Source: a virus | IMG/VR virus record: IMGVR_UViG_3300040801_002669 | Coordinates: 1 to 60,802 of that record | Length of the DNA stretch: 60,802 nucleotides | Strand: one strand, 5' to 3' | In this document: in pieces, positions 1 to 60,802 of the stretch | How the letters are laid out: each line of letters opens with the position of its first letter | Position numbering within the stretch: the first letter of the stretch is position 1 | The notes under the pieces: generated by a model | The model's input: the letters and a program-made list of their open reading frames with translations, nothing else | Database searches by the model: none | What the model was told of the DNA's origin: nothing | Program-made: the position numbers and the translations under genes

Positions 1-2012
1 GTCACGAAGTCGCCGACCCCGTAGGCGTAGGTCAGGTCCATGGTCACGTCGAAGTAGGTTGCCGTCGGCGTGCCGGTGATCGTGGCAGTCTCGGAGTCGC
101 CGTTGCTCCCGGCTTGCTGGATAAAGACGGTGTCGCCGTTCGAGAACCCGGTGGTGTCGCAGTAGACCCGTGATGCCGGGGTCTGCCCGTCGCCGCTCGC
201 TGCCGTGACCGTCGCCCACGTCGCAGCGGCAAGGTCGCGGATTGGGAGCCCGGAGCTGACGATGGCACCGGCCCCATAGATGTTGCTCGTCACGGTCAGC
301 CCACCGATCGTGATGCCCCAGGTGTCGGCGTCGAAGGTCCAGTAGTCGCCGATGGTGTGGCCGGTCGTCGCTGACCACGAGTACCAGATGCCGTCCTCCA
401 GCTCGACCGGGGTGGACGACAGCGGCACACCGGTCGCCACCCAGCTCGTCGATCCGTCACGGCTCCACGAGAACGTGTCTGGCGTGCCGTTGGCGTCGAT
501 CTGGATGCGGTACGTCCGGTTGGCGTTGCCGTTGTAGTTCCCGGTCGGGGCGGCGAAGTCGTCGAGCCCGGACCCGGTGAATATGTCGGCTCCCAGGCTG
601 CGCTCCTGCGTCGAGGTGACAGTGCCCTCGTCGATCGTCGCCGAGTTGAGGATGGACACCTTGTTGCCGATGGGCCAATCGGCGGGCACGACGTGCCGCA
701 GCGGCACAAACACCGAGGCTGCGTCGATCGTGACCGAGTTCGTCGCCTTCTCCCGGTGGGCAACGACCGGCCGCCAGCCGGTAGCATCGGCAGTGCCGTT
801 GTCGTCGTAGGTGATCTCCACCTGATCGTTCGAGTCGGCAGGCCATGCGGTGTCAGTGGTGTTGCCGCGCACCCCGATCTCGAACTCATCGCCGGTCGTG
901 ATCCCGCTCGACTGCCATGCCGCCGCCGGGATCGTGAGTCCGCCCTGCGGCGAGGTGAAGTTGGTCCCGACCGTGCCGCGCCACGAGGCATCGGCGTTGA
1001 TCTGCGGGTGGTAGCCGATGGCGTTGTCGCGGTAGGATTCCGCCTTCACCTCGAACTGGGTCGCCGAGTAGAACACCACCGTGTACTTCTGCGAGGTCGC
1101 GACCTCCGAGAGCGTCACGAAGTCGAGCTGGCCGGTGCCGGTGCCGACCCGCTGGACCGGGGTCGTCCACTCGGGGTGATCGTCGAGCAGCTCGGCCTGT
1201 TGCGTCGCCCCGGTGTAGTTCCGCAGCCAGCACCGAATCGGCGTGCCGGTCTGCTCGCGCTCGACGGCCCCGAGGTAGTAGTGCCCGTCCTCTGCCTCCT
1301 GGATCGCGCTGGCGTAGTCGATCCCGCCGCCGGACAGCGACTCATAGAACTCGATCGGGTACAGGTAGAACGCGGCGAGGTACGGCCGATAGAAGGTGTT
1401 CTCGGTCGGGTTCCAATAGATGCTCGCTGCGCTCGCGCCAGATGTCGGCGAGTAGGCGTCGAGGTAGAGCCTGATCGGGGTGTTGTCGCGCAGTGCGCGG
1501 GCGACGACTGCGGTGATATCTAGCGCGAATTCTGAATTGTTGGTATTCGTTTGATAACCGGTTTCGGCATCACGCGCCGACGTCCGGTCCTGCCCAGGAT
1601 AGGGCGCGTAGCAATCCTCGTACCACGTGATCAGTGCGGATCTGTCGGAGTAGCGGTTCGACGAGTCGCCGACATCCCAGGAGGTATACATCCGGTGGCA
1701 CCAGATGTTCCAGTTGTCGTGCGTGGCATACGCGAAGAGCCGCAGCTCGACCTTGACCAGCACCGGGATCTGGCCCAGCTTCGCCTTGATCTGAGCCAGC
1801 GCAATCTCGATGACCGCTGCGTAGTGGAGCGGGTTCGCGGTGTTGTTCCATCCGACGCTGGCACTCAATGGATTGTAGTAGATGGTTCCTGATTCCTGGC
1901 TGTACGTGTTGCCGTAGACCAGGATGGACCGGAAGCCAGACCAGAAGTCGGCGTCGAAGTCGGCAGCCTGCGAGTCGAACTGCCCGAACTCCCATTCGCG
2001 AATGCCAGCCAT
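1..2012 (-). CDS. Large tail/fibre-like structural protein, continues across the window ends
   Basis: Starts at ATG 2012 behind AGGAGG and stays open for 670 codons to base 1. If the ends are joined, bases 2-1 plus 60802 make a Thr codon and 60801-60799 make TGA, so the full protein is 671 residues. It is beta-rich, with many Trp, Tyr, Asn, Gly and Thr residues, a motif YPGQD near residue 140, and a Gly/Thr-rich C-terminal third. No signal peptide or membrane segment is seen. It lies among tail genes downstream of the tape measure, so a tail-tip or fibre role is inferred from position and composition. No family was recognised. Confidence 0.75.
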   Translation of the reverse strand, partial: MAGIREWEFGQFDSQAADFDADFWSGFRSILVYGNTYSQESGTIYYNPLSASVGWNNTANPLHYAAVIEIALAQIKAKLGQIPVLVKVELRLFAYATHDNWNIWCHRMYTSWDVGDSSNRYSDRSALITWYEDCYAPYPGQDRTSARDAETGYQTNTNNSEFALDITAVVARALRDNTPIRLYLDAYSPTSGASAASIYWNPTENTFYRPYLAAFYLYPIEFYESLSGGGIDYASAIQEAEDGHYYLGAVEREQTGTPIRCWLRNYTGATQQAELLDDHPEWTTPVQRVGTGTGQLDFVTLSEVATSQKYTVVFYSATQFEVKAESYRDNAIGYHPQINADASWRGTVGTNFTSPQGGLTIPAAAWQSSGITTGDEFEIGVRGNTTDTAWPADSNDQVEITYDDNGTADATGWRPVVAHREKATNSVTIDAASVFVPLRHVVPADWPIGNKVSILNSATIDEGTVTSTQERSLGADIFTGSGLDDFAAPTGNYNGNANRTYRIQIDANGTPDTFSWSRDGSTSWVATGVPLSSTPVELEDGIWYSWSATTGHTIGDYWTFDADTWGITIGGLTVTSNIYGAGAIVSSGLPIRDLAAATWATVTAASGDGQTPASRVYCDTTGFSNGDTVFIQQAGSNGDSETATITGTPTATYFDVTMDLTYAYGVGDFV

Positions 2013-2021
2013 CTCGACCTC

Positions 2022-3035
2022 CTACACCGTCAGCCCGCGGGCCTTGAGGTTGAAGAGCCTGCGGTCGCCGGGGGCCTCCGAGGTTCCCACGTTCGTCCGG
2101 AACCAGAAGTAGGCGATGCCGCTCGCCGTGATGGTGCCGGTGGTCTGCCCGCTCTCGGTCAGGGTCAGCGGCCCGGTCTGCCACGTCCCAGGGGAGCCGG
2201 CGACGTCCGGCGCGAACTGGACCTGCTCGTAGCCGGCGCGGACGTGGAAGGTGTGCGTGAGGCTCGAGGGATCGCCGGGGCTCGCGGCGAAGATGATGCC
2301 AAGCCCCAGGAACTTGTCCACAGCGTCGATGTAGCCGTTGCCCTTGCCGTACTGGTAGAGGGTCGTGCCGTCGAACTTCGCGTCCTCGATCGCCTTCGTC
2401 CCGTCCACCAATACGTCGGCGGTCGGAGGCGAGGCCCCGGACTGGTAGTCGGCGTAGGTGATGTCGAAGTCGCCCGGGACGGCCAGGTCGTGGCGCGACG
2501 CGTCGGTGTGGTTGTCGAGCTTGACGATCCAGCCGATCGCGTCGTCCTCCAGGAAGAACCACGGGAGCGCCACGACCTCGGTGTCAGCGCTCGCCTCGCT
2601 GCCGACGTTCACCGCTGCGATCCGCCGCTGGGTGCTGATCGTCCCGGACTCGACGATTCCGACGTTCAGCCGGTCTGAGGTGGACCCGCCGGACGCCATG
2701 AGGGCACCGATCGAGATCTTCCCGGTCCATCCGCTCGCGAGCGACGAGGAGAACACGATGCCGACGCCCGGGACGACGCCGTAGTTGACGGTGGAGTCGT
2801 TCGCGACGACGGAGACACCGCTCGCCACCACCTCGTTCTTCGGATCGTCGGCGGTGACGTTGACCGCCGAGGAGGAGGTCGCAGCCACGGTGTAGACGTC
2901 GGAGATCGCCATGCCGTCGTCGAGCCAGGACGCCGAGATGATCGGCGTGTTGATCGTGTTCTCCCACCTGAACTGGAGGTTGGAGTCCGGGTCCGACGGC
3001 GCCGCTGCATCCCGGAAGAGAATCTGTGAGCTCAT
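2022..3035 (-). CDS. Predicted tail structural protein
   Basis: 337 residues, started by ATG with AGGAGG five bases upstream. Residues 1-200 read as repeated short beta strands rich in Val, Ser, Thr and Asp. The C-terminal part carries a segment around TFHVRAGYEQVQFAPDVAG followed by an Ig-like beta pattern. It sits between the 143-residue tail protein and the 671-residue protein in an unbroken late operon. I do not recognise the family; a baseplate or distal tail role is inferred only from its position after the tape measure gene. Confidence 0.75.
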   Translation of the reverse strand: MSSQILFRDAAAPSDPDSNLQFRWENTINTPIISASWLDDGMAISDVYTVAATSSSAVNVTADDPKNEVVASGVSVVANDSTVNYGVVPGVGIVFSSSLASGWTGKISIGALMASGGSTSDRLNVGIVESGTISTQRRIAAVNVGSEASADTEVVALPWFFLEDDAIGWIVKLDNHTDASRHDLAVPGDFDITYADYQSGASPPTADVLVDGTKAIEDAKFDGTTLYQYGKGNGYIDAVDKFLGLGIIFAASPGDPSSLTHTFHVRAGYEQVQFAPDVAGSPGTWQTGPLTLTESGQTTGTITASGIAYFWFRTNVGTSEAPGDRRLFNLKARGLTV

Positions 3036-3044
3036 CGCGTCCTC

Positions 3045-3476
3045 CTACGCCATTCTAATCAGGGTCAGCCGGACCCTGTAGGTCTTCATCAGGTCCGGCA
3101 GCGCGCCGCCGATCTTGTCGCTCTCGGGGTAGTCTCCGGTGTACGGGGTGATCTCCTGCTCGCTGTCGGGCCCGAACACGCAGGTCAAGGTCGTCGCGCT
3201 GCCGGGGGTGAGCTTGACGGTGATCAGCCCAGCCCCGGCCCGCAGCGTCTCGAGGGTCGCCATCTGCGCCGGGGTGACCTGCTCCCACCGCAGCCGCAGG
3301 AAGATCTTCGCCTGCGAAGGCACGTACTGGACGGCGACAGGGTTGCCGGGGACCGCGACCTCGTAGATCGTGTCCTGCCCGCTCTCGGCATGGCGGTGCT
3401 CGATGATCGGCGGGTGGTTGAACAGCACCTTCGTCGTCCCGCGCTCGATCCCGACGTCAGAGAGGTCGAATGCCAT
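3045..3476 (-). CDS. Predicted tail protein downstream of tape measure
   Basis: 143 residues; the ATG directly abuts the TAG stop of the tape measure gene and has GGGAGG upstream, so the two are probably translated together. The protein is a compact alpha/beta sequence with a central RWEQVTPAQMATLETLRAG and a C-terminal strand RVRLTLIRMA. Small proteins in this position in siphoviruses are often distal-tail or tail-tip adaptors, but no signature residue was recognised and the role is inferred from position. Confidence 0.75.
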   Translation of the reverse strand: MAFDLSDVGIERGTTKVLFNHPPIIEHRHAESGQDTIYEVAVPGNPVAVQYVPSQAKIFLRLRWEQVTPAQMATLETLRAGAGLITVKLTPGSATTLTCVFGPDSEQEITPYTGDYPESDKIGGALPDLMKTYRVRLTLIRMA

Positions 3477-6248
3477 CTAGCCTCCCGTGTCCGGCACTCT
3501 GCCATCGACGATGTCCTGCAACGCGTTCCAGAAGGCATCGTAGTCCGGAATGACCTTCATCGTCATCGACGTCGAGCGGATCTCTGCCGCGATCCCGAGC
3601 ATCTCCTCGCGGAACGTGTCGAACCCCTTCTCGAAACCGCCACTCAGCGGGGCGTCAACAGCTCTCATCAACTGGTTCGAGTAGGCTTCGTCGCTGATGA
3701 CCCGGACCCCGTCCTCCCAGCCCTTCCCGAACCCGCCCTCGAGCGCACCGCCGACAGAGTCCTTGATCTGCTCGAACATCGGAAGCAGCTTGCCGCCGGT
3801 CACGTCCACGGCTTGCGGCAGCTTGTTCTGGAAGGCGTCGATCATCTCCTTGATGGCTGGCTCGCCCTTCTCCGCGAAGTAGTCGCCCATCTTGACGATC
3901 TCTTTCGCGAAGGGTTCCTCGTAGCCGTCGCCGATGTCCACGAGCTCCTTGAAGCGCCCGCCGAGCTGCTTCACGATCTGCTCGTCCGAGATGTGGGATT
4001 CCCTCATCTTGATGAACACGTCGTGGAGTTCCTCGAGCGCGTCCTGGACCTCGCCGGACGTGAGCACGCCGTACTTCTCGCCGATCGACTCCCCGCTCTC
4101 GGTGAGCATCTGCTCGCCGCGGTCAAGCTCGTCGATGAACCTCTGGAGCGCAGGGACGCCGCTCTTGTCGATCTCGGCAGCGATGCCACGCATGGCGTTG
4201 CTGGCAGTCTCGCCGAAGGAGTACTGGAGCCGGATCGCGTCCTTGAGCTTGTCCTTCATCTTCTCCCAGATCAAGGGGATCGGGATGCCTTGGCTCTTCA
4301 GGTTCTCGTACTCAGCCTGAAGCTCGCGGACGGCGGTCCGCATCTCCGGGCCGGTGATCAGGTCGTACTCCTCGCGGATCTTCTTGTTCCGCTCGTCGCG
4401 AATCTGGATGAGCTCGCGAAGCAGCGTCTGCTCCTCGCTGATGTAGGAGAGGTGCTTCTTCTCCGCCTCGGTCATGTTGGCGATGGCGTCGGCCGCGATC
4501 CGTTGAGCTTGCACGGACTTCATTAGCTCGTCGTAGTACTTCGCCATTCGTTCGGCGTTGGCGTCAGTCTGCTCGGCGTTCATGATCCACTCGAGTCGCT
4601 GGTCACCCAGCTCGGCCGCAACCCCGGCCAGCAACTCCTGGACGCGATTGAACTCTTCTTCGTTGTTCGCTAGAGACTTCGTAAACAAGTCCATCGCAGA
4701 CGGCATCGTCAATGTCGCCTTCGTGAGGCCTGTTATGTCGCTGATCCACAGGCCGATGTCTTTCCCTATCCATGCCGCTGCGGCGACGGCGGTCGCGGAG
4801 CCGAGGGCGGTCATCGCTGCGGACATGCCCGTGAGTTTCGTTGTGATGCCAGGACCGGCCGCGCCAACCATGGTTTGCTGGAGATGCAGATTCCTCCAGT
4901 CGCCAGCGAGCTTCGTCGTCATGAACGACTGGGCCTTGAGCGAAAGCGTCAGCCTGTCCTGCTTGGAAACCAAGAACTCCGTCGTCCCGATCATCTGAAT
5001 CATGATGCCGCGGACTCCAGCGACAGCCCTCGCGAGCCTGCCGTGGAGCAGGAGCAGCGGCCCGATAACACCGACAGCCGCAGCGAAGCCCATCGTGATG
5101 AGCTTCAGCGAGTTCGGCATGAAGTTGTAGGCCTTGGCGAGGCCATTGACCGTCTTCGCCATGAGGAGGAGCCCCTCGGTCATGGGGGTCAGGGTCGCCC
5201 CGAAGGTGACCGCGGCCTCGGTGATCTCGGCCCACGCCTTCTTCATGTCCGCTCGGGCGATCTCCGACCACTGCTCGAAGGTCTGGTTGACGTCCTTCTC
5301 GGTCGTCTCGGCGAGGTGCTTGAAGACGTAGTCGGTGTACTCAGCGTTCCTGCCGACCAACTGGAGGACGCCGATGAAGGCGCGGGCGTTCGGGATCACT
5401 TGCTGGAGCGCCTCGGTGTTGCCCTTGGTGGCCTCCTTGATCATCTGGAGAGCGTTGAGCAGCCCGTCCTCGCGGGCGACCCTGCGGACCTCGGCCCAGG
5501 TGAGGCCAAGCTCGTGCATCGCCTTGTTGGACTCGTAGGTCGGGGCGACCATCGTCATCATCATCGAGCGCAGTGCAAAGGCGGCGAGGCGGGCCGTGAC
5601 GCCGGACCTGGTCATCATGGCGATCGACGCGCCGACGTCCTGGAACGAGATGCCGAGCTCGGCGGCGACAGGCAGCACGCGGCCGAAGGCCATCGGCAGC
5701 GACTTCGCCTCCATGTTGCCCATGCGGACCGTGCGGATCAGGGTCGCGACCGCCATCTCCGCCGACAGGTTCGCCTCGCCGTAGGCATTCATCGCCGACA
5801 CGGCGGCGTAGGCGACGTCCTTGGTGACGCCCATGCCGATCGCCGAGGCCTTGGCCGAGGCCTCGAGCACCTCCATGGAGTTAGCGCCGCGGATACCGGC
5901 GGAGGTGATGTAGAAGAGCGCGTCGGCGAGCTCGCCAGCGGAGACACCGACCTCGCCCGCCATGTCCTTGACGGCCGGCCCCCACTCGTCCACCTCTTCC
6001 TTGGCGATGCCGACGAGGGTGATGATCTTCGTCATCGACTCCTCGAAGTCCATCGCCATCTGCGCGCTCGCCGCCCCGATGCCGATCAGCGGCAGGGTCA
6101 CCCCGAGGCTCATCATCCTGCCAGCCTGGGTCATGTCCTCTGCGGAGCGCCTCAGGTGCGCCGCCGACCTCCGCATCTCCTTGTCGAAGCCGGACGTGTC
6201 GGCCGAGAGCTTGGCGAAGAGGTTGGCGATGTAGAAGTTGAAGGCCAT
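3477..6248 (-). CDS. Tail tape measure protein, TP901 type
   Basis: About 923 residues. It sets tail length and is ejected with the DNA in siphoviruses. The N-terminal 60 residues (AKLSADTSGFDKEMRRSA) and the stretch MAMDFEESMTKI...GVSAGELADALFYITSAGI match the TP901/PhageMin_Tail core as I know it. Two hydrophobic segments lie near residues 390-415 and 470-510, followed by a charged coiled-coil region rich in Glu and Lys. The ATG at 6248 overlaps the preceding chaperone stop by one base (TGATG); a GTG three bases upstream is the alternative start. At about 1.5 Angstrom per residue this predicts a tail near 140 nm. Confidence 0.95.
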   Translation of the reverse strand: MAFNFYIANLFAKLSADTSGFDKEMRRSAAHLRRSAEDMTQAGRMMSLGVTLPLIGIGAASAQMAMDFEESMTKIITLVGIAKEEVDEWGPAVKDMAGEVGVSAGELADALFYITSAGIRGANSMEVLEASAKASAIGMGVTKDVAYAAVSAMNAYGEANLSAEMAVATLIRTVRMGNMEAKSLPMAFGRVLPVAAELGISFQDVGASIAMMTRSGVTARLAAFALRSMMMTMVAPTYESNKAMHELGLTWAEVRRVAREDGLLNALQMIKEATKGNTEALQQVIPNARAFIGVLQLVGRNAEYTDYVFKHLAETTEKDVNQTFEQWSEIARADMKKAWAEITEAAVTFGATLTPMTEGLLLMAKTVNGLAKAYNFMPNSLKLITMGFAAAVGVIGPLLLLHGRLARAVAGVRGIMIQMIGTTEFLVSKQDRLTLSLKAQSFMTTKLAGDWRNLHLQQTMVGAAGPGITTKLTGMSAAMTALGSATAVAAAAWIGKDIGLWISDITGLTKATLTMPSAMDLFTKSLANNEEEFNRVQELLAGVAAELGDQRLEWIMNAEQTDANAERMAKYYDELMKSVQAQRIAADAIANMTEAEKKHLSYISEEQTLLRELIQIRDERNKKIREEYDLITGPEMRTAVRELQAEYENLKSQGIPIPLIWEKMKDKLKDAIRLQYSFGETASNAMRGIAAEIDKSGVPALQRFIDELDRGEQMLTESGESIGEKYGVLTSGEVQDALEELHDVFIKMRESHISDEQIVKQLGGRFKELVDIGDGYEEPFAKEIVKMGDYFAEKGEPAIKEMIDAFQNKLPQAVDVTGGKLLPMFEQIKDSVGGALEGGFGKGWEDGVRVISDEAYSNQLMRAVDAPLSGGFEKGFDTFREEMLGIAAEIRSTSMTMKVIPDYDAFWNALQDIVDGRVPDTGG

Positions 6249-6571
6249 CACCTACCCCCGAGGGCCTCGAGAGCACCGCGCATCGTCGCCATCTGGTCCT
6301 GCCACGGCTTCTCCTGCTTCGCGTCCTGTTGCAGCGAGGGCATGAACTTGCTCGGGTTCGAGGGCTTCTTCGACATGAGCGCCGTCAGCGCCGACACGAT
6401 CATCGCCGGACCGTACTCGGCGCGCATCCTGGCCGATCTCTCGCGCCTGAGCAGTGCGATGTACTGGCGCGGGACCATTCTCCAGAACTCCTCTTCCGTC
6501 AGTCGGAGATCGTATCTACCGACGGCCCACAGCATCTCCCATGTCAGTTTCTCTCTGTGGCCGTCGGCTGA
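6248..6571 (-). CDS. Tail assembly chaperone, frameshift extension (T part)
   Basis: Downstream reading frame of the tail chaperone pair, expected to be made only as a -1 fusion to the gene before it. It has no ribosome site or start codon of its own. From the slippery heptamer at 6571-6577 the -1 frame runs 107 codons (KLTWEMLWAVGRYDLRLTEE... to ALEALGGR) and stops one base before the tape measure start. Fusing 109 codons of the first gene with these gives about 215 residues. The helical sequence with MVPRQYIALLRRE is typical of the T domain that recruits tape measure protein. Confidence 0.85.
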   Translation of the reverse strand, partial: SADGHREKLTWEMLWAVGRYDLRLTEEEFWRMVPRQYIALLRRERSARMRAEYGPAMIVSALTALMSKKPSNPSKFMPSLQQDAKQEKPWQDQMATMRGALEALGGR

Positions 6572-6894
6572 GGGTTTGGCGCATCCTCCTCGGACACTTC
6601 CGGCTGCACCTTGAGCCACGCCTCGGTGAGGGCCGACATGATCGGCACGAAGTAGGCGCCGCAGAGCAGGCCGACCTCATCGAGGCTGAGTCTCTTCTCG
6701 CCGGGTTGATACTGGAGTCCGGCCCAGACGAGGGCCCTGAGCCGGACTCCTGTGAGTTCCTCGGTCATGTCCAGGAAGGACTTGCCGCAGGCCTCCTCTG
6801 CGCGGCACAGCGTGTTGAAGTCGATGCGGAGCGTGCGAGGCTTGTCGGCCTCGAACTCCACGTCGTAGCCCATGCCGAGTGCAGGATCAGCCAT
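6544..6894 (-). CDS. Tail assembly chaperone (G protein)
   Basis: 116-117 residues; binds the tape measure protein during tail assembly (role known for lambda gpG-type proteins). The sequence FEADKPRTLRIDFNTLCRAEEACGK resembles the gpG-like/GTA gp10-like family. Tandem ATGs at 6897 and 6894 are possible; the second has better spacing from GAGG. The last ten codons contain AAC CCT within A AAC CCT, the -1 slippery site, and the zero frame stops at 6544. Confidence 0.85.
   Translation of the reverse strand: MADPALGMGYDVEFEADKPRTLRIDFNTLCRAEEACGKSFLDMTEELTGVRLRALVWAGLQYQPGEKRLSLDEVGLLCGAYFVPIMSALTEAWLKVQPEVSEEDAPNPQPTATERN
6571..6577 (-). promoter_or_regulatory. -1 programmed ribosomal frameshift site (A AAC CCT)
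   Basis: On the minus strand the heptamer reads A AAC CCT. It is phased X XXY YYZ with the zero frame of the upstream chaperone gene (AAC, CCT codons). A -1 slip gives AAA CCC and enters the frame of the downstream chaperone part. This is the canonical arrangement for the G/GT tail chaperone pair between tail tube and tape measure genes. Confidence 0.85.
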
Positions 6895-6902
6895 CATTCA
6901 CC

Positions 6903-7337
6903 TCAGGTCACGTCGAAGTCGGGAGCGGGATCTCCGGTGATCTCGACGGTCACGCTCGCGGTGAGCAGGCCATCGACCGGGGCATCCGGCTCGAAGTTGA
7001 CGACGTAGCCGGCGAACTGCCAGGTCGTCGAGGACGCGTCCGGCCAGATGATCCGGAAGTTCCTCTTGGTGCCGTCCACGAAGTCCTTGATGAGGCCGGT
7101 GGACGGGTCGTGGGTCGCGTCGGTCGGGATGAAGTTCACGTCGAAGGTGAACTGCCCGCCCTTCTTGAGCCCCGGCACCACCTCGGACCAGTCGGTCGTC
7201 TGGGTGCTCGCGTCGTGGGTGCCCCGGTTCATGGTGGGGCCGCCGATATCCTTGATCTTGGCGATGGTGGCGAACACCTCGGTCGGGGTGGCGCCGTCAC
7301 CGGTCTGGAGCAGCGTTCCGTGGCTGGGAAGAGTCAT
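6903..7337 (-). CDS. Major tail tube protein
   Basis: 144 residues. The N-terminus (LPSHGTLLQTGDG, then VFATIAKIKDIGGPTMNRGTHDAST) and the downstream W-x-E-V-V-P-G pattern match the siphovirus tail tube family that polymerises into the tail shaft. It lies immediately upstream of the two tail chaperones, where the tube gene normally sits. A good AGGAGG precedes the ATG at 7337. There is no Ig-like C-terminal extension. Confidence 0.85.
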   Translation of the reverse strand: MTLPSHGTLLQTGDGATPTEVFATIAKIKDIGGPTMNRGTHDASTQTTDWSEVVPGLKKGGQFTFDVNFIPTDATHDPSTGLIKDFVDGTKRNFRIIWPDASSTTWQFAGYVVNFEPDAPVDGLLTASVTVEITGDPAPDFDVT

Positions 7338-7349
7338 GATCTCACCTCC

Positions 7350-7697
7350 TTACGCGGGGAGCCGCAGGACGGCATACGAGATGTCCGTCGAGGTCGTGTT
7401 GAGGTAGAGCGCGCCGTCCGACTGCATCCATCCGGCGCGGTCGAGGAAGGCGATCGCCCTGGTCGCGCCGGCCGCAACCGTCAGGGTCAGGTCGCCGGTC
7501 CGGCCGTAGGGGTCGGCGACCGAGCCGACCGTCACATCGACGGGCGACGCGCCGCCGTTGCTGATGAGGAGGACTTCCCTGCCGGTGAGCAGAAAGTCGT
7601 TGTGGTCCGCGGTGTCGGCCGTTGCGAACGTGTAGGCCACCGACGCACCCGGATGGGTCTTCGGAAGATCAACTGGGGTCAGGCGTACCCGTGCCAT
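7350..7697 (-). CDS. Small structural protein between head-tail joining and tail tube genes
   Basis: 115 residues, ATG with AGGAGG 7 bases upstream; the start lies 29 bases inside the 3' end of the preceding zinc-finger gene. The sequence is an all-beta pattern (TFATADTADHNDFLLTGREVLLISNGG...) resembling an Ig or jelly-roll fold. I recognise the type from other siphovirus structural operons but not a named function; a virion decoration or tail accessory protein is possible. Confidence 0.7.
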   Translation of the reverse strand: MARVRLTPVDLPKTHPGASVAYTFATADTADHNDFLLTGREVLLISNGGASPVDVTVGSVADPYGRTGDLTLTVAAGATRAIAFLDRAGWMQSDGALYLNTTSTDISYAVLRLPA

Positions 7698-8064
7698 CGT
7701 TTACCTCCTGTACGCGGATGATCCTGTCGCCGGTCGGGCCCACGAGGCCGGTGTCAACCGTCTCCACGCGCTGGCCCTTCGGGACGACAACATGGTTGGT
7801 TTGATAGTGCTTGTAGGCTTCGCTCTCGTCGGCGGAGTCGTAGGGGCACAGCGAGCAGCGGTAGCGCGTCTGACCGCGCCACATGAACGTGCTGATCTTC
7901 GGAGCTGGGCCTGGATCCGGCTGAGGCTCCGGTTCCGGCTCCGCCTCGACAGGCTCCTCCTCGAGCGTCTCGGCGAGCTCGTCCCACTGCTCGTCGGCGA
8001 CCTCCGCGGCCTCGTCGAAGACGACAACCGGCTCTTCGTTCTCGCTCGGCTTCTTACGTTGCAT
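7669..8064 (-). CDS. C2H2 zinc-finger protein with acidic N-terminus, in the structural operon
   Basis: 131 residues. Residues 1-60 are acidic and Pro/Glu-rich (EEEPVEAEPEPEPQPDPGP). A C-x2-C-x12-H-x4-H motif follows (CSLCPYDSA ... KHYQTNH), an exact match to the C2H2 zinc-finger spacing, and then a basic strand ending in RIIRVQEV. The ATG at 8064 overlaps the preceding gene by 11 bases. The finger suggests binding of nucleic acid or protein; its job between head-tail and tube genes is unknown. Confidence 0.7.
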   Translation of the reverse strand: MQRKKPSENEEPVVVFDEAAEVADEQWDELAETLEEEPVEAEPEPEPQPDPGPAPKISTFMWRGQTRYRCSLCPYDSADESEAYKHYQTNHVVVPKGQRVETVDTGLVGPTGDRIIRVQEVNDGTGTPDPS

Positions 8065-8452
8065 CGCTCAACCCCTTCCGGACGCTGAAGTCGCAGCGGG
8101 CGATGAAGCGACTGTTCTCGTCGCGGTCAACGATCGCTGGGCTCATCATCGGCATGATCGAAATGTAGCGCGTCCCGCCGATCATCTGGTTGCGGACCCG
8201 CATGAGCTCGCGGTAGGGACCGTCGAGCGCAAGCTCCGCCGTCGCCGGACTGAGCGACCTCGAGTAGATCTGGAGGCGCGGCTGCTCGACCTCGATGTTG
8301 AGGCTGTCCTGGACGAACTCGCCTGCCTCGCCGCCTTCCTGCACGATGCACAGGATGTCGTCCGGGTCGTTCGGCATCTGGCGCCGGAAGATGTCCGTCC
8401 CGACGGTCCCGTGGCCGGTGACAGCGAGGAAGGTCGCGATCTCCTCGACCAT
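8054..8452 (-). CDS. Tail terminator / minor capsid protein, putative
   Basis: 132 residues from ATG 8452. The pattern MVEEIATFLA...GTDIFRRQMPNDPDDILCIVQEGG...QPRLQIYSRS resembles small phage minor-capsid/tail-terminator proteins, with an N-terminal helix, a 'D-x-x-L/V-x-V-x-E-x-G-G' strand and then 'P-x-x-Q-I-x-x-R'. It follows the gp10-like gene and precedes the tail tube region, the expected place for the terminator that caps the tail before joining. Assignment is by pattern and order. Confidence 0.65.
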   Translation of the reverse strand: MVEEIATFLAVTGHGTVGTDIFRRQMPNDPDDILCIVQEGGEAGEFVQDSLNIEVEQPRLQIYSRSLSPATAELALDGPYRELMRVRNQMIGGTRYISIMPMMSPAIVDRDENSRFIARCDFSVRKGLSDAT

Positions 8453-8454
8453 GC

Positions 8455-8916
8455 TCACTGGAACCTCCGGGTGTCGAACTTGCTGAACTCGGTGCGGATC
8501 TCGATGCCGGTCTGCTTGACGACCCGAGGCATCGCTGCCTCGGTCGGGATGCTCAGGTAGTAGGGGCCACCACCGCCGGGGTGCTGGAACCACTCGTTCT
8601 CGTGCTGGACGACGGCGTAGGCCTTCGCCGCGCCGCCGAACCCGAACTCGACGCTCGGGTACATGCCGGGGTGGGTGTAGACCATCCCGCTGAAGGCAAG
8701 CTGCCCGGTGTCCACCGGGACGTAGCGTTGCTGGGCCGTCTTGATGATCTTCCACGCCTCCTTCTCGAAGGCGTTGAGAATGGCCTTCCTCGCGGCCGGT
8801 GGAAGCTGCCGCAGGACAGCCGCCATCTCCTTCGCGCCGAGCAACTTAGCGTTGACGTTCAGGTTGCCCTGCATCGTCGCCATGCTCGGCGTGCGCTCGG
8901 TGAGGCCGGTAGCCAT
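8455..8916 (-). CDS. HK97 gp10-like minor structural protein
   Basis: 153 residues. The central segment has an 'ALNAFEKEAWKIIKTAQQRYVPVDTGQL' type signature: a helix followed by P-V-D-T-G-x-L, then MVYTHPG... and a C-terminal H-E-x-x-W-F region. P-V-D-T-G-x-L is the hallmark of HK97 gp10-like/tail-completion proteins. The ATG at 8916 overlaps the upstream stop by one base (TGATG). Probable role: tail completion or head-tail joining. Confidence 0.75.
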   Translation of the reverse strand: MATGLTERTPSMATMQGNLNVNAKLLGAKEMAAVLRQLPPAARKAILNAFEKEAWKIIKTAQQRYVPVDTGQLAFSGMVYTHPGMYPSVEFGFGGAAKAYAVVQHENEWFQHPGGGGPYYLSIPTEAAMPRVVKQTGIEIRTEFSKFDTRRFQ

Positions 8917-9230
8917 CAGACGAAGATCTCCGTGTGGTGCGGGCCGTCCCTGTCGGGGGGCCTCGCGACTCTGAGAATCGGCGGCTGGTCGCCGTCGGGC
9001 ATGGTGACGCGGTCCTCGGGGCTGACCTCGGGGGCGCCGACGAGGTGGATGGTCGCGGTGCTGACGACCTCGCGGCCGGTCATGGTGAGTATCTGCTTCG
9101 GTTTCGGGGAGATCCGGCACTTCAGAACCGACGGCGGGCCGTAGGTCACCACACCGTCGGCATCGACCCCGGTCCTCCGCTCGAGGGTGACCGTGTCGAT
9201 CATCATCTCGAGGAACTCGTCCTCGAACAT
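8916..9230 (-). CDS. Head-tail joining (head closure) protein
   Basis: 104 residues. The small beta-barrel pattern MIDTVTLERRTGVDADGVVTYG ... CRISPKPKQI and the C-terminal ILRVARPPDRDGPHHTEIFV match the head closure/stopper proteins of siphoviruses, which plug the connector after packaging. The C-terminal H-H-T-E-I-F-V is a typical ending of the family. Start ATG 9230 overlaps the preceding gene's stop. Confidence 0.75.
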   Translation of the reverse strand: MFEDEFLEMMIDTVTLERRTGVDADGVVTYGPPSVLKCRISPKPKQILTMTGREVVSTATIHLVGAPEVSPEDRVTMPDGDQPPILRVARPPDRDGPHHTEIFV

Positions 9231-9886
9231 CAGAACACCCGCTGGCTGATCAGCGCACGGGCGTCAGGGGGCAGCCCGAGCCCATCTCCACTGTCCTGCT
9301 TCCGGTAGCCGATCGCGAAGTCGCCGACCTGTTTCCAGGAGACGTCCGGGTCGCGCTGGCGCCGCAGGTACCACGCCTTCACGGTCAGGATGCAGGCGCG
9401 TTCGATGTTCGCCGGCAGATAGGCGATGCCGTCCTCCGGGTCTGAGAACGACGGCAGGTTGAAACCGGCGTAGTAGGTGACGTAGATGCTGGGGTGGACG
9501 TCGTCGATGTTCGGGTCGCGCTTGATGGTGTTCGGCCAGTAGGACACCTCTTGGGTCCAACCCTGCCGCCGGTAGAGGATGCCTGCGTCGGCGTCCTCGA
9601 CGGTGAAGTCTGCCACGGTCCCGTTGTCGATGACGATCGTCGGCGTCCCGATAACGGGGGTCCGGGCCAGCACAAGACGCGCCGACCCGGACCCCGGGAT
9701 GGTTTCGAGGTATTGCTGGTAGGCCCAGAAGTTGTTCGCCTCGCCCTCGATCAGCTTCGACGCCGCAGGGATCGCCTGGGAGATCCAGGCGTCCTTCTCT
9801 CCGGTCGTCACCCCGAGCTCGACCTTCACGCGACTCACGGTCGTGAGGTTGGTCGAGCTGGCCGCTGTCAGGACTTGCAGGCTCAC
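9230..9886 (-). CDS. Head-tail connector (adaptor) protein
   Basis: 218 residues. Pattern of the gp6-like adaptor family: N-terminal T-x-V-S-R-V-K-x-E-L-G-V, then D-A-W-I-S-Q-A-I-P-A-A-S-K-L-I-E, a beta insert, and a C-terminal helical part with P-A-N-I-E-R-A-C-I-L-T-V-K-A-W-Y. It would form the ring under the portal. It lies between capsid and head closure genes as expected. The central beta insert (residues 75-130) is longer than in the smallest members. Confidence 0.8.
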   Translation of the reverse strand: MSLQVLTAASSTNLTTVSRVKVELGVTTGEKDAWISQAIPAASKLIEGEANNFWAYQQYLETIPGSGSARLVLARTPVIGTPTIVIDNGTVADFTVEDADAGILYRRQGWTQEVSYWPNTIKRDPNIDDVHPSIYVTYYAGFNLPSFSDPEDGIAYLPANIERACILTVKAWYLRRQRDPDVSWKQVGDFAIGYRKQDSGDGLGLPPDARALISQRVF

Positions 9887-9893
9887 GGTGACC

Positions 9894-10196
9894 TCACTTC
9901 TTCACGGTGCCCGGATCGCCGGTCTTCCGCTTGTCGAGCTCGGCCTTTTCCTTCTCGTCCGACACAGCGTCCTCCTTGCTCTTCGAGGAGGCCTTCCGGC
10001 CCTTGGCCTTCGGCTCTTCCTCTTCCGGGGAGAACGGCCGACCGAACTCGTCGAGCCCCGGCGGGGGTTCCACGTAGGTCGCCACACCGCCAGCGACGAG
10101 TCGCTGCGCGGCGGATGCCGGGAAGCCCGCGAGATCGCCGGCCAGATACGGCACCTGTTTCCGGATGAATCTCACGCTCACGAGTTCGTCAGCCAT
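9894..10196 (-). CDS. Small charged head-region protein
   Basis: 100 residues. The first 45 residues are ordered (VRFIRKQVPYLAGDLAGFPASAAQRLVAGGVATYV), resembling short phage head proteins in which a 'G-D-x-A-G-F' turn precedes A-x-x-L-V-x-x-G-x-A. The C-terminal half is low complexity, Lys/Glu-rich and Ser-rich, likely disordered. It is located between the decoration-like and connector genes. Function unknown. Confidence 0.7.
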   Translation of the reverse strand: MADELVSVRFIRKQVPYLAGDLAGFPASAAQRLVAGGVATYVEPPPGLDEFGRPFSPEEEEPKAKGRKASSKSKEDAVSDEKEKAELDKRKTGDPGTVKK

Positions 10197-10204
10197 GGTT
10201 CACC

Positions 10205-10678
10205 TCAGAACTTCTCGAGGCCACCGAGGACCAGGGCGCTGCCGTAGCTCACGGTGTCGGTGCTGCCGGCGCTCAGGTCCACGTAGACGCTCAGGCGGAA
10301 GTACCGCTTGAGGCCCGAGAGGTCGAACCGCTGGGTCACGACGCCGGTTTCGGTCGAGCCGCCCGTGTCGCCGGTCGCCACGACGCCCTTGCTGACCTCG
10401 CCGCCGGTCACCTTGAAGGTGTAGTCGGCAGCGTCGGACAGACCGGAGTCGTCGCCGTGCTCGAGCTTGACCTTCATGGTCAGGGTCGCCGCCTGGGCCA
10501 GGGTCGTGGTGTAGGGGATCACGGCCAGCCCGCTGAGGGGGTGGTCGAGCGCCTGCATGTCCTGGATCGCGCCAGCCTCATAGGCCGCGTCACCGGCACC
10601 GGCCGCGGTGACCGCCTTGTTGGCGATCCCGAGGACGGCGCTGAGGTAGGAACCGTAGTCTTTCGCCTGGATGGTCAT
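10205..10678 (-). CDS. Capsid decoration-like protein
   Basis: 157 residues, directly after the major capsid gene. The sequence has an N-terminal helix (YLSAVLGIANKAVTAAG) and then an all-beta domain ending RYFRLSVYVDLSAGSTDTVSYGSALVLGG. Members with 'L-x-R-Y-x-R-L-x-x-x-x-D-L-S-A' following a capsid gene are usually annotated as head decoration or hypothetical capsid-associated proteins. The role is inferred from position and fold pattern. Confidence 0.65.
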   Translation of the reverse strand: MTIQAKDYGSYLSAVLGIANKAVTAAGAGDAAYEAGAIQDMQALDHPLSGLAVIPYTTTLAQAATLTMKVKLEHGDDSGLSDAADYTFKVTGGEVSKGVVATGDTGGSTETGVVTQRFDLSGLKRYFRLSVYVDLSAGSTDTVSYGSALVLGGLEKF

Positions 10679-10705
10679 GTCGTCATCTCCTTTCCGCCGC
10701 CCTCA

Positions 10706-11899
10706 TCAGGTTCCGGCGTTCCACTTGGTGGCTTCGATCACGACGATCGACTCCTCGTGGCGGGTCGCGATGTCGTGGTGCTCGATGAGCCGCAGCACGG
10801 TCTGGTCCTTCGAGAAGGCCGAGACGACGGAGGTGCCGTCGTGGTAGGCCGCGGTGCTGGAGGCCTCGACCTCGAGCATGTTCGCCTCGCCGATGAGGAT
10901 GTCGGCGAAGTCCACGAGGTAGACCTTGGACTCGTTGGAGCCGGTGCCGAGGGTGTAGGGGATCTGGGTCGTGGCGCCGAACGGGAAGCCGTTGAAGGTG
11001 CCGCGGACCATCTCGTCCTTCCACACGTAGTTGCCGTTCGCGTCGCGGAGGAACATGAGGTAGAGCTCGGTGGTCGGGGCCCACAGCCAGCCCACCTTCA
11101 GCATCCGCGCGTTGGCGTTCCGCATCCGCAGGATCGCCGCCGCGATGTCGGCGGTGACGTTCGCGAGGTTGACGGTGGCGTTGGCGTTGAACTTGTTCGC
11201 CGCCGGCGCCATGTGGTAGATGCCCTTGGGGGTGTGCTCGGTGCCGTCGTCGCTGATGAAGGCGAGGTCGGACCGCTGCGCGAGGCCGGCGACGGCGTCG
11301 TCGCGGATCATCTCGTCCCCGGCGAAGCTGTTGAACCGGAGCAGATCGTTGGAGATCGGCAGCAGGCAGGCCAGCTTCTTCCAGTTCAGCGAGATGCGGC
11401 CGGTGGTCTGGCCGGTGACGCCGACGTTCTCGCCCTCACCGATGTACCCCGCGGTGGAGCCTCCGGTGATCTTGGTCATCGCCATCGACCCGGTGGGCAT
11501 GTCGAGCACCCGCGGGCCCATGCGCCGCACGACCGAGGCCGGACGGAGCAGCTCAATGACCTCCTTCGAGAGCTCCTCGGGCACCCAGACACCACCAGCG
11601 GTGGCGTCGGTGGCCTCCATGGCCCTGACGGTGGTCATGTCGTTCGCCTTGTGGGCCGTCTCGATGGCCGCGCTCAGGTTTCCGCCGGCCTTGGCGAAGG
11701 CGCGGAGGAAGCGGGCCGCCTTGAGGCCCTTCTTCTCGGCGTCGGCCGCGTTGCGCTCGGCTGCGAAGTCGGACCGCAGCTTCGCGAGCTCGTTCTGGTA
11801 GTGCTTCTGGATCTCATCGACCTTCTCGCCGACGACTTCCTTCACCACGTCCGCGAGGTAGGCGCGGATGCTCTCGGCGGTTTTCAGTTCTCCGGACAT
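10706..11899 (-). CDS. Major capsid protein, HK97 fold
   Basis: 397 residues. The N-terminal 75 residues form a charged helical segment (KEVVGEKVDEIQKHYQNELAKLRSDF), the delta-like scaffold expected to be cleaved by the protease encoded upstream. Residue ~103 on shows the HK97 core: GGVWVPEELSKEVIELLRPASVVRRMG, then E-loop-like and P-domain segments and the C-terminal R-H-E-E-S-I-V-V-I-E strand. Order portal-protease-capsid supports the call. It is preceded by GGAGG and separated from the protease stop by one base. Confidence 0.93.
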   Translation of the reverse strand: MSGELKTAESIRAYLADVVKEVVGEKVDEIQKHYQNELAKLRSDFAAERNAADAEKKGLKAARFLRAFAKAGGNLSAAIETAHKANDMTTVRAMEATDATAGGVWVPEELSKEVIELLRPASVVRRMGPRVLDMPTGSMAMTKITGGSTAGYIGEGENVGVTGQTTGRISLNWKKLACLLPISNDLLRFNSFAGDEMIRDDAVAGLAQRSDLAFISDDGTEHTPKGIYHMAPAANKFNANATVNLANVTADIAAAILRMRNANARMLKVGWLWAPTTELYLMFLRDANGNYVWKDEMVRGTFNGFPFGATTQIPYTLGTGSNESKVYLVDFADILIGEANMLEVEASSTAAYHDGTSVVSAFSKDQTVLRLIEHHDIATRHEESIVVIEATKWNAGT

Positions 11900-11900
11900 T

Positions 11901-13121
11901 TCAGACCTCCTTTGGAAGTTTGCCAGTGCGCTTCATGATCGCGCGCTCCGCCTCTTCGGCGACAACGGAGCGCAGGAGCTCGGGGTCGATGTCGTCGGCC
12001 TCGATGTCCTTGGGGTTGGTGATGTTCTCGAGAACGGACCTCAGCGCGTTGACGAGGTCGTCCTGGGCATCCTCGTCGTTCGCGTGGAGGGCCCGGACGA
12101 TGTCGAAGCTGCCCTCGTCGGGCGTCGGGTCGTCGGCGATCCCGTCTTCGTGAACGTCCGGCTCGTCCTCGAGCCGCTCGGAGAGTGCCGCGATCTCCTT
12201 GCGGAGGGCTTCGATGGAGTCGAGGATCTTCTGTTCGCGGTCGTCGTCGGTGTTGACGGTCCACGACACCGCGGTGACGACCTGCTCTGGGTCGCCGTTC
12301 CGGAAGCCGGCGTTCGGGCTCCAGAACTCGAAGTAGGGGTCGTCGGTGATGGTCGTCTCGACGTGCCCGGACGGGGACACAGCGGTCCCGGAGTCGCGGA
12401 TCACCGTGCCGACGTCGCCGGCCGTGTCGGTCACGGCGACCGAGGTCTTGTGGTTGGAGATCGCCGCGTGGACCTCCTCGACGGAGTGCCGCGGAACCCA
12501 GAGCGCGACGTGGCCGTCCGGCCGCCACAGGTCGAGCGTCTGCTCGCACCAGTCCTTGAGGAAGGCGAGGTCCACGTCGTCGGCGCGGCCGTTGGCGATG
12601 CTGTTGACCAAGGTGTCCGGGTTCGCGGGCACGGGCACGATGGAGAACTCGAACAGCTCCTGCTTCAGGAAGTTGAAGCCGCCGCGCTCGTCGTCCCAGG
12701 TCCACTCCAGCGGGATGAACCCGACGGACGTCGCGCGCAGGAACTTCGCCTTCAGCATCTTGAAGACGTCGTCGGCGAAGGCGGAGATCTCCCGCTCCGG
12801 GAACTCGGCCGAGGACTTCAGCTTCTTGTCCTCGACGCGGGTGTTCACTGCCCGACCGACGGGCGGGGTCCAGTGGCTGTGCGCCCACAGGACGACGGGG
12901 TTCTTGAGGAACCGGTCGAGCTTCCAGCCGTCGGCGTTGATGACGTCGCGGTAGGAATCGACCGTCTCACTGGAGATGGTGAAGTCGAGGGTGCGGCTCT
13001 CGGGGCCGGCGTCCTCGGGGGCGCAGATCTCGGTGCTCAGGGCGCAGACGATGAGCGACTCGTCGTCGAGCTTCGTCTTCTCCGCAGTGCGACGGAGTTG
13101 CGCTGGCGTGATCATCTTCAT
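11901..13121 (-). CDS. HK97-type prohead protease fused to scaffold-like region
   Basis: 406 residues. Residues ~40-170 carry the serine prohead protease pattern: S-E-T-V-D-S-Y-R-D-V-I, L-W-A-H-S-H (catalytic His region), L-R-A-T-S-V-G-F (catalytic Ser region) and E-F-S-I-V-P-V-P-A-N. Residues ~185-280 are an unusual insert (LDLWRPDGHVALWVPRHSV...). The remaining C-terminal part is acidic and helical, like a scaffold, ending in RAIMKRTGKLPKEV. Members are often 180-250 residues, so this one is long because of the insert and scaffold. Its ATG overlaps the portal stop by four bases. Confidence 0.9.
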   Translation of the reverse strand: MKMITPAQLRRTAEKTKLDDESLIVCALSTEICAPEDAGPESRTLDFTISSETVDSYRDVINADGWKLDRFLKNPVVLWAHSHWTPPVGRAVNTRVEDKKLKSSAEFPEREISAFADDVFKMLKAKFLRATSVGFIPLEWTWDDERGGFNFLKQELFEFSIVPVPANPDTLVNSIANGRADDVDLAFLKDWCEQTLDLWRPDGHVALWVPRHSVEEVHAAISNHKTSVAVTDTAGDVGTVIRDSGTAVSPSGHVETTITDDPYFEFWSPNAGFRNGDPEQVVTAVSWTVNTDDDREQKILDSIEALRKEIAALSERLEDEPDVHEDGIADDPTPDEGSFDIVRALHANDEDAQDDLVNALRSVLENITNPKDIEADDIDPELLRSVVAEEAERAIMKRTGKLPKEV

Positions 13122-15421
13122 TTTTCACCTCCGTTGATCACCAGCTTCGAGAAGCATCGGCAATCGGGGCGCGATCGTGTCGGCACGATCACTGTATCAC
13201 CGGAGTCCAGATCCCAGTACTCGAGTCCCTTCGCGACGGCTCCAGCCATCTGACGGCACTCTTCGTCCTGGGGGTGCCGGATCCAGCGTCTCGCGATTCG
13301 TTTCGTGGAGATGTGGCCTGCCTTCACGGCGTCGTTGAGGACGTGCCACTGGGCCATCGACACCGCGTCGGCGGCGATCCGCTGCGGCACCTCGTGCTCG
13401 AGGTGCGCCGTCGCCTCATCGATTGCTGCCGCTCCGTCGTCGCTCGAGAACCACTGCCGCCAGTGCTCCTCGGTGAAGCCGAGGCCTGCGGCCACCGCCT
13501 TGGCGAGGCTTTCGTTCGAGCACTCGCCCGAGGCCTTCATCAGCGCGACCGCTTCGTCGGCGCCGGCCATCGCCTCGTCGATGAAGTCGTGGATGAGCGG
13601 CGTCCCGTTCTTGCAGTAGGAGTGCGCGCCGATGCCGTAGGACTCGATCTGGGCGTCGTCGGCGCAGTAGGGCTTGATCTGGCCGGCGGTCATCATCCCG
13701 GCGAGGACGACGAGCTTCTGCGTCTCGCGGTTGAGGTCGTCGTGGACGCCGAGGGCGTCGAGGAGCGCGCCCATGAAGCCGTCGGTGTCGTCGTCGTCGA
13801 GCATCGCGACCAGGTCCGGGAGCTTCGCGAACGCGTTGCCGCGGACGCTCTCGATCCAGTTCGAGAAGGCGACGGCGACCTTGCCGCCCATGCGGTGGAC
13901 CTCCTCGGCGAGCCGCTCGGCCTCGTCCTCGTCCGGCGGCTGCTCGTCGTCTGGCTCGTCGCCGTCGTCGTCCTCGGATTGATCAGTTTCAGGGGGCGTT
14001 TCGTTCTCGGGCTCGTCGTCTTCCGGCGGCTCGGGGTTCTTGGCGTCGTCGATGTTGAAGAACTCGAAGTTGAGCGGCTTGCAGAAGACCAGCTCGCCCT
14101 TCTTCATGGGCAGCGGGCGCCAGCCGCCGAGGTCACGCCACTCGTCGAGGGTGATCGACCACGGGGCGGCCATGGCGACCTTGAGCTTGTGCTCCTTGTC
14201 CTGCATGATCGGCGAGTCGTAGTCCAGGATGATCCGCTCGTCGTACTCGGGGACGAGGTTGACCTGGAGGACGGCCTGCATGAACTCGCACCGCGGCACG
14301 ATCACCCAGCGCGAGAACAGGTACTCGGCGACCTCGGACGTCGCCCGGTTCGACGCGACGGTGATGCCGAAGATCTCTGGCTGGGCGCCGAAGACCTGGA
14401 GGCATGTGTCGCGCTGGCTCGAGCGGAGGTCGAGCATCTGGAGGTGCCCGTAGTCCTGGGTGAGCCGCTGGATCTCGAGCTTTCGGTTCAGGAAGAACGG
14501 CGCGAACCCCCGGAACATCCCGCGCAGCTTGTCGAGCCAGCGGCGCTCGAGGCGCTCGGTGTCTTCGCGGCTGAGGCCCTCGCCGAAGATCAGGTAGTCC
14601 GGACGGGCCTGGTTGTAGAAGAAGTTCTTCAGGAACTTCGCCGCGTACTCGTCCGTCTCGAGCTCGTCGGCGAGGGTCGAGCCCATGCCGACGCCCCGCA
14701 GGTAGGGGTTGTACGGGTCAGGGTGGACGAACCAGATCATGTCCTCGGGGTCGATCTTCTTCTCGTAGCGGCCGGTCACCGAGGTCGGCGGGTTGATCTC
14801 GAAGTAGTTCGCGTCGGTGCGGGGGGTTTCCTTGACCCAGTGCGGCGGCACCGGCATGAACTGGATCGGCATCCCGTCGGAGTTGCGGATCTTGATCCAG
14901 AACGCTTCGCCGACGAGGTCGAGGTACTTCTGGGTCAGCTCCCTGAGGGTGATCCCGGTGAAGTGCGACCCCTCGTTGTAGAGCGCGGTGATGAGCGGGT
15001 GGTCGCTGATCTCGACCAGCTCGCCGGTTTCGAGCAGCTCCCGGATCAGGTTCTTGCGCTGCTCGCCGGTCGCCCGTTGGAGGTGGACGTCGCGGACGAT
15101 GCGCCTGTGGCCCTTCGCGCCCTTCTCGACGCGGACGTAGGCGCGCCACTTCACGCTCGTGATCGCGGCGCCGATCTTGTCGCTGATCGCTCTCAGCCAG
15201 GGCATCGTGGCGTAGGCGTGGAGGGTGTCCTGGACCTCGGCGGCGGGTGGGTTCTTCCCGAGCAGTTGCAGGATCTTCGCGACCGGGCCGGTCCCGAGCG
15301 CCCGCCGCGCGTCGCCGATCGGCTGCTTCAGGGCGATCGGGCCGCCGTTGCGTCCGATCGACCGGCGGCTGCGGATCTCCTGAAGCTCGAGGGAGGCTGC
15401 ACTGAGCTCGCTACCGGGCAT
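13118..15421 (-). CDS. Portal protein with MuF-like C-terminal domain
   Basis: 767 residues from ATG 15421 (overlapping the TerL stop; GTGs six bases upstream are alternatives). Residues ~60-440 follow the HK97/phage portal family: L-H-A-Y-A-T-M-P-W-L-R-A, Y-L-D-L-V-G-E-A-F-W, P-V-P-P-H-W-V, D-P-Y-N-P-Y-L-R-G-V-G and F-G-A-Q-P-E-I-F-G. A linker at ~465-520 is almost all Asp, Glu and Pro. The C-terminus (W-I-R-H-P-Q-D-E-E-C-R ... P-D-C-R-C-F) resembles the end of SPP1 gp7/MuF proteins. Portals are usually 400-520 residues, so the extra domain replaces a separate MuF gene. Confidence 0.9.
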   Translation of the reverse strand: MPGSELSAASLELQEIRSRRSIGRNGGPIALKQPIGDARRALGTGPVAKILQLLGKNPPAAEVQDTLHAYATMPWLRAISDKIGAAITSVKWRAYVRVEKGAKGHRRIVRDVHLQRATGEQRKNLIRELLETGELVEISDHPLITALYNEGSHFTGITLRELTQKYLDLVGEAFWIKIRNSDGMPIQFMPVPPHWVKETPRTDANYFEINPPTSVTGRYEKKIDPEDMIWFVHPDPYNPYLRGVGMGSTLADELETDEYAAKFLKNFFYNQARPDYLIFGEGLSREDTERLERRWLDKLRGMFRGFAPFFLNRKLEIQRLTQDYGHLQMLDLRSSQRDTCLQVFGAQPEIFGITVASNRATSEVAEYLFSRWVIVPRCEFMQAVLQVNLVPEYDERIILDYDSPIMQDKEHKLKVAMAAPWSITLDEWRDLGGWRPLPMKKGELVFCKPLNFEFFNIDDAKNPEPPEDDEPENETPPETDQSEDDDGDEPDDEQPPDEDEAERLAEEVHRMGGKVAVAFSNWIESVRGNAFAKLPDLVAMLDDDDTDGFMGALLDALGVHDDLNRETQKLVVLAGMMTAGQIKPYCADDAQIESYGIGAHSYCKNGTPLIHDFIDEAMAGADEAVALMKASGECSNESLAKAVAAGLGFTEEHWRQWFSSDDGAAAIDEATAHLEHEVPQRIAADAVSMAQWHVLNDAVKAGHISTKRIARRWIRHPQDEECRQMAGAVAKGLEYWDLDSGDTVIVPTRSRPDCRCFSKLVINGGEK

Positions 15422-16641
15422 CACCACACCTCCGCAGGCGCGATCCGGGTCGTGACGAGTGCCTGCCGAGCGAGCGCAAGGGCGCAGACGCAGTCGTCGT
15501 GAAGGCCCTCGGGGGCGTTGTACGAAACGCCGGTCCGGGTGTGCTCGTACTCGAAGCTCTCAAGCTCGTCCACAATCACTCCGCTTGGAAAGTACACCTC
15601 TCCACGCTGGATAGCCAACGCCAGCCCCTCCATGAGTTGCTGTTTTGACCGCTGCGTGAACAGATACCCGGTGAAATTGCGACCACCGTCACGCTCCAGT
15701 TGCTGGAGCACCACGTCGCCGAGGCCCGTCGAGTCCACGAGCGCGGGCGTCGTCGAGGTCGAGGCCACGATCGTCTCCACGGTCTGCGGCCACGACATCT
15801 GGAACCGGTGGAACTTCGCCACCTTGCCGTAGACGTCCAACCCGACGCCGACCGTCCAGTCCCGCTTGCGCGCCAAGTCCCAGCCCCATGCGACCGGCGG
15901 CTCCTTGCTCAACTCCGACACCGTGCAGTTCCGGATCGACTCGATCCCGAACGGGTTCGCCCCCAGCTCCGTCGCCTCCGCCATGTAGAGCTCCCGGAAC
16001 ACGTCCTCCGGAAGATCCTTGCGGGCCGACTCGACCTCGCTCATCGGGAAGATCCCGGCCTCAACCGCGTCGAGCGCCGTGATCCGGTGGTACGAGTACT
16101 CCTTCGGCAGCTCCCCGCTCCAGTCCGCAAGGTACGCCCGCGCCCGCTGCGACAGCCGGTAGAACCAGTTCAGCTTGCCCTTCACGTTGCCGATCAGCCG
16201 AGCCGGCGCACCCGTCGCCGTCAACGTGGACCGCAGCGCCCACCACGACTCCTCGCGAACACGGCTCGCCTCGTCCACCACCGCCGAATGCACGTCCTCG
16301 CCGTACATCGCGTCCGGCTTCTCAGCCGACTTGAACCACATGAACGCACCGTTCGTCAGCTTGATGAACTTGTCGTGGTCGTTGTAGTACTTGATCTGCG
16401 GCGGCACCCCCGCCTTCATCCGCTCATACGCGATCCGCGCCTGCCCGTAGTACGGCGCCACCCACCAGTGATTCCACCCCGACTTCCCCATCCACGCGTT
16501 CTCGAACAACCACGCGATGCACCCGACCGTCTTCCCGCTCTTCGTCCCAGCCTCGATGCACGTGAACCGCGCAGGATCGAAGATCGCCGCCTCCTGCTTG
16601 GCGTACAGCGCCGGACGCTGGTACTGCCACTGGTCAACCAC
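15421..16641 (-). CDS. Terminase large subunit
   Basis: 406 residues from a GTG at 16641. It is the motor and nuclease that packages DNA into proheads. Visible motifs are Walker A E-A-G-T-K-S-G-K-T (residues 30-38), Walker B S-A-V-V-D-E-A-S, and nuclease acidic sites in V-D-S-T-G-L-G-D and H-D-D-C-V-C-A-L-A. The first residues (QWQYQRPALYAKQEAAIF) are a normal terminase start. Reading further upstream in frame gives an Arg/Pro-rich stretch with no family resemblance, so the shorter start was chosen despite a weak ribosome site. Confidence 0.92.
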   Translation of the reverse strand: MVDQWQYQRPALYAKQEAAIFDPARFTCIEAGTKSGKTVGCIAWLFENAWMGKSGWNHWWVAPYYGQARIAYERMKAGVPPQIKYYNDHDKFIKLTNGAFMWFKSAEKPDAMYGEDVHSAVVDEASRVREESWWALRSTLTATGAPARLIGNVKGKLNWFYRLSQRARAYLADWSGELPKEYSYHRITALDAVEAGIFPMSEVESARKDLPEDVFRELYMAEATELGANPFGIESIRNCTVSELSKEPPVAWGWDLARKRDWTVGVGLDVYGKVAKFHRFQMSWPQTVETIVASTSTTPALVDSTGLGDVVLQQLERDGGRNFTGYLFTQRSKQQLMEGLALAIQRGEVYFPSGVIVDELESFEYEHTRTGVSYNAPEGLHDDCVCALALARQALVTTRIAPAEVW

Positions 16642-16851
16642 GCGCCGCCCCGAAAAAGCGCCGGGGCCCAGCAACAACGCCAAGCCCCGGCAGAGTCGAG
16701 GAGGAGTGGAAGGAGGGCGCTCGAACCAACAGGCCGGCAGGCCGCGTGCCTCGGGACGGATGCCCCGGAACCGCGCCGCCCGACGCTCCCAGGGACCTGG
16801 CCGATGGGGGGAACAGCCCCGCCCCAGCACAGCAGGCCCGCCGGCCCAACA
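16642..16851. other. 210-base stretch without a convincing gene
   Basis: GC-rich, between a putative 35-residue membrane ORF and TerL. All three minus frames are open but give Arg/Gly/Pro-rich sequence without domain character. It contains repeated GGAGG on the plus strand and a GC-rich inverted pattern near 16735-16765. It may be a translation leader for TerL, part of the packaging site, or an N-terminal extension; nothing firm can be said. Confidence 0.4.
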
Positions 16852-16959
16852 TCACCGCAGCCCCCCACCTCGAGTCGAATCCCCCACCCCCATCACGATC
16901 AAACCAACCGCCGCACACAAGCAGATCACCGACACCGCGATGAACCCCAACGTGATCAC
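16852..16959 (-). CDS. Putative 35-residue single-span membrane protein
   Basis: GTG start at 16959 overlaps the TerS stop by four bases (GTGA) and has a perfect GGAGG four bases upstream. The 35 codons read as one hydrophobic helix (ITLGFIAVSVICLCAAVGLIV), then a short basic tail, ending in TGA at 16852. A pure membrane helix of correct length directly behind a good ribosome site is unlikely in a random frame, but the ORF is very short. Function unknown. Confidence 0.45.
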   Translation of the reverse strand: MITLGFIAVSVICLCAAVGLIVMGVGDSTRGGGLR

Positions 16960-17630
16960 TGAACCTCCCCCCCGTCATCGTCCCGCCCCGGACCCAGCAA
17001 CGCCTTGCTCCCGTCCGGCTGAACCTCGTAGAACTCCGCGTCGTCAACCCCCTCGAGCTCGCCCCCGTCACACGACTCGCTCTGGATCACCTTGTCCCCG
17101 ATCTTCACCGTGAACGCGAACACCCGCGGCTTCTTCGCCGCCGCCTCGTCCGCCCCGTACCCCAGCAACCGCCGCCTGTCCTCCAAACACTTCATCACCA
17201 ACTGCAACGCCCCCAACGACGCCCTCGGCGTCGTCACCGTCCGCCCCGTCGTCTCCACCAACTTCGGACCCGGCCCGTCTCCCCCCTCCACCAACCCCCC
17301 ACCACTCGAGTTCGTCGCCTGCCGAGTCTCACTCACCACCGGCTCCAAACTCGCCTCGTACACCCGCCACGCCTCCCGCTTCACCATCCCCAACTCCGCA
17401 AGATCCTGCGCCAGCATCACCTCCGCCGCAGCCAACCGCTCCTCTCGCCACTCCGCCCGAATCATCTCCTCGTCCCGCCGGATCGTCGCAGCCGATACCC
17501 CGAACTCCACCCCCAACTCGACCCGGTCGTATCGCTCCTTCCGCACCATCAGCTCCGCCAACACAGCGCGACGACCCTCCGCCCCGTCCCGCGCCGCCAA
17601 CCGAACCGACTTGACCTCAGAACCCCTCAT
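16956..17630 (-). CDS. Terminase small subunit
   Basis: 224 residues from ATG 17630. Residues ~20-55 have a helix-turn-helix pattern (R-Y-D-R-V-E-L-G-V-E-F-G-V-S-A-A-T-I-R-R), expected to recognise the packaging site. A helical oligomerisation region follows (~60-110), then a charged Gly/Asp-rich tail with KKPRVFAFTVKIGDKVIQ. It lies directly upstream of TerL on the same strand. A longer in-frame extension into the palindrome-rich region is open but low complexity and was rejected. A promoter-like sequence sits only 7 bases upstream of the ATG. Confidence 0.75.
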   Translation of the reverse strand: MRGSEVKSVRLAARDGAEGRRAVLAELMVRKERYDRVELGVEFGVSAATIRRDEEMIRAEWREERLAAAEVMLAQDLAELGMVKREAWRVYEASLEPVVSETRQATNSSGGGLVEGGDGPGPKLVETTGRTVTTPRASLGALQLVMKCLEDRRRLLGYGADEAAAKKPRVFAFTVKIGDKVIQSESCDGGELEGVDDAEFYEVQPDGSKALLGPGRDDDGGEVQ

Positions 17631-17636
17631 AACCCG

Positions 17637-17666
17637 AACGTAACCCCCACATGCCCCTCCTGTCAA
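17637..17666 (-). promoter_or_regulatory. Putative late promoter for the minus-strand operon
   Basis: On the minus strand TTGACA (17666-17661), an 18-base spacer and TACGTT (17642-17637). The predicted start of transcription falls at or next to the TerS ATG at 17630, so the transcript would be leaderless or nearly so. The -35 is perfect; the -10 keeps only TA...T. A GGAGGGG lies inside the spacer, so an alternative is that it serves translation from a more distant promoter. Confidence 0.45.
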
Positions 17667-17682
17667 CCACGACCACACCCTC

Positions 17683-17716
17683 GATTGATCACCCCAGATG
17701 CCCGTTTCGTTCACCC
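17683..17716 (+). repeat. Dispersed bipartite repeat, copy R0 (degenerate)
   Basis: GATTGATC, 13 bases, then GTTTCGTTCACCC. Matches the consensus GATTGATG-N13-ATTTCGTTCTTGG with the same spacing but with changes at the last base of box 1, the first base of box 2, and the end of box 2. Orientation is plus, like the other copies. Confidence 0.55.
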
Positions 17717-18385
17717 ACCCCCCTGCCCTGCCTGAAAGGGAATTTGGGTTGGAGTAGGAATCGGCCGCTTCCGGGGGGCCAGGCCGACTAGTCAATCGGG
17801 GGCCCCGGTCCCCACGGTACCATTGGACCATACGCGACAATGCGTCCGAGACTGTACCGCGCGCAACGGGCCCGAGACGCGTCTCGAGTTTCCCGCGTCT
17901 CGCGTCTCGAGGATTCCGCGGTACCGCGCGGGCCCGACGGACCGGACCGGGGCCCGCGGCATGCTCGGATCCGAAACGCGGCCGCGGGAATCGGGCCGGC
18001 ATGGGGGCCCCCGTTACGCTGCAACCCGCAACCCGCAACCCGGGACCGGCCGCGGTACCGGGACCGGGACCGGGGACCGGCCGCGGGCCCGTGTTTTGAA
18101 TCAACCCGCGGACCGGGGCCCGCGGTACCCTTGCGCGCAACCCCCGGAACCCGGGCCCGTATCCCGCGCGCCATGGGGCCCGAGCCCGAGCCCGGATCCG
18201 GGGCCCCCGATGCACTGGTGGAATTTCGAGCCCGGGGCCCGCGCGCCTTTCGGACCGGGGGCCCGGTTTATTTCCCCCGGGGGCCCCTTGAAAGCTTGAC
18301 AGTGTACCGGGAGCGGAAGCATGGGACCGTAGCCTAACGGGGGAACATTCTACTAAGCTTGAATGGTACCCATCGCACCGTAGCA

Positions 18386-18403
18386 GGTAGAGTCTTCTCT
18401 ACC
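18386..18403 (+). other. Hairpin in divergent region
   Basis: GGTAGAG-TCTT-CTCTACC, a perfect 7-bp stem with a four-base loop, within a locally lower-GC block. No T-run follows, so it is not a standard terminator. It is followed ten bases later by the 12-bp palindrome ATGTATATACAT (about 18413-18424). Confidence 0.5.
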
Positions 18404-18557
18404 CTGTGATGGTATGTATATACATTATGGGGCCCGTGTACCGGTACCGGTCCGGGGGCGATACGGGGGCCCGTGGGGGCCAGGAAACCGTCACATTCTG
18501 GATAACCTAGTACCGGGGGCCCCTACAATCCGGGGGCCCGGGGGCGATCCCGAAACG

Positions 18558-18571
18558 GTGATTTAAATCAC
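18558..18571 (+). promoter_or_regulatory. Perfect palindrome GTGATTTAAATCAC, operator-like
   Basis: 14-bp perfect palindrome 11 bases upstream of the -35 of the first early promoter. Its half-sites GTGAT/ATCAC are the same as those of the inverted repeats inside three early promoters, in the opposite order. Confidence 0.6.
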
Positions 18572-18581
18572 GTTCCACGGG

Positions 18582-18609
18582 TTGACAATCACAACGCGTG
18601 ATATATACT
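18582..18609 (+). promoter_or_regulatory. Early promoter P1 with internal inverted repeat
   Basis: TTGACA (18582-18587), 16-base spacer, TATACT (18604-18609). The spacer contains ATCAC-AACGC-GTGAT (18588-18602). Transcription would begin about 10 bases before GAAAGGGGA and the ATG at 18630. Strong sigma70-like match. Confidence 0.8.
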
Positions 18610-18629
18610 GATATTCGAAAGGGGATACC

Positions 18630-18866
18630 ATGAATCAAGCTTGCTACATTGTCAACTCGCCCCACGGGCCCGCACGGGCTCGGACACTAGAATCCGCCGC
18701 GCGCATGCGGGAAATTCTCGGGGGACATATCACGTTCGGGCATGCGACAGAATGTCCGGAATGTGGTGCGGTCAACCCGGAAACCGAGACGCGTCTCGGA
18801 ACCCTTGGGACCGTGGAATGGTACCGTTGCCGCGCGTGCGGCATGGTCTACGGGGGCCCGAAATGA
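18630..18866 (+). CDS. Small zinc-ribbon-like protein, first early gene
   Basis: 78 residues; ATG four bases behind the leader GAAAGGGGA and directly downstream of promoter P1. Two Cys pairs (C-P-E-C at ~44-47 and C-R-A-C at ~69-72, 22 residues apart) form a probable zinc ribbon; the N-terminal half is (YIVNSPHGPARARTLESAARM). As the first gene of the early operon it is a candidate host-takeover protein, but no family is recognised. Confidence 0.75.
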   Translation: MNQACYIVNSPHGPARARTLESAARMREILGGHITFGHATECPECGAVNPETETRLGTLGTVEWYRCRACGMVYGGPK

Positions 18867-19123
18867 ATACCGCGGAATCTATCAGAACAGCTAACGCGCG
18901 TTACAGGTTGCGCGAAATGCTCGCACGGTGCGATGCATTTGCCGATGCCGCTATCACTCTCGGTTATTCCGACGAGCCGCGCGCGGCTCGGATCATGAAC
19001 GGTTTTTTAATGGCAGAGTGGGGACTCGCGGTATTCTACCGTCGGGAATTTGAGGATTCTACCGCGATTGATAATGGCCTAAAATCGGGACGCGTATACG
19101 TTCCCGAGTCCGTCTCATTCTAG
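18863..19123 (+). CDS. Hypothetical early protein
   Basis: 86 residues; ATG overlaps the preceding stop by four bases (ATGA), indicating coupled translation. Helical sequence (MLARCDAFADAAITLGYSDEPRAARIMNGFLMAEW) without a known motif. Codon use is rich in CGCG-containing codons, like the rest of the island. Confidence 0.7.
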   Translation: MNTAESIRTANARYRLREMLARCDAFADAAITLGYSDEPRAARIMNGFLMAEWGLAVFYRREFEDSTAIDNGLKSGRVYVPESVSF

Positions 19124-19133
19124 GGGGCCCGCT

Positions 19134-19322
19134 ATGCTTTATGAATTAATTGCAAATTCCGCACGGGTTATTGAAGCGCTTCAATCCGATGATTCCGACG
19201 AGGATATTTTTTCGCTCATTTCCGACCGGGATGATTCCCGCGCGGACCGCGACCCGTTGGGGGATCCGGCCCGGTTCGGGACGCGTCTGCGTGACGGTTT
19301 CGCGCTGCTCGGGATGGAGTAA
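19134..19322 (+). CDS. Small acidic early protein
   Basis: 62 residues, ATG preceded by GGGGG. N-terminal helix (LYELIANSARVIEALQ), then an Asp/Ser-rich segment (SDDSDEDIFSLISDRDDSRADRD). Net strongly acidic; small acidic early proteins in phages are sometimes DNA mimics or inhibitors, but that is only a possibility. No family recognised. Confidence 0.6.
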   Translation: MLYELIANSARVIEALQSDDSDEDIFSLISDRDDSRADRDPLGDPARFGTRLRDGFALLGME

Positions 19323-19327
19323 ATACC

Positions 19328-19543
19328 ATGCCGCGGATTGAAGTCTATTTTTTGTCCGATTCCGAGATTCCAGACTTTGCCAACGGGGCTCGATTGTATG
19401 ATCATGAATTGACAATTGACGTCAAAACGTGGAATTCCGCGCGCAATCTTGCGCGCGAGATTGCCGCGAGCAACCCGCGGACATACGTGCTAACCCGCCC
19501 CATAACCCGCGCCATGCGACGCGGGACCGTATACGTTAGGTAA
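19328..19543 (+). CDS. Hypothetical early protein
   Basis: 71 residues. Begins with a beta strand (IEVYFLSDSEIPDFANGARLYDHELTI), then a helix SARNLAREIAAS and a basic end (RAMRRGTVYVR). The gene is followed by an 87-base gap with a 9-bp GGGCCC-type hairpin. Function unknown. Confidence 0.65.
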   Translation: MPRIEVYFLSDSEIPDFANGARLYDHELTIDVKTWNSARNLAREIAASNPRTYVLTRPITRAMRRGTVYVR

Positions 19544-19558
19544 CCCGCGGGCCTGAAT

Positions 19559-19581
19559 CACGGGCCCCGTGCGGGCCCGTG
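19559..19581 (+). other. 9-bp hairpin between early genes
   Basis: CACGGGCCC, 5-base loop, GGGCCCGTG. No T-run follows. It may be a transcript-processing or attenuator structure, or simply another product of the palindrome bias of this island. Confidence 0.45.
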
Positions 19582-19630
19582 TTACGGTCCCCCGGAATAA
19601 ACCGGAACCGAAACGAAAGGGGATTCTAGA

Positions 19631-19852
19631 ATGTACGCCAAAGGCAACCCGCGGACAAAAAAAGAATTGAAGCGTATGGTGGAACGATATCGGGACGGTG
19701 TCGGGGGCCCGGTTTACGCGTTTCAACCCGGGGGAATGTTCCCGGGGGCGACCGACGGGCCCGCGACAATTGAGGGGCCCCATTATCCCGAGCCACACAA
19801 ATTCTATGCTTCCGTGATTCTACAGAATTCCATCATCATTTCCGTCAAGTGA
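19631..19852 (+). CDS. Hypothetical early protein, basic N-terminus
   Basis: 73 residues, seven bases behind GAAAGGGGA. The first 20 residues are basic (NPRTKKELKRMVERYRDG), a pattern seen at the start of several short phage proteins that continue with a Pro/Gly-rich segment; the end is a hydrophobic strand (KFYASVILQNSIIISVK). Function unknown. Confidence 0.65.
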   Translation: MYAKGNPRTKKELKRMVERYRDGVGGPVYAFQPGGMFPGATDGPATIEGPHYPEPHKFYASVILQNSIIISVK

Positions 19853-19864
19853 ACGGGGGATACA

Positions 19865-20137
19865 ATGTCGGTTTACTATGTTCTCACGGTTTGTCTTGAC
19901 AATGCAGCATTCTGGAATGAGACGGGCCCGGATCCGGGCCCGGAACTCGCGCGGGTTCTCCGGAATGCCGCGGACATCGCAGAGAATCACGGGCCCGGGA
20001 GCGGGCTCACTCTAACAATGCATCATGATTCGAACGGAAATATTTGCGGGGATTCCCGCATTTTCCGGGCCCGGGAATCCTATCGCGAGAATCTGAAAAA
20101 CCGGTATAACGTTCCGACTCCGGAGATTTCAGAATGA
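19865..20137 (+). CDS. Hypothetical early protein
   Basis: 90 residues. The first 60 read as alpha/beta (YYVLTVCLDNAAFWNE ... LARVLRNAADIAENHGPGSGLTLTMHHDSNGNICGDSRIF), resembling short phage proteins with an 'N-T-A-A-F' helix, a 'DxNGNxCG' turn and a final strand. It overlaps the gp88-like gene start by four bases. Function unknown. Confidence 0.65.
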   Translation: MSVYYVLTVCLDNAAFWNETGPDPGPELARVLRNAADIAENHGPGSGLTLTMHHDSNGNICGDSRIFRARESYRENLKNRYNVPTPEISE

Positions 20138-20790
20138 GCGGTGGATCATATCGAATCAGAATCTCGCCCGGGAACCGGAAGATGGGGCGAATCCCTTCTA
20201 TCTCGCTCCCGCCAATTATCACTTGCGACCCGGGGGCCCCATGCGCGCGCGATTTTTGCGGCCGCGGGATTGAATGCTATGTTGTCCGGAATATGCTTCG
20301 TGGGCCCCATGCGCGCGCCATTGCCGCATCATACCGCGCCAACCTGGAATTCTACCGCGCGGATCCGGCCGGTTTTTTCGAGCAATTGCACCGTTACCTA
20401 ACCCGGGCCCGACCCGCCCATTTCCGTTTCCACGTTTCCGGGGATTTCCCGGATCCGGAATATTTCCGCGCGTCTCTGAATACCGCGCGCGCATTTCCCG
20501 AAACCGGTTTTTTAGCTTTCACGAAACGCGCGAATTTTCTACCGCGCGGCCGCGCGCGCGCAACGGTTCCGGAGAATTTCACTCTCATTCAAAGCATGTG
20601 GCCAAATTGGACGAACGGAAACGGCCGCGCGGTCCCGGGATACGGCCGCGCCTACATGCTCGACCCGACCCGACCCGACCCGAGGATCCCGCGCAACGCG
20701 TTGCGGTGTCCCGGGAACTGTGAAACGTGTAACGCATGTTGGAATATTGACGCCATTACCGCGCGCGCGGTAGTGTTTCCGCGCCATTAA
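20134..20790 (+). CDS. gp88-family phage protein
   Basis: 218 residues. The pattern K-M-G-x-I-P-S-I-S-L-P-P, C-x(5)-C-x(3)-C, F-R-F-H-V-S-G-D-F-P-D-P-E-Y-F and F-L-A-F-T-K is the phage gene-product-88 family as I know it, and a C-terminal cluster C-x3-C-x2-C-x2-C-W fits the same family. The clustered cysteines suggest a metal or iron-sulphur site. Function in phages is unestablished. The ATG overlaps the previous stop by four bases. The gene lies inside the palindrome-rich island and shares its codon bias. Confidence 0.8.
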   Translation: MSGGSYRIRISPGNRKMGRIPSISLPPIITCDPGAPCARDFCGRGIECYVVRNMLRGPHARAIAASYRANLEFYRADPAGFFEQLHRYLTRARPAHFRFHVSGDFPDPEYFRASLNTARAFPETGFLAFTKRANFLPRGRARATVPENFTLIQSMWPNWTNGNGRAVPGYGRAYMLDPTRPDPRIPRNALRCPGNCETCNACWNIDAITARAVVFPRH

Positions 20791-20804
20791 CGGGGGCCCG
20801 CATC

Positions 20805-21050
20805 ATGAGTGTATTTTTGGCCATCATCGCGGGTTCCGGAATCACTGTCGCGTCATGGGTCGCCTTTCACTATGGTTTCCGTCAAGGGTACCGCGTCGGA
20901 TTCCGCGCGGGTTGCGATCGCATGCGCGCGGCATTTCTAACGGTGCTAGAATCCGCTCGACTTGAATTTTCAATCCGCGCCATTTCCAAGGGTTCCGAAT
21001 TGGCGGATTCTATCATCGCTGCATTTCGGGACGCTACCCGGAAATTCTAA
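20805..21050 (+). CDS. Small membrane-anchored early protein
   Basis: 81 residues. The N-terminal segment (VFLAIIAGSGITVASWVAFHYGF) is one transmembrane helix, followed by Q-G-Y-R-V-G-F-R-A-G-C-D-R and a cytoplasmic helix (LESARLEFSIRAISKGSELADSI). Last gene of the first early operon; an intrinsic terminator begins 20 bases downstream. Confidence 0.7.
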   Translation: MSVFLAIIAGSGITVASWVAFHYGFRQGYRVGFRAGCDRMRAAFLTVLESARLEFSIRAISKGSELADSIIAAFRDATRKF

Positions 21051-21070
21051 CCCGCGCGGCCGCGCGCGCA

Positions 21071-21108
21071 TTAACCCGGGGCCCCACGGTCCCGGGTTAA
21101 ATTTTTTT
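21071..21108 (+). terminator. Intrinsic terminator of the first early operon
   Basis: TTAACCCGGG, ten-base loop, CCCGGGTTAA, then A and seven T. Perfect 10-bp stem followed by a T-run, 20 bases after the stop of the membrane protein gene. Confidence 0.9.
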
Positions 21109-21129
21109 CACCAAATGGCCAGGTCGCCC

Positions 21130-21425
21130 GCACTGGTGAAACTTGCACGTTTGCTCAATTGAGCCCTCGAGCACCTGGCCGGCGCCGGCCGCGACATTTG
21201 CACACTTGCTCAATTGCTCGATACCAGAAATGGCGGCGTCGCGACAGTTGCTCAATTGCTCAAATGAGCTCTCGAGCAACCAGGCCGATACTTGAGCAAT
21301 TGCTCAAATGAGCACTGGTGGGACAGTTGCACGTTCGCGCAAGTGAGCAACACCACAGTTGAGCAATTGCTCAAATGAACCATGGCACCAGTGAACCATT
21401 GCACCATTGCTTATTTGAGCAACCC
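21130..21425. repeat. Iteron-like palindrome cluster, candidate origin or partition site
   Basis: Non-coding. Units built on TTGCTCAATTGCTCAA/TTGAGCAATTGCTCAA recur at about 21151, 21207, 21248, 21292 and 21359; two copies (21292-21307, 21359-21374) are perfect 16-bp palindromes. CACTGGTG...TTGCACGTT repeats at 21131 and 21314. The block is AT-richer than its surroundings and lies between a terminator and promoter P2. Such clustered iterons are typical of replication origins or centromere-like sites; this role is inferred. Confidence 0.65.
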
Positions 21426-21436
21426 CTCAACAATCG

Positions 21437-21470
21437 GATTGATGAGTTCCAGACCTCATTTCGTTCTTGG
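21437..21470 (+). repeat. Dispersed bipartite repeat, copy R1
   Basis: GATTGATG, 13 bases, ATTTCGTTCTTGG. Exact consensus boxes; follows the iteron cluster. ATGAG/CTCAT flanks the spacer and could pair. About 120 bases follow before the next promoter with no gene. Confidence 0.8.
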
Positions 21471-21587
21471 CTTCTCGGCGAGGCGCGGCCAGCCGGGTCG
21501 GCAGCGGCGAGGCGCGGCATCGTTTTTCACCAGCTCGATCTCGAGGTCGCCGCCGCTCCGCGCCCTGGATTCCCGCTCCTTAGGGGG

Positions 21588-21617
21588 TTGACAAGGCATC
21601 ACGTTTCGCGATACAAT
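21588..21617 (+). promoter_or_regulatory. Early promoter P2 with internal inverted repeat
   Basis: TTGACA (21588-21593), 18-base spacer, TACAAT (21612-21617). ATCAC-GTTTC-GCGAT (21598-21612) is the same inverted repeat as in P1 and P3 with one mismatch. GAAAGGGGA and an ATG follow. Confidence 0.8.
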
Positions 21618-21642
21618 GGTTGTGTAAGAAAGGGGATTGACC

Positions 21643-22026
21643 ATGGCACCGTCCGGACCGACCTGCTCCATCCCGGCCCACACTCACATTCCGGCGCTCG
21701 CCTCCGTGGTCGCCCGCATGTACCCCGGCAACGGGCGCGCCTTCGACCTCTGCCTCGCTCACCTTCTCCGCGACAGTCTCCTCGACGGGCAGGGTTGGGT
21801 CCGCTCCTACTGTGTGATCTGCGATACCTGCGACCGCGCGGGAGTGGATCACCTCACGGCGCTCGATGCCTTCGTGGAGATCGTGATCGGTCACCTCGGC
21901 CACAATCTCCACGTCTGGAAGTCGCAGTGGACCAAGGTCGATTCCAACGGCACCGAGGACGGGTCGAAAGACCTCCCGACGTTCGTGGTGCCTGATCCTC
22001 TCACCTCCGGGCGGGGGTCGAAATGA
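21643..22026 (+). CDS. Hypothetical early protein
   Basis: 127 residues; ATG six bases behind GAAAGGGGA under promoter P2 (an in-frame TTG lies six bases upstream). Begins with CSIPAHTHIPALASVVARMYPGN and has one C-V-I-C-D-T-C cluster near residue 57 that may bind metal. The C-terminal third is polar. First gene of the second early operon; codon use is closer to the main genome than that of the island. Function unknown. Confidence 0.7.
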   Translation: MAPSGPTCSIPAHTHIPALASVVARMYPGNGRAFDLCLAHLLRDSLLDGQGWVRSYCVICDTCDRAGVDHLTALDAFVEIVIGHLGHNLHVWKSQWTKVDSNGTEDGSKDLPTFVVPDPLTSGRGSK

Positions 22027-22066
22027 CCCCCCGCCCCTTTTTCAACGACCCCCCCCTCCGGTCAAT

Positions 22067-22133
22067 TTTCGAGATGGGCCCCGGATCCCCTCGACGCCCC
22101 CGCCCCTTTGGCGTCGCGGGGCCCATCTCGAAA
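22067..22133 (+). ncRNA. Very stable nested hairpin in the leader of the next gene
   Basis: Outer stem of 16 bp (22067-22082 with 22118-22133, AAAA-side closed, containing GAGATGGGCCCC) encloses an inner 7-bp stem CGACGCC/GGCGTCG (22092-22098 with 22110-22116). No T-run on either side, so not a typical terminator. Located 13 bases before GAAAGGGGA of the next gene. Probably an RNA structure for stability, processing or translation control. Confidence 0.6.
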
Positions 22134-22159
22134 GCGGACCGAAACGAAAGGGGAACATC

Positions 22160-22465
22160 ATGAACGGACTCGACAATTGGATCACCGGTCACTACGGAGC
22201 GGACCATCCCGGCAATCAGCTTTGCCCGGACTGCGGGAAGGACGCCGACCATCACTGCTCGATCTGCGACGGGTGCGGGGCCCCGGGTTTCATCGAGGCC
22301 CGCTACAACGTCTGTCCGACCTGCGCCCGGACCTGCGACTACTGCGGTGAGGAGTCCGACAACATCACCGCGGTCGAGTGGGTCAACTACCGGGGCCTGC
22401 CCCGGGTGGACCGCGTCTGTCCGACCTGCGCCATCGCCAACGACCTGACCAAAGGGGGCGCGTGA
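22160..22465 (+). CDS. Multi-zinc-ribbon early protein
   Basis: 101 residues, ATG behind GAAAGGGGA. It contains five or more Cys pairs (C-P-D-C, C-S-I-C-D-G-C, C-P-T-C, C-D-Y-C, C-P-T-C), a double zinc-ribbon or small treble-clef arrangement. Such proteins commonly bind nucleic acid or partner proteins. Function unknown. Confidence 0.75.
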   Translation: MNGLDNWITGHYGADHPGNQLCPDCGKDADHHCSICDGCGAPGFIEARYNVCPTCARTCDYCGEESDNITAVEWVNYRGLPRVDRVCPTCAIANDLTKGGA

Positions 22466-22650
22466 TGCCCGTCGTCATCATCACGACCGATTCCGGTAAA
22501 GAGGTCACCCGGATCGATCCGAGCATTTGGCCCTGCTTCAATTACCCGGACGCTCGCAACGTCTACGACCGGCTCGGGTTCGAGAATGCCGTCTACCGCG
22601 GGCTCAACCTCGCGGCTCTGGAAGAGAAGGACGAAAGGGGGAACGCATGA
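22465..22650 (+). CDS. Hypothetical early protein
   Basis: 61 residues; ATG shares one base with the preceding TGA (TGATG). Short alpha/beta sequence (VVIITTDSGKEVTRIDPSIW, then RNVYDRLGFENAVYRGLNLAALEEKDERG). No family recognised. Confidence 0.65.
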   Translation: MPVVIITTDSGKEVTRIDPSIWPCFNYPDARNVYDRLGFENAVYRGLNLAALEEKDERGNA

Positions 22651-23036
22651 ACGAGCGCGCCAAGGTCGAGGTGCCGATCCGGTGGATCCTCGGTGACCCG
22701 GAAGAGTGGGAGCGGATCGACCTCCGCGAGCATCTCGCCGAGGATGGTTCGATCTCCACCGTCAACATCGGCGAGTCCGGGTGTTACGAGGGCGACCTGA
22801 TCTCGGACCTCGCCGACGAGTCGATGATGGACGTCGCCGACGTGGTTGCCGTGGTCTACCGGTACCACGAGTGGATCGAGGTGCTCGTGCTCGAATCGCG
22901 GGCGACCGGTCGCGACGTCGTCGCCTGCCTCGTTATGGGCAACGACGACTACCGCGGATCGAGCCTCGCGAACATCGAGCCCGAGGTCGTGCGCGCCATG
23001 ACCCAATGGGCCTTCATCGAATCGGTCGCAATGTAG
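22647..23036 (+). CDS. Hypothetical early protein
   Basis: 129 residues; ATG overlaps the previous stop by four bases and follows GAAAGGGGG. Acidic, with D-P-E-E-W-E-R-I-D-L-R-E-H and a central helical DLADESMMDVADVVAVVYRYHEW. No known motif. Lies in a run of tightly coupled small genes. Confidence 0.7.
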   Translation: MNERAKVEVPIRWILGDPEEWERIDLREHLAEDGSISTVNIGESGCYEGDLISDLADESMMDVADVVAVVYRYHEWIEVLVLESRATGRDVVACLVMGNDDYRGSSLANIEPEVVRAMTQWAFIESVAM

Positions 23037-23047
23037 GGGAGGTCGCG

Positions 23048-23437
23048 ATGCCAGAGTACTGCAACGAATGCGAGCATGTGGTCGAGGCCGAAATCGACCA
23101 CTCGACCGGCATCTGTCCATTCTGCGGGGCGCAGGTCCACGACGCGTGGGTGCAGGACGAGCATGGCATTTGGGGCCCGCCCAAGTCCGGCATCGTCTTC
23201 TACACGAACGCGCCTGCCGTCTACGATTACGGCAGGACCACGGAACTCCGCGCCGATACCGGGTGGAGGCTGAACTGCGGGATCGATCAGGACAAGCCGG
23301 TCCGGCAGATCCTGATCGACGACGCCTACTACGCCGGGATCCAGAAGGACCGGAATCTCTCCGGTCTGTACGTCACGTTGACCGAGGCCGAATTCCGCGA
23401 GTGGATCGGTCACTCGCTCGTCCGAGCGGAGGTCTGA
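23048..23437 (+). CDS. Zinc-ribbon early protein
   Basis: 129 residues; ATG preceded by GGGGAGG. Residues 1-36 contain C-N-E-C and C-P-F-C-G, spaced 21 residues apart, a zinc ribbon. The remainder is an alpha/beta domain (GIVFYTNAPAVYDYG ... QILIDDAYYAG ... VTLTEAEFREWIGH). Function unknown. Confidence 0.7.
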   Translation: MPEYCNECEHVVEAEIDHSTGICPFCGAQVHDAWVQDEHGIWGPPKSGIVFYTNAPAVYDYGRTTELRADTGWRLNCGIDQDKPVRQILIDDAYYAGIQKDRNLSGLYVTLTEAEFREWIGHSLVRAEV

Positions 23438-23438
23438 G

Positions 23439-23831
23439 ATGAAGGTGCTGATCGCGACGCGTCAAGGGCAGGGGGCCCGCCCCAACGATTTCTTCTGGGC
23501 GAACGAGGGCGAGCTTGTGACGTTCGGGTCCGAATGCTGCAACGAGTCGGTGGACGGCCCCTGCGGTTGCCGCCGGTCGGTGATCGGGCTCGATACCCGG
23601 AAGGCGACGACGACCTTCATGGTCGCCGAGATGCCGATCTCGCTCGCGGACTACCGCGACCGGATCCGGGGGAGCATCGGCCGCGCCTTCTCGCGCCTGC
23701 CCGCCGCCGATCTCGAGCAGTGGGTCGAGGGCGATCTCGCCGAGCTTCTCCGGGTCGCCCGCGCCTTCGATGAGGGCGCGGTCCTGGAGTCCCGCGGGGG
23801 CCGGATCGCCGAGCGCGAGGTGCTGAACTGA
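23439..23831 (+). CDS. Conserved phage/bacterial protein of unknown function
   Basis: 130 residues. M-K-V-L-I-A-T-R-Q-G-Q-G-A-R-P-N-D-F-F-W and C-G-C-R-R-S-V-I-G-L-D-T-R-K-A-T-T-T match a small family I associate mainly with actinobacteria and their phages ('G-x-x-S/T-x-K/R-A-T-T-T'). Cys residues at C-C-N-E and C-G-C may bind metal. Function is not established. The resemblance is from memory and contrasts with the Gram-negative lysis genes. Confidence 0.7.
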   Translation: MKVLIATRQGQGARPNDFFWANEGELVTFGSECCNESVDGPCGCRRSVIGLDTRKATTTFMVAEMPISLADYRDRIRGSIGRAFSRLPAADLEQWVEGDLAELLRVARAFDEGAVLESRGGRIAEREVLN

Positions 23832-23913
23832 ACCCGAGGGGCCCGAGCCCCTCCCGGAGCTCTTGCGAGTCGAGGGTTCCGGAAGCGGCTCGGACCGCGG
23901 AAAGGGGACCGTC

Positions 23914-24378
23914 ATGGGAGAGAAGACCAAGGTCATGATCCTCTGGATCGAGAAGGGTTGCCGAAAGCCGCGGGCCCAAGGCACCGCGACCGCGAATTGC
24001 TCGGCAGCGACCATTCACCAATTCGCGACCATGGCGCGCGAGGGCAAGGGCCGGTTGTTCATCGTCCAAGCCTACTCTGCCGCTGACGCCCGCCGGGTGA
24101 TCCAAGTCTACCGGGCGGGGCAGCACGACGCGATCCGGTCCTGCTATCAGGCGCTCGCCCGGAAGGCGGGGGTGGACCTGCTCGACGCCCCCTACTGGGA
24201 TCTCACACAGATGGAGGTTGGCAGCGACGGTAGCATCGTCCTGATCGGGCCCGACGCGGTCCGGGCATGGGCGGGTCACCACGAGGCCTGCGGGCGATGG
24301 GAAGATCGGATCCAGCGGCAGGGCCGGGTCACGGTGGATCAGAGCCGCGCGCTCCACCCGAGCGAGGTCGCATTCTGA
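23914..24378 (+). CDS. Hypothetical early protein
   Basis: 154 residues, ATG five bases behind GAAAGGGGA after an 82-base gap. Basic N-terminal half with K-V-M-I-L-W-I-E-K-G-C-R and A-T-A-N-C-S-A-A-T-I-H-Q-F; central helix SAADARRVIQVYRAGQHDAIR. No known domain. The gene is followed by the second repeat-rich stretch. Confidence 0.7.
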   Translation: MGEKTKVMILWIEKGCRKPRAQGTATANCSAATIHQFATMAREGKGRLFIVQAYSAADARRVIQVYRAGQHDAIRSCYQALARKAGVDLLDAPYWDLTQMEVGSDGSIVLIGPDAVRAWAGHHEACGRWEDRIQRQGRVTVDQSRALHPSEVAF

Positions 24379-24397
24379 TGGACTGGCGACCGCTCGG

Positions 24398-24474
24398 AGT
24401 TGAGCAACTGTCCCAATGTTCAACTGCACCAGTGAACCATTGCTCAGTTGAAACCAGGCTCACGAGTCCGCGCC
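24398..24474 (+). repeat. Second copy of the iteron-type sequence
   Basis: GAGTTGAGCAACTG..., then GCACCAGTGAACCATTGC (24427-24444), an 18-mer also present in the first block at about 21386-21403, then TCAGTTGAA. Precedes copy R2 of the bipartite repeat in the same order as at 21.1-21.47 kb. Confidence 0.65.
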
Positions 24475-24508
24475 GATTGATGAGTCTGGAAGTCCATTTC
24501 GTTCTTGG
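24475..24508 (+). repeat. Dispersed bipartite repeat, copy R2
   Basis: GATTGATG, 13 bases (AGTCTGGAAGTCC), ATTTCGTTCTTGG. The spacer centre TCTGGAA is the inverse complement of the TTCCAGA in copies R1 and R3. 18 bases before the ATG at 24527. Confidence 0.8.
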
Positions 24509-24526
24509 CTCGGAAAGGGGATCGCG

Positions 24527-25273
24527 ATGAGCGAGATCATCGAGAGCGTTCCGTGGGCCTGCGGCGAGCGCGACTGCTCGGCCGGTTGGCACCTCGCAAC
24601 CTACTGGATCGACGACGACGGCACCTTCACGGTGGACAGCTACTCCGACGGCGACCACGACGAGATCGACCGGCCCCCGACGTGCCGCGAGATCGCGACC
24701 GCGTGGCTCGCGTACTGGACCGAGGTGCTCGAGACGGGGTCGGATCCGCTCCATCAGCTCCGGAGCCGCACGGTGGACAAGACCCGGACGTGGCAGATCC
24801 GGATCGCCAACTCCATCATCGGTCCGGTCCTGCACTCGGTCCGGCCCGCCACGAAGGACGGTGACCACTTCCACGGTCGCGGTGGATGGTTCTACGGGTC
24901 CGAGATCCCGTCCCACGTCGCCGACTACATGCTCTTCGAGCACCGGGAGAAGTCGAGCCGGTACTGGACCGTCATCCCGGACTACCAGCACAAGAACGAC
25001 CCCCACGGTTTCGCGCGGTATCTCGAGGTCGTGCGCGATGCCGCGGCGACCAGCGACGACGTGACCGATCCCCGACCGTCGCCGAGGACCACCGGGGTCC
25101 ATTTTTTCGCTCTCATCTCTCACAAGGTGACCCTCCCCCCCACGGCGACGACCGTCCGCAAGATCGCCCGCAAGGCGATCAGCGACTGGACGCTGCTCCG
25201 CGACGAGGATCCGCCGTGCATCAGGTGCGGCGCGCCCGAGTCGGCCTGCGAGTGCGGGCCCAAGGAGGTGTAG
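24527..25273 (+). CDS. Hypothetical early protein with C-terminal Cys-rich tail
   Basis: 248 residues; ATG five bases behind GAAAGGGGA. N-terminal C-G-E-R-D-C-S-A-G-W-H-L, a central alpha/beta region with H-G-R-G-G-W-F-Y-G-S and W-T-V-I-P-D-Y-Q-H, and a C-terminal zinc-ribbon-like C-I-R-C-G-A-P-E-S-A-C-E-C. No family recognised. Confidence 0.7.
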   Translation: MSEIIESVPWACGERDCSAGWHLATYWIDDDGTFTVDSYSDGDHDEIDRPPTCREIATAWLAYWTEVLETGSDPLHQLRSRTVDKTRTWQIRIANSIIGPVLHSVRPATKDGDHFHGRGGWFYGSEIPSHVADYMLFEHREKSSRYWTVIPDYQHKNDPHGFARYLEVVRDAAATSDDVTDPRPSPRTTGVHFFALISHKVTLPPTATTVRKIARKAISDWTLLRDEDPPCIRCGAPESACECGPKEV

Positions 25274-25274
25274 C

Positions 25275-25505
25275 GTGCGGGAATCACTCTGGTACTGCGC
25301 CAACTGCGGCAAGACGTGGGACGAGGGCGACCTCGCGTGGTGGGACAACGAGATCGACGAGTGCTACCGGATCTGCCCCGATTGCGAGTACGACCTGCTC
25401 GAAGAGATCAAGCCGACCATGTCCAGTCGGGAGATCGCCGAGGTGCGCGCCGAGATGATCAGCGACCAGCGGCGCGACGACAAGGCGATCGGCGACCTGG
25501 ACTAG
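25275..25505 (+). CDS. Small zinc-ribbon protein
   Basis: 76 residues from a GTG (one base after the previous stop, AAGGAGGTG upstream). C-A-N-C at 9-12 and C-P-D-C at ~34-37 form a zinc ribbon, followed by a helical acidic tail (MSSREIAEVRAEMISDQRRDDK). Function unknown. Confidence 0.7.
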   Translation: MRESLWYCANCGKTWDEGDLAWWDNEIDECYRICPDCEYDLLEEIKPTMSSREIAEVRAEMISDQRRDDKAIGDLD

Positions 25506-25514
25506 GGGGTGCCG

Positions 25515-25712
25515 ATGCTGATCCCCATCGAGGACTGCGAGGTCCGCTGGCGCTATTGGGTCCGCGAGGACTCGCCGCTGGTCGAGTGGCTCATGCGGAA
25601 GGCACCGTGGCTCGACTTCGAGCGGATGGGGGCGGGGTGGATCGTGACCTGCTGGAGGCCGATTGATGACTTCCAGAGGCCATTTCGTTCTTGGCTTTCC
25701 GACAACGACTGA
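25515..25712 (+). CDS. Hypothetical early protein whose C-terminus is encoded by the dispersed repeat
   Basis: 65 residues. Sequence LIPIEDCEVRWRYWVREDSPLV... is followed by R-P-I-D-D-F-Q-R-P-F-R-S-W-L-S-D-N-D, the last 17 of which are encoded by repeat copy R3 and its flank. A GTG six bases upstream is an alternative start. The repeat may have inserted at or replaced the original 3' end. Confidence 0.6.
   Translation: MLIPIEDCEVRWRYWVREDSPLVEWLMRKAPWLDFERMGAGWIVTCWRPIDDFQRPFRSWLSDND
25661..25694 (+). repeat. Dispersed bipartite repeat, copy R3
   Basis: GATTGATG, 13 bases (ACTTCCAGAGGCC), ATTTCGTTCTTGG. GCCA/TGGC flank the TTTCGTTCT core and can form a 4-bp stem. Overlaps the end of the 65-residue gene and lies 28 bases before the next ATG. 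Confidence 0.85.
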
Positions 25713-25722
25713 GGAGGCAACC

Positions 25723-26229
25723 ATGCCGCAGACGGGAACCTACCGCAGGAACCTCAAGCTCGGACAGGGGCTCTGGACTCCCTACGCCAAAGTGTGGTGC
25801 GCCAAGTGTGCCAAGGAGAACCGCGCCCCGATCTCGGACTTCGAGAACCGCGGCAAGCCGCGTCACTACGAGTACGGGAGCGGCACCCTCCAGGGTTGGT
25901 GCAGCGACTGCGGGGCCGAGGTCTGGATCGACTCGAAGATCGCGCAGGAGCAGCGCATGGTCAGGGCCCTGAATGAGGTCGGGGTACCGGCTGAGATGGA
26001 TCAGACCGGCGGGATGTGCTCGGCGGTCGTCGTCCGCGGGCCGCATCAGGACTTCTACATCAACGTGTTCGGCGACGAGGAGTCGATGGAGGACTACGGG
26101 GCGAACTGGATGCTCGGCCTCTTCACTGAGGAGGACGCCGAGTGCGTCGATGACGCCGGGAACGAGTGCTTCAGCTTCGACGACGCCGTCGAGCGCGTCG
26201 TGACCCTCTACACCGCGATCGCCCACTAG
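25723..26229 (+). CDS. Zinc-ribbon-containing early protein
   Basis: 168 residues; ATG behind GAGGAGG. C-A-K-C (~27-30) and C-S-D-C (~60-63) with intervening beta strands suggest a zinc ribbon; the C-terminal half is acidic (FGDEESMEDYGANWMLGLFTEEDAE) and resembles a small alpha/beta domain. A longer frame upstream reads through repeat R3 but lacks a ribosome site. Function unknown. Confidence 0.7.
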   Translation: MPQTGTYRRNLKLGQGLWTPYAKVWCAKCAKENRAPISDFENRGKPRHYEYGSGTLQGWCSDCGAEVWIDSKIAQEQRMVRALNEVGVPAEMDQTGGMCSAVVVRGPHQDFYINVFGDEESMEDYGANWMLGLFTEEDAECVDDAGNECFSFDDAVERVVTLYTAIAH

Positions 26230-26297
26230 GGGCGGGATCGAAAACAGAAGGGGCGGGCCGAAACGAACACCCCCCCAGGTCGAAAAAGGAGGACGCC

Positions 26298-26501
26298 ATG
26301 GTGAGGTTCGTGATCAAGTCGGACGAGATCGAGGACATGGTCTACGCCCAGTTGGAGTGGCAGGAGGAGGGCGACGAGGAGGTCGTGAGCATCGGGGTCG
26401 TCAGCTTCCCGACGAAGCGGATCTACGACGACTTCGTGAGGCTGGTCAAGACCGGCGCGATGTTCGAGCCCGGTATCGAGGCCACGATCGTCAAGATCTA
26501 G
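26298..26501 (+). CDS. Small acidic early protein
   Basis: 67 residues; ATG behind AAGGAGG. Alternating beta-type sequence VRFVIKSDEIEDMVYAQLEW ... VVSIGVVSFPTKRIYDDFVRL, acidic overall. No family recognised. Confidence 0.65.
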   Translation: MVRFVIKSDEIEDMVYAQLEWQEEGDEEVVSIGVVSFPTKRIYDDFVRLVKTGAMFEPGIEATIVKI

Positions 26502-26514
26502 GAGGGAGGCAACC

Positions 26515-26817
26515 ATGAAGCGACGTCGCGTCGAGTTCCGACTCGGGATGCCGAATGTCGGCTCGTGGGACGGCCGGTGGAGCGGCGACGGCAAGAACTA
26601 CGTCATCGTCCGCTCCCTGCGCGAAGACCGGATCCGCGAGCTCGAGATCCCGAGAACCTGGTTCCACCGCTGGGAAGACGGGTGGTGCGCCTCGGTCGCT
26701 GCTCGGGTGATGGATCCCGGCGAGCGGAGACAGAAGTCCGACGGCTTCCACGGCTACAACTGGATGGTCGAGAGCATCGTCCGGTGCGGTGAGATCCGAT
26801 ACGAGGAGGAGCGGTGA
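26515..26817 (+). CDS. Hypothetical early protein
   Basis: 100 residues; ATG behind GGAGGG. Begins R-R-R-V-E-F-R-L-G-M-P-N-V-G-S-W-D-G-R-W-S-G, with several Trp and Arg; pattern resembles small phage proteins of the kind 'W-N-G-K-W-S-G-x-x-x'. It overlaps the next start by four bases. Function unknown. Confidence 0.7.
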   Translation: MKRRRVEFRLGMPNVGSWDGRWSGDGKNYVIVRSLREDRIRELEIPRTWFHRWEDGWCASVAARVMDPGERRQKSDGFHGYNWMVESIVRCGEIRYEEER

Positions 26818-27026
26818 AGAACATCACGGTCATCACGCGGCACACTGGCGGCGCGGTCCACGCGTCGATCACCATCGAGACGCGCATCAACGGCAGCTTC
26901 GAGAAGGCGCGCCTCGGGACGTTGACGTTCACGGACCCCGACGACTACGGCATCTTCGCCGAGGCGCTCCACCTCGGCACGAGCTGGCAGGACGACGTCG
27001 TCGTCTCGTTCTCGAAGTGCGACTAG
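26814..27026 (+). CDS. Hypothetical early protein
   Basis: 70 residues from GTG 26814 (GTGA overlap with the previous stop, GAGGAG upstream). Beta-strand-rich: ITVITRHTGGAVHASITIE ... FTDPDDYGIFAEAL. Function unknown. Confidence 0.65.
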   Translation: MKNITVITRHTGGAVHASITIETRINGSFEKARLGTLTFTDPDDYGIFAEALHLGTSWQDDVVVSFSKCD

Positions 27027-27034
27027 GAGGAATC

Positions 27035-27316
27035 ATGCCCGACAGAGAGAAGCAGCTCGGACCCTACGCCATCAACTGGGAGCACAATGAGGAGAACGAC
27101 GTCGTGATGTGTTCCCTCGTCCCGACGGACGGCGAGGGGTCGCCGATCGCCGTGCTCATGGTTAGCACCTCGATGCTGGACAAAGATCCGGCCGGGAAGC
27201 AGTTCTTCGACGACCTCTGCGATGCCGTCGATCAGTGGCTCGTCCGGATCATGGTCGCCTTCGGGGCCGAGGAAGTCGAGGTCGTGGAGGCGAGCGGCGA
27301 CGGATTCGAGGCCTGA
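27035..27316 (+). CDS. Hypothetical early protein
   Basis: 93 residues; ATG behind AGGAGG. Acidic alpha/beta sequence (YAINWEHNEENDVVMCSLVP ... FFDDLCDAVDQWLVRIMVAFGAEEVEVV). No family recognised. Confidence 0.65.
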   Translation: MPDREKQLGPYAINWEHNEENDVVMCSLVPTDGEGSPIAVLMVSTSMLDKDPAGKQFFDDLCDAVDQWLVRIMVAFGAEEVEVVEASGDGFEA

Positions 27317-27317
27317 G

Positions 27318-27584
27318 ATGAACACCGAGAACGTGATCCGGAAGCACCGCGCCGGCCGATTCAGGATCGAGGAGCGGCTGGAGGGCGGGCGGAAGATCGT
27401 CTACGTCAACGGGGTGGAGACGGCGGGGTCTTTTTCGGACGCCATCACCAAGTCGAGGCAGGCCCCCTACCGCAAGATGCTCGGCGAGGTCCGGGACATG
27501 CTCGACGAGATCAAGCGGATCAAGGAGCGCGCCGACGACCTCGACGACCACGACTGCCGGGAGATCGAGCATGACGACTACTGA
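27318..27584 (+). CDS. Hypothetical early protein with C-terminal coiled coil
   Basis: 88 residues. N-terminal beta hairpin (GRFRIEERLEGGRKIVYVNG), then a long charged helix (MLGEVRDMLDEIKRIKERADDLDDHD). Overlaps the following gene by 14 bases. Function unknown. Confidence 0.65.
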   Translation: MNTENVIRKHRAGRFRIEERLEGGRKIVYVNGVETAGSFSDAITKSRQAPYRKMLGEVRDMLDEIKRIKERADDLDDHDCREIEHDDY

Positions 27585-28110
27585 GCAATTCCCGACCTAT
27601 CCGATCTACCACCTCAAGCTTGCGTGGGTGACGCCGGATGGGAAGCCGGATGGCACCTCCGGACGCGTCATGGTGCGTTGGCAGAATCACCACGCTGAGG
27701 CGGTCAGGGTCGCCTTCTCCTGGGCCGAGCAGTCCGCCGAGAAGGCAGGAATCGACCCACTCGAGATCGAGATCGCGGTTCGGTTCGTCGAGGTCGAGGA
27801 GTGGTGCCTGTCATGGTTCAGCCACTACACGTTCGACGTCGGGCAGTCGGACGCCGAGGCGATCGCGAGCTTTTCGAGGTACGTCTCCAGGACCGAGGCG
27901 TACAACCGGCGCAACCAGGAGCGCCATGTCTCGGACGATGGAAGCGTCTGGTACTGCGATCCGCGATGCCTGATGGGGGCCGAGGATAGGTGGAGGTGGA
28001 CGGCCCGTGGATGTGGGACGTCGAGACTCGGGACCGGTGAATCCACCGGGGAGGCGCCATGCCGGTGCAAGGACTGCCGCGCTGCCGGCGTCCTCCGGAT
28101 CGACCACTAA
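27571..28110 (+). CDS. Hypothetical early protein with C-terminal Cys cluster
   Basis: 179 residues. First 100 residues: alpha/beta with F-S-W-A-E-Q-S-A-E-K-A-G and W-C-L-S-W-F-S-H-Y-T-F. C-terminal C-D-P-R-C and C-R-C-K-D-C suggest a metal site. Function unknown. Confidence 0.65.
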   Translation: MTTTEQFPTYPIYHLKLAWVTPDGKPDGTSGRVMVRWQNHHAEAVRVAFSWAEQSAEKAGIDPLEIEIAVRFVEVEEWCLSWFSHYTFDVGQSDAEAIASFSRYVSRTEAYNRRNQERHVSDDGSVWYCDPRCLMGAEDRWRWTARGCGTSRLGTGESTGEAPCRCKDCRAAGVLRIDH

Positions 28111-28120
28111 GGAGGTGACC

Positions 28121-28321
28121 GTGTTCTTCAAAGAGCAGCGGGCAAAGCTCGCATTCTGGATGTGGTGCAACCTGTCGCCGTGGCGCACGATCGCGGACGC
28201 CTACGACTCCGCCTACGTCAACCGGCGCACCGCGTGGCGGCGCTGCGTCGCCCGCTTCCACCTCCGGTGGATGGGACGCCTCCTGCGCCTCTGCCGGATC
28301 GTTGACCCCTACTTCAGGTGA
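28121..28321 (+). CDS. Small basic early protein
   Basis: 66 residues from a GTG 5 bases behind AAGGAGG. Strongly basic and Trp-rich (FFKEQRAKLAFWMWCNLSPW, then RRTAWRRCVARFHLRWMGRLLRLC). Probably nucleic-acid or membrane associated; no family recognised. Confidence 0.6.
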   Translation: MFFKEQRAKLAFWMWCNLSPWRTIADAYDSAYVNRRTAWRRCVARFHLRWMGRLLRLCRIVDPYFR

Positions 28322-28331
28322 GGAGGAGCAG

Positions 28332-28517
28332 ATGATCGAGGACCGCTATCTCGGCGACGGGGTGTACGCATCGTTCGACGGGTACCACATCATCCTGGAC
28401 CTCAGGGCCCAGGACTCCACCACGAGGATCGCCCTCGATCCCCCGGTGATGGATGCCCTGAAGGACTTCGACCGGGACGTCCGCGCCGCCGTCGAGGCCG
28501 CGGGAAGGGAGCGGTGA
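28332..28517 (+). CDS. Hypothetical early protein
   Basis: 61 residues; ATG behind AGGAGGAG. Beta strands (VYASFDGYHIILDLRAQDSTTRIALD) and a C-terminal helix (MDALKDFDRDVRAAVEAAG). Function unknown. Confidence 0.65.
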   Translation: MIEDRYLGDGVYASFDGYHIILDLRAQDSTTRIALDPPVMDALKDFDRDVRAAVEAAGRER

Positions 28518-28518
28518 C

Positions 28519-28833
28519 ATGGCGTCGCGAGTCATCTACAAGTACCAGATCCCCATCCAGGACCACTTCGATCTCGAGCTCCCATACGGAGCGAACATCT
28601 GCCTGTTCGCCACCCAGGAGCGTTGCGGTAACCACCCGCAACTGTGGATCGAGCACTCGGCCACGGGGTCGTCTCGGATGGTGACCCGGAAGTTCCGGGT
28701 GTTCGGGACCGGCCACCCGATCCCGGACGAGCCGCTCCTCGTCCACGTTGGCTCGGTCATCGTAGAACCCTTCGTGTGGCACCTCTTCGAGGATCTCGAA
28801 GGGATCGAGCAGCGAGTACACAGCAAGGAGTAG
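28519..28833 (+). CDS. Conserved phage protein (DUF7352-like)
   Basis: 104 residues. I-Y-K-Y-Q-I-P-I-Q-D-H-F-D-L-E-L-P-Y-G-A, the later F-R-V-F-G-T-G-H-P-I and V-W-H-L-F match a widespread small phage family annotated as DUF7352 in my memory. All-beta; function not established. Confidence 0.75.
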   Translation: MASRVIYKYQIPIQDHFDLELPYGANICLFATQERCGNHPQLWIEHSATGSSRMVTRKFRVFGTGHPIPDEPLLVHVGSVIVEPFVWHLFEDLEGIEQRVHSKE

Positions 28834-28843
28834 GGGAGGAACC

Positions 28844-29074
28844 ATGGCCCTCACCGAGTACCCCCGCCCGACGTGGAAGACAGAGGGCATCACGTGCGTC
28901 GTCTGCGGCAAGCTCGAGCAGCGCCTCGGCGGGGTCCGCATCTGCATGGACTGCTTCTCGTGGGCGCGGGACGTCGGGGTCGTCGTCATGTACGACGAAA
29001 CGGAATGGAGGTTCCGTGGCGAGGGCGGATCGATTGTCCGCGACCCGGGAGACTCGGCGGCGATCCATGACTGA
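28844..29074 (+). CDS. Small zinc-ribbon protein
   Basis: 76 residues; ATG behind GGGGAGG. C-V-V-C (~19-22) and C-M-D-C (~34-37), spaced 15 residues, form a short zinc ribbon. The rest is polar. Overlaps the next gene by eight bases. Confidence 0.65.
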   Translation: MALTEYPRPTWKTEGITCVVCGKLEQRLGGVRICMDCFSWARDVGVVVMYDETEWRFRGEGGSIVRDPGDSAAIHD

Positions 29075-29462
29075 TCTATTCATCGCCTATGAGTTCCCGG
29101 ACCCGTGGGCGAGCCGGATGCTGGACGCCGACACGAGCCTCGTGGCTCTCGTCGAGCGGCTCAGGTCGAAGCGGGTCACCGTCACGACCTACGGGCCCGC
29201 GATCTACCGGAGTCCGGCTGGCGCGGACCCGATGCTCGCTGGGGTGCCGGTCTGCCTCTGGCGCGGCGGCGACGTCGTGTGCCAGGTCGGAGGCGACCAC
29301 CACGGCGCATCTGAGCAACCGCTCGATCATCACGATGGATTGATGAGTTCTGTGAGCCATTTCGTTCTTGGCTTGGAGGAAGAAGATGGAGAAGTGCAAG
29401 GCCTGCGGGGCCGAGATCCGATGGGTGAAGATGGAGCGGACCCAGAAGTCGATGCCGGTTGA
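29067..29462 (+). CDS. Hypothetical protein extended through the dispersed repeat
   Basis: 131 residues. Residues 1-85 look like a normal small alpha/beta protein (LFIAYEFPDPWASRML ... VCLWRGGDVVCQVGG). The frame then runs through repeat copy R4 (L-M-S-S-V-S-H-F-V-L-G) and 77 bases into the next gene, giving an acidic low-complexity tail. The original protein probably ended near residue 90 before the repeat arrived. Confidence 0.55.
   Translation: MTDLFIAYEFPDPWASRMLDADTSLVALVERLRSKRVTVTTYGPAIYRSPAGADPMLAGVPVCLWRGGDVVCQVGGDHHGASEQPLDHHDGLMSSVSHFVLGLEEEDGEVQGLRGRDPMGEDGADPEVDAG
29338..29371 (+). repeat. Dispersed bipartite repeat, copy R4
   Basis: GATTGATG, 13 bases (AGTTCTGTGAGCC), ATTTCGTTCTTGG; AGCCA/TGGCT can pair around TTTCGTTCT. 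Preceded by CTGAGCAACCGCTCGA, a remnant of the iteron motif. 14 bases before the ATG at 29386. Confidence 0.85.
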
Positions 29463-29577
29463 CTTCGAGCCGCTCAAGGTCGTCGTCATGGGGGACAACG
29501 GGTGGAAGGTCGTGACCGGCTACACCAGCCATTTCGCGACCTGCGCTCACGCCGCCATGTTCCGGAAAGGAGACTGA
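29386..29577 (+). CDS. Small zinc-finger-like protein
   Basis: 63 residues; ATG behind TTGGAGG, which is part of the flank of repeat R4. K-C-K-A-C-G-A-E-I-R-W and a C-terminal H-F-A-T-C-A-H-A form a C-x2-C...H/C set typical of short phage zinc-finger proteins ('C-x-x-C-G-x-x-I-x-W' then 'S-H-F-x-x-C'). Probable nucleic-acid binding; role unknown. Confidence 0.7.
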   Translation: MEKCKACGAEIRWVKMERTQKSMPVDFEPLKVVVMGDNGWKVVTGYTSHFATCAHAAMFRKGD

Positions 29578-29578
29578 G

Positions 29579-29821
29579 ATGGCAAGGGAGTTCGATACAC
29601 TGGGAGAGCTGCTCAAGGCACGGGGGGTGAACCTGACCAACTTCGGCAAGAGCATGGGCTGGACTCAGCCCACCACCTCGATGAAGCTCAACCGCAACCG
29701 CGCGTGGTCGATCGACGAGTACGAGCTCGCGCTCGAGCGGCTCCAGCGGCGCGGCATCCGCATCTCGCGCAAGGACATGCTCCGGATGATCTCGAGGAGG
29801 CCAGACGATGGTGACGCGTGA
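29579..29821 (+). CDS. Helix-turn-helix DNA-binding protein
   Basis: 80 residues; ATG behind AAAGGAG. Residues ~7-55 read L-G-E-L-L-K-A-R-G-V-N-L-T-N-F-G-K-S-M-G-W-T-Q-P-T-T-S-M-K-L-N, an XRE/Cro-like helix-turn-helix, followed by a helical tail. It is the only clear small DNA-binding regulator seen in the early module, so it is a candidate for binding the ATCAC-N5-GTGAT operators. It overlaps the exonuclease gene by 14 bases. Confidence 0.65.
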   Translation: MAREFDTLGELLKARGVNLTNFGKSMGWTQPTTSMKLNRNRAWSIDEYELALERLQRRGIRISRKDMLRMISRRPDDGDA

Positions 29822-30752
29822 GTTCCTGGAGGAGCGGGCCACTGGCATCGGCGGATCGGACGCGCCGATCATCCTCGGCTACTCGAAGTGGTCCTCGCAA
29901 CTGCAACTCTGGGCGCAGAAGGTCCGGGCCCTCGAAGGCGACATCGACCCCCCGGGGGATGATGAAAAGGAAGCCGAGGAACTCCGGTGGGGGCGCCTGA
30001 TCGAACCTCTGCTCGTGAAGCAGTTCGGCCGCGAGACTGGGCGCCCGGTGCGGCACGGCGACCTCTTCGCGCGCCACCCCGAGATCCACTGGCTCATCGG
30101 CCATGCCGACGGCGCGCAGGAGCTCATCGTCGCGCCGAAGAAGAAGATCGTCGGCCCGCCGTCGGCCCTGATCGAGTGCAAGAACGTCTCGCGGTGGCTC
30201 TGGGAGGACTGGCTTGAGGACGCGCCGCTGCCGGTGAAGATCCAGGGGCAGCACTACCTCGCTGCCTTCGACCTCGAGATCGTCACAGCGGTCGCCCTCA
30301 TCGGCGGCAACCGGCTCCTCTACTACGACGTCGAGCGCAACCAGAAGTTCATCGACGCCATGCTCGAGGCCGAGGAGCGTTTCTGGGCGCGGGTCGTCAG
30401 CGACAACCCGCCGCCGGCTACCGCGGCCGACCACAAGTTCCTGAACATGCTCGTGAAGGAGGCACCGGGCACGACCGTCCAGATGCCGAGCGAGGCGCTC
30501 GACTTCCACGATGAGCTGGCGGGGGTCAAAAACGAGATCGACAAGATCAAGACGATGCTGTCCCCCCTCGAAGAGAAGCAGAAAGACCTGGAGGCGAAGA
30601 TCAAGCAACAGATGGGCGACGCCTCGGAGGCGACACTGCCGGATGGCTCGAGCTACACCTTCAAGACCACGAAGCGCAAGGGCTTCACGGTCGAGCCGAC
30701 GGAGTTCAGGACGCTCCGGTACAAGAAAGCGAGGAACCATGCGGACAACTGA
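29808..30752 (+). CDS. YqaJ-type viral recombinase / exonuclease
   Basis: 314 residues. Degrades one strand from double-stranded ends to supply single strands to the annealing protein. Signature: G-I-G-G-S-D-A-P-I-I-L-G-Y-S-K-W (residues ~13-28), G-H-A-D-G, A-L-I-E-C-K-N-V (catalytic Glu-x-Lys) and I-Q-G-Q-H-Y-L-A. The C-terminal third is a charged coiled coil (ELAGVKNEIDKIKTMLSPLE), common in phage members. Paired with RecT one gene downstream. Confidence 0.9.
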   Translation: MVTREFLEERATGIGGSDAPIILGYSKWSSQLQLWAQKVRALEGDIDPPGDDEKEAEELRWGRLIEPLLVKQFGRETGRPVRHGDLFARHPEIHWLIGHADGAQELIVAPKKKIVGPPSALIECKNVSRWLWEDWLEDAPLPVKIQGQHYLAAFDLEIVTAVALIGGNRLLYYDVERNQKFIDAMLEAEERFWARVVSDNPPPATAADHKFLNMLVKEAPGTTVQMPSEALDFHDELAGVKNEIDKIKTMLSPLEEKQKDLEAKIKQQMGDASEATLPDGSSYTFKTTKRKGFTVEPTEFRTLRYKKARNHADN

Positions 30753-31209
30753 GGAGATCGTCAACAGGATGAACATGGCCGTCGATGGCGACGCGTTCGG
30801 CTTCGAGTGGCTCGAGTACACCCGAGCCATCCCGAAGGCCGAGATCGTGAAGCTCGCCGATGGCCTCATCAAGGAGGACGCCGACCTCAGCGACTGGGAG
30901 CCGGACCTCCTGACCGAAGAGCAGATCCGCGAGCAGTGCGTCGCCTACATGCCGTTCGCGTGGGACAAGGCCTGCTCGTGCCGGGGCCTCAGCGCGCTCC
31001 GCAGCATGTCCCACTACCGCGCGTGGCTCTGGCTGCTCGGCGAGGACGGCTTCGACGACATCTCCCACTTCGAGTTCTACGGGAAGGACCACCTTGTCCG
31101 GATCTGCGAGTTCCTCGGGCTGGACCCAGCCGAATGGGACGACGGCATCCGGGTCAACTCCGATGAGGAGTACTACGACGCCCTGGAGAAGCAGGAAAGG
31201 AGTGAATGA
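30739..31209 (+). CDS. Hypothetical protein between exonuclease and RecT
   Basis: 156 residues; overlaps the exonuclease stop by 14 bases and the RecT start by four. Acidic alpha-helical sequence (MNMAVDGDAFGFEWLEYTRA ... YRAWLWLLGEDGFDDISHFEFYGKDHLVRICEFLGL). No family recognised; its place inside the recombination operon suggests an accessory role. Confidence 0.7.
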   Translation: MRTTEEIVNRMNMAVDGDAFGFEWLEYTRAIPKAEIVKLADGLIKEDADLSDWEPDLLTEEQIREQCVAYMPFAWDKACSCRGLSALRSMSHYRAWLWLLGEDGFDDISHFEFYGKDHLVRICEFLGLDPAEWDDGIRVNSDEEYYDALEKQERSE

Positions 31210-32216
31210 TGGGGAGCGCGATCATCACGATGAAGGAACTCAGGACGGACCTCGAGAAGCTCAAGCCGCAGTTCGCCATGGCGCTGCCGCCGAGCTTCGA
31301 CGCCGGCCGGATGGTCCGGATGTGCGTCACGGCGGTCCAGAGCAACCCGGCCCTGCTCGAATGCACCCGCGACTCGCTCTACGGAGCCATGGTCACGGCG
31401 GCGCAGCTCGGCCTCTACCCCGACGTCAGCGTCCTGGGCCACGCCTACTTCGTGCCCTACCGCGACCACAAGCGCGGCGTCCGGGTCTGCACGTTCATCG
31501 CCGGCTACAAGGGGCTCATCGACCTCGCTCGCCGGTCCGGGCACGTCACCTCGATCATGGCCTACCCGGTCTTCGAGGGCGACCAGTTCGACTGGGCCTA
31601 CGGAACGCAGCCGTTCATCACCCACAAGCCGTCCAACGAGAGCAAGGACGGCCGGGACATCACCCACGTCTACGCCCTCGCCAACATGCGCGGCGAGAAC
31701 CGGCCGCAGTTCGTGGTGATGTCCAAGGAGGAGGTGGACGCCATCCGGAAGCGGTCCCCCGGGCGCAACGCCGGACCGTGGGTCGAGCACTACGAGCAGA
31801 TGGCCCTCAAGACCGCCATCCGGCGCCTGTGCAAGTACCTGCCGCTCTCGAGCCAGCTCCAGCACGCCATCTCGCTCGACGAGGCGGCGGACAGCGGCAT
31901 CCCGCAGAACCTCGGAAGCGCCGTTGACCTCGATGCCATGGAGAACGAGGACATCGTCGATGCCGAGATCGTCGATCCGATGGACGACGCCAAGGACTCG
32001 CTGGACGAGGCCCTCGAAGAGATGAGCGGCAGCGGCAACGAGCCGACCGAGTACGAGAAGCTCTGCATCCAAGCGATGGAGATCCTCGGCGACGACGTCT
32101 GGCGCACGAAGCTCGCCGAGATCAAGGCGAGCGTGAAGGCCCAGTCCAAGCCGCCCGAGGAGTCGAAGAAGGCCATGATCGTCGCCATCAAGAAGGCGAT
32201 CAAGGAAGGGAGGTAG
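31206..32216 (+). CDS. RecT-family single-strand annealing protein
   Basis: 336 residues. Residues ~40-220 show the RecT pattern: R-M-V-R-M-C-V-T-A-V-Q-S-N-P-A-L-L-E-C, S-L-Y-G-A-M-V-T-A-A-Q-L-G-L-Y-P, A-Y-F-V-P-Y, F-I-A-G-Y-K-G-L-I-D-L-A-R-R and M-A-L-K-T-A-I-R-R-L-C-K-Y-L-P. The C-terminal part is acidic then helical (KAMIVAIKKAIKEG). Works with the YqaJ-type nuclease in recombination-dependent replication. Confidence 0.9.
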   Translation: MMGSAIITMKELRTDLEKLKPQFAMALPPSFDAGRMVRMCVTAVQSNPALLECTRDSLYGAMVTAAQLGLYPDVSVLGHAYFVPYRDHKRGVRVCTFIAGYKGLIDLARRSGHVTSIMAYPVFEGDQFDWAYGTQPFITHKPSNESKDGRDITHVYALANMRGENRPQFVVMSKEEVDAIRKRSPGRNAGPWVEHYEQMALKTAIRRLCKYLPLSSQLQHAISLDEAADSGIPQNLGSAVDLDAMENEDIVDAEIVDPMDDAKDSLDEALEEMSGSGNEPTEYEKLCIQAMEILGDDVWRTKLAEIKASVKAQSKPPEESKKAMIVAIKKAIKEGR

Positions 32217-32276
32217 CGCCATGGCCGCGGCGGCTCGCGCTGACCATCAACCTACAGACCGCGTGGACGGGTTGAT

Positions 32277-32477
32277 GTGAGCCGCCGCGGCCCTTCATTC
32301 AACCGCAGACCAATGCCGCTCAAGCTCTGCGAGTGGTGCCGGAAGCCGCTCATCAGGAAGCGCGGCGAGAAGAGCAAGCTCTTCATCGTCCGGCGGTTCT
32401 GCGACGTGAAGTGCATGGCGAAGGCGAGAGAGATGGAGAAGAAAATAGCGAAAAACGTAAAAAGGAAACTCGATTGA
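32277..32477 (+). CDS. Small basic zinc-finger protein
   Basis: 66 residues from GTG 32277. C-E-W-C (~18-21) and C-D-V-K-C (~42-46) form a short zinc finger; the ends are basic (REMEKKIAKNVKRKLD). The following promoter begins inside its last codons. Function unknown. Confidence 0.6.
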   Translation: MSRRGPSFNRRPMPLKLCEWCRKPLIRKRGEKSKLFIVRRFCDVKCMAKAREMEKKIAKNVKRKLD

Positions 32478-32502
32478 CATCTCACATCGTAAGCGGTACT
32501 CT
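32474..32502 (+). promoter_or_regulatory. Promoter for the replication gene
   Basis: TTGACA, a 17-base spacer (TCTCACATCGTAAGCGG) and TACTCT, at about 32475-32503, about 20 bases before the GTG of the replisome-organiser-like gene. Unlike P1-P3 it lacks the ATCAC-N5-GTGAT repeat, so it may be controlled differently. Confidence 0.6.
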
Positions 32503-32524
32503 TGCTGTTGTAAGGAGAACAGCC

Positions 32525-33562
32525 GTGTACATTAAACTTTTCAGGGACATCCTCGATTCAACAATCTGGATGGAACCGGACTATGTGGTGCGTGTCTGGC
32601 TCACGTTTCTCCTACTGTCCAACCAGGAGGGTTTCGTTGAGATCCCAATCCCGGCTCTCGCTCAAAGGGCCCGCGTTACCCTTGACGAGGCGGCCCAGGC
32701 TATCGAGAGGCTCGAGAAGCCGGACCCATACAGCCGGACATCCGCCGAGAATGGAGCGAGGATCGTTCGCGTCACGGACGAGAAGACGCTCTGGCACATC
32801 ACGAACCGTGAAAAGTATGCCGCCATGAGATCAATCAACCAGAAGCGGGCATACCAACGCGAGTACATGAGGGATTACCGGAAGCGTAAGGCCGAAATGC
32901 CAACATGTGAAGAAAAAATTCACGGGTTGGCCCAGAAGAGAGAAGATAGAAGAGAGGAGAGTACATCTCATACGAGTGCTCCGCACTCGATGGATGATGT
33001 TTTTCAGACCAAGTTCTGGGATCGCTGGCCGACCGGCCGGAAGGTTGACCGCAAGAAGTGCGAACGGTTCTTCAACCGGCTCCCGAAGAAGGATCAGAAG
33101 GCGGCGACCGGGCCCGCGCTCGACGCGTGGCTCGAGGACTTCGCCCAGCGTGACCGCCAGTACGTCCCGCACCCGTACACATGGCTCAACAACCGCCGCT
33201 GGGAGGACGACGTCCCGACCCGCGGCAAGAAGAAACACTCTGGGCACGTTGACGCCGAGTCGTCAGACGAGATGAAGAGTTCTCACGCCGAGTCGTGCGA
33301 CGCGGCGATCGCGAAGATCGACCACCTCGTCGTCGCGCTGCCGACGCCTCTTGATGGGCATCTCCTCGACCGGCTCCTTTGGCTCAAGAACGAGGTGCAG
33401 TCCGCACGAGAGATGCTCCCTGCCGAGGGTTACGAGAAGATCGTCGCCGCCGAGGACTTCGTGCTCGACTGGGCCGCTGACGAGTACGAGCTCGACGCGA
33501 AGACCACGACCGAGCGGAGGCTGCTCGCGAGGAAGAAGATCGGGTTGCCGGTTCTCTACTGA
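32525..33562 (+). CDS. Replication initiation / replisome-organiser-like protein
   Basis: 345 residues from a GTG behind AAGGAG. N-terminal Y-I-K-L-F-R-D-I-L-D-S-T-I-W ... V-V-R-V-W-L-T-F-L-L-L-S-N-Q-E-G-F-V, followed by a winged-helix pattern (IPALAQRARVTLDEAAQAIERL) is typical of phage replication initiators that recruit a helicase. A basic linker (QREYMRDYRKRKAE) and a segment W-D-R-W-P-T-G-R-K-V-D-R-K-K-C follow, then a helical C-terminus. The first 450 bases are AT-richer than the neighbours. Confidence 0.7.
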   Translation: MYIKLFRDILDSTIWMEPDYVVRVWLTFLLLSNQEGFVEIPIPALAQRARVTLDEAAQAIERLEKPDPYSRTSAENGARIVRVTDEKTLWHITNREKYAAMRSINQKRAYQREYMRDYRKRKAEMPTCEEKIHGLAQKREDRREESTSHTSAPHSMDDVFQTKFWDRWPTGRKVDRKKCERFFNRLPKKDQKAATGPALDAWLEDFAQRDRQYVPHPYTWLNNRRWEDDVPTRGKKKHSGHVDAESSDEMKSSHAESCDAAIAKIDHLVVALPTPLDGHLLDRLLWLKNEVQSAREMLPAEGYEKIVAAEDFVLDWAADEYELDAKTTTERRLLARKKIGLPVLY

Positions 33563-33584
33563 CCGGCCGAAAGGGGATACCGAG

Positions 33585-33971
33585 ATGCGATCCAACGTCC
33601 ATCACAGGCTCAAGGTCGGGCGCGTGAGAACCGGCAAGTACACCTCAGACGACTCGTTCGGGCTCTGCGGCATGTTCCACATCAGGTCGTCCAAGACCGG
33701 TCGCCTACTCAAGGTCATCGCCTCGACGGCTCTTGGCGGTCCAGGTGACTGGGAGCACGTCAGCGTCTCCGTTGACGGCCAGACCGGCCGCTTCTCCAAG
33801 TGCCCGATCTGGGAGGAGATGTGCGAGGTCAAGAGTCTCTTCTGGGAGGACGAGGAGACGGTGATCCAGTTCCATCCGAAGGCCAGCGAGAGCGTCAACA
33901 TCGGCGAGGTGCTCCACCTCTGGAAGCTCTGCGGCCACGAGCACATCCTGCCGCCGAAGTTCTATGTGTGA
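33585..33971 (+). CDS. Conserved phage protein (DUF7694-like)
   Basis: 128 residues; ATG seven bases behind GAAAGGGGA. G-M-F-H-I-R-S, W-E-H-V-S-V-S, C-P-I-W-E-E-M-C-E-V-K-S-L-F-W-E-D-E-E-T-V-I-Q-F-H and L-H-L-W-K match the small phage family annotated DUF7694 as I remember it. Function not established. Confidence 0.75.
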   Translation: MRSNVHHRLKVGRVRTGKYTSDDSFGLCGMFHIRSSKTGRLLKVIASTALGGPGDWEHVSVSVDGQTGRFSKCPIWEEMCEVKSLFWEDEETVIQFHPKASESVNIGEVLHLWKLCGHEHILPPKFYV

Positions 33972-33979
33972 GGTGACAG

Positions 33980-34186
33980 ATGGCCCGCAAGACGACGAAG
34001 CCGAAGAAGCACCCGGACACATGCCCCGACTGCGGCAAGCCACAGTTGACGGTGTACATGAACAGTGGCGGAACGGTCGCCGTGGACCCGACGCAGATCA
34101 CGGTGATCTTCTGCAACCAGGCCATGGCCGGCGGGTCGCGCCTCGGCGCGTACCTCGAGCACGACTGCAAACGGGGGAAGCGATGA
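33980..34186 (+). CDS. Small basic zinc-ribbon protein
   Basis: 68 residues. N-terminal Lys-rich stretch (RKTTKPKKHPDTCPDCGKP), C-P-D-C, then beta strands with D-P-T-Q-I-T-V-I-F-C and a final H-D-C. Probable one-finger protein. Overlaps the next start by four bases. Confidence 0.65.
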   Translation: MARKTTKPKKHPDTCPDCGKPQLTVYMNSGGTVAVDPTQITVIFCNQAMAGGSRLGAYLEHDCKRGKR

Positions 34187-34485
34187 GCCAATCCGGCAAC
34201 CAGTACGTCTACACCATCGAGAAGAATGGGACGCTGACCAACGTCTTCAAGAACCGTCGCTCCATGAAGCGGGCGATCGCCTCGATCATCGAGCATCACC
34301 GAGCCGACGGGTGGGAGATCGTCCAGGACCACACGATCCCCGAGGTCTACCTCAACCTGCGGGCGAAGGGCGTGTCGAACGGGATCTACCGGAACCTGCT
34401 CCTCACGTTCACGAAGTACAACCAGGCCCTGCGGGCGCAGTTCCTAGTGAAGTGCTGGGTGATCAAGAGCGAGAGGATCACCTAA
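34183..34485 (+). CDS. Hypothetical early protein
   Basis: 100 residues; ATGA overlap with the previous stop. Basic, mixed alpha/beta (YVYTIEKNGTLTNVFKNRRS ... NLLLTFTKYNQALRAQFLVKC). No family recognised. Confidence 0.65.
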   Translation: MSQSGNQYVYTIEKNGTLTNVFKNRRSMKRAIASIIEHHRADGWEIVQDHTIPEVYLNLRAKGVSNGIYRNLLLTFTKYNQALRAQFLVKCWVIKSERIT

Positions 34486-34679
34486 TGAACTGCCCGAAAT
34501 GCACCCGAGGCACTCTGCTCCTCATCCGCGAGCTTGATGCCCCGGACTTCAAAGTCAACGTGACGAAGTGCGATCTCTGCGGGATCAAAGTCATCTACCC
34601 GCAAACGCCCGATGGTGCTCGTCGCATCGAGTGGTGGTGGCAGAAGCAGTGCGCCCGCATCGAGAGGGGAGAGGCTTGA
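34485..34679 (+). CDS. Small zinc-ribbon protein
   Basis: 64 residues; ATG shares a base with the previous TAA. C-P-K-C (3-6) and C-D-L-C (~29-32) form a zinc ribbon; ends with W-W-W-Q-K-Q-C. One of several zinc-ribbon genes in tandem here. Confidence 0.65.
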   Translation: MNCPKCTRGTLLLIRELDAPDFKVNVTKCDLCGIKVIYPQTPDGARRIEWWWQKQCARIERGEA

Positions 34680-34891
34680 TGAGAACCGTGACCTGCGACA
34701 TCTGTGGAGCGACGACCCGATCGAATACGAAGTGGGCGACGACGGTCATCGAGGACTACCACCTCCACTCCCTGACGATGGAGCCGCTCGTGATCGAGAG
34801 CCGCACGATCGACCTCTGCGCGGATTGCACCGCGGATCTCCTCGGGCTGCTCAAGGACAGGGTGAAGAAGTGCGGGGAGGTCGCGCCATGA
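34679..34891 (+). CDS. Small zinc-ribbon protein
   Basis: 70 residues; TGATG junction with the preceding gene. C-D-I-C (6-9) and C-A-D-C (~47-50) with intervening beta strands. Function unknown. Confidence 0.65.
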   Translation: MRTVTCDICGATTRSNTKWATTVIEDYHLHSLTMEPLVIESRTIDLCADCTADLLGLLKDRVKKCGEVAP

Positions 34892-35292
34892 GCGACGACA
34901 TCAACTTGTATTCGACCCACGTCTACATCGACTGCGAACGATGCGGGGCGGACATTGAGATTTCGGTGTCGGACGATTGGATGTTCCTCGCTCCGGTAAC
35001 CGGGCCCGTGCTTTGCTCGAACTGCCGCGAGATCGACAGGCTCAAGGAAGAACTCGCCACAGCCCGAGGAGAGCAGAAGGCGTGTCCCGGGTGTGGGCGG
35101 CTCTGGATGCGCGACAAGCCGTGCCCGTGGTGCCGCATCGCCGAGCTTGAGGCAACCCTCAAGGCGATCATGAGCTACGACGAGCAGCCGGGGTCGATGT
35201 CGGGCCCAAGCGAGTTCGAGCTTCGGAACCAGATCCGGAACATGAAGAGGATCGCCAAAGCGGCCCTCGTCGCCACGCGGGAGGGGATGTGA
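34888..35292 (+). CDS. Double zinc-ribbon protein with coiled coil
   Basis: 134 residues. C-E-R-C and C-S-N-C (first ribbon), a short helix (EIDRLKEELATARGEQK), C-P-G-C and C-P-W-C (second ribbon), and a C-terminal helical part. Arrangement suggests a dimer with metal sites. Overlaps both neighbours by four bases. Confidence 0.7.
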   Translation: MSDDINLYSTHVYIDCERCGADIEISVSDDWMFLAPVTGPVLCSNCREIDRLKEELATARGEQKACPGCGRLWMRDKPCPWCRIAELEATLKAIMSYDEQPGSMSGPSEFELRNQIRNMKRIAKAALVATREGM

Positions 35293-35765
35293 ACATCGAG
35301 ATCAGGCTCGAGGGCGAACCGCACGCCCAGCAACGCCACCGGGCCCGGAGGGTCGGCTCGGTCGGCATCCGGACCTACGACAACCCGAGGTCGGCCGACT
35401 GGAAGAAGCGGGCCCGCCTCGAGATGCTCTCCCAGCTCCCGATTGATGGGCCGAAACCCGTATTTCGTTCTGGGGTTCCGCTTCGGGTGATGATCACGGC
35501 GCACTTCGAGTGTCCGAAGGGCGAGCGCCGGAAGCGCCAGCCGCGGCTCTTCCGGTGGCACACCAAGAAGTCCGACGCCGACAACATCGCGAAGGCGGTG
35601 CTCGACGCGGCGAACGGGATCCTCTGGCACGATGACGCCCAGATCGCGCAGCTCCTCGTGACCAAGATGGTGGCGGCGCAGGACACGGCGCCGTGCGTTC
35701 TCGTCGATGTCAGGGAGCTTCCGGATCAACCGCGCTACGTCAGCGGCGAATACCGATTCCCGTGA
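35289..35765 (+). CDS. rusA: RusA-like Holliday junction resolvase carrying a repeat insertion
   Basis: 158 residues from GTG 35289 (GTGA overlap). K-K-S-D-A-D-N-I-A-K-A-V-L-D-A-A-N-G-I-L-W-H-D-D-A-Q-I is the RusA catalytic core (Asp residues). N-terminal P-H-A-Q-Q-R-H-R is also typical. Between them, residues ~51-62 (PIDGPKPVFRSG) are encoded by copy R5 of the dispersed repeat, in frame. The active site is intact, so the enzyme is probably functional. Confidence 0.85.
   Translation: MNIEIRLEGEPHAQQRHRARRVGSVGIRTYDNPRSADWKKRARLEMLSQLPIDGPKPVFRSGVPLRVMITAHFECPKGERRKRQPRLFRWHTKKSDADNIAKAVLDAANGILWHDDAQIAQLLVTKMVAAQDTAPCVLVDVRELPDQPRYVSGEYRFP
35441..35474 (+). repeat. Dispersed bipartite repeat, copy R5, inside rusA
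   Basis: GATTGATG, 13 bases, ATTTCGTTCTGGG. Box spacing identical to intergenic copies; one base differs in box 2. It is read in frame in the resolvase gene. Confidence 0.75.
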
Positions 35766-35776
35766 GAGGAGAGAAG

Positions 35777-35947
35777 ATGGCGGTTTCAGTCGTCCACATC
35801 AGGAACACCCTCATCCGAAGGGTGACGCTGGTCATTGTCTTCGTTCCGGTCGTGGTGATCGGGACGCTGATCCACCTCATCAAGCAGACCTGGAAGTGCG
35901 CGGTTGACGCCGAGAAAGCGTTCGAGTCAGCCTGGAGGGGGTACTGA
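35777..35947 (+). CDS. Small single-span membrane protein
   Basis: 56 residues; ATG behind GAGGAGAG. Hydrophobic segment (VTLVIVFVPVVVIGTLIHLI) flanked by Arg at the N-side and a charged C-terminal helix. Function unknown. Confidence 0.65.
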   Translation: MAVSVVHIRNTLIRRVTLVIVFVPVVVIGTLIHLIKQTWKCAVDAEKAFESAWRGY

Positions 35948-36270
35948 TGTGCCTGGGATGCTGGGAGAGCTTCGGCAGCTCGAAGATCATGAACGAGAAG
36001 GTCGCAGCGGCGGTGCTCCTCATCCGTCGCGTCTACCACTTCAACTGTGCCGGGGGCGGGCTGCACGTTCAGCTCGACGACTGGAACATCGAGGACGTGC
36101 AGTTCAGCCCAGAGGCGAGGGAATGGCTGATCGCGTTCCAGGAGCACCAGAAGTTCGAGGACGCCGCCAAGCAAGCCGAGCTCGAGTGCTTCGACGCCAT
36201 GGCGAAGATGACTCTTGAGGAGCGGAACTCGGCGCTCTACTTCGAGTTCTACGCGAAAGATGAGTCCTGA
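35947..36270 (+). CDS. Conserved phage protein with CLGCW motif
   Basis: 107 residues; TGATG junction. M-C-L-G-C-W-E-S, then V-Y-H-F-N-C-A-G-G-G-L-H-V-Q-L-D-D-W-N-I-E-D resembles a small phage family that I have seen in diverse siphoviruses ('G-G-x-L-H-I-V-x-D-D-W-N'). Its end contains the start codons of both overlapping methyltransferase-locus frames. Function unknown. Confidence 0.7.
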   Translation: MCLGCWESFGSSKIMNEKVAAAVLLIRRVYHFNCAGGGLHVQLDDWNIEDVQFSPEAREWLIAFQEHQKFEDAAKQAELECFDAMAKMTLEERNSALYFEFYAKDES

Positions 36271-37654
36271 TGTGGCTCTACGTGCCATCTCACTGTTCTC
36301 CGGAGTCGGGGCCCTCGACCTCGCCGTCAGAGTCGCTCTGCCAGGAGTTCGCTCGCTCGTGTACGTGGAAAGGGAAGTCCAAGCCGCCGCAGTTCTGGCA
36401 GCGCGCGCTCAAGCCGGATGGCTGGATGACGCTCCTGTCTGGAGTGACGTCTGCACCTTCGACGCTCGCCCGTTCCGCGGAGAGGTGGATCTCGTCCACG
36501 GTGGAGTCCCTTGCCAGCCGTACTCGCTCGCGGGCGAGCGCAGGGGGAACGAAGACGAGCGGGCGCTCTCGCCCGAGTTCGTCAGAATCGTGGCCGAGTG
36601 TCGCCCCTCCCTGGTCTTCATCGAGAACGTCCCAGCTTTCGTTGCCAATGGATGGTTTCGACCTTTCGGAGAGGAACTATGCCGACTGGGTTACGAACTC
36701 GAAGATCCGCTCTTCATTGGCGCGGGAGACGTTGGCGCGCCGCATCTCCGTGAGCGCGTCTTCATCCTGGCGCACTCCGAACGTGCCGAACGGTGGCCGA
36801 TCGTGCGAAGGGAACTTGACCGGGAAGGGCCCCGGGGGAGAAAAACGGCAGGTCGAGCTCGAGATGCAGGCCCGCCACTGGCAGGCACCGAAGTCTCCGG
36901 ACGGCGGGAACAAGAGCCGCGGCGGCGACCGGAAGGACGAGCCGCTGCTCGAGGGCCAGGCCAGGAACTGGCCGACGCCGAGGACGATCACGGGCGGCGC
37001 GGAGAGCCGCGAGCGGAAGCAGGAGCTGGGCCGGACCGAAAGCGGCGGCGGCGATCTGCAAGCGGCGGTGAGGAACTGGCCCACCCCAACGGCGAAGGAC
37101 ATGGACTCGTCCGGGGCGACAGCGAAAGAGGGATGGGCGAAGGGGTCCGGCAGACACGAGGGTACGACGCTGACGGACGCCGTCAGGACGTGGCCGACTC
37201 CGAGTGCTCGAGACTGGAAGAGCGGCAAAGCCTCAGAGGAGACGATGGAGGCGAACGCGCGACCGTTGAACGAGGTGGTCGAGCACTGGGAGATGGAGGA
37301 CAGGGGGAGGTGGGGGGAGAACCAGTACCCGACACCGTCGGCGACTCCCTACGGGAGCGCCCAGAACGAGGGGCAGATCGAGCACATCCGCCCGTCTCGT
37401 GGAACCCCGAGCCTTACCCAGTGGGCCGCATCTTCCCCCCAGGCCCACGCGATTTCGACGAGTGGCGAGACGTCCTCGGAAGAGCCCCCCACCTCGGACC
37501 GTCGGTTGAACCCGGCTTTCGATGCGTGGTTGATGGGCTTGCCGTGGTGGTGGACGAGGCCCGAACGGATCAACTGCGATCCTGCGGTAATGCGGTCGTT
37601 CCTCTGCAAGCTGCGTGGGCTCTTGCAGAGCTTCTGCGAAGGGTAATCGAATGA
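36260..37654 (+). CDS. DNA (cytosine-5)-methyltransferase
   Basis: 464 residues from ATG 36260. Motif I A-I-S-L-F-S-G-V-G-A-L-D-L-A (9-22), motif IV G-G-V-P-C-Q-P-Y-S with catalytic Cys85, motif VI F-I-E-N-V (120-124), motif VIII L-R-E-R-V-F-I-L (163-170) and C-terminal motif X-like S-C-G-N-A-V-V-P-L-Q-A-A-W are all present. Residues ~170-360, where the target recognition region lies, contain recurring L-A-[HDG]-x-E segments. Likely self-protection or epigenetic marking. Almost the whole gene is overlapped by another long frame. Confidence 0.93.
   Translation: MSPDVALRAISLFSGVGALDLAVRVALPGVRSLVYVEREVQAAAVLAARAQAGWLDDAPVWSDVCTFDARPFRGEVDLVHGGVPCQPYSLAGERRGNEDERALSPEFVRIVAECRPSLVFIENVPAFVANGWFRPFGEELCRLGYELEDPLFIGAGDVGAPHLRERVFILAHSERAERWPIVRRELDREGPRGRKTAGRARDAGPPLAGTEVSGRREQEPRRRPEGRAAARGPGQELADAEDDHGRRGEPRAEAGAGPDRKRRRRSASGGEELAHPNGEGHGLVRGDSERGMGEGVRQTRGYDADGRRQDVADSECSRLEERQSLRGDDGGERATVERGGRALGDGGQGEVGGEPVPDTVGDSLRERPERGADRAHPPVSWNPEPYPVGRIFPPGPRDFDEWRDVLGRAPHLGPSVEPGFRCVVDGLAVVVDEARTDQLRSCGNAVVPLQAAWALAELLRRVIE
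36270..37646 (+). CDS. WPTP-repeat protein overlapping the methyltransferase gene in +1 frame
   Basis: 458 residues from ATG 36270, ten bases after the methyltransferase ATG; it forms a TGATG junction with the preceding gene and ends eight bases before the methyltransferase stop. Its N-terminus (S-C-T-W-K-G-K-S-K-P-P-Q-F-W-Q-R-A-L-K ... G-W-M-T-L-L-S-G) is protein-like. Repeats W-P-T-P occur at residues 234, 270 and 308 and Y-P-T-P at 353, with degenerate W-R-T-P and W-Q-A-P before them. The end has L-N-P-A-F-D-A-W-L-M-G-L-P, similar to proteins I associate with phage methyltransferase loci. Function unknown. Confidence 0.7.
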   Translation: MWLYVPSHCSPESGPSTSPSESLCQEFARSCTWKGKSKPPQFWQRALKPDGWMTLLSGVTSAPSTLARSAERWISSTVESLASRTRSRASAGGTKTSGRSRPSSSESWPSVAPPWSSSRTSQLSLPMDGFDLSERNYADWVTNSKIRSSLARETLARRISVSASSSWRTPNVPNGGRSCEGNLTGKGPGGEKRQVELEMQARHWQAPKSPDGGNKSRGGDRKDEPLLEGQARNWPTPRTITGGAESRERKQELGRTESGGGDLQAAVRNWPTPTAKDMDSSGATAKEGWAKGSGRHEGTTLTDAVRTWPTPSARDWKSGKASEETMEANARPLNEVVEHWEMEDRGRWGENQYPTPSATPYGSAQNEGQIEHIRPSRGTPSLTQWAASSPQAHAISTSGETSSEEPPTSDRRLNPAFDAWLMGLPWWWTRPERINCDPAVMRSFLCKLRGLLQSFCEG

Positions 37655-38391
37655 CGGATGGTCTGCACATCGTTGCGCTCTCTGGCGGCAAGGACTCGAC
37701 GGCGCTCGCCCTACGGTTGGCAGAAGTCGAGCCCCGCGACTACGTCTACATCTGCACGCCGACCGGCGACGAACTTCCGGACATGATCGCGCACTGGGAG
37801 CGGCTTGAGGAGATGCTCGGTCAGCCGATCCGCCGGCTCACGGGGGATCACGACCTCCACGGTCTGATCGAGCACTTCAAGGCCTTGCCAACCTGGAGAA
37901 TGAGGTGGTGTACCAGGATCCTGAAAATCCAAGCTGCCGAGGCCTTCTACCTGAGGCACCCCGGCAGCGTAGCCTACGTCGGCCTCCGGGCTGATGAACC
38001 GGAGCGCGATGGCGGCATCTACGACGAGGCTGTCATCAAGCAGCGATACCCGCTCAGAGAGTGGGGGTGGACCGTCGCCGACGTCTGGCAGTATCTCGAT
38101 TGTCGCGGGGTGAAGATGCCGAGGCGGACGGATTGTGCGCGCTGCTACGACCAGAGGCTGTCGGAATGGTGGGAACTCTGGAAGGAGCATCCAGAGATCT
38201 ACGCCCACGCAGAAGCGCAGGAGGCCAAATTCGGGCACACCTTCCGATCCGACAGGCGGGACACATGGCCCGCTGGGCTGAAGGAACTCAGAGAGAGGTT
38301 CGAGTCTGGAGATGTCCCGCGCGGGGCCGAAATCCAGCTTTCACTGTTTGGCGTCGAGCGCGAGCGCGCCTGTCGGGTGTGCTCATTGTGA
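37651..38391 (+). CDS. PAPS-reductase-like / PP-loop ATPase
   Basis: 246 residues from ATG 37651 (ATGA overlap with the methyltransferase stop). PP-loop S-G-G-K-D-S-T (11-17), then T-P-T-G-D-E, R-W-C-T-R-I-L-K, and G-L-R-A-D-E, the usual pattern of phage PAPS-reductase-family proteins. C-terminal Cys residues (C-A-R-C-Y and C-R-V-C) suggest an iron-sulphur or zinc site. The family includes sulphur-transfer enzymes such as DndC; whether this one modifies DNA or a metabolite is not known. Coupling to the methyltransferase suggests a nucleic-acid role. Confidence 0.8.
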   Translation: MTDGLHIVALSGGKDSTALALRLAEVEPRDYVYICTPTGDELPDMIAHWERLEEMLGQPIRRLTGDHDLHGLIEHFKALPTWRMRWCTRILKIQAAEAFYLRHPGSVAYVGLRADEPERDGGIYDEAVIKQRYPLREWGWTVADVWQYLDCRGVKMPRRTDCARCYDQRLSEWWELWKEHPEIYAHAEAQEAKFGHTFRSDRRDTWPAGLKELRERFESGDVPRGAEIQLSLFGVERERACRVCSL

Positions 38392-38426
38392 ACCGGCCGT
38401 CAACCGATCGAAACAAGGAGGAAGAG

Positions 38427-38822
38427 ATGGCAACGAAGAAGACCGCCCAGAAGCCCGAAGAGAAAGCCCAGATCACCCGGCGCCGGGAGACGCGGAACCT
38501 CAAGACCGTGCTGACCGCGGAGGAGCTCGCGTCCGCGGCCGAGGAGCTCGCCCAATCGACGCAAGCTGCCGACCGGCTCGAGGAGGAGAAGAAGTCGATG
38601 GTGTCGGAGTTCAAGGCCCGCATCGAGGAGGCGGTCGCCCGCCGGAACAAGTTCGCCAACATCGTGTCCACGAAGAGCGAGTACCGCCAGGTCGATTGCG
38701 AGATCGTCCTGGACTACGACACGAAGCGCGTGACCGTCACCCGGCTCGACAGCGGCGAGGTCGTCACGGAGCGCGCGATGTTCGAGGAGGAACTCCAGCG
38801 CAAGCTCCCGATGAGCGAGTGA
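38427..38822 (+). CDS. Coiled-coil phage protein
   Basis: 131 residues; ATG behind AAGGAGG. Lys/Ala-rich start, then a long charged helix (LTAEELASAAEELAQSTQAADRLEEEKKSMVSEFKARIEE) and a C-terminal beta portion (YRQVDCEIVLDYDTKRVTVTRLDSGEVV). This is a common small phage early protein type, often near recombination genes; function not established. The -35 of promoter P3 overlaps its stop codon. Confidence 0.7.
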   Translation: MATKKTAQKPEEKAQITRRRETRNLKTVLTAEELASAAEELAQSTQAADRLEEEKKSMVSEFKARIEEAVARRNKFANIVSTKSEYRQVDCEIVLDYDTKRVTVTRLDSGEVVTERAMFEEELQRKLPMSE

Positions 38823-38848
38823 CAGACGATCACATAACGTGATACAAT
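38819..38848 (+). promoter_or_regulatory. Early promoter P3 with internal inverted repeat
   Basis: GTGACA (38819-38824), 18-base spacer, TACAAT (38843-38848). ATCAC-ATAAC-GTGAT (38829-38843) is the same inverted repeat as in P1 and P2. GAAAGGGGA and the ATG at 38873 follow. Confidence 0.8.
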
Positions 38849-38872
38849 GGTAGAAGAGAAAGGGGATAGTCC

Positions 38873-39472
38873 ATGAAGCACATCATCTGGATCGATCTCG
38901 AAACCGGTGGTCTGGACTGTGACAAGTTCCAGATCACGCAGATCGGCGGCATCGTCACGGAGCTGGGCCCGAGCTTCAAGAGGGTCGGCGAGCCGTTCGA
39001 GCGCAAGGTGAAGCTCGTCCCCGGCCGCTACACAGAGGAGGCGCTCAAGGCCCAGAACTTCAGCATCCCGGTCTGGGACGCCGAAGCGGTGACGATCGCC
39101 GACGCCCTCGGCGCGCTCTACAAGTGGGCGGAGCCGTGGGCCGACGAGCGCACGAGCGCCAAGGGCAACACCTACAAGGCCGCGGACGTGGCCGGGTTCA
39201 ACGTCATCTTCGACGCCGACTTCCTGCGCGCGGCCTCGAAGCGCAACGGTGTTTGGCTCCCGCTCGCGACCTGGACGTCCGGGATGCTCGACGTCCTCCA
39301 GCTCGCGAAGTGGACGTGCGCGCTGCATGGCCTCGAGCCGCCGAACTTCCAGCTCCGGTCGCTCTGCAAGTTCTTCGACATCGACGACGCGGCGCTGACG
39401 GCCCACGACGCCCTCGGCGACGTGCTCGCGACGCTCGCCCTGTTCCGGGCCCTCCAGAACTACGAGGCCTAG
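38873..39472 (+). CDS. DEDDh 3'-5' exonuclease
   Basis: 199 residues; first gene under promoter P3, ATG six bases behind GAAAGGGGA. Exo I W-I-D-L-E-T-G-G (6-13), exo II G-F-N-V-I-F-D-A-D-F-L, exo III A-H-D-A-L-G-D-V give the D-E-D-D-h set of the DnaQ/oligoribonuclease superfamily. Likely a stand-alone proofreading or nucleotide-recycling nuclease, since no DNA polymerase is encoded here. Confidence 0.88.
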   Translation: MKHIIWIDLETGGLDCDKFQITQIGGIVTELGPSFKRVGEPFERKVKLVPGRYTEEALKAQNFSIPVWDAEAVTIADALGALYKWAEPWADERTSAKGNTYKAADVAGFNVIFDADFLRAASKRNGVWLPLATWTSGMLDVLQLAKWTCALHGLEPPNFQLRSLCKFFDIDDAALTAHDALGDVLATLALFRALQNYEA

Positions 39473-39474
39473 CG

Positions 39475-39891
39475 ATGGGCTGGAAGATCATCGACGCCTA
39501 CAGCAAGGTCGAGGCGACGCCGTGGGTGTCCATCGGCGTCCACGCCAAGCCGGGTGGGGGCCAGATCAAGATCACGATGTCCCAGACGATCACGGAGCAC
39601 CTCGGTGTCGCCGACGGTGACAGGGTGATGGTCAGCCGGGGCATGGGCGACCATGAGGGGTGGCTCCAGATCCAGAAGTCGCCGTCGTGGTACGAGCACG
39701 GGATGACCCTCAGCAATAGGAAGACCAAGAAGGGGAACCTGTTCTTCCGAACGAACGCGGCGCACTTCGGCATTCGTGGTCGGCATTCGACGAAGAAGAT
39801 CACCACCGACGACGCCGCACTCATCTTGACCTACGACACCGATCTCGCGGAGCCGGCGATCCAGGTTGAGATGCCAGAGGAGATGCGATGA
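39475..39891 (+). CDS. Hypothetical early protein
   Basis: 138 residues. Beta-rich first half with V-S-I-G-V-H-A-K-P-G-G-G-Q-I-K-I-T-M-S and H-L-G-V-A-D-G-D-R-V-M-V; an AbrB-like or small barrel fold is possible. C-terminal basic then acidic. No family recognised. Confidence 0.65.
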   Translation: MGWKIIDAYSKVEATPWVSIGVHAKPGGGQIKITMSQTITEHLGVADGDRVMVSRGMGDHEGWLQIQKSPSWYEHGMTLSNRKTKKGNLFFRTNAAHFGIRGRHSTKKITTDDAALILTYDTDLAEPAIQVEMPEEMR

Positions 39892-40181
39892 GCGACCACG
39901 ACATCAGGCCGCGCCGTGTTGGACAGGACTGGATCTGTGCCACGGAGTGCCCCCAAATGGCCGACCACGACTTTGTCTATTTGAGGTGCGGAATTGATGG
40001 TGAGGCTCGCAGACACGCTGATGCGCCGAAGAGCCAGCCACCGCATCTTTGCCCCCACCACGCCCGCCGCGTCGCCGCCGAGCGGGACAGGCTGCGGGAC
40101 GCCATCCGCACCGCCCTGGACGAGTCCACGACCTACGACGAGGTAGAGGCGCGGCTGATCGGGCTGGTGGAGGAGGAGTGA
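39888..40181 (+). CDS. Hypothetical early protein with scattered Cys/His
   Basis: 97 residues; ATGA overlap with the previous stop. C-A-T-E-C, L-R-C-G and H-L-C-P-H-H may form a metal site; C-terminal helix (ERDRLRDAIRTALDESTTYDEVEARLI). Function unknown. Confidence 0.65.
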   Translation: MSDHDIRPRRVGQDWICATECPQMADHDFVYLRCGIDGEARRHADAPKSQPPHLCPHHARRVAAERDRLRDAIRTALDESTTYDEVEARLIGLVEEE

Positions 40182-40498
40182 TGGACTATCAAGAAGAAGC
40201 CGAGCGGTGGCTTGATCAATGGGGTGGACTCGGCAGCGTCCAGCGACTCACTCGGTGTGGCTATGCCGCCGAGAAGGCCCTCGGTCTTGATGAACACAGC
40301 AACTCCCCGGCTGACGTTAGTGAGCGTATCGACCGCCTCACCGCCGAGAACCACCGGCTGCGTGAGTGGGCGGTGAAGGCACACGGGCTCTGCGGTGGAC
40401 TCCACTACTCACCCGGAGCGATGAACCTTGCTCAATGGGTCGTGGACATCGTGAAGGAATTGCAGTCTACCTACCCCACCGACGAGGAGGTGGGTTGA
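40181..40498 (+). CDS. Hypothetical early protein
   Basis: 105 residues; TGATG junction behind GAGGAGG. Helical, with E-R-W-L-D-Q-W-G-G-L-G-S and H-G-L-C-G-G-L-H-Y-S-P-G-A-M. No family recognised. Confidence 0.65.
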   Translation: MDYQEEAERWLDQWGGLGSVQRLTRCGYAAEKALGLDEHSNSPADVSERIDRLTAENHRLREWAVKAHGLCGGLHYSPGAMNLAQWVVDIVKELQSTYPTDEEVG

Positions 40499-40941
40499 TG
40501 GATCACGACACAGCGGCACGCCTGAGGGCATTCAAGAACAACTGCAACTGCGGCGGCTATGCGAGGGACGGCGAACACCCGCACCTCTCGTGGTGCCAAC
40601 AGTACGAGGAATACGAGGAGTGGTACAAGGCAGTCACAAGCGACGGCTCAACCAAGACACCAAGCGCCCGCATCGCCGAGCTGGAGTCGTCGAACGAGGC
40701 GCTGCGGGAGATTGCAAACGAGCTGAAGGATCAGTCTGCCAAGGATTGTCAGCGCGTCGCCGACTTGGAGGCGCAGCTCGCCCGGGCGATGGAGTGTTCC
40801 AGTCAGACCCGCGCAGCCCTGATGAGTCTGCGCGAGATCGTCCGGCACCGGGCAGACCTCCAGTCGATGGACAAGGTCACGGTTGACTTGGCTGGCAGCG
40901 TCCTGGAGCGGCACGAGTGGATCGACCTGGAGCGGGGCTGA
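40498..40941 (+). CDS. Hypothetical coiled-coil early protein
   Basis: 147 residues; TGATG junction behind GAGGTGG. N-terminal C-N-C-G-G-Y and H-L-S-W-C, then a long coiled coil (ARIAELESSNEALREIANELKD ... VADLEAQLARAME). Function unknown. Confidence 0.65.
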   Translation: MDHDTAARLRAFKNNCNCGGYARDGEHPHLSWCQQYEEYEEWYKAVTSDGSTKTPSARIAELESSNEALREIANELKDQSAKDCQRVADLEAQLARAMECSSQTRAALMSLREIVRHRADLQSMDKVTVDLAGSVLERHEWIDLERG

Positions 40942-40960
40942 TGCGCCAACCGGAGGAACC

Positions 40961-41770
40961 ATGAAGCGAAGACCTCGCATTCTGCGCGTTTTCCCGCGCC
41001 GCACGAGGGCGACCCCGTTCGACGAATTAACAGCATTCGGGCCACCCGGCCTATTCGCAGACGAGTCGGAATTCGACGAGGTTCATGTGTCTGTTACGTT
41101 CTCGTGGGATCTTGAATACGCCAAGCAGCTCTTCGACGCATGGGATTTCTTCGCGCCAGGGCGTGTCCGGATCGGTGGGCCAGCATTCAACGAGCGCAGC
41201 GAGGAGTTTGTTGGAGGCCTTTATATCGCCAACGGCTACACGATTACCAGCCGAGGATGTCCAAGAAAGTGCTGGTTCTGCCGCGTGCCGAAAGTCGAAG
41301 GTGGGATACGCGAACTCGACATCGTGCCAGGGTGGAATGTTCTGGACGACAACATCCTCGCCACGTCTGACGATCATTTCCTGCGTGTTTGCGAGATGCT
41401 CGGAAGGCAGAGGCGCCAAGCCGAGTTCACCGGTGGCCTTGACGCCGAGCTTCTCACTGATTTCCACATCAACCTGCTCTCAAACATCAAGCCAAGGCCA
41501 GTGTGCTTCTTCGCATTCGATCCGGGAGATGAGTTCTGCGCCCTGAAATCGGCCGCGGATCGGATGCTGTCAGCCGGATGGACGACCGCATCAGGACGTC
41601 CGGCTCATTCTCTGAGATGTTACGTGTTGATTGGGCACCCCAGAGACACGCCCGAAGAAGCCGAGGCCCGTCTCGAGCAGATGTTGTCGATTGGGTTCAC
41701 GCCGATGGCGATGCTGTGGAAAAACGAGACGACCGGGTTACCAAAGAGCGACCGGTGGTACGGGCTATAG
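40961..41770 (+). CDS. Radical SAM protein
   Basis: 269 residues; ATG behind CGGAGG. S-R-G-C-P-R-K-C-W-F-C (C-x3-C-x2-C) is the radical SAM iron-sulphur site; F-T-G-G-L-D-A-E-L-L and Y-V-L-I-G-H-P-R-D-T-P-E-E-A-E-A-R-L fit the barrel. The N-terminal part (FPRRTRATPFDELTAFG) is typical of phage radical SAM proteins that resemble B12-binding-type members without the B12 domain. Substrate unknown; it is not a standard QueE. Confidence 0.82.
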   Translation: MKRRPRILRVFPRRTRATPFDELTAFGPPGLFADESEFDEVHVSVTFSWDLEYAKQLFDAWDFFAPGRVRIGGPAFNERSEEFVGGLYIANGYTITSRGCPRKCWFCRVPKVEGGIRELDIVPGWNVLDDNILATSDDHFLRVCEMLGRQRRQAEFTGGLDAELLTDFHINLLSNIKPRPVCFFAFDPGDEFCALKSAADRMLSAGWTTASGRPAHSLRCYVLIGHPRDTPEEAEARLEQMLSIGFTPMAMLWKNETTGLPKSDRWYGL

Positions 41771-41839
41771 AAACGATGGGCGCGGCCGATGTTGATTCAC
41801 AGCAGGAATGCAACACCATGACGTGCTATCATCAACCTG

Positions 41840-41899
41840 CGCGTCGGGTATCTCCTGGAGGGTTTGTTATCCCCTTTCTCTTTCAGGAAGCCCGACGCG
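41840..41899 (+). ncRNA. Structured leader upstream of the membrane/queC-like pair
   Basis: CGCGTCGGG (41840-41848) pairs perfectly with CCCGACGCG (41891-41899); TCCTG/CAGGA can extend it inward, leaving a pyrimidine-rich inner loop with CCCCTTTCTCTTT. The 9-bp stem ends 9 bases before AAGGAGG of the next gene. Lies in a 150-base gene-free gap. A riboswitch or attenuator is possible; it does not match the preQ1-I consensus I know. Confidence 0.5.
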
Positions 41900-41921
41900 A
41901 ATTTCGTTAAGGAGGACGGCG

Positions 41922-42068
41922 ATGCATAGACGGCTGGTACACAGCCCGACCGGCCTGACGTGGAGGGCGACGCTCCCGGGGTACGGGTACACATGGTGGC
42001 AGTGGGTCGCGCTCGCCCTCGGGGCGGCGCTCGTCGTCTGGCTGGTTGTCGCGAGCGGAGGATCATGA
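41922..42068 (+). CDS. Small single-span membrane protein
   Basis: 48 residues; ATG behind AAGGAGG. C-terminal membrane helix (WWQWVALALGAALVVWLVVAS). Overlaps the queC-like start. Function unknown. Confidence 0.6.
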   Translation: MHRRLVHSPTGLTWRATLPGYGYTWWQWVALALGAALVVWLVVASGGS

Positions 42069-42748
42069 TGAGCAAGCGAGCCGTCGTTCTGTTGTCCGGG
42101 GGCCTAAATTCGTTTGTCGCCGCGAAGTTCGTTCAGACCGTCGGGGTCGAGATCGTCGAGGCGATCTGCTTCAACTACGGCCAGGAGCACTGCGACGAGA
42201 TCGACTACGCCGCCGAGCTCGCGGCGCGTCTCGACGTTCCGTTCTCGTCCATCCAGGCGTCGATGCTCTGGGAGATGACCGACAGGCTGACCCACGAGCA
42301 GGCCGCGCACATGACGCAGGTTGGCCTCAACAACTCGTTCTGGTTCGGGCGCAGGCTCGCGATCCACCTCCTCGGGGCCTCTCGGGCGCAAGCCCTGAAC
42401 GCCGGCATGGTCGTCAGCGGCAGCACGATGGCGCGCGTGTCGGACGGTGGTGCCGCGATCGACTTCCTCCAGAAGGCAATCGACGCCGAGCACTTCGACG
42501 TCAAGATCGAGGTGCCGTTCATCGGGACCGAGCTCGGGCACGCCTTCAAGGTCGCTCACGCCCTCGACATCTTCGACGAGGCCGTCGCCATGACCTACGA
42601 CTGCCTCCACGGGAGCCATGACCAGCACGACTGGGGGCGCGGCTGCGGCGAGTGCGAAGGGTGCCTACGGCGCGCCGAGGGCCACCGGGTGATCACCGGC
42701 CACCTCCTCGAGTCGTTCAACGCGAAGCGCGCGGAGGTTCCGTCATGA
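42068..42748 (+). CDS. queC: QueC-like 7-cyano-7-deazaguanine synthase homologue
   Basis: 226 residues from ATG 42068 (an ATG three bases upstream is the alternative). QueC makes preQ0 from carboxydeazaguanine. Seen: PP-loop L-L-S-G-G-L-N-S (Asp of S-G-G-x-D-S replaced by Asn), F-N-Y-G-Q-E-H, and the C-terminal zinc motif C-G-E-C-E-G-C-L-R-R. PreQ0 feeds queuosine or 7-deazaguanine DNA modification in phages, but no QueD, QueE, FolE or DpdA was recognised, so it may use host intermediates or have another substrate. Confidence 0.8.
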   Translation: MSKRAVVLLSGGLNSFVAAKFVQTVGVEIVEAICFNYGQEHCDEIDYAAELAARLDVPFSSIQASMLWEMTDRLTHEQAAHMTQVGLNNSFWFGRRLAIHLLGASRAQALNAGMVVSGSTMARVSDGGAAIDFLQKAIDAEHFDVKIEVPFIGTELGHAFKVAHALDIFDEAVAMTYDCLHGSHDQHDWGRGCGECEGCLRRAEGHRVITGHLLESFNAKRAEVPS

Positions 42749-43167
42749 ACGACGAGATGATCGAGGAGCTCATCATCGAGAAGCTCAGGTGCTACGCAGT
42801 CACCAACGTCGCGCCGTCGTTCCTGCGGGATCTGGAGGTGAAGATCGAGCACAAGGTAGATTTCGTCGGCTCAGGACTGTGGGACGCGATCAGGCTCAGG
42901 GCGCTGATCCCGGGGTCGAAGGACGTCCGTGTCCTGCGAGAGATCGAGTACCCGGCGAGCCTGTGGGACTGCGTGAAGAAGTACCTCGGCCTCAACTACA
43001 AGGTCGAGGTCTGCCCAGTCGAGGTCACCATCATCCACACATGTCCGCACCTCGAGATGCCGCCGAATCGGTCGGACACCATCCACTGGTTCAAGTCCGT
43101 GGCCTACCGACCGGTCGAGGACGACGACGTCAACCAGACTATTGGAGTTCGCCGTGACCCCAGATGA
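42745..43167 (+). CDS. Hypothetical early protein
   Basis: 140 residues; ATGA overlap with the queC-like gene. Alpha/beta with L-R-C-Y-A-V-T-N-V-A-P-S-F-L-R-D, E-Y-P-A-S-L-W-D-C-V and a strand E-V-C-P-V-E-V-T-I-I-H-T-C. Not a QueD (no paired His motif). Function unknown. Confidence 0.65.
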   Translation: MNDEMIEELIIEKLRCYAVTNVAPSFLRDLEVKIEHKVDFVGSGLWDAIRLRALIPGSKDVRVLREIEYPASLWDCVKKYLGLNYKVEVCPVEVTIIHTCPHLEMPPNRSDTIHWFKSVAYRPVEDDDVNQTIGVRRDPR

Positions 43168-43369
43168 AGCGAAAGAGTACGTCTGTCCGTTTCTCGCATC
43201 GGGCATCCTCAACCAGATGACCGGGAAGAGGCAGGCCGGCGGCGGCGAGAGGTGCCTCGGCGACGACTGCATGTTCTGGGTCGAAACCTACGACCACACC
43301 GGGTGCGCGGTCACCGTCGCTGCGCTCCTGGTTTCGCAGATCGACTGGAACACGTCGGAGAAACGGTGA
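43154..43369 (+). CDS. Small Cys-containing early protein
   Basis: 71 residues from GTG 43154 with GGAG six bases upstream; a TTG at 43142 is an alternative. T-P-D-E-A-K-E-Y-V-C-P-F and R-C-L-G-D-D-C-M-F-W-V-E resemble short phage proteins with a C-x(n)-C-x4-C-M-x-W pattern. Overlaps the previous gene by 14 bases. Confidence 0.65.
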   Translation: MTPDEAKEYVCPFLASGILNQMTGKRQAGGGERCLGDDCMFWVETYDHTGCAVTVAALLVSQIDWNTSEKR

Positions 43370-43482
43370 CCTCCCAGAGCGCCCCTGATTTCTCGCCGAG
43401 GCACCTCGGACGGCCCACCGCACGTCCTGACCGGCCAAAAGCGACAGGGGAGCCCGTTAACGGATTGAGGAGGGCAATTTGA
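43366..43482 (+). CDS. Putative 38-residue polar peptide
   Basis: GTG 43366 overlaps the previous stop by four bases (GTGA); the frame ends by overlapping the next gene's TTG. Pro/Arg-rich and polar (SAPDFSPRHLGRPTARPDRP), without a domain. It may serve only to couple translation between neighbours. Low confidence. Confidence 0.35.
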   Translation: MTSQSAPDFSPRHLGRPTARPDRPKATGEPVNGLRRAI

Positions 43483-43739
43483 CCCTGCGCCTTTGCCCCG
43501 TTTGCGGTCGTCCGGTCGATCAGTCCGGTTCGAGGGCCCCGCGGGTCTACCATCCGGCCTGCAAGAGGGTCCAGAACCACATCGACCTGGCCGTCCGATA
43601 CGCCGCCGATCTCGACCCAGGAGAGATTACGCCTCGGGAGGTTCGGGCACTGTTCCTGCGGGCAGCGAACCGGTTCCGAATCCCTCAATTGAGGAGTTCC
43701 GATGGCCGTTTCGTTTGCGGCTCGGAAGACGACGGCTGA
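43479..43739 (+). CDS. Small zinc-finger protein, last early gene
   Basis: 86 residues from TTG 43479 behind GAGGAGG. C-P-V-C-G-R-P-V and Y-H-P-A-C-K form a C-x2-C...H-x3-C finger. The last ~15 residues are encoded by degenerate repeat copy R6, and the 3' end overlaps the convergent late gene by 113 bases. Confidence 0.65.
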   Translation: MTLRLCPVCGRPVDQSGSRAPRVYHPACKRVQNHIDLAVRYAADLDPGEITPREVRALFLRAANRFRIPQLRSSDGRFVCGSEDDG

Positions 43740-43920
43740 GTTCCTGCCCGATCAGCTCGAGCCTGAAACGAGCATCGGCGACCACCGCTGGGTCGCCGAT
43801 CTCTTTTCTCTCGTGCTGCCACGCCTCAAGGGATAGCAGTTGCCCGGGCTCCAGTGCGCGCAAGTAGCCCTTGAAGACCCAGTGCGGATCCTCTCTACGG
43901 ATCGACCGGGTCTGGCACAT
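43627..43920 (-). CDS. Hypothetical protein, last late gene
   Basis: 97 residues; ATG preceded by AAGAGG inside the end of the Rz1-like gene. Residues 10-70 are protein-like (HWVFKGYLRALEPGQLL ... RFRLELIGQELSRRL), with the basic helix at ~60-70; the C-terminal ~35 residues, antisense to the early zinc-finger gene and repeat R6, are low complexity. Function unknown; lies behind the lysis cassette. Confidence 0.5.
   Translation of the reverse strand: MCQTRSIRREDPHWVFKGYLRALEPGQLLSLEAWQHERKEIGDPAVVADARFRLELIGQELSRRLPSRKRNGHRNSSIEGFGTGSLPAGTVPEPPEA
43687..43720 (+). repeat. Dispersed bipartite repeat, copy R6 (degenerate)
   Basis: AATTGAGG, 13 bases (AGTTCCGATGGCC), GTTTCGTTTGCGG. Differs from the consensus at both boxes, but GCCG/CGGC still pair around TTTCGTTTG, a compensated change relative to GCCA/TGGC in R3 and R4. 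Confidence 0.6.
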
Positions 43921-44254
43921 CGACCTCTTGCGAATTGTGCTCGCGGACCTTCATGGCCCACGCCTCGTCCCGCTTCCTGAGGATCGCTTCGCGTTTCTCA
44001 CGGGCCTCGGCGATGGCGATCGCCGCCTCCTTCTTCTCCTCGTCGCTCGCGTCGTCCGGCGCCATGGGCGGCACCGGGGGGAGATCGAGCGCGGCGAGCA
44101 GTTGAATCCTGATCAGGACCGGGTGAGGGTAGTAGACATTGACGGTCTTGATTTCGGGTTCGCATGGCGGGCACTCGGGGGTCGAGGCGCACGACACAAG
44201 GAGGACCGCCGCGCAAGCCACTGAGGCGAGGTGGATGATTCTCAGATGGCTCAT
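43895..44254 (-). CDS. Rz1-like outer-membrane spanin lipoprotein
   Basis: 119 residues. Signal sequence with lipobox L-V-S-C (IHLASVACAAVLLVSCAST), so the mature protein starts at the Cys, is lipidated, and would sit in the outer membrane. Pro-rich segment E-C-P-P-C-E-P-E ... P-P-V-P-P-M-A-P, then a charged helix (EEKKEAAIAIAEAREKREAILRKRDE). Four-base overlap with the Rz-like gene is the usual spanin arrangement. Completes lysis by fusing inner and outer membranes. Confidence 0.8.
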   Translation of the reverse strand: MSHLRIIHLASVACAAVLLVSCASTPECPPCEPEIKTVNVYYPHPVLIRIQLLAALDLPPVPPMAPDDASDEEKKEAAIAIAEAREKREAILRKRDEAWAMKVREHNSQEVDVPDPVDP

Positions 44255-44691
44255 TGCCCCTCCCCGCCGAGTGCCGCCAAGACTGACTCGTAGGTCTGAC
44301 AGACGCTCTGGTTCACGGCCGCAGCCCGCAGCGCGCCGTACTCATTCGAGACGATGGCGATCTCGGACCTCGCCTTCGCCAGCTCCGACGCGACGCGGTG
44401 GGTGATGTTCTCGGCTCCCTGGAGCCGGTTGGTCAGGTCGTCGATCTCCTCTGCCTTCGCGGCCACTTCGGCCAGCGCAACCTCGAGTTCCGCAGCATTC
44501 GCGACACACTGCTTCTGGTCACGCTTCCAACCCTCCTCCCGCGCTTCGGCGTCCTCGAGCTTCTGCTCGATCTTGGAGATCTTGGTGTTCAGCCGCCACC
44601 CGTTCACCTTCCAGCCGGTGCCGAAGATGATCGCGATGATGGCGACTCCGATGGCGAGTTGCCCCCACAGCGGGATCACGGAGAACTTCAT
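44251..44691 (-). CDS. Rz-like inner-membrane spanin
   Basis: 146 residues from ATG 44691. N-terminal membrane helix (LWGQLAIGVAIIAIIFGTGW), then a long coiled coil (ISKIEQKLEDAEAREEGWKRD ... AKAEEIDDLTNRLQGAE). Size and layout match i-spanins. Overlaps the holin-like gene's stop by four bases. Confidence 0.8.
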   Translation of the reverse strand: MKFSVIPLWGQLAIGVAIIAIIFGTGWKVNGWRLNTKISKIEQKLEDAEAREEGWKRDQKQCVANAAELEVALAEVAAKAEEIDDLTNRLQGAENITHRVASELAKARSEIAIVSNEYGALRAAAVNQSVCQTYESVLAALGGEGQ

Positions 44692-44960
44692 CCGGCAGAT
44701 CCTTTCAGGTAGACGAACTTCTGAGCGACGTTCGCGCCCATCCACCACGCCACGATCAGACCAGCGAAGAGCATCTCGTTGGTGATGATGAGGCCGACGA
44801 GGTTCTCGAAGACCGCCTCGGAGATGTGGTCGTTGGAGCAGAGACTGACGAGCTTGCTGATGAGCCACCAACAGGCCCAGGCTGACCCAAGGAGGGTCAC
44901 GGCGAGGGCCCAGAACTTACGGGAGGTGAACCGCTCCCCAACGGACTGAGCTTCGGGCAT
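44688..44960 (-). CDS. Holin-like membrane protein
   Basis: 90 residues from ATG 44960. Two hydrophobic segments (FWALAVTLLGSAWACWWLI and NEMLFAGLIVAWWMGANVA) with a polar turn between them. Position directly before the spanins and the size fit a class II holin that opens the inner membrane. The endolysin itself is encoded ~9 kb upstream (amidase). Confidence 0.72.
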   Translation of the reverse strand: MPEAQSVGERFTSRKFWALAVTLLGSAWACWWLISKLVSLCSNDHISEAVFENLVGLIITNEMLFAGLIVAWWMGANVAQKFVYLKGSAG

Positions 44961-44968
44961 GAGCCACC

Positions 44969-45610
44969 TCAGCCGTGGTCGCCGTGGGGCGGTGCGGAGA
45001 ACGCAGTCGGGCCGGTCGGCGGCGGGATCTCGCGGCGATCGCGCAGCTCGTCGCGCCACGCCATCATCTCGTTCCGCACGAAGTCCAGCCAGGGGTAGGG
45101 CACGTACCACCCGTAAATGCTCTTCTGGTGGAAGTGCATCTCGTCTCGCCACGCACGATCGACGCCCATGAAGATCGCGTTGACCGCCTCGCCCGGGGTG
45201 AGCTTGTGGCCGCTCGGATCGACCGTCGTGTTCTGGTATCCCGTGATCGCCGTCGTCATCGTGTAGCTCAGGATCGGCACGAACCACGAGTACCACTTGA
45301 GCACTCCCGGAATCGAGGTCGGCTTGCGGTCGCGCCACTCGACCATCACCATCGTCCGCATCTCGTCGTCGGACGTGCCGATCAGCTCCTGCGCCCTTGC
45401 CTCGCACCGCTCCATCACCCACAGGAACGCCGGCTGGCCGGCGAGCGGAACACCCTGCCGGCGGCACCAGTCGATCGCCCACGCCAGGAGGGAGTAGAGG
45501 CGGGACGGCGAGAGCGTCCAGTCCATGATCTCGAGCTTGCGCTCGAGGTCGTGGATGAACAGGCCCACCCCGGCCCAGAACCCAGCTTCCGTCTTGAATT
45601 GATCGGGCAT
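44969..45610 (-). CDS. Hypothetical protein upstream of the holin
   Basis: 213 residues; ATG behind AAGGAGG. Trp/Arg-rich helical protein: F-W-A-G-V-G-L-F-I-H-D-L-E-R-K-L, Y-S-L-L-A-W-A-I-D-W-C-R-R-Q-G-V-P-L, H-K-L-T-P-G-E-A-V-N-A and H-F-H-Q-K-S-I-Y-G. The last pattern has the look of small peptidase-like phage proteins (D-A-K/H...), but no catalytic set was confirmed. A lysis-related or virion role is possible. Confidence 0.6.
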   Translation of the reverse strand: MPDQFKTEAGFWAGVGLFIHDLERKLEIMDWTLSPSRLYSLLAWAIDWCRRQGVPLAGQPAFLWVMERCEARAQELIGTSDDEMRTMVMVEWRDRKPTSIPGVLKWYSWFVPILSYTMTTAITGYQNTTVDPSGHKLTPGEAVNAIFMGVDRAWRDEMHFHQKSIYGWYVPYPWLDFVRNEMMAWRDELRDRREIPPPTGPTAFSAPPHGDHG

Positions 45611-45611
45611 T

Positions 45612-45974
45612 TCATCCTCCTTGTGTTGCGGACCACCTGTTGAGGAGGCCCAGTTCAAAGTCGTCCCAGAACAGTGGCGATGGGACCTCGCCACAGATGT
45701 GCTCTGCGGCCCCGGCTCGCCATCGCACGGCGACCGGGTGGCCCTCGCTCTCCATGTGGTAGTAGCCTGCGGCGAGGGCGACAACGTCGTAGTCGAGGTA
45801 GAGGCGACCAGCTCCGACGTTAAGGTAGGGGACCAGGATCGCCTCGTGCTCGAAGTAGGTCCACGCCTCGAGCACTGGCACCGGATTGGTGTAGATCGGG
45901 CAAGGGAGCGGGTCATCGGCAGCGACGACCATCGGCAGGCAGAGAAGCGCGGCGACTGCCAGCGAGCGCATCAC
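45612..45974 (-). CDS. Exported protein with signal peptide
   Basis: 120 residues. N-terminal signal peptide (RSLAVAALLCLPMVVAADDP, cleavage likely after A-A or V-V-A-A), two Cys (C-P-I and I-C-G) that could form a disulphide, and a beta-rich body. Probably periplasmic. Between the membrane protein and the pre-holin gene; function unknown. Confidence 0.65.
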   Translation of the reverse strand: MMRSLAVAALLCLPMVVAADDPLPCPIYTNPVPVLEAWTYFEHEAILVPYLNVGAGRLYLDYDVVALAAGYYHMESEGHPVAVRWRAGAAEHICGEVPSPLFWDDFELGLLNRWSATQGG

Positions 45975-46453
45975 ACGCCTCGACAGAATTCCTGCGCGAG
46001 CTCGCGGCGCTGTCCGTCCTCGGCGTTGACGGGCTTGTAGATGTGCAGCATCCCGAACCGCTCCAGCCGGTACAGGTTGTGGATCTCCTCAGCGAAGTGC
46101 GCCCGGTGCTTGCCGAACCTCGGGTTGACGGTGAGCTTGCGGGCGACGATGTGCGTCCACTCGGCCGGTTTCGTGTGCTCCAGATCCAGCGTCAGTGTCT
46201 CGATGTGGCAGCGGGCCGACTCGCCGTAGATCCGCTGGAGTTCCGCGAGCACGAGCACCCGCAGCGAGCGCAGCTCGGCAGCCTTGTTCCTCGCGGTCTT
46301 CTCCGAGAAGTGGCTCGGCCGGTAGCGCACGAGCGCGAACCGCTCGACGGGGATGTGCTTCCAGATCACGTCGCCATCGTCGCGCTTCGACAGTAGCCGC
46401 CAAACGATGAACGCGACCGGGAGCAGCACGACGATCAGGATCAGCGTGTTCAT
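45971..46453 (-). CDS. Membrane-anchored late protein
   Basis: 160 residues. N-terminal membrane helix (LILIVVLLPVAFIVWRLL), then a soluble domain with K-H-I-P-V-E-R-F-A-L-V-R-Y and a long helix (EKTARNKAAELRSLRVLVLAELQRIYG), ending in a basic alpha/beta part. No family recognised; overlaps the exported protein gene by four bases. Confidence 0.6.
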   Translation of the reverse strand: MNTLILIVVLLPVAFIVWRLLSKRDDGDVIWKHIPVERFALVRYRPSHFSEKTARNKAAELRSLRVLVLAELQRIYGESARCHIETLTLDLEHTKPAEWTHIVARKLTVNPRFGKHRAHFAEEIHNLYRLERFGMLHIYKPVNAEDGQRRELAQEFCRGV

Positions 46454-46454
46454 G

Positions 46455-46538
46455 TCAGCCCACCTGCTCCCAGTTCCAGCTTGCGATTTCTACAACTTGG
46501 ACCAGCGTGGAGGGGATCAAAATCACATCATCATTCAT
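46455..46538 (-). CDS. Putative 27-residue peptide
   Basis: ATG 46538 lies inside the stop region of the BppU-like gene (ATGAATGATGATG) with GAGG seven bases upstream; 27 codons (DDVILIPSTLVQVVEIASWN...), TGA one base before the next ATG. Position is that of a translationally coupled micro-gene; sequence is plausible but too short to judge. Confidence 0.35.
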   Translation of the reverse strand: MNDDVILIPSTLVQVVEIASWNWEQVG

Positions 46539-47628
46539 AATTCGCCTCTAACACTGCGCCGCCCGGAAACGGCGAAATGATCGACCCAACCCAAATCTGT
46601 GTGATCATCGCTTCTCCGGGGTCGTGCGTAGAGAGCCAGAGTTGAAGCGACTGCGCGACTTGCTGCCCCGACAAGAACGTCCCTGATGCCGGACCTTCAA
46701 TCCACCATGACGACTGTTGTCCTTGGTCCCCAGCCCAATGACCAACCACGCGACGTCGGAAGATCCCGTTTTTGAAATCGACTTCAATCTGATGTAGGCA
46801 GTACCCGGCCATTGGTCCCTTTGGATTCCCGTAGTTCCATTGTGTCTCAAACAACAGAGTCTCGGATTGGGTTAGGCCGCTTTCCTCCCATGCCCAAAAA
46901 TGCCCGCTATTCACTCCTATCGTTTCGTCAGTATAGAAGTCAGACTTAAACATCCGAAACTCGTCCCACTCTGGGTAATAGTTGTCTTCACCGACGAAGA
47001 GTGATGTGCTTGTTTGAAAATCAGCATTCGTGGAAATCCGCGAAACGATTTCGACGCGAAACGCACCGTTGTGCAGGTCAATGTTCAGTGCGTCTAGCAA
47101 CAGCACGACATATATGCCTTTGAAATATACCGGGTTCCCAGTGGTACAATAAAGTTCTTTGGTAAACGCGGTGATCGGCTCATATCCATCGCTCGGGATT
47201 GCTCGAACGGCTAGGTTCTCGGCGTAGGTGTCGAACACGTTTGCAGGACCGCCAGATCCAACCGGCTGATCTTCTACATTCCAGACCAGCGGCAAGAAAA
47301 CATTCTTCGTGATGTCCTGGAGCAGCGTGAACGCGCCCTTGTCCAGCGTGCTGACGGACCCGCCCGCGTCCACTGCCTCGATGTCGTAGTAGTAGCTCCC
47401 GGCCGTCGCCACGTCAGTGAGGGTCGGCGTGAACTCGACGACCCCGGCAGCGGCATCGGCGATCACCCCGACGATCTGCGCCACCTGGTGATCGGTGTTC
47501 ACCGGGTTGTCAACGGTGTTGACCGTCAGCACGAAGCTCCACCCGGTGATGTCCACAGCGGCGCCGCTCGAGGTCACGGTGCGCCGGATGCGGCGGGTGT
47601 CTCCACGGTAGCGGGTGATGTCGCTCAT
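46531..47628 (-). CDS. BppU-like baseplate/receptor-binding protein
   Basis: 365 residues. Residues 1-110 (Y-R-G-D-T-R-R-I-R-R-T-V-T-S-S-G-A-A-V-D-I-T-G-W-S-F-V-L-T-V ... A-G-S-Y-Y-Y-D-I-E-A-V-D-A) match the BppU N-terminal domain that attaches receptor-binding modules to the baseplate. The remaining ~250 residues are a lectin-like all-beta domain rich in Trp and Asn. The DNA for this C-terminal part (46.53-47.27 kb) is clearly lower in GC than both sides, so the receptor module is probably a recent acquisition. Confidence 0.75.
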   Translation of the reverse strand: MSDITRYRGDTRRIRRTVTSSGAAVDITGWSFVLTVNTVDNPVNTDHQVAQIVGVIADAAAGVVEFTPTLTDVATAGSYYYDIEAVDAGGSVSTLDKGAFTLLQDITKNVFLPLVWNVEDQPVGSGGPANVFDTYAENLAVRAIPSDGYEPITAFTKELYCTTGNPVYFKGIYVVLLLDALNIDLHNGAFRVEIVSRISTNADFQTSTSLFVGEDNYYPEWDEFRMFKSDFYTDETIGVNSGHFWAWEESGLTQSETLLFETQWNYGNPKGPMAGYCLHQIEVDFKNGIFRRRVVGHWAGDQGQQSSWWIEGPASGTFLSGQQVAQSLQLWLSTHDPGEAMITQIWVGSIISPFPGGAVLEANYE

Positions 47629-47894
47629 CAGTCGATCTCCAGTTCATCGCCATCCGAGACGACCAGCGTCCCGTCGGAGTCTACGTCAACCGAGTCGTCA
47701 GCCAGAAGCTTGAGGTCGCTGTCGGCAGCGAGCGACATGTCCTGCTCCGCCGGCAGAGCGATCGTCGCCCAGTCCACGAGCACCGTCTCGGTCGGCCAGG
47801 TTCCTCCCCCGGTTTCGATGTTGAGGAAGTGATCCAGAGCCGACCCGGTCGCCAGCGTCGAGATCGACACGAGGTACTCGCCGGTCGTCGTCAT
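47628..47894 (-). CDS. Hypothetical late protein
   Basis: 88 residues; TGATG-type junction with the neighbour. Short beta and acidic C-terminus (DSDLKLLADDSVDVDSDG). Probably a small virion accessory; no family recognised. Confidence 0.6.
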   Translation of the reverse strand: MTTTGEYLVSISTLATGSALDHFLNIETGGGTWPTETVLVDWATIALPAEQDMSLAADSDLKLLADDSVDVDSDGTLVVSDGDELEID

Positions 47895-49033
47895 GGCAGT
47901 GTCTTTGCCCAGACGGCATCAGCCATCTCGGTGTTCGAGATTGCGTTGACCACGAGCGTCAGCGATCCGTAGGTGCCGCTCGGAACATGCTGTCCGGTGG
48001 CGGCGTTGTAGACGTCGCAGACCCCAGCGATGCGGATGCGGCCAGCCGTCAGCGTCGTCAGGTCGAGGTACACAGCTCCCCCTGCCATGACGATGCTACT
48101 GTCCTCGGTCCCTGTCTTGTTCGTCAGTCGGATCGCTCCGCTTAGGTCCCTTACCGCGAGGCTCTGCCCGCTCCCCCCGAAGTCGATTGTGAACGGTGCG
48201 CCCCACTCGGTGCACTCCGTGACGCACCTTGCGAACGTCGCGGCTGCGCCGCCTCCGAGAGTGATGGTACCAGGGGGTTGCAGAAAGCATTCCTTGATCT
48301 CCCCGTTGACGTAGATCAGGTCTTCGACTCGGCAGTCCTGGAGCAGCGACTCACCGTCCAGAGTGCCAGCGACCTTTGCGTTGTAGAACTCGCAGCGGCT
48401 CACGCCAGCGTCGGCATCGACTGTCAGCAACGTCTTCTCGTGCGACTCGCCGATGAACGTCATCCCCGAGTAGTCGCCGCCAGCGTCGATGGTCGCGTCA
48501 CCCTCGACGTAGATGGTGCCGAACCCTCGGTAGGTCGCGATCAACATCGCGTCGGCGAGGTTGTTGACCGGCTGTCGCGGCGTGCCAGCCGGGTAGATAG
48601 TGCCGCTGACTCCGGTGGCGACGTTGAGGTGGACGCCGCCAGCGAACGACGAGTACTCGATGTCGGGCGAGCTGATCATGCCAGCCGAGTTCGCCGAGCG
48701 CACCGACACCTGATTGACGTTCACTACGTCGCCGACGTTGCTGTTCGCCCCGACGAGGTTGACGGCGTACTGCCCGTCCTCGAACGTCACGGTGTAGCCG
48801 TTGATGATCTCGATCACCCGGGCGTAGGTCAGCCCACCGAGCGACACCTCGGTATTGTGCTTGTGCGTGTCCGGGTTGACCATGCCGTCGTCGTTGTCCT
48901 CGATGTCCTTGAGCTGGAGCCGAAACCAGTTCAGGTTCATCTCGCGGATCTCGGTCGGAGTCGCCTGGATCAGAGTCAGGTCAGTTCTCGGAACGCTGAT
49001 GACCCTCGTGCTCCAGTCGATCGTGATCGCCAT
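47891..49033 (-). CDS. Beta-helix-like tail/baseplate protein
   Basis: 380 residues. The first 50 (I-D-W-S-T-R-V-I-S-V-P-R-T-D-L-T-L-I-Q ... R-L-Q-L-K-D-I-E-D-N-D-D-G-M) are a conserved start that I recognise from tail proteins of many siphoviruses ('I-x-W-x-T-k-V-I-x-V-P-k-x-x'). From ~150 on, regular beta strands (GTIYVEGDATIDAGGDYSGM ... LLTVDADAGVSRCEFYNAKVAG) suggest a right-handed beta-helix. Likely part of the tail tip. Confidence 0.75.
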   Translation of the reverse strand: MAITIDWSTRVISVPRTDLTLIQATPTEIREMNLNWFRLQLKDIEDNDDGMVNPDTHKHNTEVSLGGLTYARVIEIINGYTVTFEDGQYAVNLVGANSNVGDVVNVNQVSVRSANSAGMISSPDIEYSSFAGGVHLNVATGVSGTIYPAGTPRQPVNNLADAMLIATYRGFGTIYVEGDATIDAGGDYSGMTFIGESHEKTLLTVDADAGVSRCEFYNAKVAGTLDGESLLQDCRVEDLIYVNGEIKECFLQPPGTITLGGGAAATFARCVTECTEWGAPFTIDFGGSGQSLAVRDLSGAIRLTNKTGTEDSSIVMAGGAVYLDLTTLTAGRIRIAGVCDVYNAATGQHVPSGTYGSLTLVVNAISNTEMADAVWAKTLP

Positions 49034-49036
49034 CGT

Positions 49037-49237
49037 CTACCTCGCGGTCGGCCCGTGACCCTTGACAGCCTGGAGGGTCTTGCCGAGCAGTGCCTTGATC
49101 TCGCGCAGCTCGGCTTCCAGGGTCGTGATCCGAGCTTCGGCCATGCACAGCCGGGTGTGGATCACACCGTCCGTCTCGACGCCCTTGCGGAGCACGTCGT
49201 TGATCGTCGAGAAGTTCCGCTTCGACACCTCGTCCAT
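49037..49237 (-). CDS. Small coiled-coil late protein
   Basis: 66 residues from ATG 49237 with GGAGG five bases upstream (upstream ATG and GTG give longer versions overlapping the next gene). Helical throughout; coiled coil L-C-M-A-E-A-R-I-T-T-L-E-A-E-L-R-E-I-K. Function unknown. Confidence 0.6.
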   Translation of the reverse strand: MDEVSKRNFSTINDVLRKGVETDGVIHTRLCMAEARITTLEAELREIKALLGKTLQAVKGHGPTAR

Positions 49238-49247
49238 CGGACCTCCA

Positions 49248-50891
49248 CTATTCATCTCGCACCAGCACAATCGTGACGTCGAAACCTGTGGACCCGATCG
49301 TTCCGACGATCTGACCGGTGCGGTAGTACGGACTCGACGATCCCTTCCGCACCCGCCCCGTCACGGCAACGTCGGCGGTGTAGTTCCACGTCGTCGAAAC
49401 CTCGCCGCTCGCGTCGGTCAGGCTGGTAGCGTCGGACCCGTCGAAAATGTCGGTGCCGCCGCTCACCGTCTCCAGGAACACGCGAGCACCGGAGATCGGC
49501 GTGCCAGTCGTCGTCACGGCCGTGACCTTGACGTTCACCGAGTTGTTGATCGTCGTCGAGGCTCCCGATCCGTTGAGGACGGTCAGCCCGCTCGATCCGC
49601 CCTGGGCGTTGATCGTGACCGATCCTCCCGAGTTGTTGTAGATCGCGGCGTTGGCGCTCGCGTCCGCGCCATAACCCGAGCAGATCACGCCGTCGAAGGT
49701 GTAGGTCCCGGCCTGCGTGATGTAGATCGCGTGACCGCTACCGCCAGAGATGAAGGTCGTGTCCTCGAGCGTGAGCCCGGAGGTATAGCCGGTCGACCCG
49801 AGCAGCAACGCCCCGGTCGCAGCATCGGTCGATCCGGAGATCGTGTTTCCGGTGAAGTCCCCGTCTTGCAGAAGGAACCCGAGATTGATTTGACCACATC
49901 CCGAGAAAGTGTTCCCTGTGATCGTAAATGTCCCACTCGTCGTCGTCGAGAGGAACGTGATCCCCTGCTCGAAACCTTTAATCAGACAGCCGTTCATGAT
50001 GAAGGTGTCTGCGTCTGACTCAGCGGCGAGCAATCCTGCGCCTACTCCAGCCGGACAGATGAACGAGCATCCAACCCATGAAACCGATGTGTTCCCGGTC
50101 CCGCCGACCACGGCGAGCCAGAACCGATCGTCTGCGACTCCAGCATCAGGCGGCTCGAAGACGAGTGTTTCCCCGACCGTTTGGAACACAATTGATCCGG
50201 AACCGGTATCGCCGAAGGTAAGCGGACCCTGAAGTCCGACAACGCCTGATGCTAGTTGGCGGCAGATTCCGAGAGCACCGAGCGTTGTGGTGGCGCGGTC
50301 AGCTGCGGCGATCTCGGAGAAGACACCCTCGGTCCCGGTTCCGCCGCCCGTGATCCGCAACCCCTCAACGCCAGTTCGGATGATGTCGCACCAACAATTC
50401 TCAACACCGCCAACAGATTTCGCAAGGGTCTTGTACCGCACTCCGATCTGGGTGATAGAACTCCAGTTCATTGATGCCTCAGAACCCGCAATCGTCGCCT
50501 TGCCTGTCGGGAGCGAGGTCGTGTCAAGCATGAAGCAGGTCCACTCGACAGGACCATCGTTGTGTCGGAATGCCATCTTGTTCGAGCCGCCTACGTAGTA
50601 CGCCATCCTGTTCGTGCCGTCGCCGATCACAATACCGATGCCACCGTTCGCGAGCGTATCCATGACGCCGTAAGCTCGAACCCAGATAAAGATGACAGAG
50701 TCAGACAGGTCGCGCCCTGTCCCGGTGTAATAGACATTCGTCGTCGTCGTGGATACCTGAGTTCCGAGGCAACCAGTCGCCTCTGCCGGAGTGGGCTCAG
50801 TCGTAAACACAGCAACGCCACCACTCCACCCGGTCGTCGAATCGCATTCGTTGAATGGCGTCCCACGAAGATCGGTGATTGTTACGGCCAC
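49248..50891 (-). CDS. Beta-helix-like tail protein
   Basis: 547 residues from GTG 50891 behind GGAGG. Residues ~1-200: jelly-roll-like strands (TTGWSGGVAVFTTEPTP ... VIFIWVRAYGVM). Residues 270-450 read as a parallel beta-helix (FTITGNTFSGCGQINLGFLLQ ... TYTFDGVICSGYG); C-terminal Ig-like domain (SGARVFLETVSGGTDIFDG). A longer upstream frame reads into the neighbour and is not needed. Surface-binding or enzymatic tip role possible; no catalytic residues recognised. Confidence 0.7.
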   Translation of the reverse strand: MAVTITDLRGTPFNECDSTTGWSGGVAVFTTEPTPAEATGCLGTQVSTTTTNVYYTGTGRDLSDSVIFIWVRAYGVMDTLANGGIGIVIGDGTNRMAYYVGGSNKMAFRHNDGPVEWTCFMLDTTSLPTGKATIAGSEASMNWSSITQIGVRYKTLAKSVGGVENCWCDIIRTGVEGLRITGGGTGTEGVFSEIAAADRATTTLGALGICRQLASGVVGLQGPLTFGDTGSGSIVFQTVGETLVFEPPDAGVADDRFWLAVVGGTGNTSVSWVGCSFICPAGVGAGLLAAESDADTFIMNGCLIKGFEQGITFLSTTTSGTFTITGNTFSGCGQINLGFLLQDGDFTGNTISGSTDAATGALLLGSTGYTSGLTLEDTTFISGGSGHAIYITQAGTYTFDGVICSGYGADASANAAIYNNSGGSVTINAQGGSSGLTVLNGSGASTTINNSVNVKVTAVTTTGTPISGARVFLETVSGGTDIFDGSDATSLTDASGEVSTTWNYTADVAVTGRVRKGSSSPYYRTGQIVGTIGSTGFDVTIVLVRDE

Positions 50892-51301
50892 TGCGACCTC
50901 CGATGCCAGAGCGCGGCGACGAGGCACTGGTGCGGCCAGAGCTGCCCGCTGCCCAGTGCGGTGTCGATGCGGACCGCGTGATCCTCAGCCGTCGCCATGC
51001 TCAGGAACGGTGACCAGTTCGCCTTGCCGAACACGTAGCACGCGCTCGCCGGGTGGATGAACTCACTCAGCTCCCAGTCGGCCTGCTCCGACACGAACAC
51101 GAGCGGGAAGCGCGATCGCAGGCTGTGGATCATCTCGAACGCGTCAGCCCACTCGGTGACCTCGAAGCCAGCGATGCCGGCCACGGGGCTCATGTGCCAC
51201 TCGTCCACGGCGAAGTCCCGCAGCGGATGCGCCCACAGTGGAGCCTCGCTGATCGGGGCAGCGTGCCCGAGTTCCCACAGCCCCGCGACCGCTACGGTCA
51301 T
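50882..51301 (-). CDS. Late protein resembling the SPOUT/TrmH fold
   Basis: 139 residues. A-V-A-G-L-W-E-L-G-H-A-A-P-I-S-E-A-P-L-W, a middle F-P-L-V-F-V-S-E-Q-A-D-W-E-L-S, then C-Y-V-F-G-K-A-N-W-S-P and a C-terminal S-x-x-x-x-x-x-Q-C-L-V-A-A-L-W-H-R-R are reminiscent of the SpoU/TrmH RNA methyltransferase layout, but the diagnostic Asn and Arg are not in the expected places. Overlaps the next gene by ten bases. The call is tentative. Confidence 0.4.
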   Translation of the reverse strand: MTVAVAGLWELGHAAPISEAPLWAHPLRDFAVDEWHMSPVAGIAGFEVTEWADAFEMIHSLRSRFPLVFVSEQADWELSEFIHPASACYVFGKANWSPFLSMATAEDHAVRIDTALGSGQLWPHQCLVAALWHRRSQWP

Positions 51302-51309
51302 GCCGCCTC

Positions 51310-52968
51310 CTATGCGTCGCTGGTCCTGATCGCGGTGGTCGAGCCACCAGCCGATCCCAGTGTGCCGGTCGTCTCGAATGTCTTGATCGGCGATGCCCCG
51401 CCGTCGCGCACCCGGATGAACAACGACCGGCTCGACTGGTAGACCCCGGTGAACGATGCGGAGGTGCCGGATGCCAGCTCGTCGATGTAGCTGATGAAGA
51501 CGTCGTCGCCCTCAGTGCAGGCAGGCACGTTCGCACAGCCGGTGAAGCTCGATCCGCTCCAGCCGGTGTAGGTCACTCGCGAGAACGTGTCGCCGTTCCA
51601 GACCCGGATGGTGCCGCTGTTCGGCGTGTCGCCGGGGATCGCCTCGTTAACCGTGAAGGTCGTCTCGCCCCCGGAGTAGGTGCCGTCAACGGTGAGCTGG
51701 GATTCGAGCAGTGCCCCGCCCGACTCCGGGCCGACCAGCACCCTGTCCTCGCCGCTGACCAGACCGTAGACGTAGAAGGTGACGTTGTTCGGCGGCTGGT
51801 ACGTGTTGCCGTCGAGTGCGGTGAGCAGGTCGGCGTTCGACAGGTCGGCGTACTCGATGCCGAACCCGTAGGCACCGATCAGAGCCGAGCCGGTCGAGGC
51901 ACCGCAGAACGGCAGCGACACCGGCTTGTCGGCCGAGCCGCTGACGGTGAACGTCGCACCGCCGTTGCCGGTCACGGTGCCGCTCGTCGGAGCGATCCCG
52001 GTCAGCACCTGGATCCAGAGCTTCGTCGCAGCGGAGGTCGAGTTGCACGCGAGCAACTGCCCGGTGCCGCCGGTCCACGAGACAGATTCCGGTTCGACGA
52101 ACGTGCCGCTCGCCTGCGTGCCCGACAGCTCGGAGGTGATGCCCCGGAAGATGCCAGCGTCGATGCCGTACAGCGTGGACACGCTGCCCCGCCGGGTGAG
52201 CCACTTCATCCGCTCGTAGAACTGGTTGATGGTGTAGGTGTCCCGGTTCCACTCGGAGTAGAAGTACTCGTCGGTCGCATCGTTGTTGACGTCGATCGCC
52301 GCATAGCCCTCGACGTTCGTGATCGTCGTCCACGTCGCGACCGTCGCTTCCGCGGTGGCGTTGTTCAGGTCGGTGCTGTGCGTCAGAGCGAAGACGTTGT
52401 TGCCCCGGGCCGTGCCGACGATCTTGAACTCACCGTAGGTCATGCCGAACTCGCGGTTGATGCCGAGCAGTCGGCGACCGTCGATGTCCGCCGCACTCGT
52501 CCTGACCTTGATCATGAAGCGGTGGCTGATGCCGCCAGCCACGTCGCGGTTCAGCCCTTTCTCGGTCTCGCCGAACGGCACGGTGTTCCAGAAGTCGTTG
52601 GCGACGATCGCCCCGTTCTGGATCACCTCGATGTGGATGCCCTCGGTCCCGTAGTTCACGATGCCGTCGTAGATCGTGTCGCCGCCAGCCTGGATGATCG
52701 AGCCGTCGTAGAGGTGCTCGCTCAGGGTGTCGTCGATGTTGTAGGGCGAGAGTAGCGTGATGATGTTGTCGGTGGACCGCTCGGACGGGGTGTCGTCGGT
52801 GATGTCCAGGAGATCATCACCGCTCGCCACCGCGTCATCGGCCCTGTCCTGGAGGTAGCGGTGGAACTCGATGACGGTGTAGTACCCGGCACCGCTCGCC
52901 CCGTGCGCCGTCCCCGTGTAGCGGATGTCGCCGTTCGCTGCAATGCTGATGTCGTCTGCAATTGCCAT
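51310..52968 (-). CDS. Large late structural protein
   Basis: 552 residues. N-terminal M-A-I-A-D-D-I-S-I-A-A-N-G-D-I-R-Y-T-G with T-V-I-E-F-H-R-Y-L-Q-D-R-A-D-D-A is a start I have seen in structural proteins of environmental siphoviruses. Beta-rich body with several repeated 'G-x-x-T-V/F-T-V' strands and one C-A-N-V-P-A-C. Probably part of the tail tip or fibre. No enzyme motif. Confidence 0.7.
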   Translation of the reverse strand: MAIADDISIAANGDIRYTGTAHGASGAGYYTVIEFHRYLQDRADDAVASGDDLLDITDDTPSERSTDNIITLLSPYNIDDTLSEHLYDGSIIQAGGDTIYDGIVNYGTEGIHIEVIQNGAIVANDFWNTVPFGETEKGLNRDVAGGISHRFMIKVRTSAADIDGRRLLGINREFGMTYGEFKIVGTARGNNVFALTHSTDLNNATAEATVATWTTITNVEGYAAIDVNNDATDEYFYSEWNRDTYTINQFYERMKWLTRRGSVSTLYGIDAGIFRGITSELSGTQASGTFVEPESVSWTGGTGQLLACNSTSAATKLWIQVLTGIAPTSGTVTGNGGATFTVSGSADKPVSLPFCGASTGSALIGAYGFGIEYADLSNADLLTALDGNTYQPPNNVTFYVYGLVSGEDRVLVGPESGGALLESQLTVDGTYSGGETTFTVNEAIPGDTPNSGTIRVWNGDTFSRVTYTGWSGSSFTGCANVPACTEGDDVFISYIDELASGTSASFTGVYQSSRSLFIRVRDGGASPIKTFETTGTLGSAGGSTTAIRTSDA

Positions 52969-52977
52969 GTCGATCTC

Positions 52978-53391
52978 CTATCGAACGAGCTTGAGGATTT
53001 CTTTGACGTCAGAGCGCAGCTCCGACAATTCTTGATTCATATGGACGTTCTGCTCTCGAAGCACCGCCAGCTCGCGCTCGACCTCTCGCATCCGCTGTCG
53101 GACCTCGGACTGCCCGAGGACGCATCCCTGGTCGAACTCCGAATGAAGCTGCCGGTTGAACGGTGAACGCTCGTCGGCGATCTGCCGCTCGATCTCCTGC
53201 CGGACGACGTTAGCCACCGACAGTTGCACCGAGCCGTAGACGGTTGCGGCGATCCCGACAACGGAGGCAGCGATCGCGAGCCAGGTGTGCAGCCGCTTGA
53301 TCGTGAATGAGTACCCAACCCACCGTCCTCCATTGCCGTCGCTCAGGACGACCCTGGTGGCCGGTTGTCTACGATCGTCTTCCGCTGGCAT
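52978..53391 (-). CDS. Membrane-anchored coiled-coil protein
   Basis: 137 residues from ATG 53391 (upstream in-frame starts overlap the previous gene). A short basic stretch, one membrane helix (WLAIAASVVGIAATVYGSVQL), then a long coiled coil (QIADERSPFNRQL ... MREVERELAVLREQN). Resembles an i-spanin or Rz-like layout, but the Rz/Rz1 pair is elsewhere. It lies next to a structural gene and close to the amidase. Confidence 0.6.
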   Translation of the reverse strand: MPAEDDRRQPATRVVLSDGNGGRWVGYSFTIKRLHTWLAIAASVVGIAATVYGSVQLSVANVVRQEIERQIADERSPFNRQLHSEFDQGCVLGQSEVRQRMREVERELAVLREQNVHMNQELSELRSDVKEILKLVR

Positions 53392-53393
53392 AG

Positions 53394-53852
53394 CTACTCC
53401 CATGTTAGGACGTTCGACGGCAGCTCGAACACGACACCGCCGGTCCACTCGAAGTCAACGTCGTCGGCCTGCTCAGACACCGGTCCGCCCATGTCCACGG
53501 TGCCGATGGCCTCGCCGCCCGCCGCCGATGAGTTGTAGAGGATGCCGTGGTAGCCGTTCGTGAATCCGCTCGCATGGATGCCGATGCTGACGTCATTGGC
53601 GGCGAGGGTCGGCTTGCCGCTGACCATCGTGAACGTGACGCCGGTCAGCGTGACTCCGCCGGATGGGTAGTTGCCGGTCGTCGCAACTTCGTTCGCCGAG
53701 AAGTCGGACCACGTCGGTGAGGTCTGATCCTTGGCCGGGGTGATGGTGTTGTCTACGATCCCGAGCTTGAGGGTATCTGACGTTAGGTCGTGAGTGCCCT
53801 TGCCGCACTCGAAGAGGAACTCGTCGAACAGGGTCACTTCACCGCGTGCCAT
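53394..53852 (-). CDS. Late structural protein
   Basis: 152 residues. T-L-F-D-E-F-L-F-E-C-G-K-G-T-H-D-L-T-S-D-T-L-K-L-G-I-V-D-N and the later G-N-Y-P-S-G-G-V-T-L-T-G are a pattern I associate with small phage virion proteins annotated as hypothetical. All-beta. Overlaps the amidase stop by 14 bases. Confidence 0.65.
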   Translation of the reverse strand: MARGEVTLFDEFLFECGKGTHDLTSDTLKLGIVDNTITPAKDQTSPTWSDFSANEVATTGNYPSGGVTLTGVTFTMVSGKPTLAANDVSIGIHASGFTNGYHGILYNSSAAGGEAIGTVDMGGPVSEQADDVDFEWTGGVVFELPSNVLTWE

Positions 53853-54402
53853 GGGCCACCCCCAGAATCGTGCTCCCGATCAGTTGAGCGGCTCTGACCT
53901 GGAAGCTAGTCGAGGCCAGCCGCAGCTCCTCTTCTGGGTTCGAGATGAACCCAAGCTCGACCAGGACGGCTGGCATGTTCGTGCCGACAAGGACTCGGAA
54001 CCGAGACTCCTTGTCGGGGTCGCCGTCGGAGTTGTCGAGGCGCGCCCGCATCTCCGGGAAGCCGGACCGGAGGGCCTCCCAGAGGCTCGTCGCGATGTGG
54101 TCGGCGTCGGTCGTGCCGGGGGACGTCCAGACCTCGAAGCCGCTCGCCGACGGGCTGTCGGCGGCGTTGCAGTGAATGCTGACGAAGATGTCGGCCCAGC
54201 CGTTCGCGATCTCGCACCGGCTGTCGAGCTCGAGGAAGTCGTCCCTGTATCGCGTGAGGTGGCACTGGTGGTCGTCGTTCATCCCGATGGCGCCAGCGAT
54301 CATCAGGGAGACGGCGAGAACGATGTCGGATTCGCGGGCCCCGCCGGGGCCAATCGCCCCCGGATCGTGACCTCCGTGGCCCGGGTCGATCAGAAGTCTC
54401 AT
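53839..54402 (-). CDS. N-acetylmuramoyl-L-alanine amidase, endolysin
   Basis: 187 residues from ATG 54402 (a TTG six bases upstream is the alternative). Amidase_3 family: L-I-D-P-G-H-G-G (zinc His), E in A-R-E-S-D, S-I-H-C-N-A (zinc His) and V-E-L-G-F-I-S-N (catalytic Glu). Cuts the stem peptide from the glycan. No cell-wall-binding domain or signal peptide, so export would need the holin. It is separated from the holin/spanin cassette by about 9 kb. Confidence 0.9.
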   Translation of the reverse strand: MRLLIDPGHGGHDPGAIGPGGARESDIVLAVSLMIAGAIGMNDDHQCHLTRYRDDFLELDSRCEIANGWADIFVSIHCNAADSPSASGFEVWTSPGTTDADHIATSLWEALRSGFPEMRARLDNSDGDPDKESRFRVLVGTNMPAVLVELGFISNPEEELRLASTSFQVRAAQLIGSTILGVAHGTR

Positions 54403-54411
54403 CTTCAACCC

Positions 54412-54750
54412 CTAGTAACCATACCCTATGTTCAGGGAAAGTTCCTCATGTCTCGTGTCGGCGCCAGCCGGAACTACGACCTCGATCACACCCTGCTTGG
54501 TTTCGCCGGCCGTAAAAGCGCCGAGATCGACGGCTGTGGTGCGCGAGTTCCCGACCGCCACGTAGGCACCGAGGCCGATCTTGACCCGCATTCTGGAGGC
54601 GACGCTCGTCCACAGGAGCATCGAGGAGACTGCCTCGGGCGCGTAGAAGTCCACGTTGATCTCGTAGACGTCGTCCCGCTTGACGTGGTCGAGCCGGTAG
54701 TTGTGGAGCTGGACGTCGGCGTCACGGAGGCGGACCTCACCCTGCGCCAT
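54412..54750 (-). CDS. Hypothetical late protein
   Basis: 112 residues. All-beta (EVRLRDADVQLHNYRLDH ... DFYAPEAVSSMLLWTSVAS ... YVAVGNSRTTAVDLGAF). Begins with M-A-Q-G-E-V, like the nearby M-A-R-G-E-V gene at 53852. Likely virion component. No family recognised. Confidence 0.65.
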   Translation of the reverse strand: MAQGEVRLRDADVQLHNYRLDHVKRDDVYEINVDFYAPEAVSSMLLWTSVASRMRVKIGLGAYVAVGNSRTTAVDLGAFTAGETKQGVIEVVVPAGADTRHEELSLNIGYGY

Positions 54751-55039
54751 TGGTCGCCCTCGCTCTCTGAAGCTCCTCGTTCAGCTTCCGGTTCGTCTCC
54801 TTGGCGCGATCGACGAGCGGGCCGAGCTCGCCGCCGATCTTCCGCTGCGCGCCCTGAATGGTGGCGGTCATCCGCTTCATGTTCTCGGTCATCGCGTCGA
54901 AGGACGCGGCCAGCTTCGCGTTGGAGTCGGCCTGCACCTCGACCGCTGAGGCGATCTTCTCGAGCGCGGCCACGAACCGCTCCTCGGTTGATGCGGGCAT
55001 CCCTGGATCTTGGGTCGCGGGCTGCTTCTCGTGTTCCAT
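54737..55039 (-). CDS. Coiled-coil late protein
   Basis: 100 residues from ATG 55039 behind AGGAGG (a second ATG three bases upstream). Helical coiled coil: E-E-R-F-V-A-A-L-E-K-I-A-S-A-V-E-V-Q-A-D and M-K-R-M-T-A-T-I-Q-G-A-Q. Overlaps the following gene by 14 bases. Function unknown. Confidence 0.65.
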   Translation of the reverse strand: MEHEKQPATQDPGMPASTEERFVAALEKIASAVEVQADSNAKLAASFDAMTENMKRMTATIQGAQRKIGGELGPLVDRAKETNRKLNEELQRARATNGAG

Positions 55040-55047
55040 CATCCCTC

Positions 55048-56250
55048 CTAGATGGTCACTATGAACGGGACCAGGTACTGCGCGATCACTGTGTTCGGCC
55101 ACCGATCCGCGACGCTCTGCTTCTGGATGAGCCAGAGCCGCTCTTCGCTGCCGGTCCAGGAGTCCATCTTCCCAATCCCGAGCACCACGTCTCCGGGTTC
55201 CGGCGGGTACTGCCAGAGCGTCAGCGTCACCGGGTCGTTGCCGACGAACAGGTAGACCTCCGACATCGTGTACCACTGCGCCTCGATGATCTGTTGCCGC
55301 AGGAACGCCGAGCCGCGCGACCTGTCGAAGCCATCGTTGACGCCCAAGTCGGAGCAGTAGAAGTTGAAGTTGTACTCGAGGCCCGGGTACTGACTCGTGG
55401 TCAGCACGTTGTGCCGAATCGGGTAGATCGGCGGCCGGTTGAACCAAGCGTGGGTGAACACCTCGCGGGTGTAGAAGGCCTCGAACCACGAGATGTAGAC
55501 GAAGGTGGCCGCGACGGTCGCCACCCATCTCCACCGCGCAGGAACGAGGTAGAGCCGGTAGAAGCCGTCGGCCATCAGGCGCATGTGCTGGATCTTCGTC
55601 TCCTCCGACACCGTCGTGCCGTCCTCGGTGACCATCGAGTAGTACTCTGGCCGGCGGAGGTCGAACGGGAAGAAGAGCGGGTTGTAGTTGGACGCGAGGC
55701 CGAAGGAGGCTCCGACCTGCCCGCGCTGCACGAGCGCAGCCGGCTGGAGCAGCTCGCACATCCCAGTCTCGTTTCTGGTGGGCAGGCGAAGCCATTTCGT
55801 CGGGTGGTCGTTGCGCTCCTGGATCTCCTCCTGGGTCAGCGAGTCGCCCATCCGCTCATCGGTGCGATCGGCAAACGGAACCTGGAAGTCCGGGCGGCTC
55901 ATCTGGGAGAGCTTTGCCGGAACCGGGTTGAATGCGTTCTCGTCATCGCCCCAGGCGTACCAGTGGTACATGGTCAACTGGAGCCCGCCGGGGCCCTCCT
56001 CGCCGTAGTACCTCGGGGTGTAGTCCACCCACATCACCCCGGGGAACGGCTGCGGCCAGGGGGCGAGATCGACCCACGCCTCGGTGGCGAGGAGGGCGTC
56101 GTTGATCTCGCCGATCCGGTAGTCGTCCTGCGTGAAGTCGTACTCCATGTCGATCTCGCGGAAGTAGGCAAGCTCCATCCCTGGCTTGCCGCCCCAGGGC
56201 ACCTTGATCAGGGTCGTGCCTGCGTCGTAGAGCTCGGCCCTGATCGTCAT
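55048..56250 (-). CDS. Tail/baseplate protein
   Basis: 400 residues from ATG 56250 (ATGA overlap). Aromatic-rich beta sequence with Y-F-R-E-I-D-M-E-Y-D-F-T-Q-D-D-Y, Y-Y-G-E-E-G-P-G-G-L-Q-L-T-M-Y-H and F-L-R-Q-Q-I-I-E-A-Q-W-Y-T-M-S-E. No known motif; placed with two other baseplate-like genes upstream of the amidase. Confidence 0.7.
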   Translation of the reverse strand: MTIRAELYDAGTTLIKVPWGGKPGMELAYFREIDMEYDFTQDDYRIGEINDALLATEAWVDLAPWPQPFPGVMWVDYTPRYYGEEGPGGLQLTMYHWYAWGDDENAFNPVPAKLSQMSRPDFQVPFADRTDERMGDSLTQEEIQERNDHPTKWLRLPTRNETGMCELLQPAALVQRGQVGASFGLASNYNPLFFPFDLRRPEYYSMVTEDGTTVSEETKIQHMRLMADGFYRLYLVPARWRWVATVAATFVYISWFEAFYTREVFTHAWFNRPPIYPIRHNVLTTSQYPGLEYNFNFYCSDLGVNDGFDRSRGSAFLRQQIIEAQWYTMSEVYLFVGNDPVTLTLWQYPPEPGDVVLGIGKMDSWTGSEERLWLIQKQSVADRWPNTVIAQYLVPFIVTI

Positions 56251-57971
56251 CTCGAGAACCCCTTGAGCTTGAGCAGGGTCTTCTGCGACGTCCAACTGCC
56301 GCTCTCGTCGCGCTCGAACCTAAGCTTGAAACCACTGAGCATGTACTCGTCGTCGATGGTCTGCGAGGTCAGGATCCGGTCGGAACCGAAGGCCTGCCAG
56401 ACGACCTGAGGCATGATCACCCGCTGCCCATACTCGAGTCCGAAGAGCGGCAGGAGCACCTCGACGTCGATGGTCAGGTCTTCTCCGGATGAGGTCGCGA
56501 AGACGCGCTCGGCGATCTCTTCGGTCACCTCGACCGGGTCGTCCTCGGTCGGCACCTCGAACGACACCGTCTCGCCCATCTCGTCCTCGATCCCGGGGAC
56601 CGACGGGTCGTCCGGAGCGAGAGCGTCCGTCTCGACCGAGCCGTCCGGCAGCGCGCGCTTGCCGATCCTGAGCCAGCGGTCGTGTGCGCCGTTGAAGGCC
56701 ATCGTCTCGTGGTTGCTGTCCGGGCTCTCGTCGTCAACGATGACCGCTGTGGCGTAGTACTCGTACTCACCGCCCGACACGAGATCCTTGTCCACATAGG
56801 AGCCGTAGGCTTCGTCGGTGTGGCGGTCCTTCGTGTTGTCCACCGTGGCGATCAACTGGAAGGACGTCTCGTCCGGCGGGTCGATCGGCGTCGGGTCGTG
56901 CGGCTCGGTGTAGCTCGTCTGGCCCGGGAGCGCGCTCGCGGCAGCGCCGCTGAAATCCGTGACCTCGGTGTCCTCGATCACTGACGTCTGCGTCGGAGCT
57001 ACCGGCGGAGTCTTCCACCAGCCGTAGGGGTCCTCTTCCGGCGTGCGGTCAGGCTCGAACAGCTTCTTCCGGTAGATCCGGTACTGCTCGGGCTGGATGA
57101 CGTAGTCGTTGATCGGGAACCACGAGTTCGTCACGAGCGCGCCGCCCTTGTGCGCCTCGATGAGGATGCCGTCCTGCCGGTGCGTCAGCTCGATCTCCGG
57201 GGGGCCGATCGGGTACGGGATGCGGTAGGAGAAGCCGGTCTTCTTGATCTCCGTCGGGCCGATCGTCTCGACGACGCCCGGGCGGAGCGTGTTCTTCCGG
57301 ACGGTCCAGATGATCCAGCGGTCCGGCTGCTCGTCCACTACGTCGTGCTCGACGATGACGTCGTCCTTCCACATGGCGACCTGGGGCGAGCTTTCGTCCT
57401 CGACGATGTTGTCGTTCAACGAGGCCTCTCGCCAGTACCGCCCGCTGCTCAGGATGATCTTCTCGAAGGTCGGCACGCTCATCCCGGCGTCGATGATCTT
57501 CTGCCGCTCCTCGGCTGGCATGGCGTACTCTTCGACCTTCAGGTTGTAGATCACCCAGCCGCTGATCATCCGCGTCTTGCCGAGGTTGTCGCCGTCGGTG
57601 AACGGCGAGAAGGTCCAGTAGACGACCTTCTCCTCCTCGACCTTCCGGTAGAGGCGTCCGCCGATCCCGGGGAGGTAGACGTTCGAGAAGCTCTCCTTGT
57701 TGTACTCGATCGGCGGGCCCTTGTAGACGTCGTAGGACCAGCTCTCCACCTCGCGGCTGATCGCTGTCCCGTAGCGGTTCGTGATCGTCCGGTCGGACTC
57801 GATGAGGAGGTCGTCCGACTCGCGGTTCCTCGAGCCGCCTTCGCCGGGGTCGAGCGCCGGGACGTAGTAGCCCATCTTGAGGCGGACCTGTTGGATCTGC
57901 TCCGTCCCGTCCGACCAGGTCGCCGGAACCTCGAGCACGGACTCGATCCACTTCGTCGGTTCTAGCGCCAT
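56247..57971 (-). CDS. Tail/baseplate protein
   Basis: 574 residues. N-terminal W-I-E-S-V-L-E-V-P-A-T-W-S-D-G, a charged central part with E-Y-N-K-E-S-F-S-N-V-Y, a Pro/Asp-rich linker at ~330-370, and a C-terminal strand region (EVLLPLFGLEYGQRVIMPQVV). Begins ten bases inside the neighbour's stop. Likely a structural tip protein; family not recognised. Confidence 0.7.
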   Translation of the reverse strand: MALEPTKWIESVLEVPATWSDGTEQIQQVRLKMGYYVPALDPGEGGSRNRESDDLLIESDRTITNRYGTAISREVESWSYDVYKGPPIEYNKESFSNVYLPGIGGRLYRKVEEEKVVYWTFSPFTDGDNLGKTRMISGWVIYNLKVEEYAMPAEERQKIIDAGMSVPTFEKIILSSGRYWREASLNDNIVEDESSPQVAMWKDDVIVEHDVVDEQPDRWIIWTVRKNTLRPGVVETIGPTEIKKTGFSYRIPYPIGPPEIELTHRQDGILIEAHKGGALVTNSWFPINDYVIQPEQYRIYRKKLFEPDRTPEEDPYGWWKTPPVAPTQTSVIEDTEVTDFSGAAASALPGQTSYTEPHDPTPIDPPDETSFQLIATVDNTKDRHTDEAYGSYVDKDLVSGGEYEYYATAVIVDDESPDSNHETMAFNGAHDRWLRIGKRALPDGSVETDALAPDDPSVPGIEDEMGETVSFEVPTEDDPVEVTEEIAERVFATSSGEDLTIDVEVLLPLFGLEYGQRVIMPQVVWQAFGSDRILTSQTIDDEYMLSGFKLRFERDESGSWTSQKTLLKLKGFSR

Positions 57972-58723
57972 GGCGGGAACCTCACGATCACCCGGGTCGG
58001 CCTCGAGCGGAAGCGCGGGCGGGCCACGAGGTTGTCCACGATCTCATCCGGGATCCGCATCGTGTTCCCGGCGCCCATGGCTGCGTCGCGCTGGTCGCTC
58101 AGGACGATGGTGTTCGTCGAGCGGACGTAGTAGGGCTGGACGGCGTAGGGTTCGACGATCTCGAGAACCTGCTTGTAGTAGCTCTTCTCGGGGTCCATCA
58201 CGAACGGGGCCACCGAGTGCCTCGGGAACCGGCAGCTCGTGTTGACGCCGACGGCCTGCATGAGCTTCTGGACGAGGGTGTGGTTCGAGTCGATGCCGTA
58301 CCAGACGACGTACTCGCCGATCGGCCCGTCGTAGTTTGCGAGGGCGACCTGGACAGCGGCGTCGAGGTTCCCGAAAGCGGGCGCGAAGACGATCGTCTTC
58401 GACGGACGGCGCCGCTGGGCGAGCCAGACCCACTCGTAGCCCTTGGCGGTGATCCGTGGGGCCGACCGGCGGCTGAGGGAAACCTGCTTGCGCTGGGCTG
58501 GGTCGAGCAGTCCGTTCCTGATCAGCACCTCGGCGCGCGGATTGGCGGCGTCGTAGCTCCCGAAGATGTCCCACCGGCCCTCGGTCCCGAAGGAGTGCCA
58601 GGCTGTGAACTCGATATTGAACTTCCTCGTCATCGAGTCGTCATGGTCGATCTCGACGGACTTCACCCACGGCGTCACGTCGCGCCTGTCCATGTAGACG
58701 GTGCAACTGACTTCGTCCATCAT
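57962..58723 (-). CDS. Tail protein, possibly baseplate hub-like
   Basis: 253 residues; tandem ATG at 58723/58720. The pattern V-T-P-W-V-K-S-V-E-I-D-H-D-D-S-M-T-R-K-F-N-I-E-F at the start and a later S-Y-Y-K-Q-V-L-E-I-V-E-P-Y-A-V-Q-P-Y-Y resembles hub proteins of gpD type (barrel, then a segment with conserved Y), but the match is weak. C-terminal basic. Confidence 0.55.
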   Translation of the reverse strand: MMDEVSCTVYMDRRDVTPWVKSVEIDHDDSMTRKFNIEFTAWHSFGTEGRWDIFGSYDAANPRAEVLIRNGLLDPAQRKQVSLSRRSAPRITAKGYEWVWLAQRRRPSKTIVFAPAFGNLDAAVQVALANYDGPIGEYVVWYGIDSNHTLVQKLMQAVGVNTSCRFPRHSVAPFVMDPEKSYYKQVLEIVEPYAVQPYYVRSTNTIVLSDQRDAAMGAGNTMRIPDEIVDNLVARPRFRSRPTRVIVRFPPWR

Positions 58724-60795
58724 GTCATCACGATCCCTGCCTCGACCAGCTTCGCATAGGTCGTGTCGTTGATCACGTTCACGAAGATGGCACCGTCGCG
58801 GTTGACTCCGTAGACCAGGAACGACCCCGGGTGGCCCTCTCGCTCACGGATGCCGACGAGGAAGCTCCCCGGATGGTTGTCGGCGAACTCCATGGCGGCC
58901 ATGAGCATCCCGGGGTGGTTGTCACCGCGCCAGCCCTGCACGAGGAGCTCGCCAATGTGGTTGTCCCGGCGGATGCCCTTGACGAGCAGCTCTCCTGGGT
59001 GGTTCTCGAGCTCGCGGTGGCCGACCAGGAGCGACCCGGGGTGATTGTCGATCTGGATGTGGCCGACGATGTACCAGCCGTCAGCGTGGATCGCAATGCC
59101 GCGGTCGAGCAGCACCCACTCGTAGCCGTGCCCCATCGGTGACCAGCGGTCGTGGACGTTGTACCGGCACTCGATCGGCGGACCCTCGTACTTGATCGGG
59201 TCCATCGAGAATTGGAACCCGGCGAATGCGCTCGACTCCATCCACTTGTCACGGGCGAGCGACACGACGATGAACCCGATCTCCCAGCCGCCGTAGAGCA
59301 GCGCAGCCTGGAGTGCCTTGTCGTCGAGGAACAGGTGGTACGGCTGGTGCGTCTCGGCCCACAGGTCGGAGTAGCCGATGTCGTTCGCGCCGCCGATGAT
59401 CCGCCTCATGCCCCACACTTCGAGCGAGCTGTCAGCGGTGACGCACGACAGGGTTCCGCTGTCCAGCTCGATCTCCAGCCCCGCCGGATCGAACGGCACG
59501 AAGTCCACGGCGAGGTTGCCGACGTAGGGTGTCGCGCTCGTGTCGGTCGTCTCCAGCTCAACCCGCAGCTCCAGCGAGTCTTTCGACGACCCGGCAGTCA
59601 TGGCCTCGCCGACGTCGATGCCGGGGATCTCGCCGCCGTTCGTGCAGGCGAGCCACGAGCCACCGGCCCGCCACCGGGCGAGCACTGACGCGATCGTGTT
59701 GCTCGGCAGCGTCTCATCCCACTGCACGGTCGCACGGGAGTACAGCGCAGTGGAGGTGACGTCGATCTCGCCCGACTCCCAGGTTCCCTCGGTCTCGTAG
59801 GTCGCTGGACTGGGGACGTAAGAAAAGTCATCGAGGTAGTGGGTCGAGGTGGTGGAGCTACCAGACGCGGCCAGCCCGACGTTCGCGGTCGCGGGATTAG
59901 GTCGCCATGTGTCGGCGTTGCCGTAGGTCCACGTCGCCGGTTCCGGATCGCCGTCTTTCCAGAACTTCGCCCACGCCTGGACCGAAGTGAGGTTGTTGTT
60001 GAGGACTCTGATGGCGAGCCAGTACCACGTGTTGACGACCGACGTCACGAAATACCACGAGTTCGTGGTGACGCCGAAATAGCTGTCGGAGTCATACATG
60101 CGCTGCCATCTGACCGAGTTGCTGCCCCATTGATGGTAGATCCGGTAGCCTCGGAACGCCGTGCCGCTGCCCTCGCCGTAGAACATGATCCCGCTGCTGT
60201 TCGCCAGGTTGCTGCCGGACGGCACCATGAGCTTGACGTAGGCGTCGAAGCTCAGCACGTTCCCGCTCGGTGAGTACCGGTACACCGAGAAGGCGTTGTA
60301 CCCGTTGATGAACCGGAGTTCCTTGCCAGGTTTCGCCGTGTCGTAGTCGCCAGCGTACATGCCCACGTTGCCGCAGGAGATCCAGTCGGAGTTCAGCGAC
60401 AGGTTGCCGTCGGCGTAGTCGTCGAAGTCGAAGGCGGGCGCGTCAACCGTAAGCTGCACGCCGTCGCTGACCGGGGTCGCGCCGTCCAGCGTGCCGGTGC
60501 TCCACAGCTCGCCGCTGGTGCCGTCGTCGTACAGGATCGACTTCTCGGCGGAAGCTGCGTTCGCGGAGAAGTTGACGCGGAACGGCTTGAGGTGATCGAC
60601 GTCGTCGGCAGCGTCCACCGGTTGCCACTCGTGGATCGTCAGGATGCCAGCACCGACCCCGGTGCGGATCTTGATGTCAGGAGCACGAGAGCCCCCGCGC
60701 ATGACGCCGCACTCGATGAAGACGTGGTTGTTGACCGACGCACGAACACCGTAGCTCCCGCTGCGCCCGACCTCGCAGGTGATCGTCGTCGCCAC
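58720..60795 (-). CDS. Tail-tip/fibre-like protein with C-terminal 14-residue repeats
   Basis: 691 residues from GTG 60795, three bases behind the stop of the 671-residue protein across the junction. Residues ~100-330 include a lectin/laminin-G-like beta-sandwich (FDDYADGNLSLNSDW ... VLNNNLTSVQAWAKFWKDG) with D-D-F-S-Y at its end. Residues 583-666 are six consecutive 14-residue repeats of the form [DE]-N-H-P-G-x-L-L-V-G-x-R-x-x, a likely beta-solenoid. A receptor-binding or hub role is inferred. Confidence 0.75.
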   Translation of the reverse strand: MATTITCEVGRSGSYGVRASVNNHVFIECGVMRGGSRAPDIKIRTGVGAGILTIHEWQPVDAADDVDHLKPFRVNFSANAASAEKSILYDDGTSGELWSTGTLDGATPVSDGVQLTVDAPAFDFDDYADGNLSLNSDWISCGNVGMYAGDYDTAKPGKELRFINGYNAFSVYRYSPSGNVLSFDAYVKLMVPSGSNLANSSGIMFYGEGSGTAFRGYRIYHQWGSNSVRWQRMYDSDSYFGVTTNSWYFVTSVVNTWYWLAIRVLNNNLTSVQAWAKFWKDGDPEPATWTYGNADTWRPNPATANVGLAASGSSTTSTHYLDDFSYVPSPATYETEGTWESGEIDVTSTALYSRATVQWDETLPSNTIASVLARWRAGGSWLACTNGGEIPGIDVGEAMTAGSSKDSLELRVELETTDTSATPYVGNLAVDFVPFDPAGLEIELDSGTLSCVTADSSLEVWGMRRIIGGANDIGYSDLWAETHQPYHLFLDDKALQAALLYGGWEIGFIVVSLARDKWMESSAFAGFQFSMDPIKYEGPPIECRYNVHDRWSPMGHGYEWVLLDRGIAIHADGWYIVGHIQIDNHPGSLLVGHRELENHPGELLVKGIRRDNHIGELLVQGWRGDNHPGMLMAAMEFADNHPGSFLVGIREREGHPGSFLVYGVNRDGAIFVNVINDTTYAKLVEAGIVMT
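58798..59049 (-). repeat. Six 42-base tandem coding repeats
   Basis: Each unit encodes 14 residues starting [DE]-[NG]-H-[PI]-G. Six units follow one another without length change: DNHPGSLLV..., ENHPGELLV..., DNHIGELLV..., DNHPGMLMA..., DNHPGSFLV..., EGHPGSFLV.... Length is kept while residues vary at other positions. Confidence 0.85.
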
Positions 60796-60802
60796 GGCTC
60801 AC

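Follow-up and report, generated by a model that had tools for sequence, protein, structure and literature searches.

Genome organization

The stretch of DNA analysed here (the window) is the whole virus record IMGVR_UViG_3300040801_002669, 60,802 bases with a GC content of 64%. According to gene calls made within this analysis, late genes occupy the minus strand at ~2–17.8 kb and 43.9–60.8 kb, and early genes occupy the plus strand at ~18.4–43.8 kb. The early block encodes RecE-like and RecT-like proteins, a replication initiation protein, RusA and a DNA methyltransferase, together with a phosphoadenosine phosphosulfate reductase-like protein and QueC. The QueC-like gene (42065–42748, Pfam E 7.6e-22) suggests deazaguanine chemistry and possibly DNA modification.

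Among the proteins scanned we recognised no candidate for a two-domain repressor and no integrase, so that a lysogeny repressor is unproven; the early proteins scanned included no recognisable sigma factor or RNA polymerase. The sole helix-turn-helix-like candidate noticed, encoded at 29579–29821, is small and only weakly matches a Cro-like family (DUF739). The structure prediction for a 179-aa protein (27571–28110) was too poor for use.

The interval 17700–21100 is dense in six-base palindromes, with 61.7 per kb versus 11–15 per kb elsewhere, or 210 observed versus 84 expected from dinucleotides. It is rich in GGGCCC, GCGCGC, CCCGGG and CCGCGG, and the remaining genome is depleted in six-base palindromes. 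This block is possibly foreign or restriction-decoy DNA.

A two-box repeat on one strand

Dispersed through the genome is a repeat whose core, ATTGA-N16-TTTCGTT, is found eight times on the plus strand and never on the minus strand of the 60,802 bases. An earlier note on this DNA had described seven copies confined to the early module. All seven are present on the plus strand at the positions below; the confinement was wrong, as an eighth copy, at 13977–14010, sits in the portal gene of the late module. The eight copies are as follows.

13977–14010, plus strand: R0, GATTGATCAGTTTCAGGGGGCGTTTCGTTCTCGG, antisense in the acidic linker of the portal gene (13118–15421, minus strand)
17683–17716, plus strand: degenerate copy, intergenic, beside the small-terminase gene
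21437–21470, plus strand: R1, intergenic, directly after a palindromic array and ~120 bp before a sigma-70-like promoter
24475–24508, plus strand: R2, intergenic, 18 nt before the ATG at 24527, with a partial palindromic array (24398–24450) upstream
25661–25694, plus strand: R3, at the 3′ end of ORF 25515–25712, 28 nt before the ATG at 25723
29338–29371, plus strand: R4, at a gene end, 14 nt before the ATG at 29386, with TGAGCAACCGCTC just upstream
35441–35474, plus strand: R6, inside the RusA gene (35289–35765)
43687–43720, plus strand: R7, degenerate, at the 3′ end of ORF 43479–43739, ~55 bp before a terminator-like hairpin

The repeat is genuine and well outside chance expectation. Under a first-order Markov model, 0.01 core matches are expected in the genome versus the 8 observed. 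When up to 3 mismatches were allowed, the complete pattern of both boxes turned up 6 times versus none in 100 dinucleotide shuffles, a result that bears out the pattern against shuffled sequence. In leave-one-out scoring the weakest of the eight copies reached 20 bits, and the best non-member in the genome at most ~6. The exact spacing between the boxes was likewise confirmed: 16 bases lie between ATTGA and TTTCGTT in every copy, and no other gap occurs within 60 bases.

The repeat is non-palindromic, with two boxes spanning 34–41 bp. The box centres are ~22 bp apart, which is two helical turns and places both on the same helix face, an arrangement one would expect of a site whose protein reads both major grooves from one side. 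The second box had been taken as fixed through TTGG, but that end varies among copies, and in the best copies conservation extends to ~position 37 (GGCTT/GGCTC). R0 is better conserved than the copies at 17683 and 43687. As for the centre of R2, which had been described as inverted, a 7-base in-register match does exist; by a hand estimate it has a ~1% probability of arising by chance over all pairs, making it a weak signal.

Surroundings of the copies

Most copies are intergenic (17683, 21437 and 24475) or at gene ends (25661, 29338 and 43687). The proximity of three copies to start codons was upheld: those at 24475, 25661 and 29338 end 18, 28 and 14 bases upstream, and the start codons downstream of these copies (R2, R3 and R4) have ribosome-binding sites. 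R6 sits in a RusA loop ~6 residues longer than in most homologues, and box 1 of R7 overlaps CCTCAATTGAGG. ORF 29067–29462 reads through R4 and extends 77 bases into the next gene (29386–29577), as though its original stop codon had been moved. From 21437 to 43687, all six copies are co-directional with local transcription. The copy at 13977 is antisense to the portal gene, both it and the copy at 17683 lie outside the predicted rightward transcripts, and the remaining 31 kb of the late region has no further site. The copies span and bracket the early unit, whose predicted control elements are the following.

18582–18609, plus strand: sigma-70-like promoter TTGACA-N16-TATACT, for the first early block
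21137–21430, no strand assigned: array of palindromic elements (TTGAGCAATTGCTCAA, TTGCTCAATTGCTCAA) in 8-bp steps, immediately before R1
21588–21617, plus strand: sigma-70-like promoter TTGACA-N18-TACAAT, for the main early gene block
43774–43800, plus strand: terminator-like hairpin at the end of the early module

A strong terminator-like hairpin at 21071–21100 closes the first early block, and the two sigma-70-like promoters are likewise strong. The promoter scan listed no repeat copy; CGTTCT falls at the −10 position, with no recognisable −10 hexamer.

The palindromic array is probably an operator or an origin. Its elements, TTGCTCAA/TTGAGCAA, are set in 8-bp steps at 21137–21430 and recur as the partial array at 24398–24450; a similar TTGCTCATATGCTCATATGAGC lies beside the small terminase of a relative, L025 (~660–690). 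Outside the array, TGAGCAA/TTGCTCA half-sites occur in only 7 places, of which 3 lie closely upstream of R2 or R4, an association that was noticed post hoc and is suggestive. For the predicted Cro-like product of 29579–29821, the palindromes may be a better-suited target than the two-box repeat.

Conservation in relatives

A search with the large terminase recovered a relative, L023 (large terminase 74% identical), a 12.2-kb contig without the early module and the sole relative known with the motif. It carries three copies, in a genome orientation identical to that in the window. One, at 4447–4487, is orthologous to R0 and lies in the variable acidic linker of the portal, where a 47-base island is 89% identical between the two phages inside an otherwise variable stretch. 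Within this copy 9 of 9 shared residues use identical codons in both phages (~1.4% by chance), and the portals as a whole are 56% identical. Another, at 603–643, is orthologous to the copy at 17683 and likewise lies in the gap next to the small terminase; there GATTGAT and TTTCGTTC persist with unchanged spacing, but the spacer differs between the two phages, as does much of the flanking sequence. The third (314) has no counterpart in the window. The spacer, previously called unconserved, is in fact partly conserved, with C21 in 10 of 11 copies and an AGTTCC-like start in several. Because the boxes were kept at an orthologous site while spacer and flanks diverged, the repeat is, as judged from these alignments, a constrained DNA site and probably not a recent insertion.

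The motif is absent from the available parts of L025 (65% terminase identity), L026 (59%) and others at ~55% or less. A comparison for insertion-site polymorphism between relatives gave two sites common to the window and L023, one extra in L023 (314) and none in L025. The exact 21-base pattern is absent from the genomes of 84,980 prokaryote species, RecT searches for a host or prophage returned nothing, and looking de novo for comparable two-part repeats in the records of other relatives yielded nothing convincing; an apparently analogous repeat in one of them, G003 (CGTACACCAGCAGG), was rejected as codon-bias noise.

Matches to the pattern in other viral contigs (L008–L013, L024 and L074–L109) were also set aside. 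They are single copies, mostly in AT-richer contigs; the translated matches are mostly coding, and gene homology to the window amounts to two weak portal matches. Many of L074–L109 form an AT-rich phage contig family with a conserved peptide, SRGSNYVISIDExxxxFRSWL, whose DNA mimics the repeat; we judged this likeness to be coincidence. In the window the corresponding frame (IDExxxxFRSWL) is open in the copies translated by hand, and this too was judged a coincidence, because TTC/CGC is never used and the copies lie in different frames and strands. The invariant TTT-CGT, never TTC-CGC in a genome of 64% GC, indicates that the constraint is not codon-based.

Interpretation of the repeat

A bipartite protein site, one of the possibilities raised in the earlier note, fits these data best, given the fixed spacing, the ~22 bp between box centres and the boxes kept in L023 while the spacer diverged. 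We infer, with a probability of about 0.5, that the repeats are polar, asymmetric double-stranded DNA sites for one sequence-specific, probably phage-encoded protein controlling rightward early transcription. One such protein would contact two major-groove boxes, GATTGAT and RTTTCGTTC, about two turns apart on one face of the helix, and would make hardly any demand on the spacer. Bound in this way, it would act as an asymmetric operator or a "stoperator"-like roadblock near gene junctions, by analogy with the stoperators of L5-like mycobacteriophages or the C1 operators of P1, perhaps with a second regulator at the palindromic TTGAGCAATTGCTCAA elements. Control of rightward transcription is suggested because all copies point rightward and span the early unit and its flanks. 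Against this reading, the copies at 13977 and 17683 are off the predicted rightward transcripts, and no cognate protein was recognised among the proteins scanned.

The repeats might instead be phage-specific promoters, with box 1 in the role of a −35 element and box 2 in that of a −10 element, read by host RNA polymerase with an alternative or phage-supplied specificity factor so as to boost early or middle genes. The geometry would suit this (TTGATG, 17 bp, CGTTCT), R2, R3 and R4 end 14–28 nt before start codons with ribosome-binding sites, and some phages are known to encode sigma factors whose promoters recur between genes (PMC4331800). We consider promoters unlikely, though worth keeping in view, since at least 3 of the 8 copies are without a suitably placed gene: 13977 is antisense in the portal gene, 35441 is inside RusA, and 43687 is beside a convergent junction. 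The early proteins scanned also lack a recognised sigma factor or RNA polymerase, and clear sigma-70-like promoters are located elsewhere. An RNA element in early transcripts, such as a hairpin near ribosome-binding sites or an antitermination or processing site, would account for most copies lying in the sense strand of early mRNA. The change of GCCA/TGGC to GCCG/CGGC in some copies had been put forward as a compensated hairpin, but pairing and covariation were no better than in shuffles, and that claim is not supported. RNAalifold predicted no consensus pair for the repeat copies, individual folds were no better than shuffles, and Rfam gave no match for the repeat. With 13977 and 17683 outside the predicted early transcripts as well, we regard an RNA element as highly improbable.

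Another reading is a polar signal comparable to KOPS, Chi or secondary pac sites, oriented by the genome rather than by its genes and acting in DNA replication, segregation, recombination or packaging. One orientation is kept across opposing transcription units (the copy at 13977 being antisense to late genes), on both sides of the possible origin array and in L023, and one copy adjoins the small-terminase gene. A chromosome-polar signal of this kind, kept antisense in a virion protein gene and inside RusA, would be novel and could serve one-way replication, segregation or packaging in the phage lineage. We think this rather doubtful, although with promoters it is one of the two main rivals: the other 31 kb of the late region has no site, the best-matching copies are far from the terminase, and the orientation is unchanged from one side of the array to the other. 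If the copies were relics of a very small mobile element that inserts in one orientation, their tolerance in loops, linkers and gene ends, including the lengthened RusA loop, would be explained. Such an element, also suggested in the earlier note, is disfavoured by the two orthologous positions conserved with L023, a phage whose portal is only 56% identical. The copies have no common flank, and boxes kept without the spacer are the opposite of simple decay after insertion. There is very little probability left for this explanation.

Comparison with known phage systems

The repeat shares features with several dispersed phage motifs. The sigma-factor promoters of phages 7-11 and phiEco32 are compact motifs of 9–12 bp with a cognate phage sigma factor (PMC4331800). 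They resemble the present case in being a repeated motif, there intergenic, within one phage genome, and differ in that no cognate sigma factor was recognised here among the early proteins scanned. Phage P1 has 22 dispersed, asymmetric C1 operators of 17 bp (PMC8546580). The two-box repeat is likewise dispersed and asymmetric, but differs in sequence, length and two-box structure. In the P1 consensus, ATTGCTCTAATAAATTT, the ATTGCTC is common to the palindromic array of the window, whose half-site resembles the start of the C1 operator, and not to the two-box repeat.

The SAS/ESAS of cluster K mycobacteriophages are 13 bp long with a ribosome-binding core, typically 3–7 bp before start codons (PMC3203893). 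Similar to these, the repeat is asymmetric, has one orientation, lies mainly in the non-structural half and sometimes follows closely on an inverted-repeat element. The parallel with start-associated sequences drawn in the earlier note therefore holds for orientation and mainly non-structural location. It fails for distance to the start codon, which is 14, 18 and 28 bp in three copies, the others not being start-linked.

Stoperators of cluster A (L5-like) mycobacteriophages are continuous 13-bp motifs at more than 20 sites in short intergenic spaces, predominantly in one orientation that follows local transcription, and are bound by a phage repressor that halts transcription and acts as a monomer with two DNA-binding domains (PMC9283540, PMC6550527). 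Like them, our repeat is asymmetric, dispersed and on one strand in 8 of 8 copies; unlike them, it consists of two boxes over 34–41 bp at eight sites. The copies from 21437 to 43687 match the stoperators in following local transcription, whereas the one at 13977 is antisense to the portal gene, likewise in L023. The likeness is therefore an analogy and not membership: the present motif has two parts and greater length, its portal copy runs antisense to the gene, and no repressor was recognised among the proteins scanned.

To our knowledge, few phage groups, with mycobacteriophages and P1 as the chief examples, have protein sites scattered in a single direction. Such sites in a longer, two-box form with strict spacing, conserved at orthologous positions in an uncultured lineage unrelated to these, would extend this dispersed-site regulatory strategy, and the 41 bp repeat offers a compact bait for finding a new phage DNA-binding protein. 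If its orientation proves independent of transcription, the repeat would point to a new polar DNA-processing signal.

Follow-up and report, generated by a model that had tools for sequence, protein, structure and literature searches.

The window, by which we mean the whole stretch of DNA analysed here, is a virus record of 60.8 kb that contains two long overlapping frames on one strand, referred to below as alpha (frame 0) and beta (frame +1; Table 1). A preliminary description of this DNA had reported two such frames with ends eight bases apart, and translation bore this out: the alpha ATG at 36260 opens 464 codons closed by a TGA ending at 37654, and the beta ATG at 36270, 10 nt further 3', opens 458 codons closed by a TAA ending at 37646. 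The TGATG junction described at the same place is real, being formed by the stop codon of the upstream ORF (36268–36270) and the beta ATG (36270–36272). No family match below E = 0.1 was found for this 107-aa upstream ORF.

Table 1. Coordinates of the overlapping frames and of their features in the window
Feature	Position	Strand	Description	Basis
alpha	36260–37654	+	Putative catalytic chain, C5-cytosine methyltransferase, 464 aa; motifs I–VIII and X	PF00145 E=6e-28, residues 8–175 only; phrog_363 E=9e-50; alignment with four relatives
beta	36270–37646	+	+1-frame chain, 458 aa; recognition-like modules and motif IX	phrog_1008 E=8e-13; alignments with relatives; hhalign against fused Filuzino methyltransferase E=2.8e-12
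Start region	36260–36272	+	alpha ATG 36260–36262, beta ATG 36270–36272	
Upstream ORF	35947–36270	+	107 aa; stop overlaps beta start	
alpha motif I	36296–36310	+	FSGVG	Read from translation
alpha motif IV	36509–36517	+	Catalytic P-C-Q, residues 84–86	Translation, alignment
alpha motif VI	36623–36631	+	E-N-V, residues 122–124	Translation, alignment
alpha motif VIII	36734–36757	+	GAPHLRER, residues 159–166	Translation, alignment
beta W-P-T-P modules	36768–37337	+	Residues 167, 204, 234, 270, 308, 353	
beta motif IX	37500–37556	+	RRLNPAFDAWLMGLPWWWT, residues 411–429	Same bases as alpha FRCVVDGLA
alpha motif X	37571–37624	+	QLRSCGNAVVPLQAAWAL, residues 438–455	phrog_1008 positions 293–322 matched from alpha frame

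Alpha carries the C5 methyltransferase (PF00145) motifs I, IV (PCQ), VI (ENV) and VIII. Motif IX was searched for by reading the alpha translation of the window and was not found there, and the C-terminal motif of beta, LNPxFVEWLMGxPxGWT, located 3' of the W-P-T-P modules, was read as motif IX. Motifs IX and X do not both lie in the chain that has motifs I–VIII; alpha includes motif X, but motif IX is encoded in +1. As for the repeats, W-P-T-P had been reported at beta residues 234, 270, 308 and 353 along with two weaker copies. The first three positions hold, residue 353 begins Y-P-T-P instead, and the weaker copies are WRTP at 167 and WQAP at 204. They coincide with a repeat of alpha on the same DNA, as had been claimed, the L/V-A-D repeat being the alpha-frame shadow of the beta W-P-T-P modules.

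In the window gene by itself, an open +1 frame is moderately unlikely: it holds no stop, compared to a mean of 4.0 after synonymous permutation (P = 0.0034) or 3.05 expected with codon usage taken from the window (P = 0.045). Chance is not excluded at P = 0.003–0.045, and a single sequence therefore leaves the second gene unproven; whether the second frame is real was decided by comparison with relatives. A search of IMG/VR with beta gave relatives, one of them aligned across beta residues 1–456. An alignment query gave 192 confirmed candidates in IMG/VR and 160 from bacterial genomes, of which 80 each were retained. Searches of plasmids and E. coli gave few relatives. In the first relatives (two IMG/VR contigs, Acidovorax phage Alfacinha1 and Synechococcus phage JY39), both frames were open over their full length at 42–44% (frame 0) and 31–36% (+1) identity to the window, and beta had MWL at its N-terminus and LNPxFxxWLMG at its C-terminus. 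From a query with alpha only, the best-scoring 80 further viral loci were taken, and all 80 had an overlapping ORF in the identical +1 relation. Because these were the best-scoring loci, this count does not give the share among all phage C5 methyltransferases.

Stop codons were then compared with expectation. The +1 frame of 76 non-redundant loci fetched with alpha contained 81 stops, compared to 415 expected when synonymous codons were permuted within each gene and 621 expected from the codon usage of neighbouring genes. The third frame was not depleted in the same loci (1135 stops vs. 1016–1040 expected), which indicates that the depletion is frame-specific. Most of the leftover +1 stops were 5' of the beta start or close to the beta end; away from the ends, only 2 were observed across motifs I–VIII (193 expected) and 3 after motif VIII (92 expected; 78 loci). 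Frequent +1 stops in homologous methyltransferase loci, which had been named as the outcome that would refute dual coding, were thus looked for and not seen.

Substitutions at the three codon positions were used to locate where selection acts along the gene. In this overlap, a change at an alpha third position falls on a beta second position, and a change at an alpha first position on a beta third position. Substitutions were counted in 39 independent pairs with 70–95% identity. Across motifs I–VIII, alpha positions 1/2/3 received 0.245/0.133/0.622 of the substitutions, indistinguishable from the flanking genes (0.244/0.142/0.614). After motif VIII the fractions were 0.528/0.205/0.267, the pattern of DNA evolving as beta codons. 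Finer bins showed that this beta signature extends from motif VIII as far as the region of motif IX, that substitution is slow in both frames immediately 5' of motif X, and that motif X evolves as alpha codons again (0.33/0.07/0.61). Purifying selection on +1 beyond what the methyltransferase frame explains, the second outcome on which the earlier claim had been made to depend, was thus present, but only after motif VIII. Since the window has no close relative, these measurements pertain to the family and not to the window's own lineage.

The absence of a beta signature in motifs I–VIII bears on the beta N-terminus, which had been called protein-like (CTWKGKSKPP..., GWMTLLSG). This claim was not supported: the frame is open there, but amino-acid constraint was not detectable. 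Because the substitutions look single-frame, beta must be kept readable over its N-terminal ~165 residues, whose sequence is nearly free. Resemblances among beta N-termini were rejected as evidence, the substitutions there being those of an ordinary single-frame gene. A comparison of +1 amino-acid identity with permuted codons in distant pairs was also set aside; the +1 frame exceeded the null most, and the third frame exceeded it as well.

Single-chain methyltransferases of the streptococcal type were examined as controls. After motif VIII their substitution fractions were 0.243/0.191/0.566, without a frame switch, and their +1 stops were not depleted (125 vs. 118 expected). Within motifs I–VIII they showed a partial deficit, 18 stops vs. 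41 expected, so that a roughly two-fold +1 deficit in this part can arise without dual coding; in the dual loci it is about hundred-fold. Long stop-free +1 stretches in motifs I–VIII were also noted in ordinary streptococcal phage methyltransferases with an in-frame motif IX (L257, L258 and L251), and in phage P0094 a +1 CDS is annotated within that stretch. The partial deficit of ordinary methyltransferases and the modest P values of the window alone might be taken as a hint for a shadow frame, in which chance and codon bias leave +1 open in a GC-rich methyltransferase gene and the +1 similarity is inherited from the real frame. However, a passive shadow cannot produce the codon-position switch, which the single-chain controls lack, and the +1 stop depletion persists at GC as low as 46%. 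We find this explanation scarcely credible; the codon-position switch and the stop depletion in relatives uphold the earlier statement that the second frame is not a random shadow. The suggestion of an old, conserved dual-coding arrangement likewise gains support from the homologue stops together with the codon-position pattern. On this comparative evidence, we conclude that the dual coding is real, conserved and widespread in hundreds of phages and prophages.

We asked how the methyltransferase motifs are allocated between the chains in the family. A search with the motif IX family pattern R-x-L-T/N-P-x-x-x-x-x-L-M/Q-G-F/W-P found the pattern in beta, together with motif X in alpha, in 179 relatives (121 + 58 loci); none of the loci searched by pattern had it in alpha. 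PF00145 matched alpha alone with 98.6 bits over profile positions 2–164, and a chimera made of alpha motifs I–VIII, the beta middle part and the alpha end with 113.0 bits over positions 2–313. The match was not extended in the same chimera test on two compact relatives (L205 and L230). Alpha is matched by PHROG 363 and beta by PHROG 1008. The two, each labelled DNA methyltransferase, are separate library families whose output nowhere records two frames of one locus. The single protein of mycobacteriophage Filuzino matches PHROG 363 and then PHROG 1008, in this order, and the beta profile aligned with this protein over the recognition region and motif IX (E = 2.8e-12).

No Pfam domain of its own was found for beta, and PDB sequence searches with beta profiles returned only weak, chance-like matches (MS2 coat, dynein regulatory complex). 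AlphaFold2 gave low-confidence models for the window beta alone (120-sequence alignment, pLDDT 55) and for the beta of a compact relative (54 sequences, pLDDT 59); no fold search was done with these models because the pLDDT values were too low. The lack of a Pfam domain and of a credible match among solved structures is what would be expected if beta were a functional accessory protein unrelated to catalysis, for example a host-restriction inhibitor, that overlaps the methyltransferase by happenstance. Such a protein, however, would not be expected to have the canonical motif IX, which the pattern search found in no alpha, nor to align with a fused methyltransferase over the recognition region, and we regard this possibility as very unlikely. 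We consider it highly probable that the locus encodes both chains of one two-polypeptide C5-cytosine methyltransferase, a reading made from sequence without expression or activity data. Beta is probably the recognition subunit of an M.EcoHK31I-like enzyme, its role in recognition being inferred.

The start codons of both frames lie within 7 nt of each other in most relatives, and in 123 of 210 loci the alpha start codon is 4 nt 5' of the beta start (as in GTGAATG). In the window, the position of the beta ATG on the preceding stop codon would allow coupled re-initiation. That both chains share one ribosome landing zone is inferred from this arrangement; a Shine-Dalgarno-like sequence was present in 124 of 150 cases in a rough count that was not calibrated against background. 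The main rival to two separate chains is programmed ribosomal frameshifting, in which a +1 slip after motif VIII would yield a single fused enzyme and beta would never be made separately. Such a slip would produce the observed pattern, in which selection acts on frame 0 up to motif VIII and on +1 from there on, and fused single-frame versions of the enzyme exist. However, a downstream slip would have no need of the stop-free +1 frame through motifs I–VIII, and the slipped product would lack motif X, yet motif X is conserved in frame 0. No frame-0 stop was found after motif VIII, compared to ~800 expected if only beta mattered, although the way in which the compared region was delimited accounts for part of this result. 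The conservation of adjacent twin start codons also speaks against a slip; a slippery-site scan is not among the evidence. From these sequence patterns frameshifting appears disfavoured, and we judge it unlikely.

The two-chain reading can be compared with known enzymes. For M.EcoHK31I, which recognises YGGCCR, a published summary places motifs I–VIII and X in the larger subunit, motif IX in the smaller subunit, and the recognition domain in the large chain (PMC3404938). Alpha resembles this large chain in having motifs I–VIII and X without motif IX, and the window shares the hallmark of this type, a second chain that is encoded by the same DNA in a different frame and carries motif IX. In contrast to the published recognition domain in alpha, the region after motif VIII evolves in the family as beta codons (recognition has not been assayed). 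The smaller M.EcoHK31I chain is likewise encoded inside the larger gene in another frame and is ~176 aa long; beta of the window has 458 aa, begins and ends alongside alpha, and contains W-P-T-P modules, a difference drawn without direct sequence comparison. In M.AquI, motifs I–VIII are in one chain and motifs IX and X in the other, small chain (PMC3404938). M.AquI is similar in having two chains, and the staggered Streptomyces phage relatives Samy and Vash resemble it, whereas alpha of the window contains motif X and overlaps beta almost entirely. The M.AquI-type arrangement, in which the second chain holds both motif IX and motif X, does not apply to the window; some relatives carry motif X in the beta ORF. 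Filuzino gp68 and Leonard gp5 have the same order of motifs I–VIII, P-T-P repeats, IX and X, but in one frame, and their +1 stops are undepleted (11 vs. 11.0 and 11 vs. 12.7 expected). An out-of-frame HNH insertion in the methylase of phage ShiLan (PMC11855218) was considered as a parallel and set aside as a different phenomenon. By analogy, the two-chain principle is most likely the one already known from M.EcoHK31I, here with a larger, co-extensive beta. No description of the phage-wide spread and near-complete overlap was found in the open-licence literature.

The relatives differ in layout. Near-complete overlap is found in the window, most loci, Acinetobacter phage ABMM1 and Pseudomonas phages PS-1 and phPA-G. 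Nested or staggered frames occur in Paenibacillus phage Bloom, whose nested beta is annotated (BLOOM_57), in Porphyromonas and Nodularia phages, and in Samy and Vash, which have two staggered ORFs with motif X within the beta ORF. Filuzino and Gordonia phage Leonard have the fused, one-frame layout. In both of these phages (L006 2140–3750 and L256 1117–2676, respectively), P-T-P repeats are kept in +1, 5' of the in-frame repeats. The sequences suggest that the fused genes arose by a frame change inside the repeat region, the direction of change being inferred.

In Alfacinha1, JY39 and phPA-G, the annotated CDS is beta and the catalytic alpha is unannotated. The beta-frame product of Alfacinha1 (gp46, L005 2485–3618) is named a cytosine-specific methyltransferase, that of JY39 (L008 2921–4036) is annotated as a hypothetical protein, and that of phPA-G (L252 1142–1870) as CDS0044. 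The prophage copy in E. coli PCP07014 (L259 1500–2261) is annotated as a pseudogene with an internal stop; it has one alpha stop and one +1 stop at nearly the same place, and the remainder of both frames is readable, including motif IX in +1. At L055 (600–2200), alpha and beta pieces are spread over three frames, reflecting either a decayed copy or assembly errors. Around the methyltransferase, the window (29808–42745) encodes YqaJ, RecT, RusA, an RNase_T exonuclease and a weak radical-SAM match, as well as a PAPS-reductase-like protein (37651–38388) and QueC (41960–42745), which suggests a possible 7-deazaguanine pathway adjoining the methyltransferase. PAPS-reductase-like genes are near the methyltransferase also in Alfacinha1 and JY39.

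In the mechanism we propose, alpha would supply the cofactor-binding and catalytic motifs I–VIII plus the C-terminal motif X, and beta the target-recognition region, with its W-P-T-P modules, and motif IX. Both chains would be translated from one mRNA by way of start codons a few bases apart; their expression, and the requirement of both for methylation, are inferred. The chains would then associate, as an inferred heterodimer, with the beta recognition region and motif IX completing the alpha fold. The overlap had been suggested to act in the target-recognition region; the dual coding stood, and we refine the suggestion by reading beta as the half that alpha lacks, comprising the recognition region and motif IX. 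The assembled enzyme would methylate phage DNA at a specific site, probably shielding it from host restriction, a protection that is likewise inferred. Assignment of the W-P-T-P modules as recognition elements is also an inference; the number of P-T-P copies per beta, 0–8 across 244 loci, is consistent with swappable recognition modules like those of the multispecific Bacillus phage methyltransferases.

A broader proposal is that a sizeable fraction of phage C5 methyltransferases are dual-coded heterodimers with the specificity half overprinted over nearly the full length, swappable W-P-T-P modules, and fused and staggered relatives; we put it forward tentatively, as something that may hold but that we lean slightly against. 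If it is true, phages would change methylation specificity in one frame while the overlapping alpha region tolerates the change, and the phage enzymes with fused or staggered layouts would be related by evolution to this same frame-split gene. Gene callers usually keep one of two long overlapping frames on the same strand, and such loci mostly appear in databases with just one of the two proteins, so that many phage methyltransferases may be half-annotated, in which case expressing the one annotated chain would yield an inactive protein. With its hundreds of homologues, the locus is also an extensive natural collection of gene pairs that overlap almost completely, in which the selection acting on either frame can be told apart along the gene; the origin, splitting and fusion of overlapping genes can be tested on it directly.
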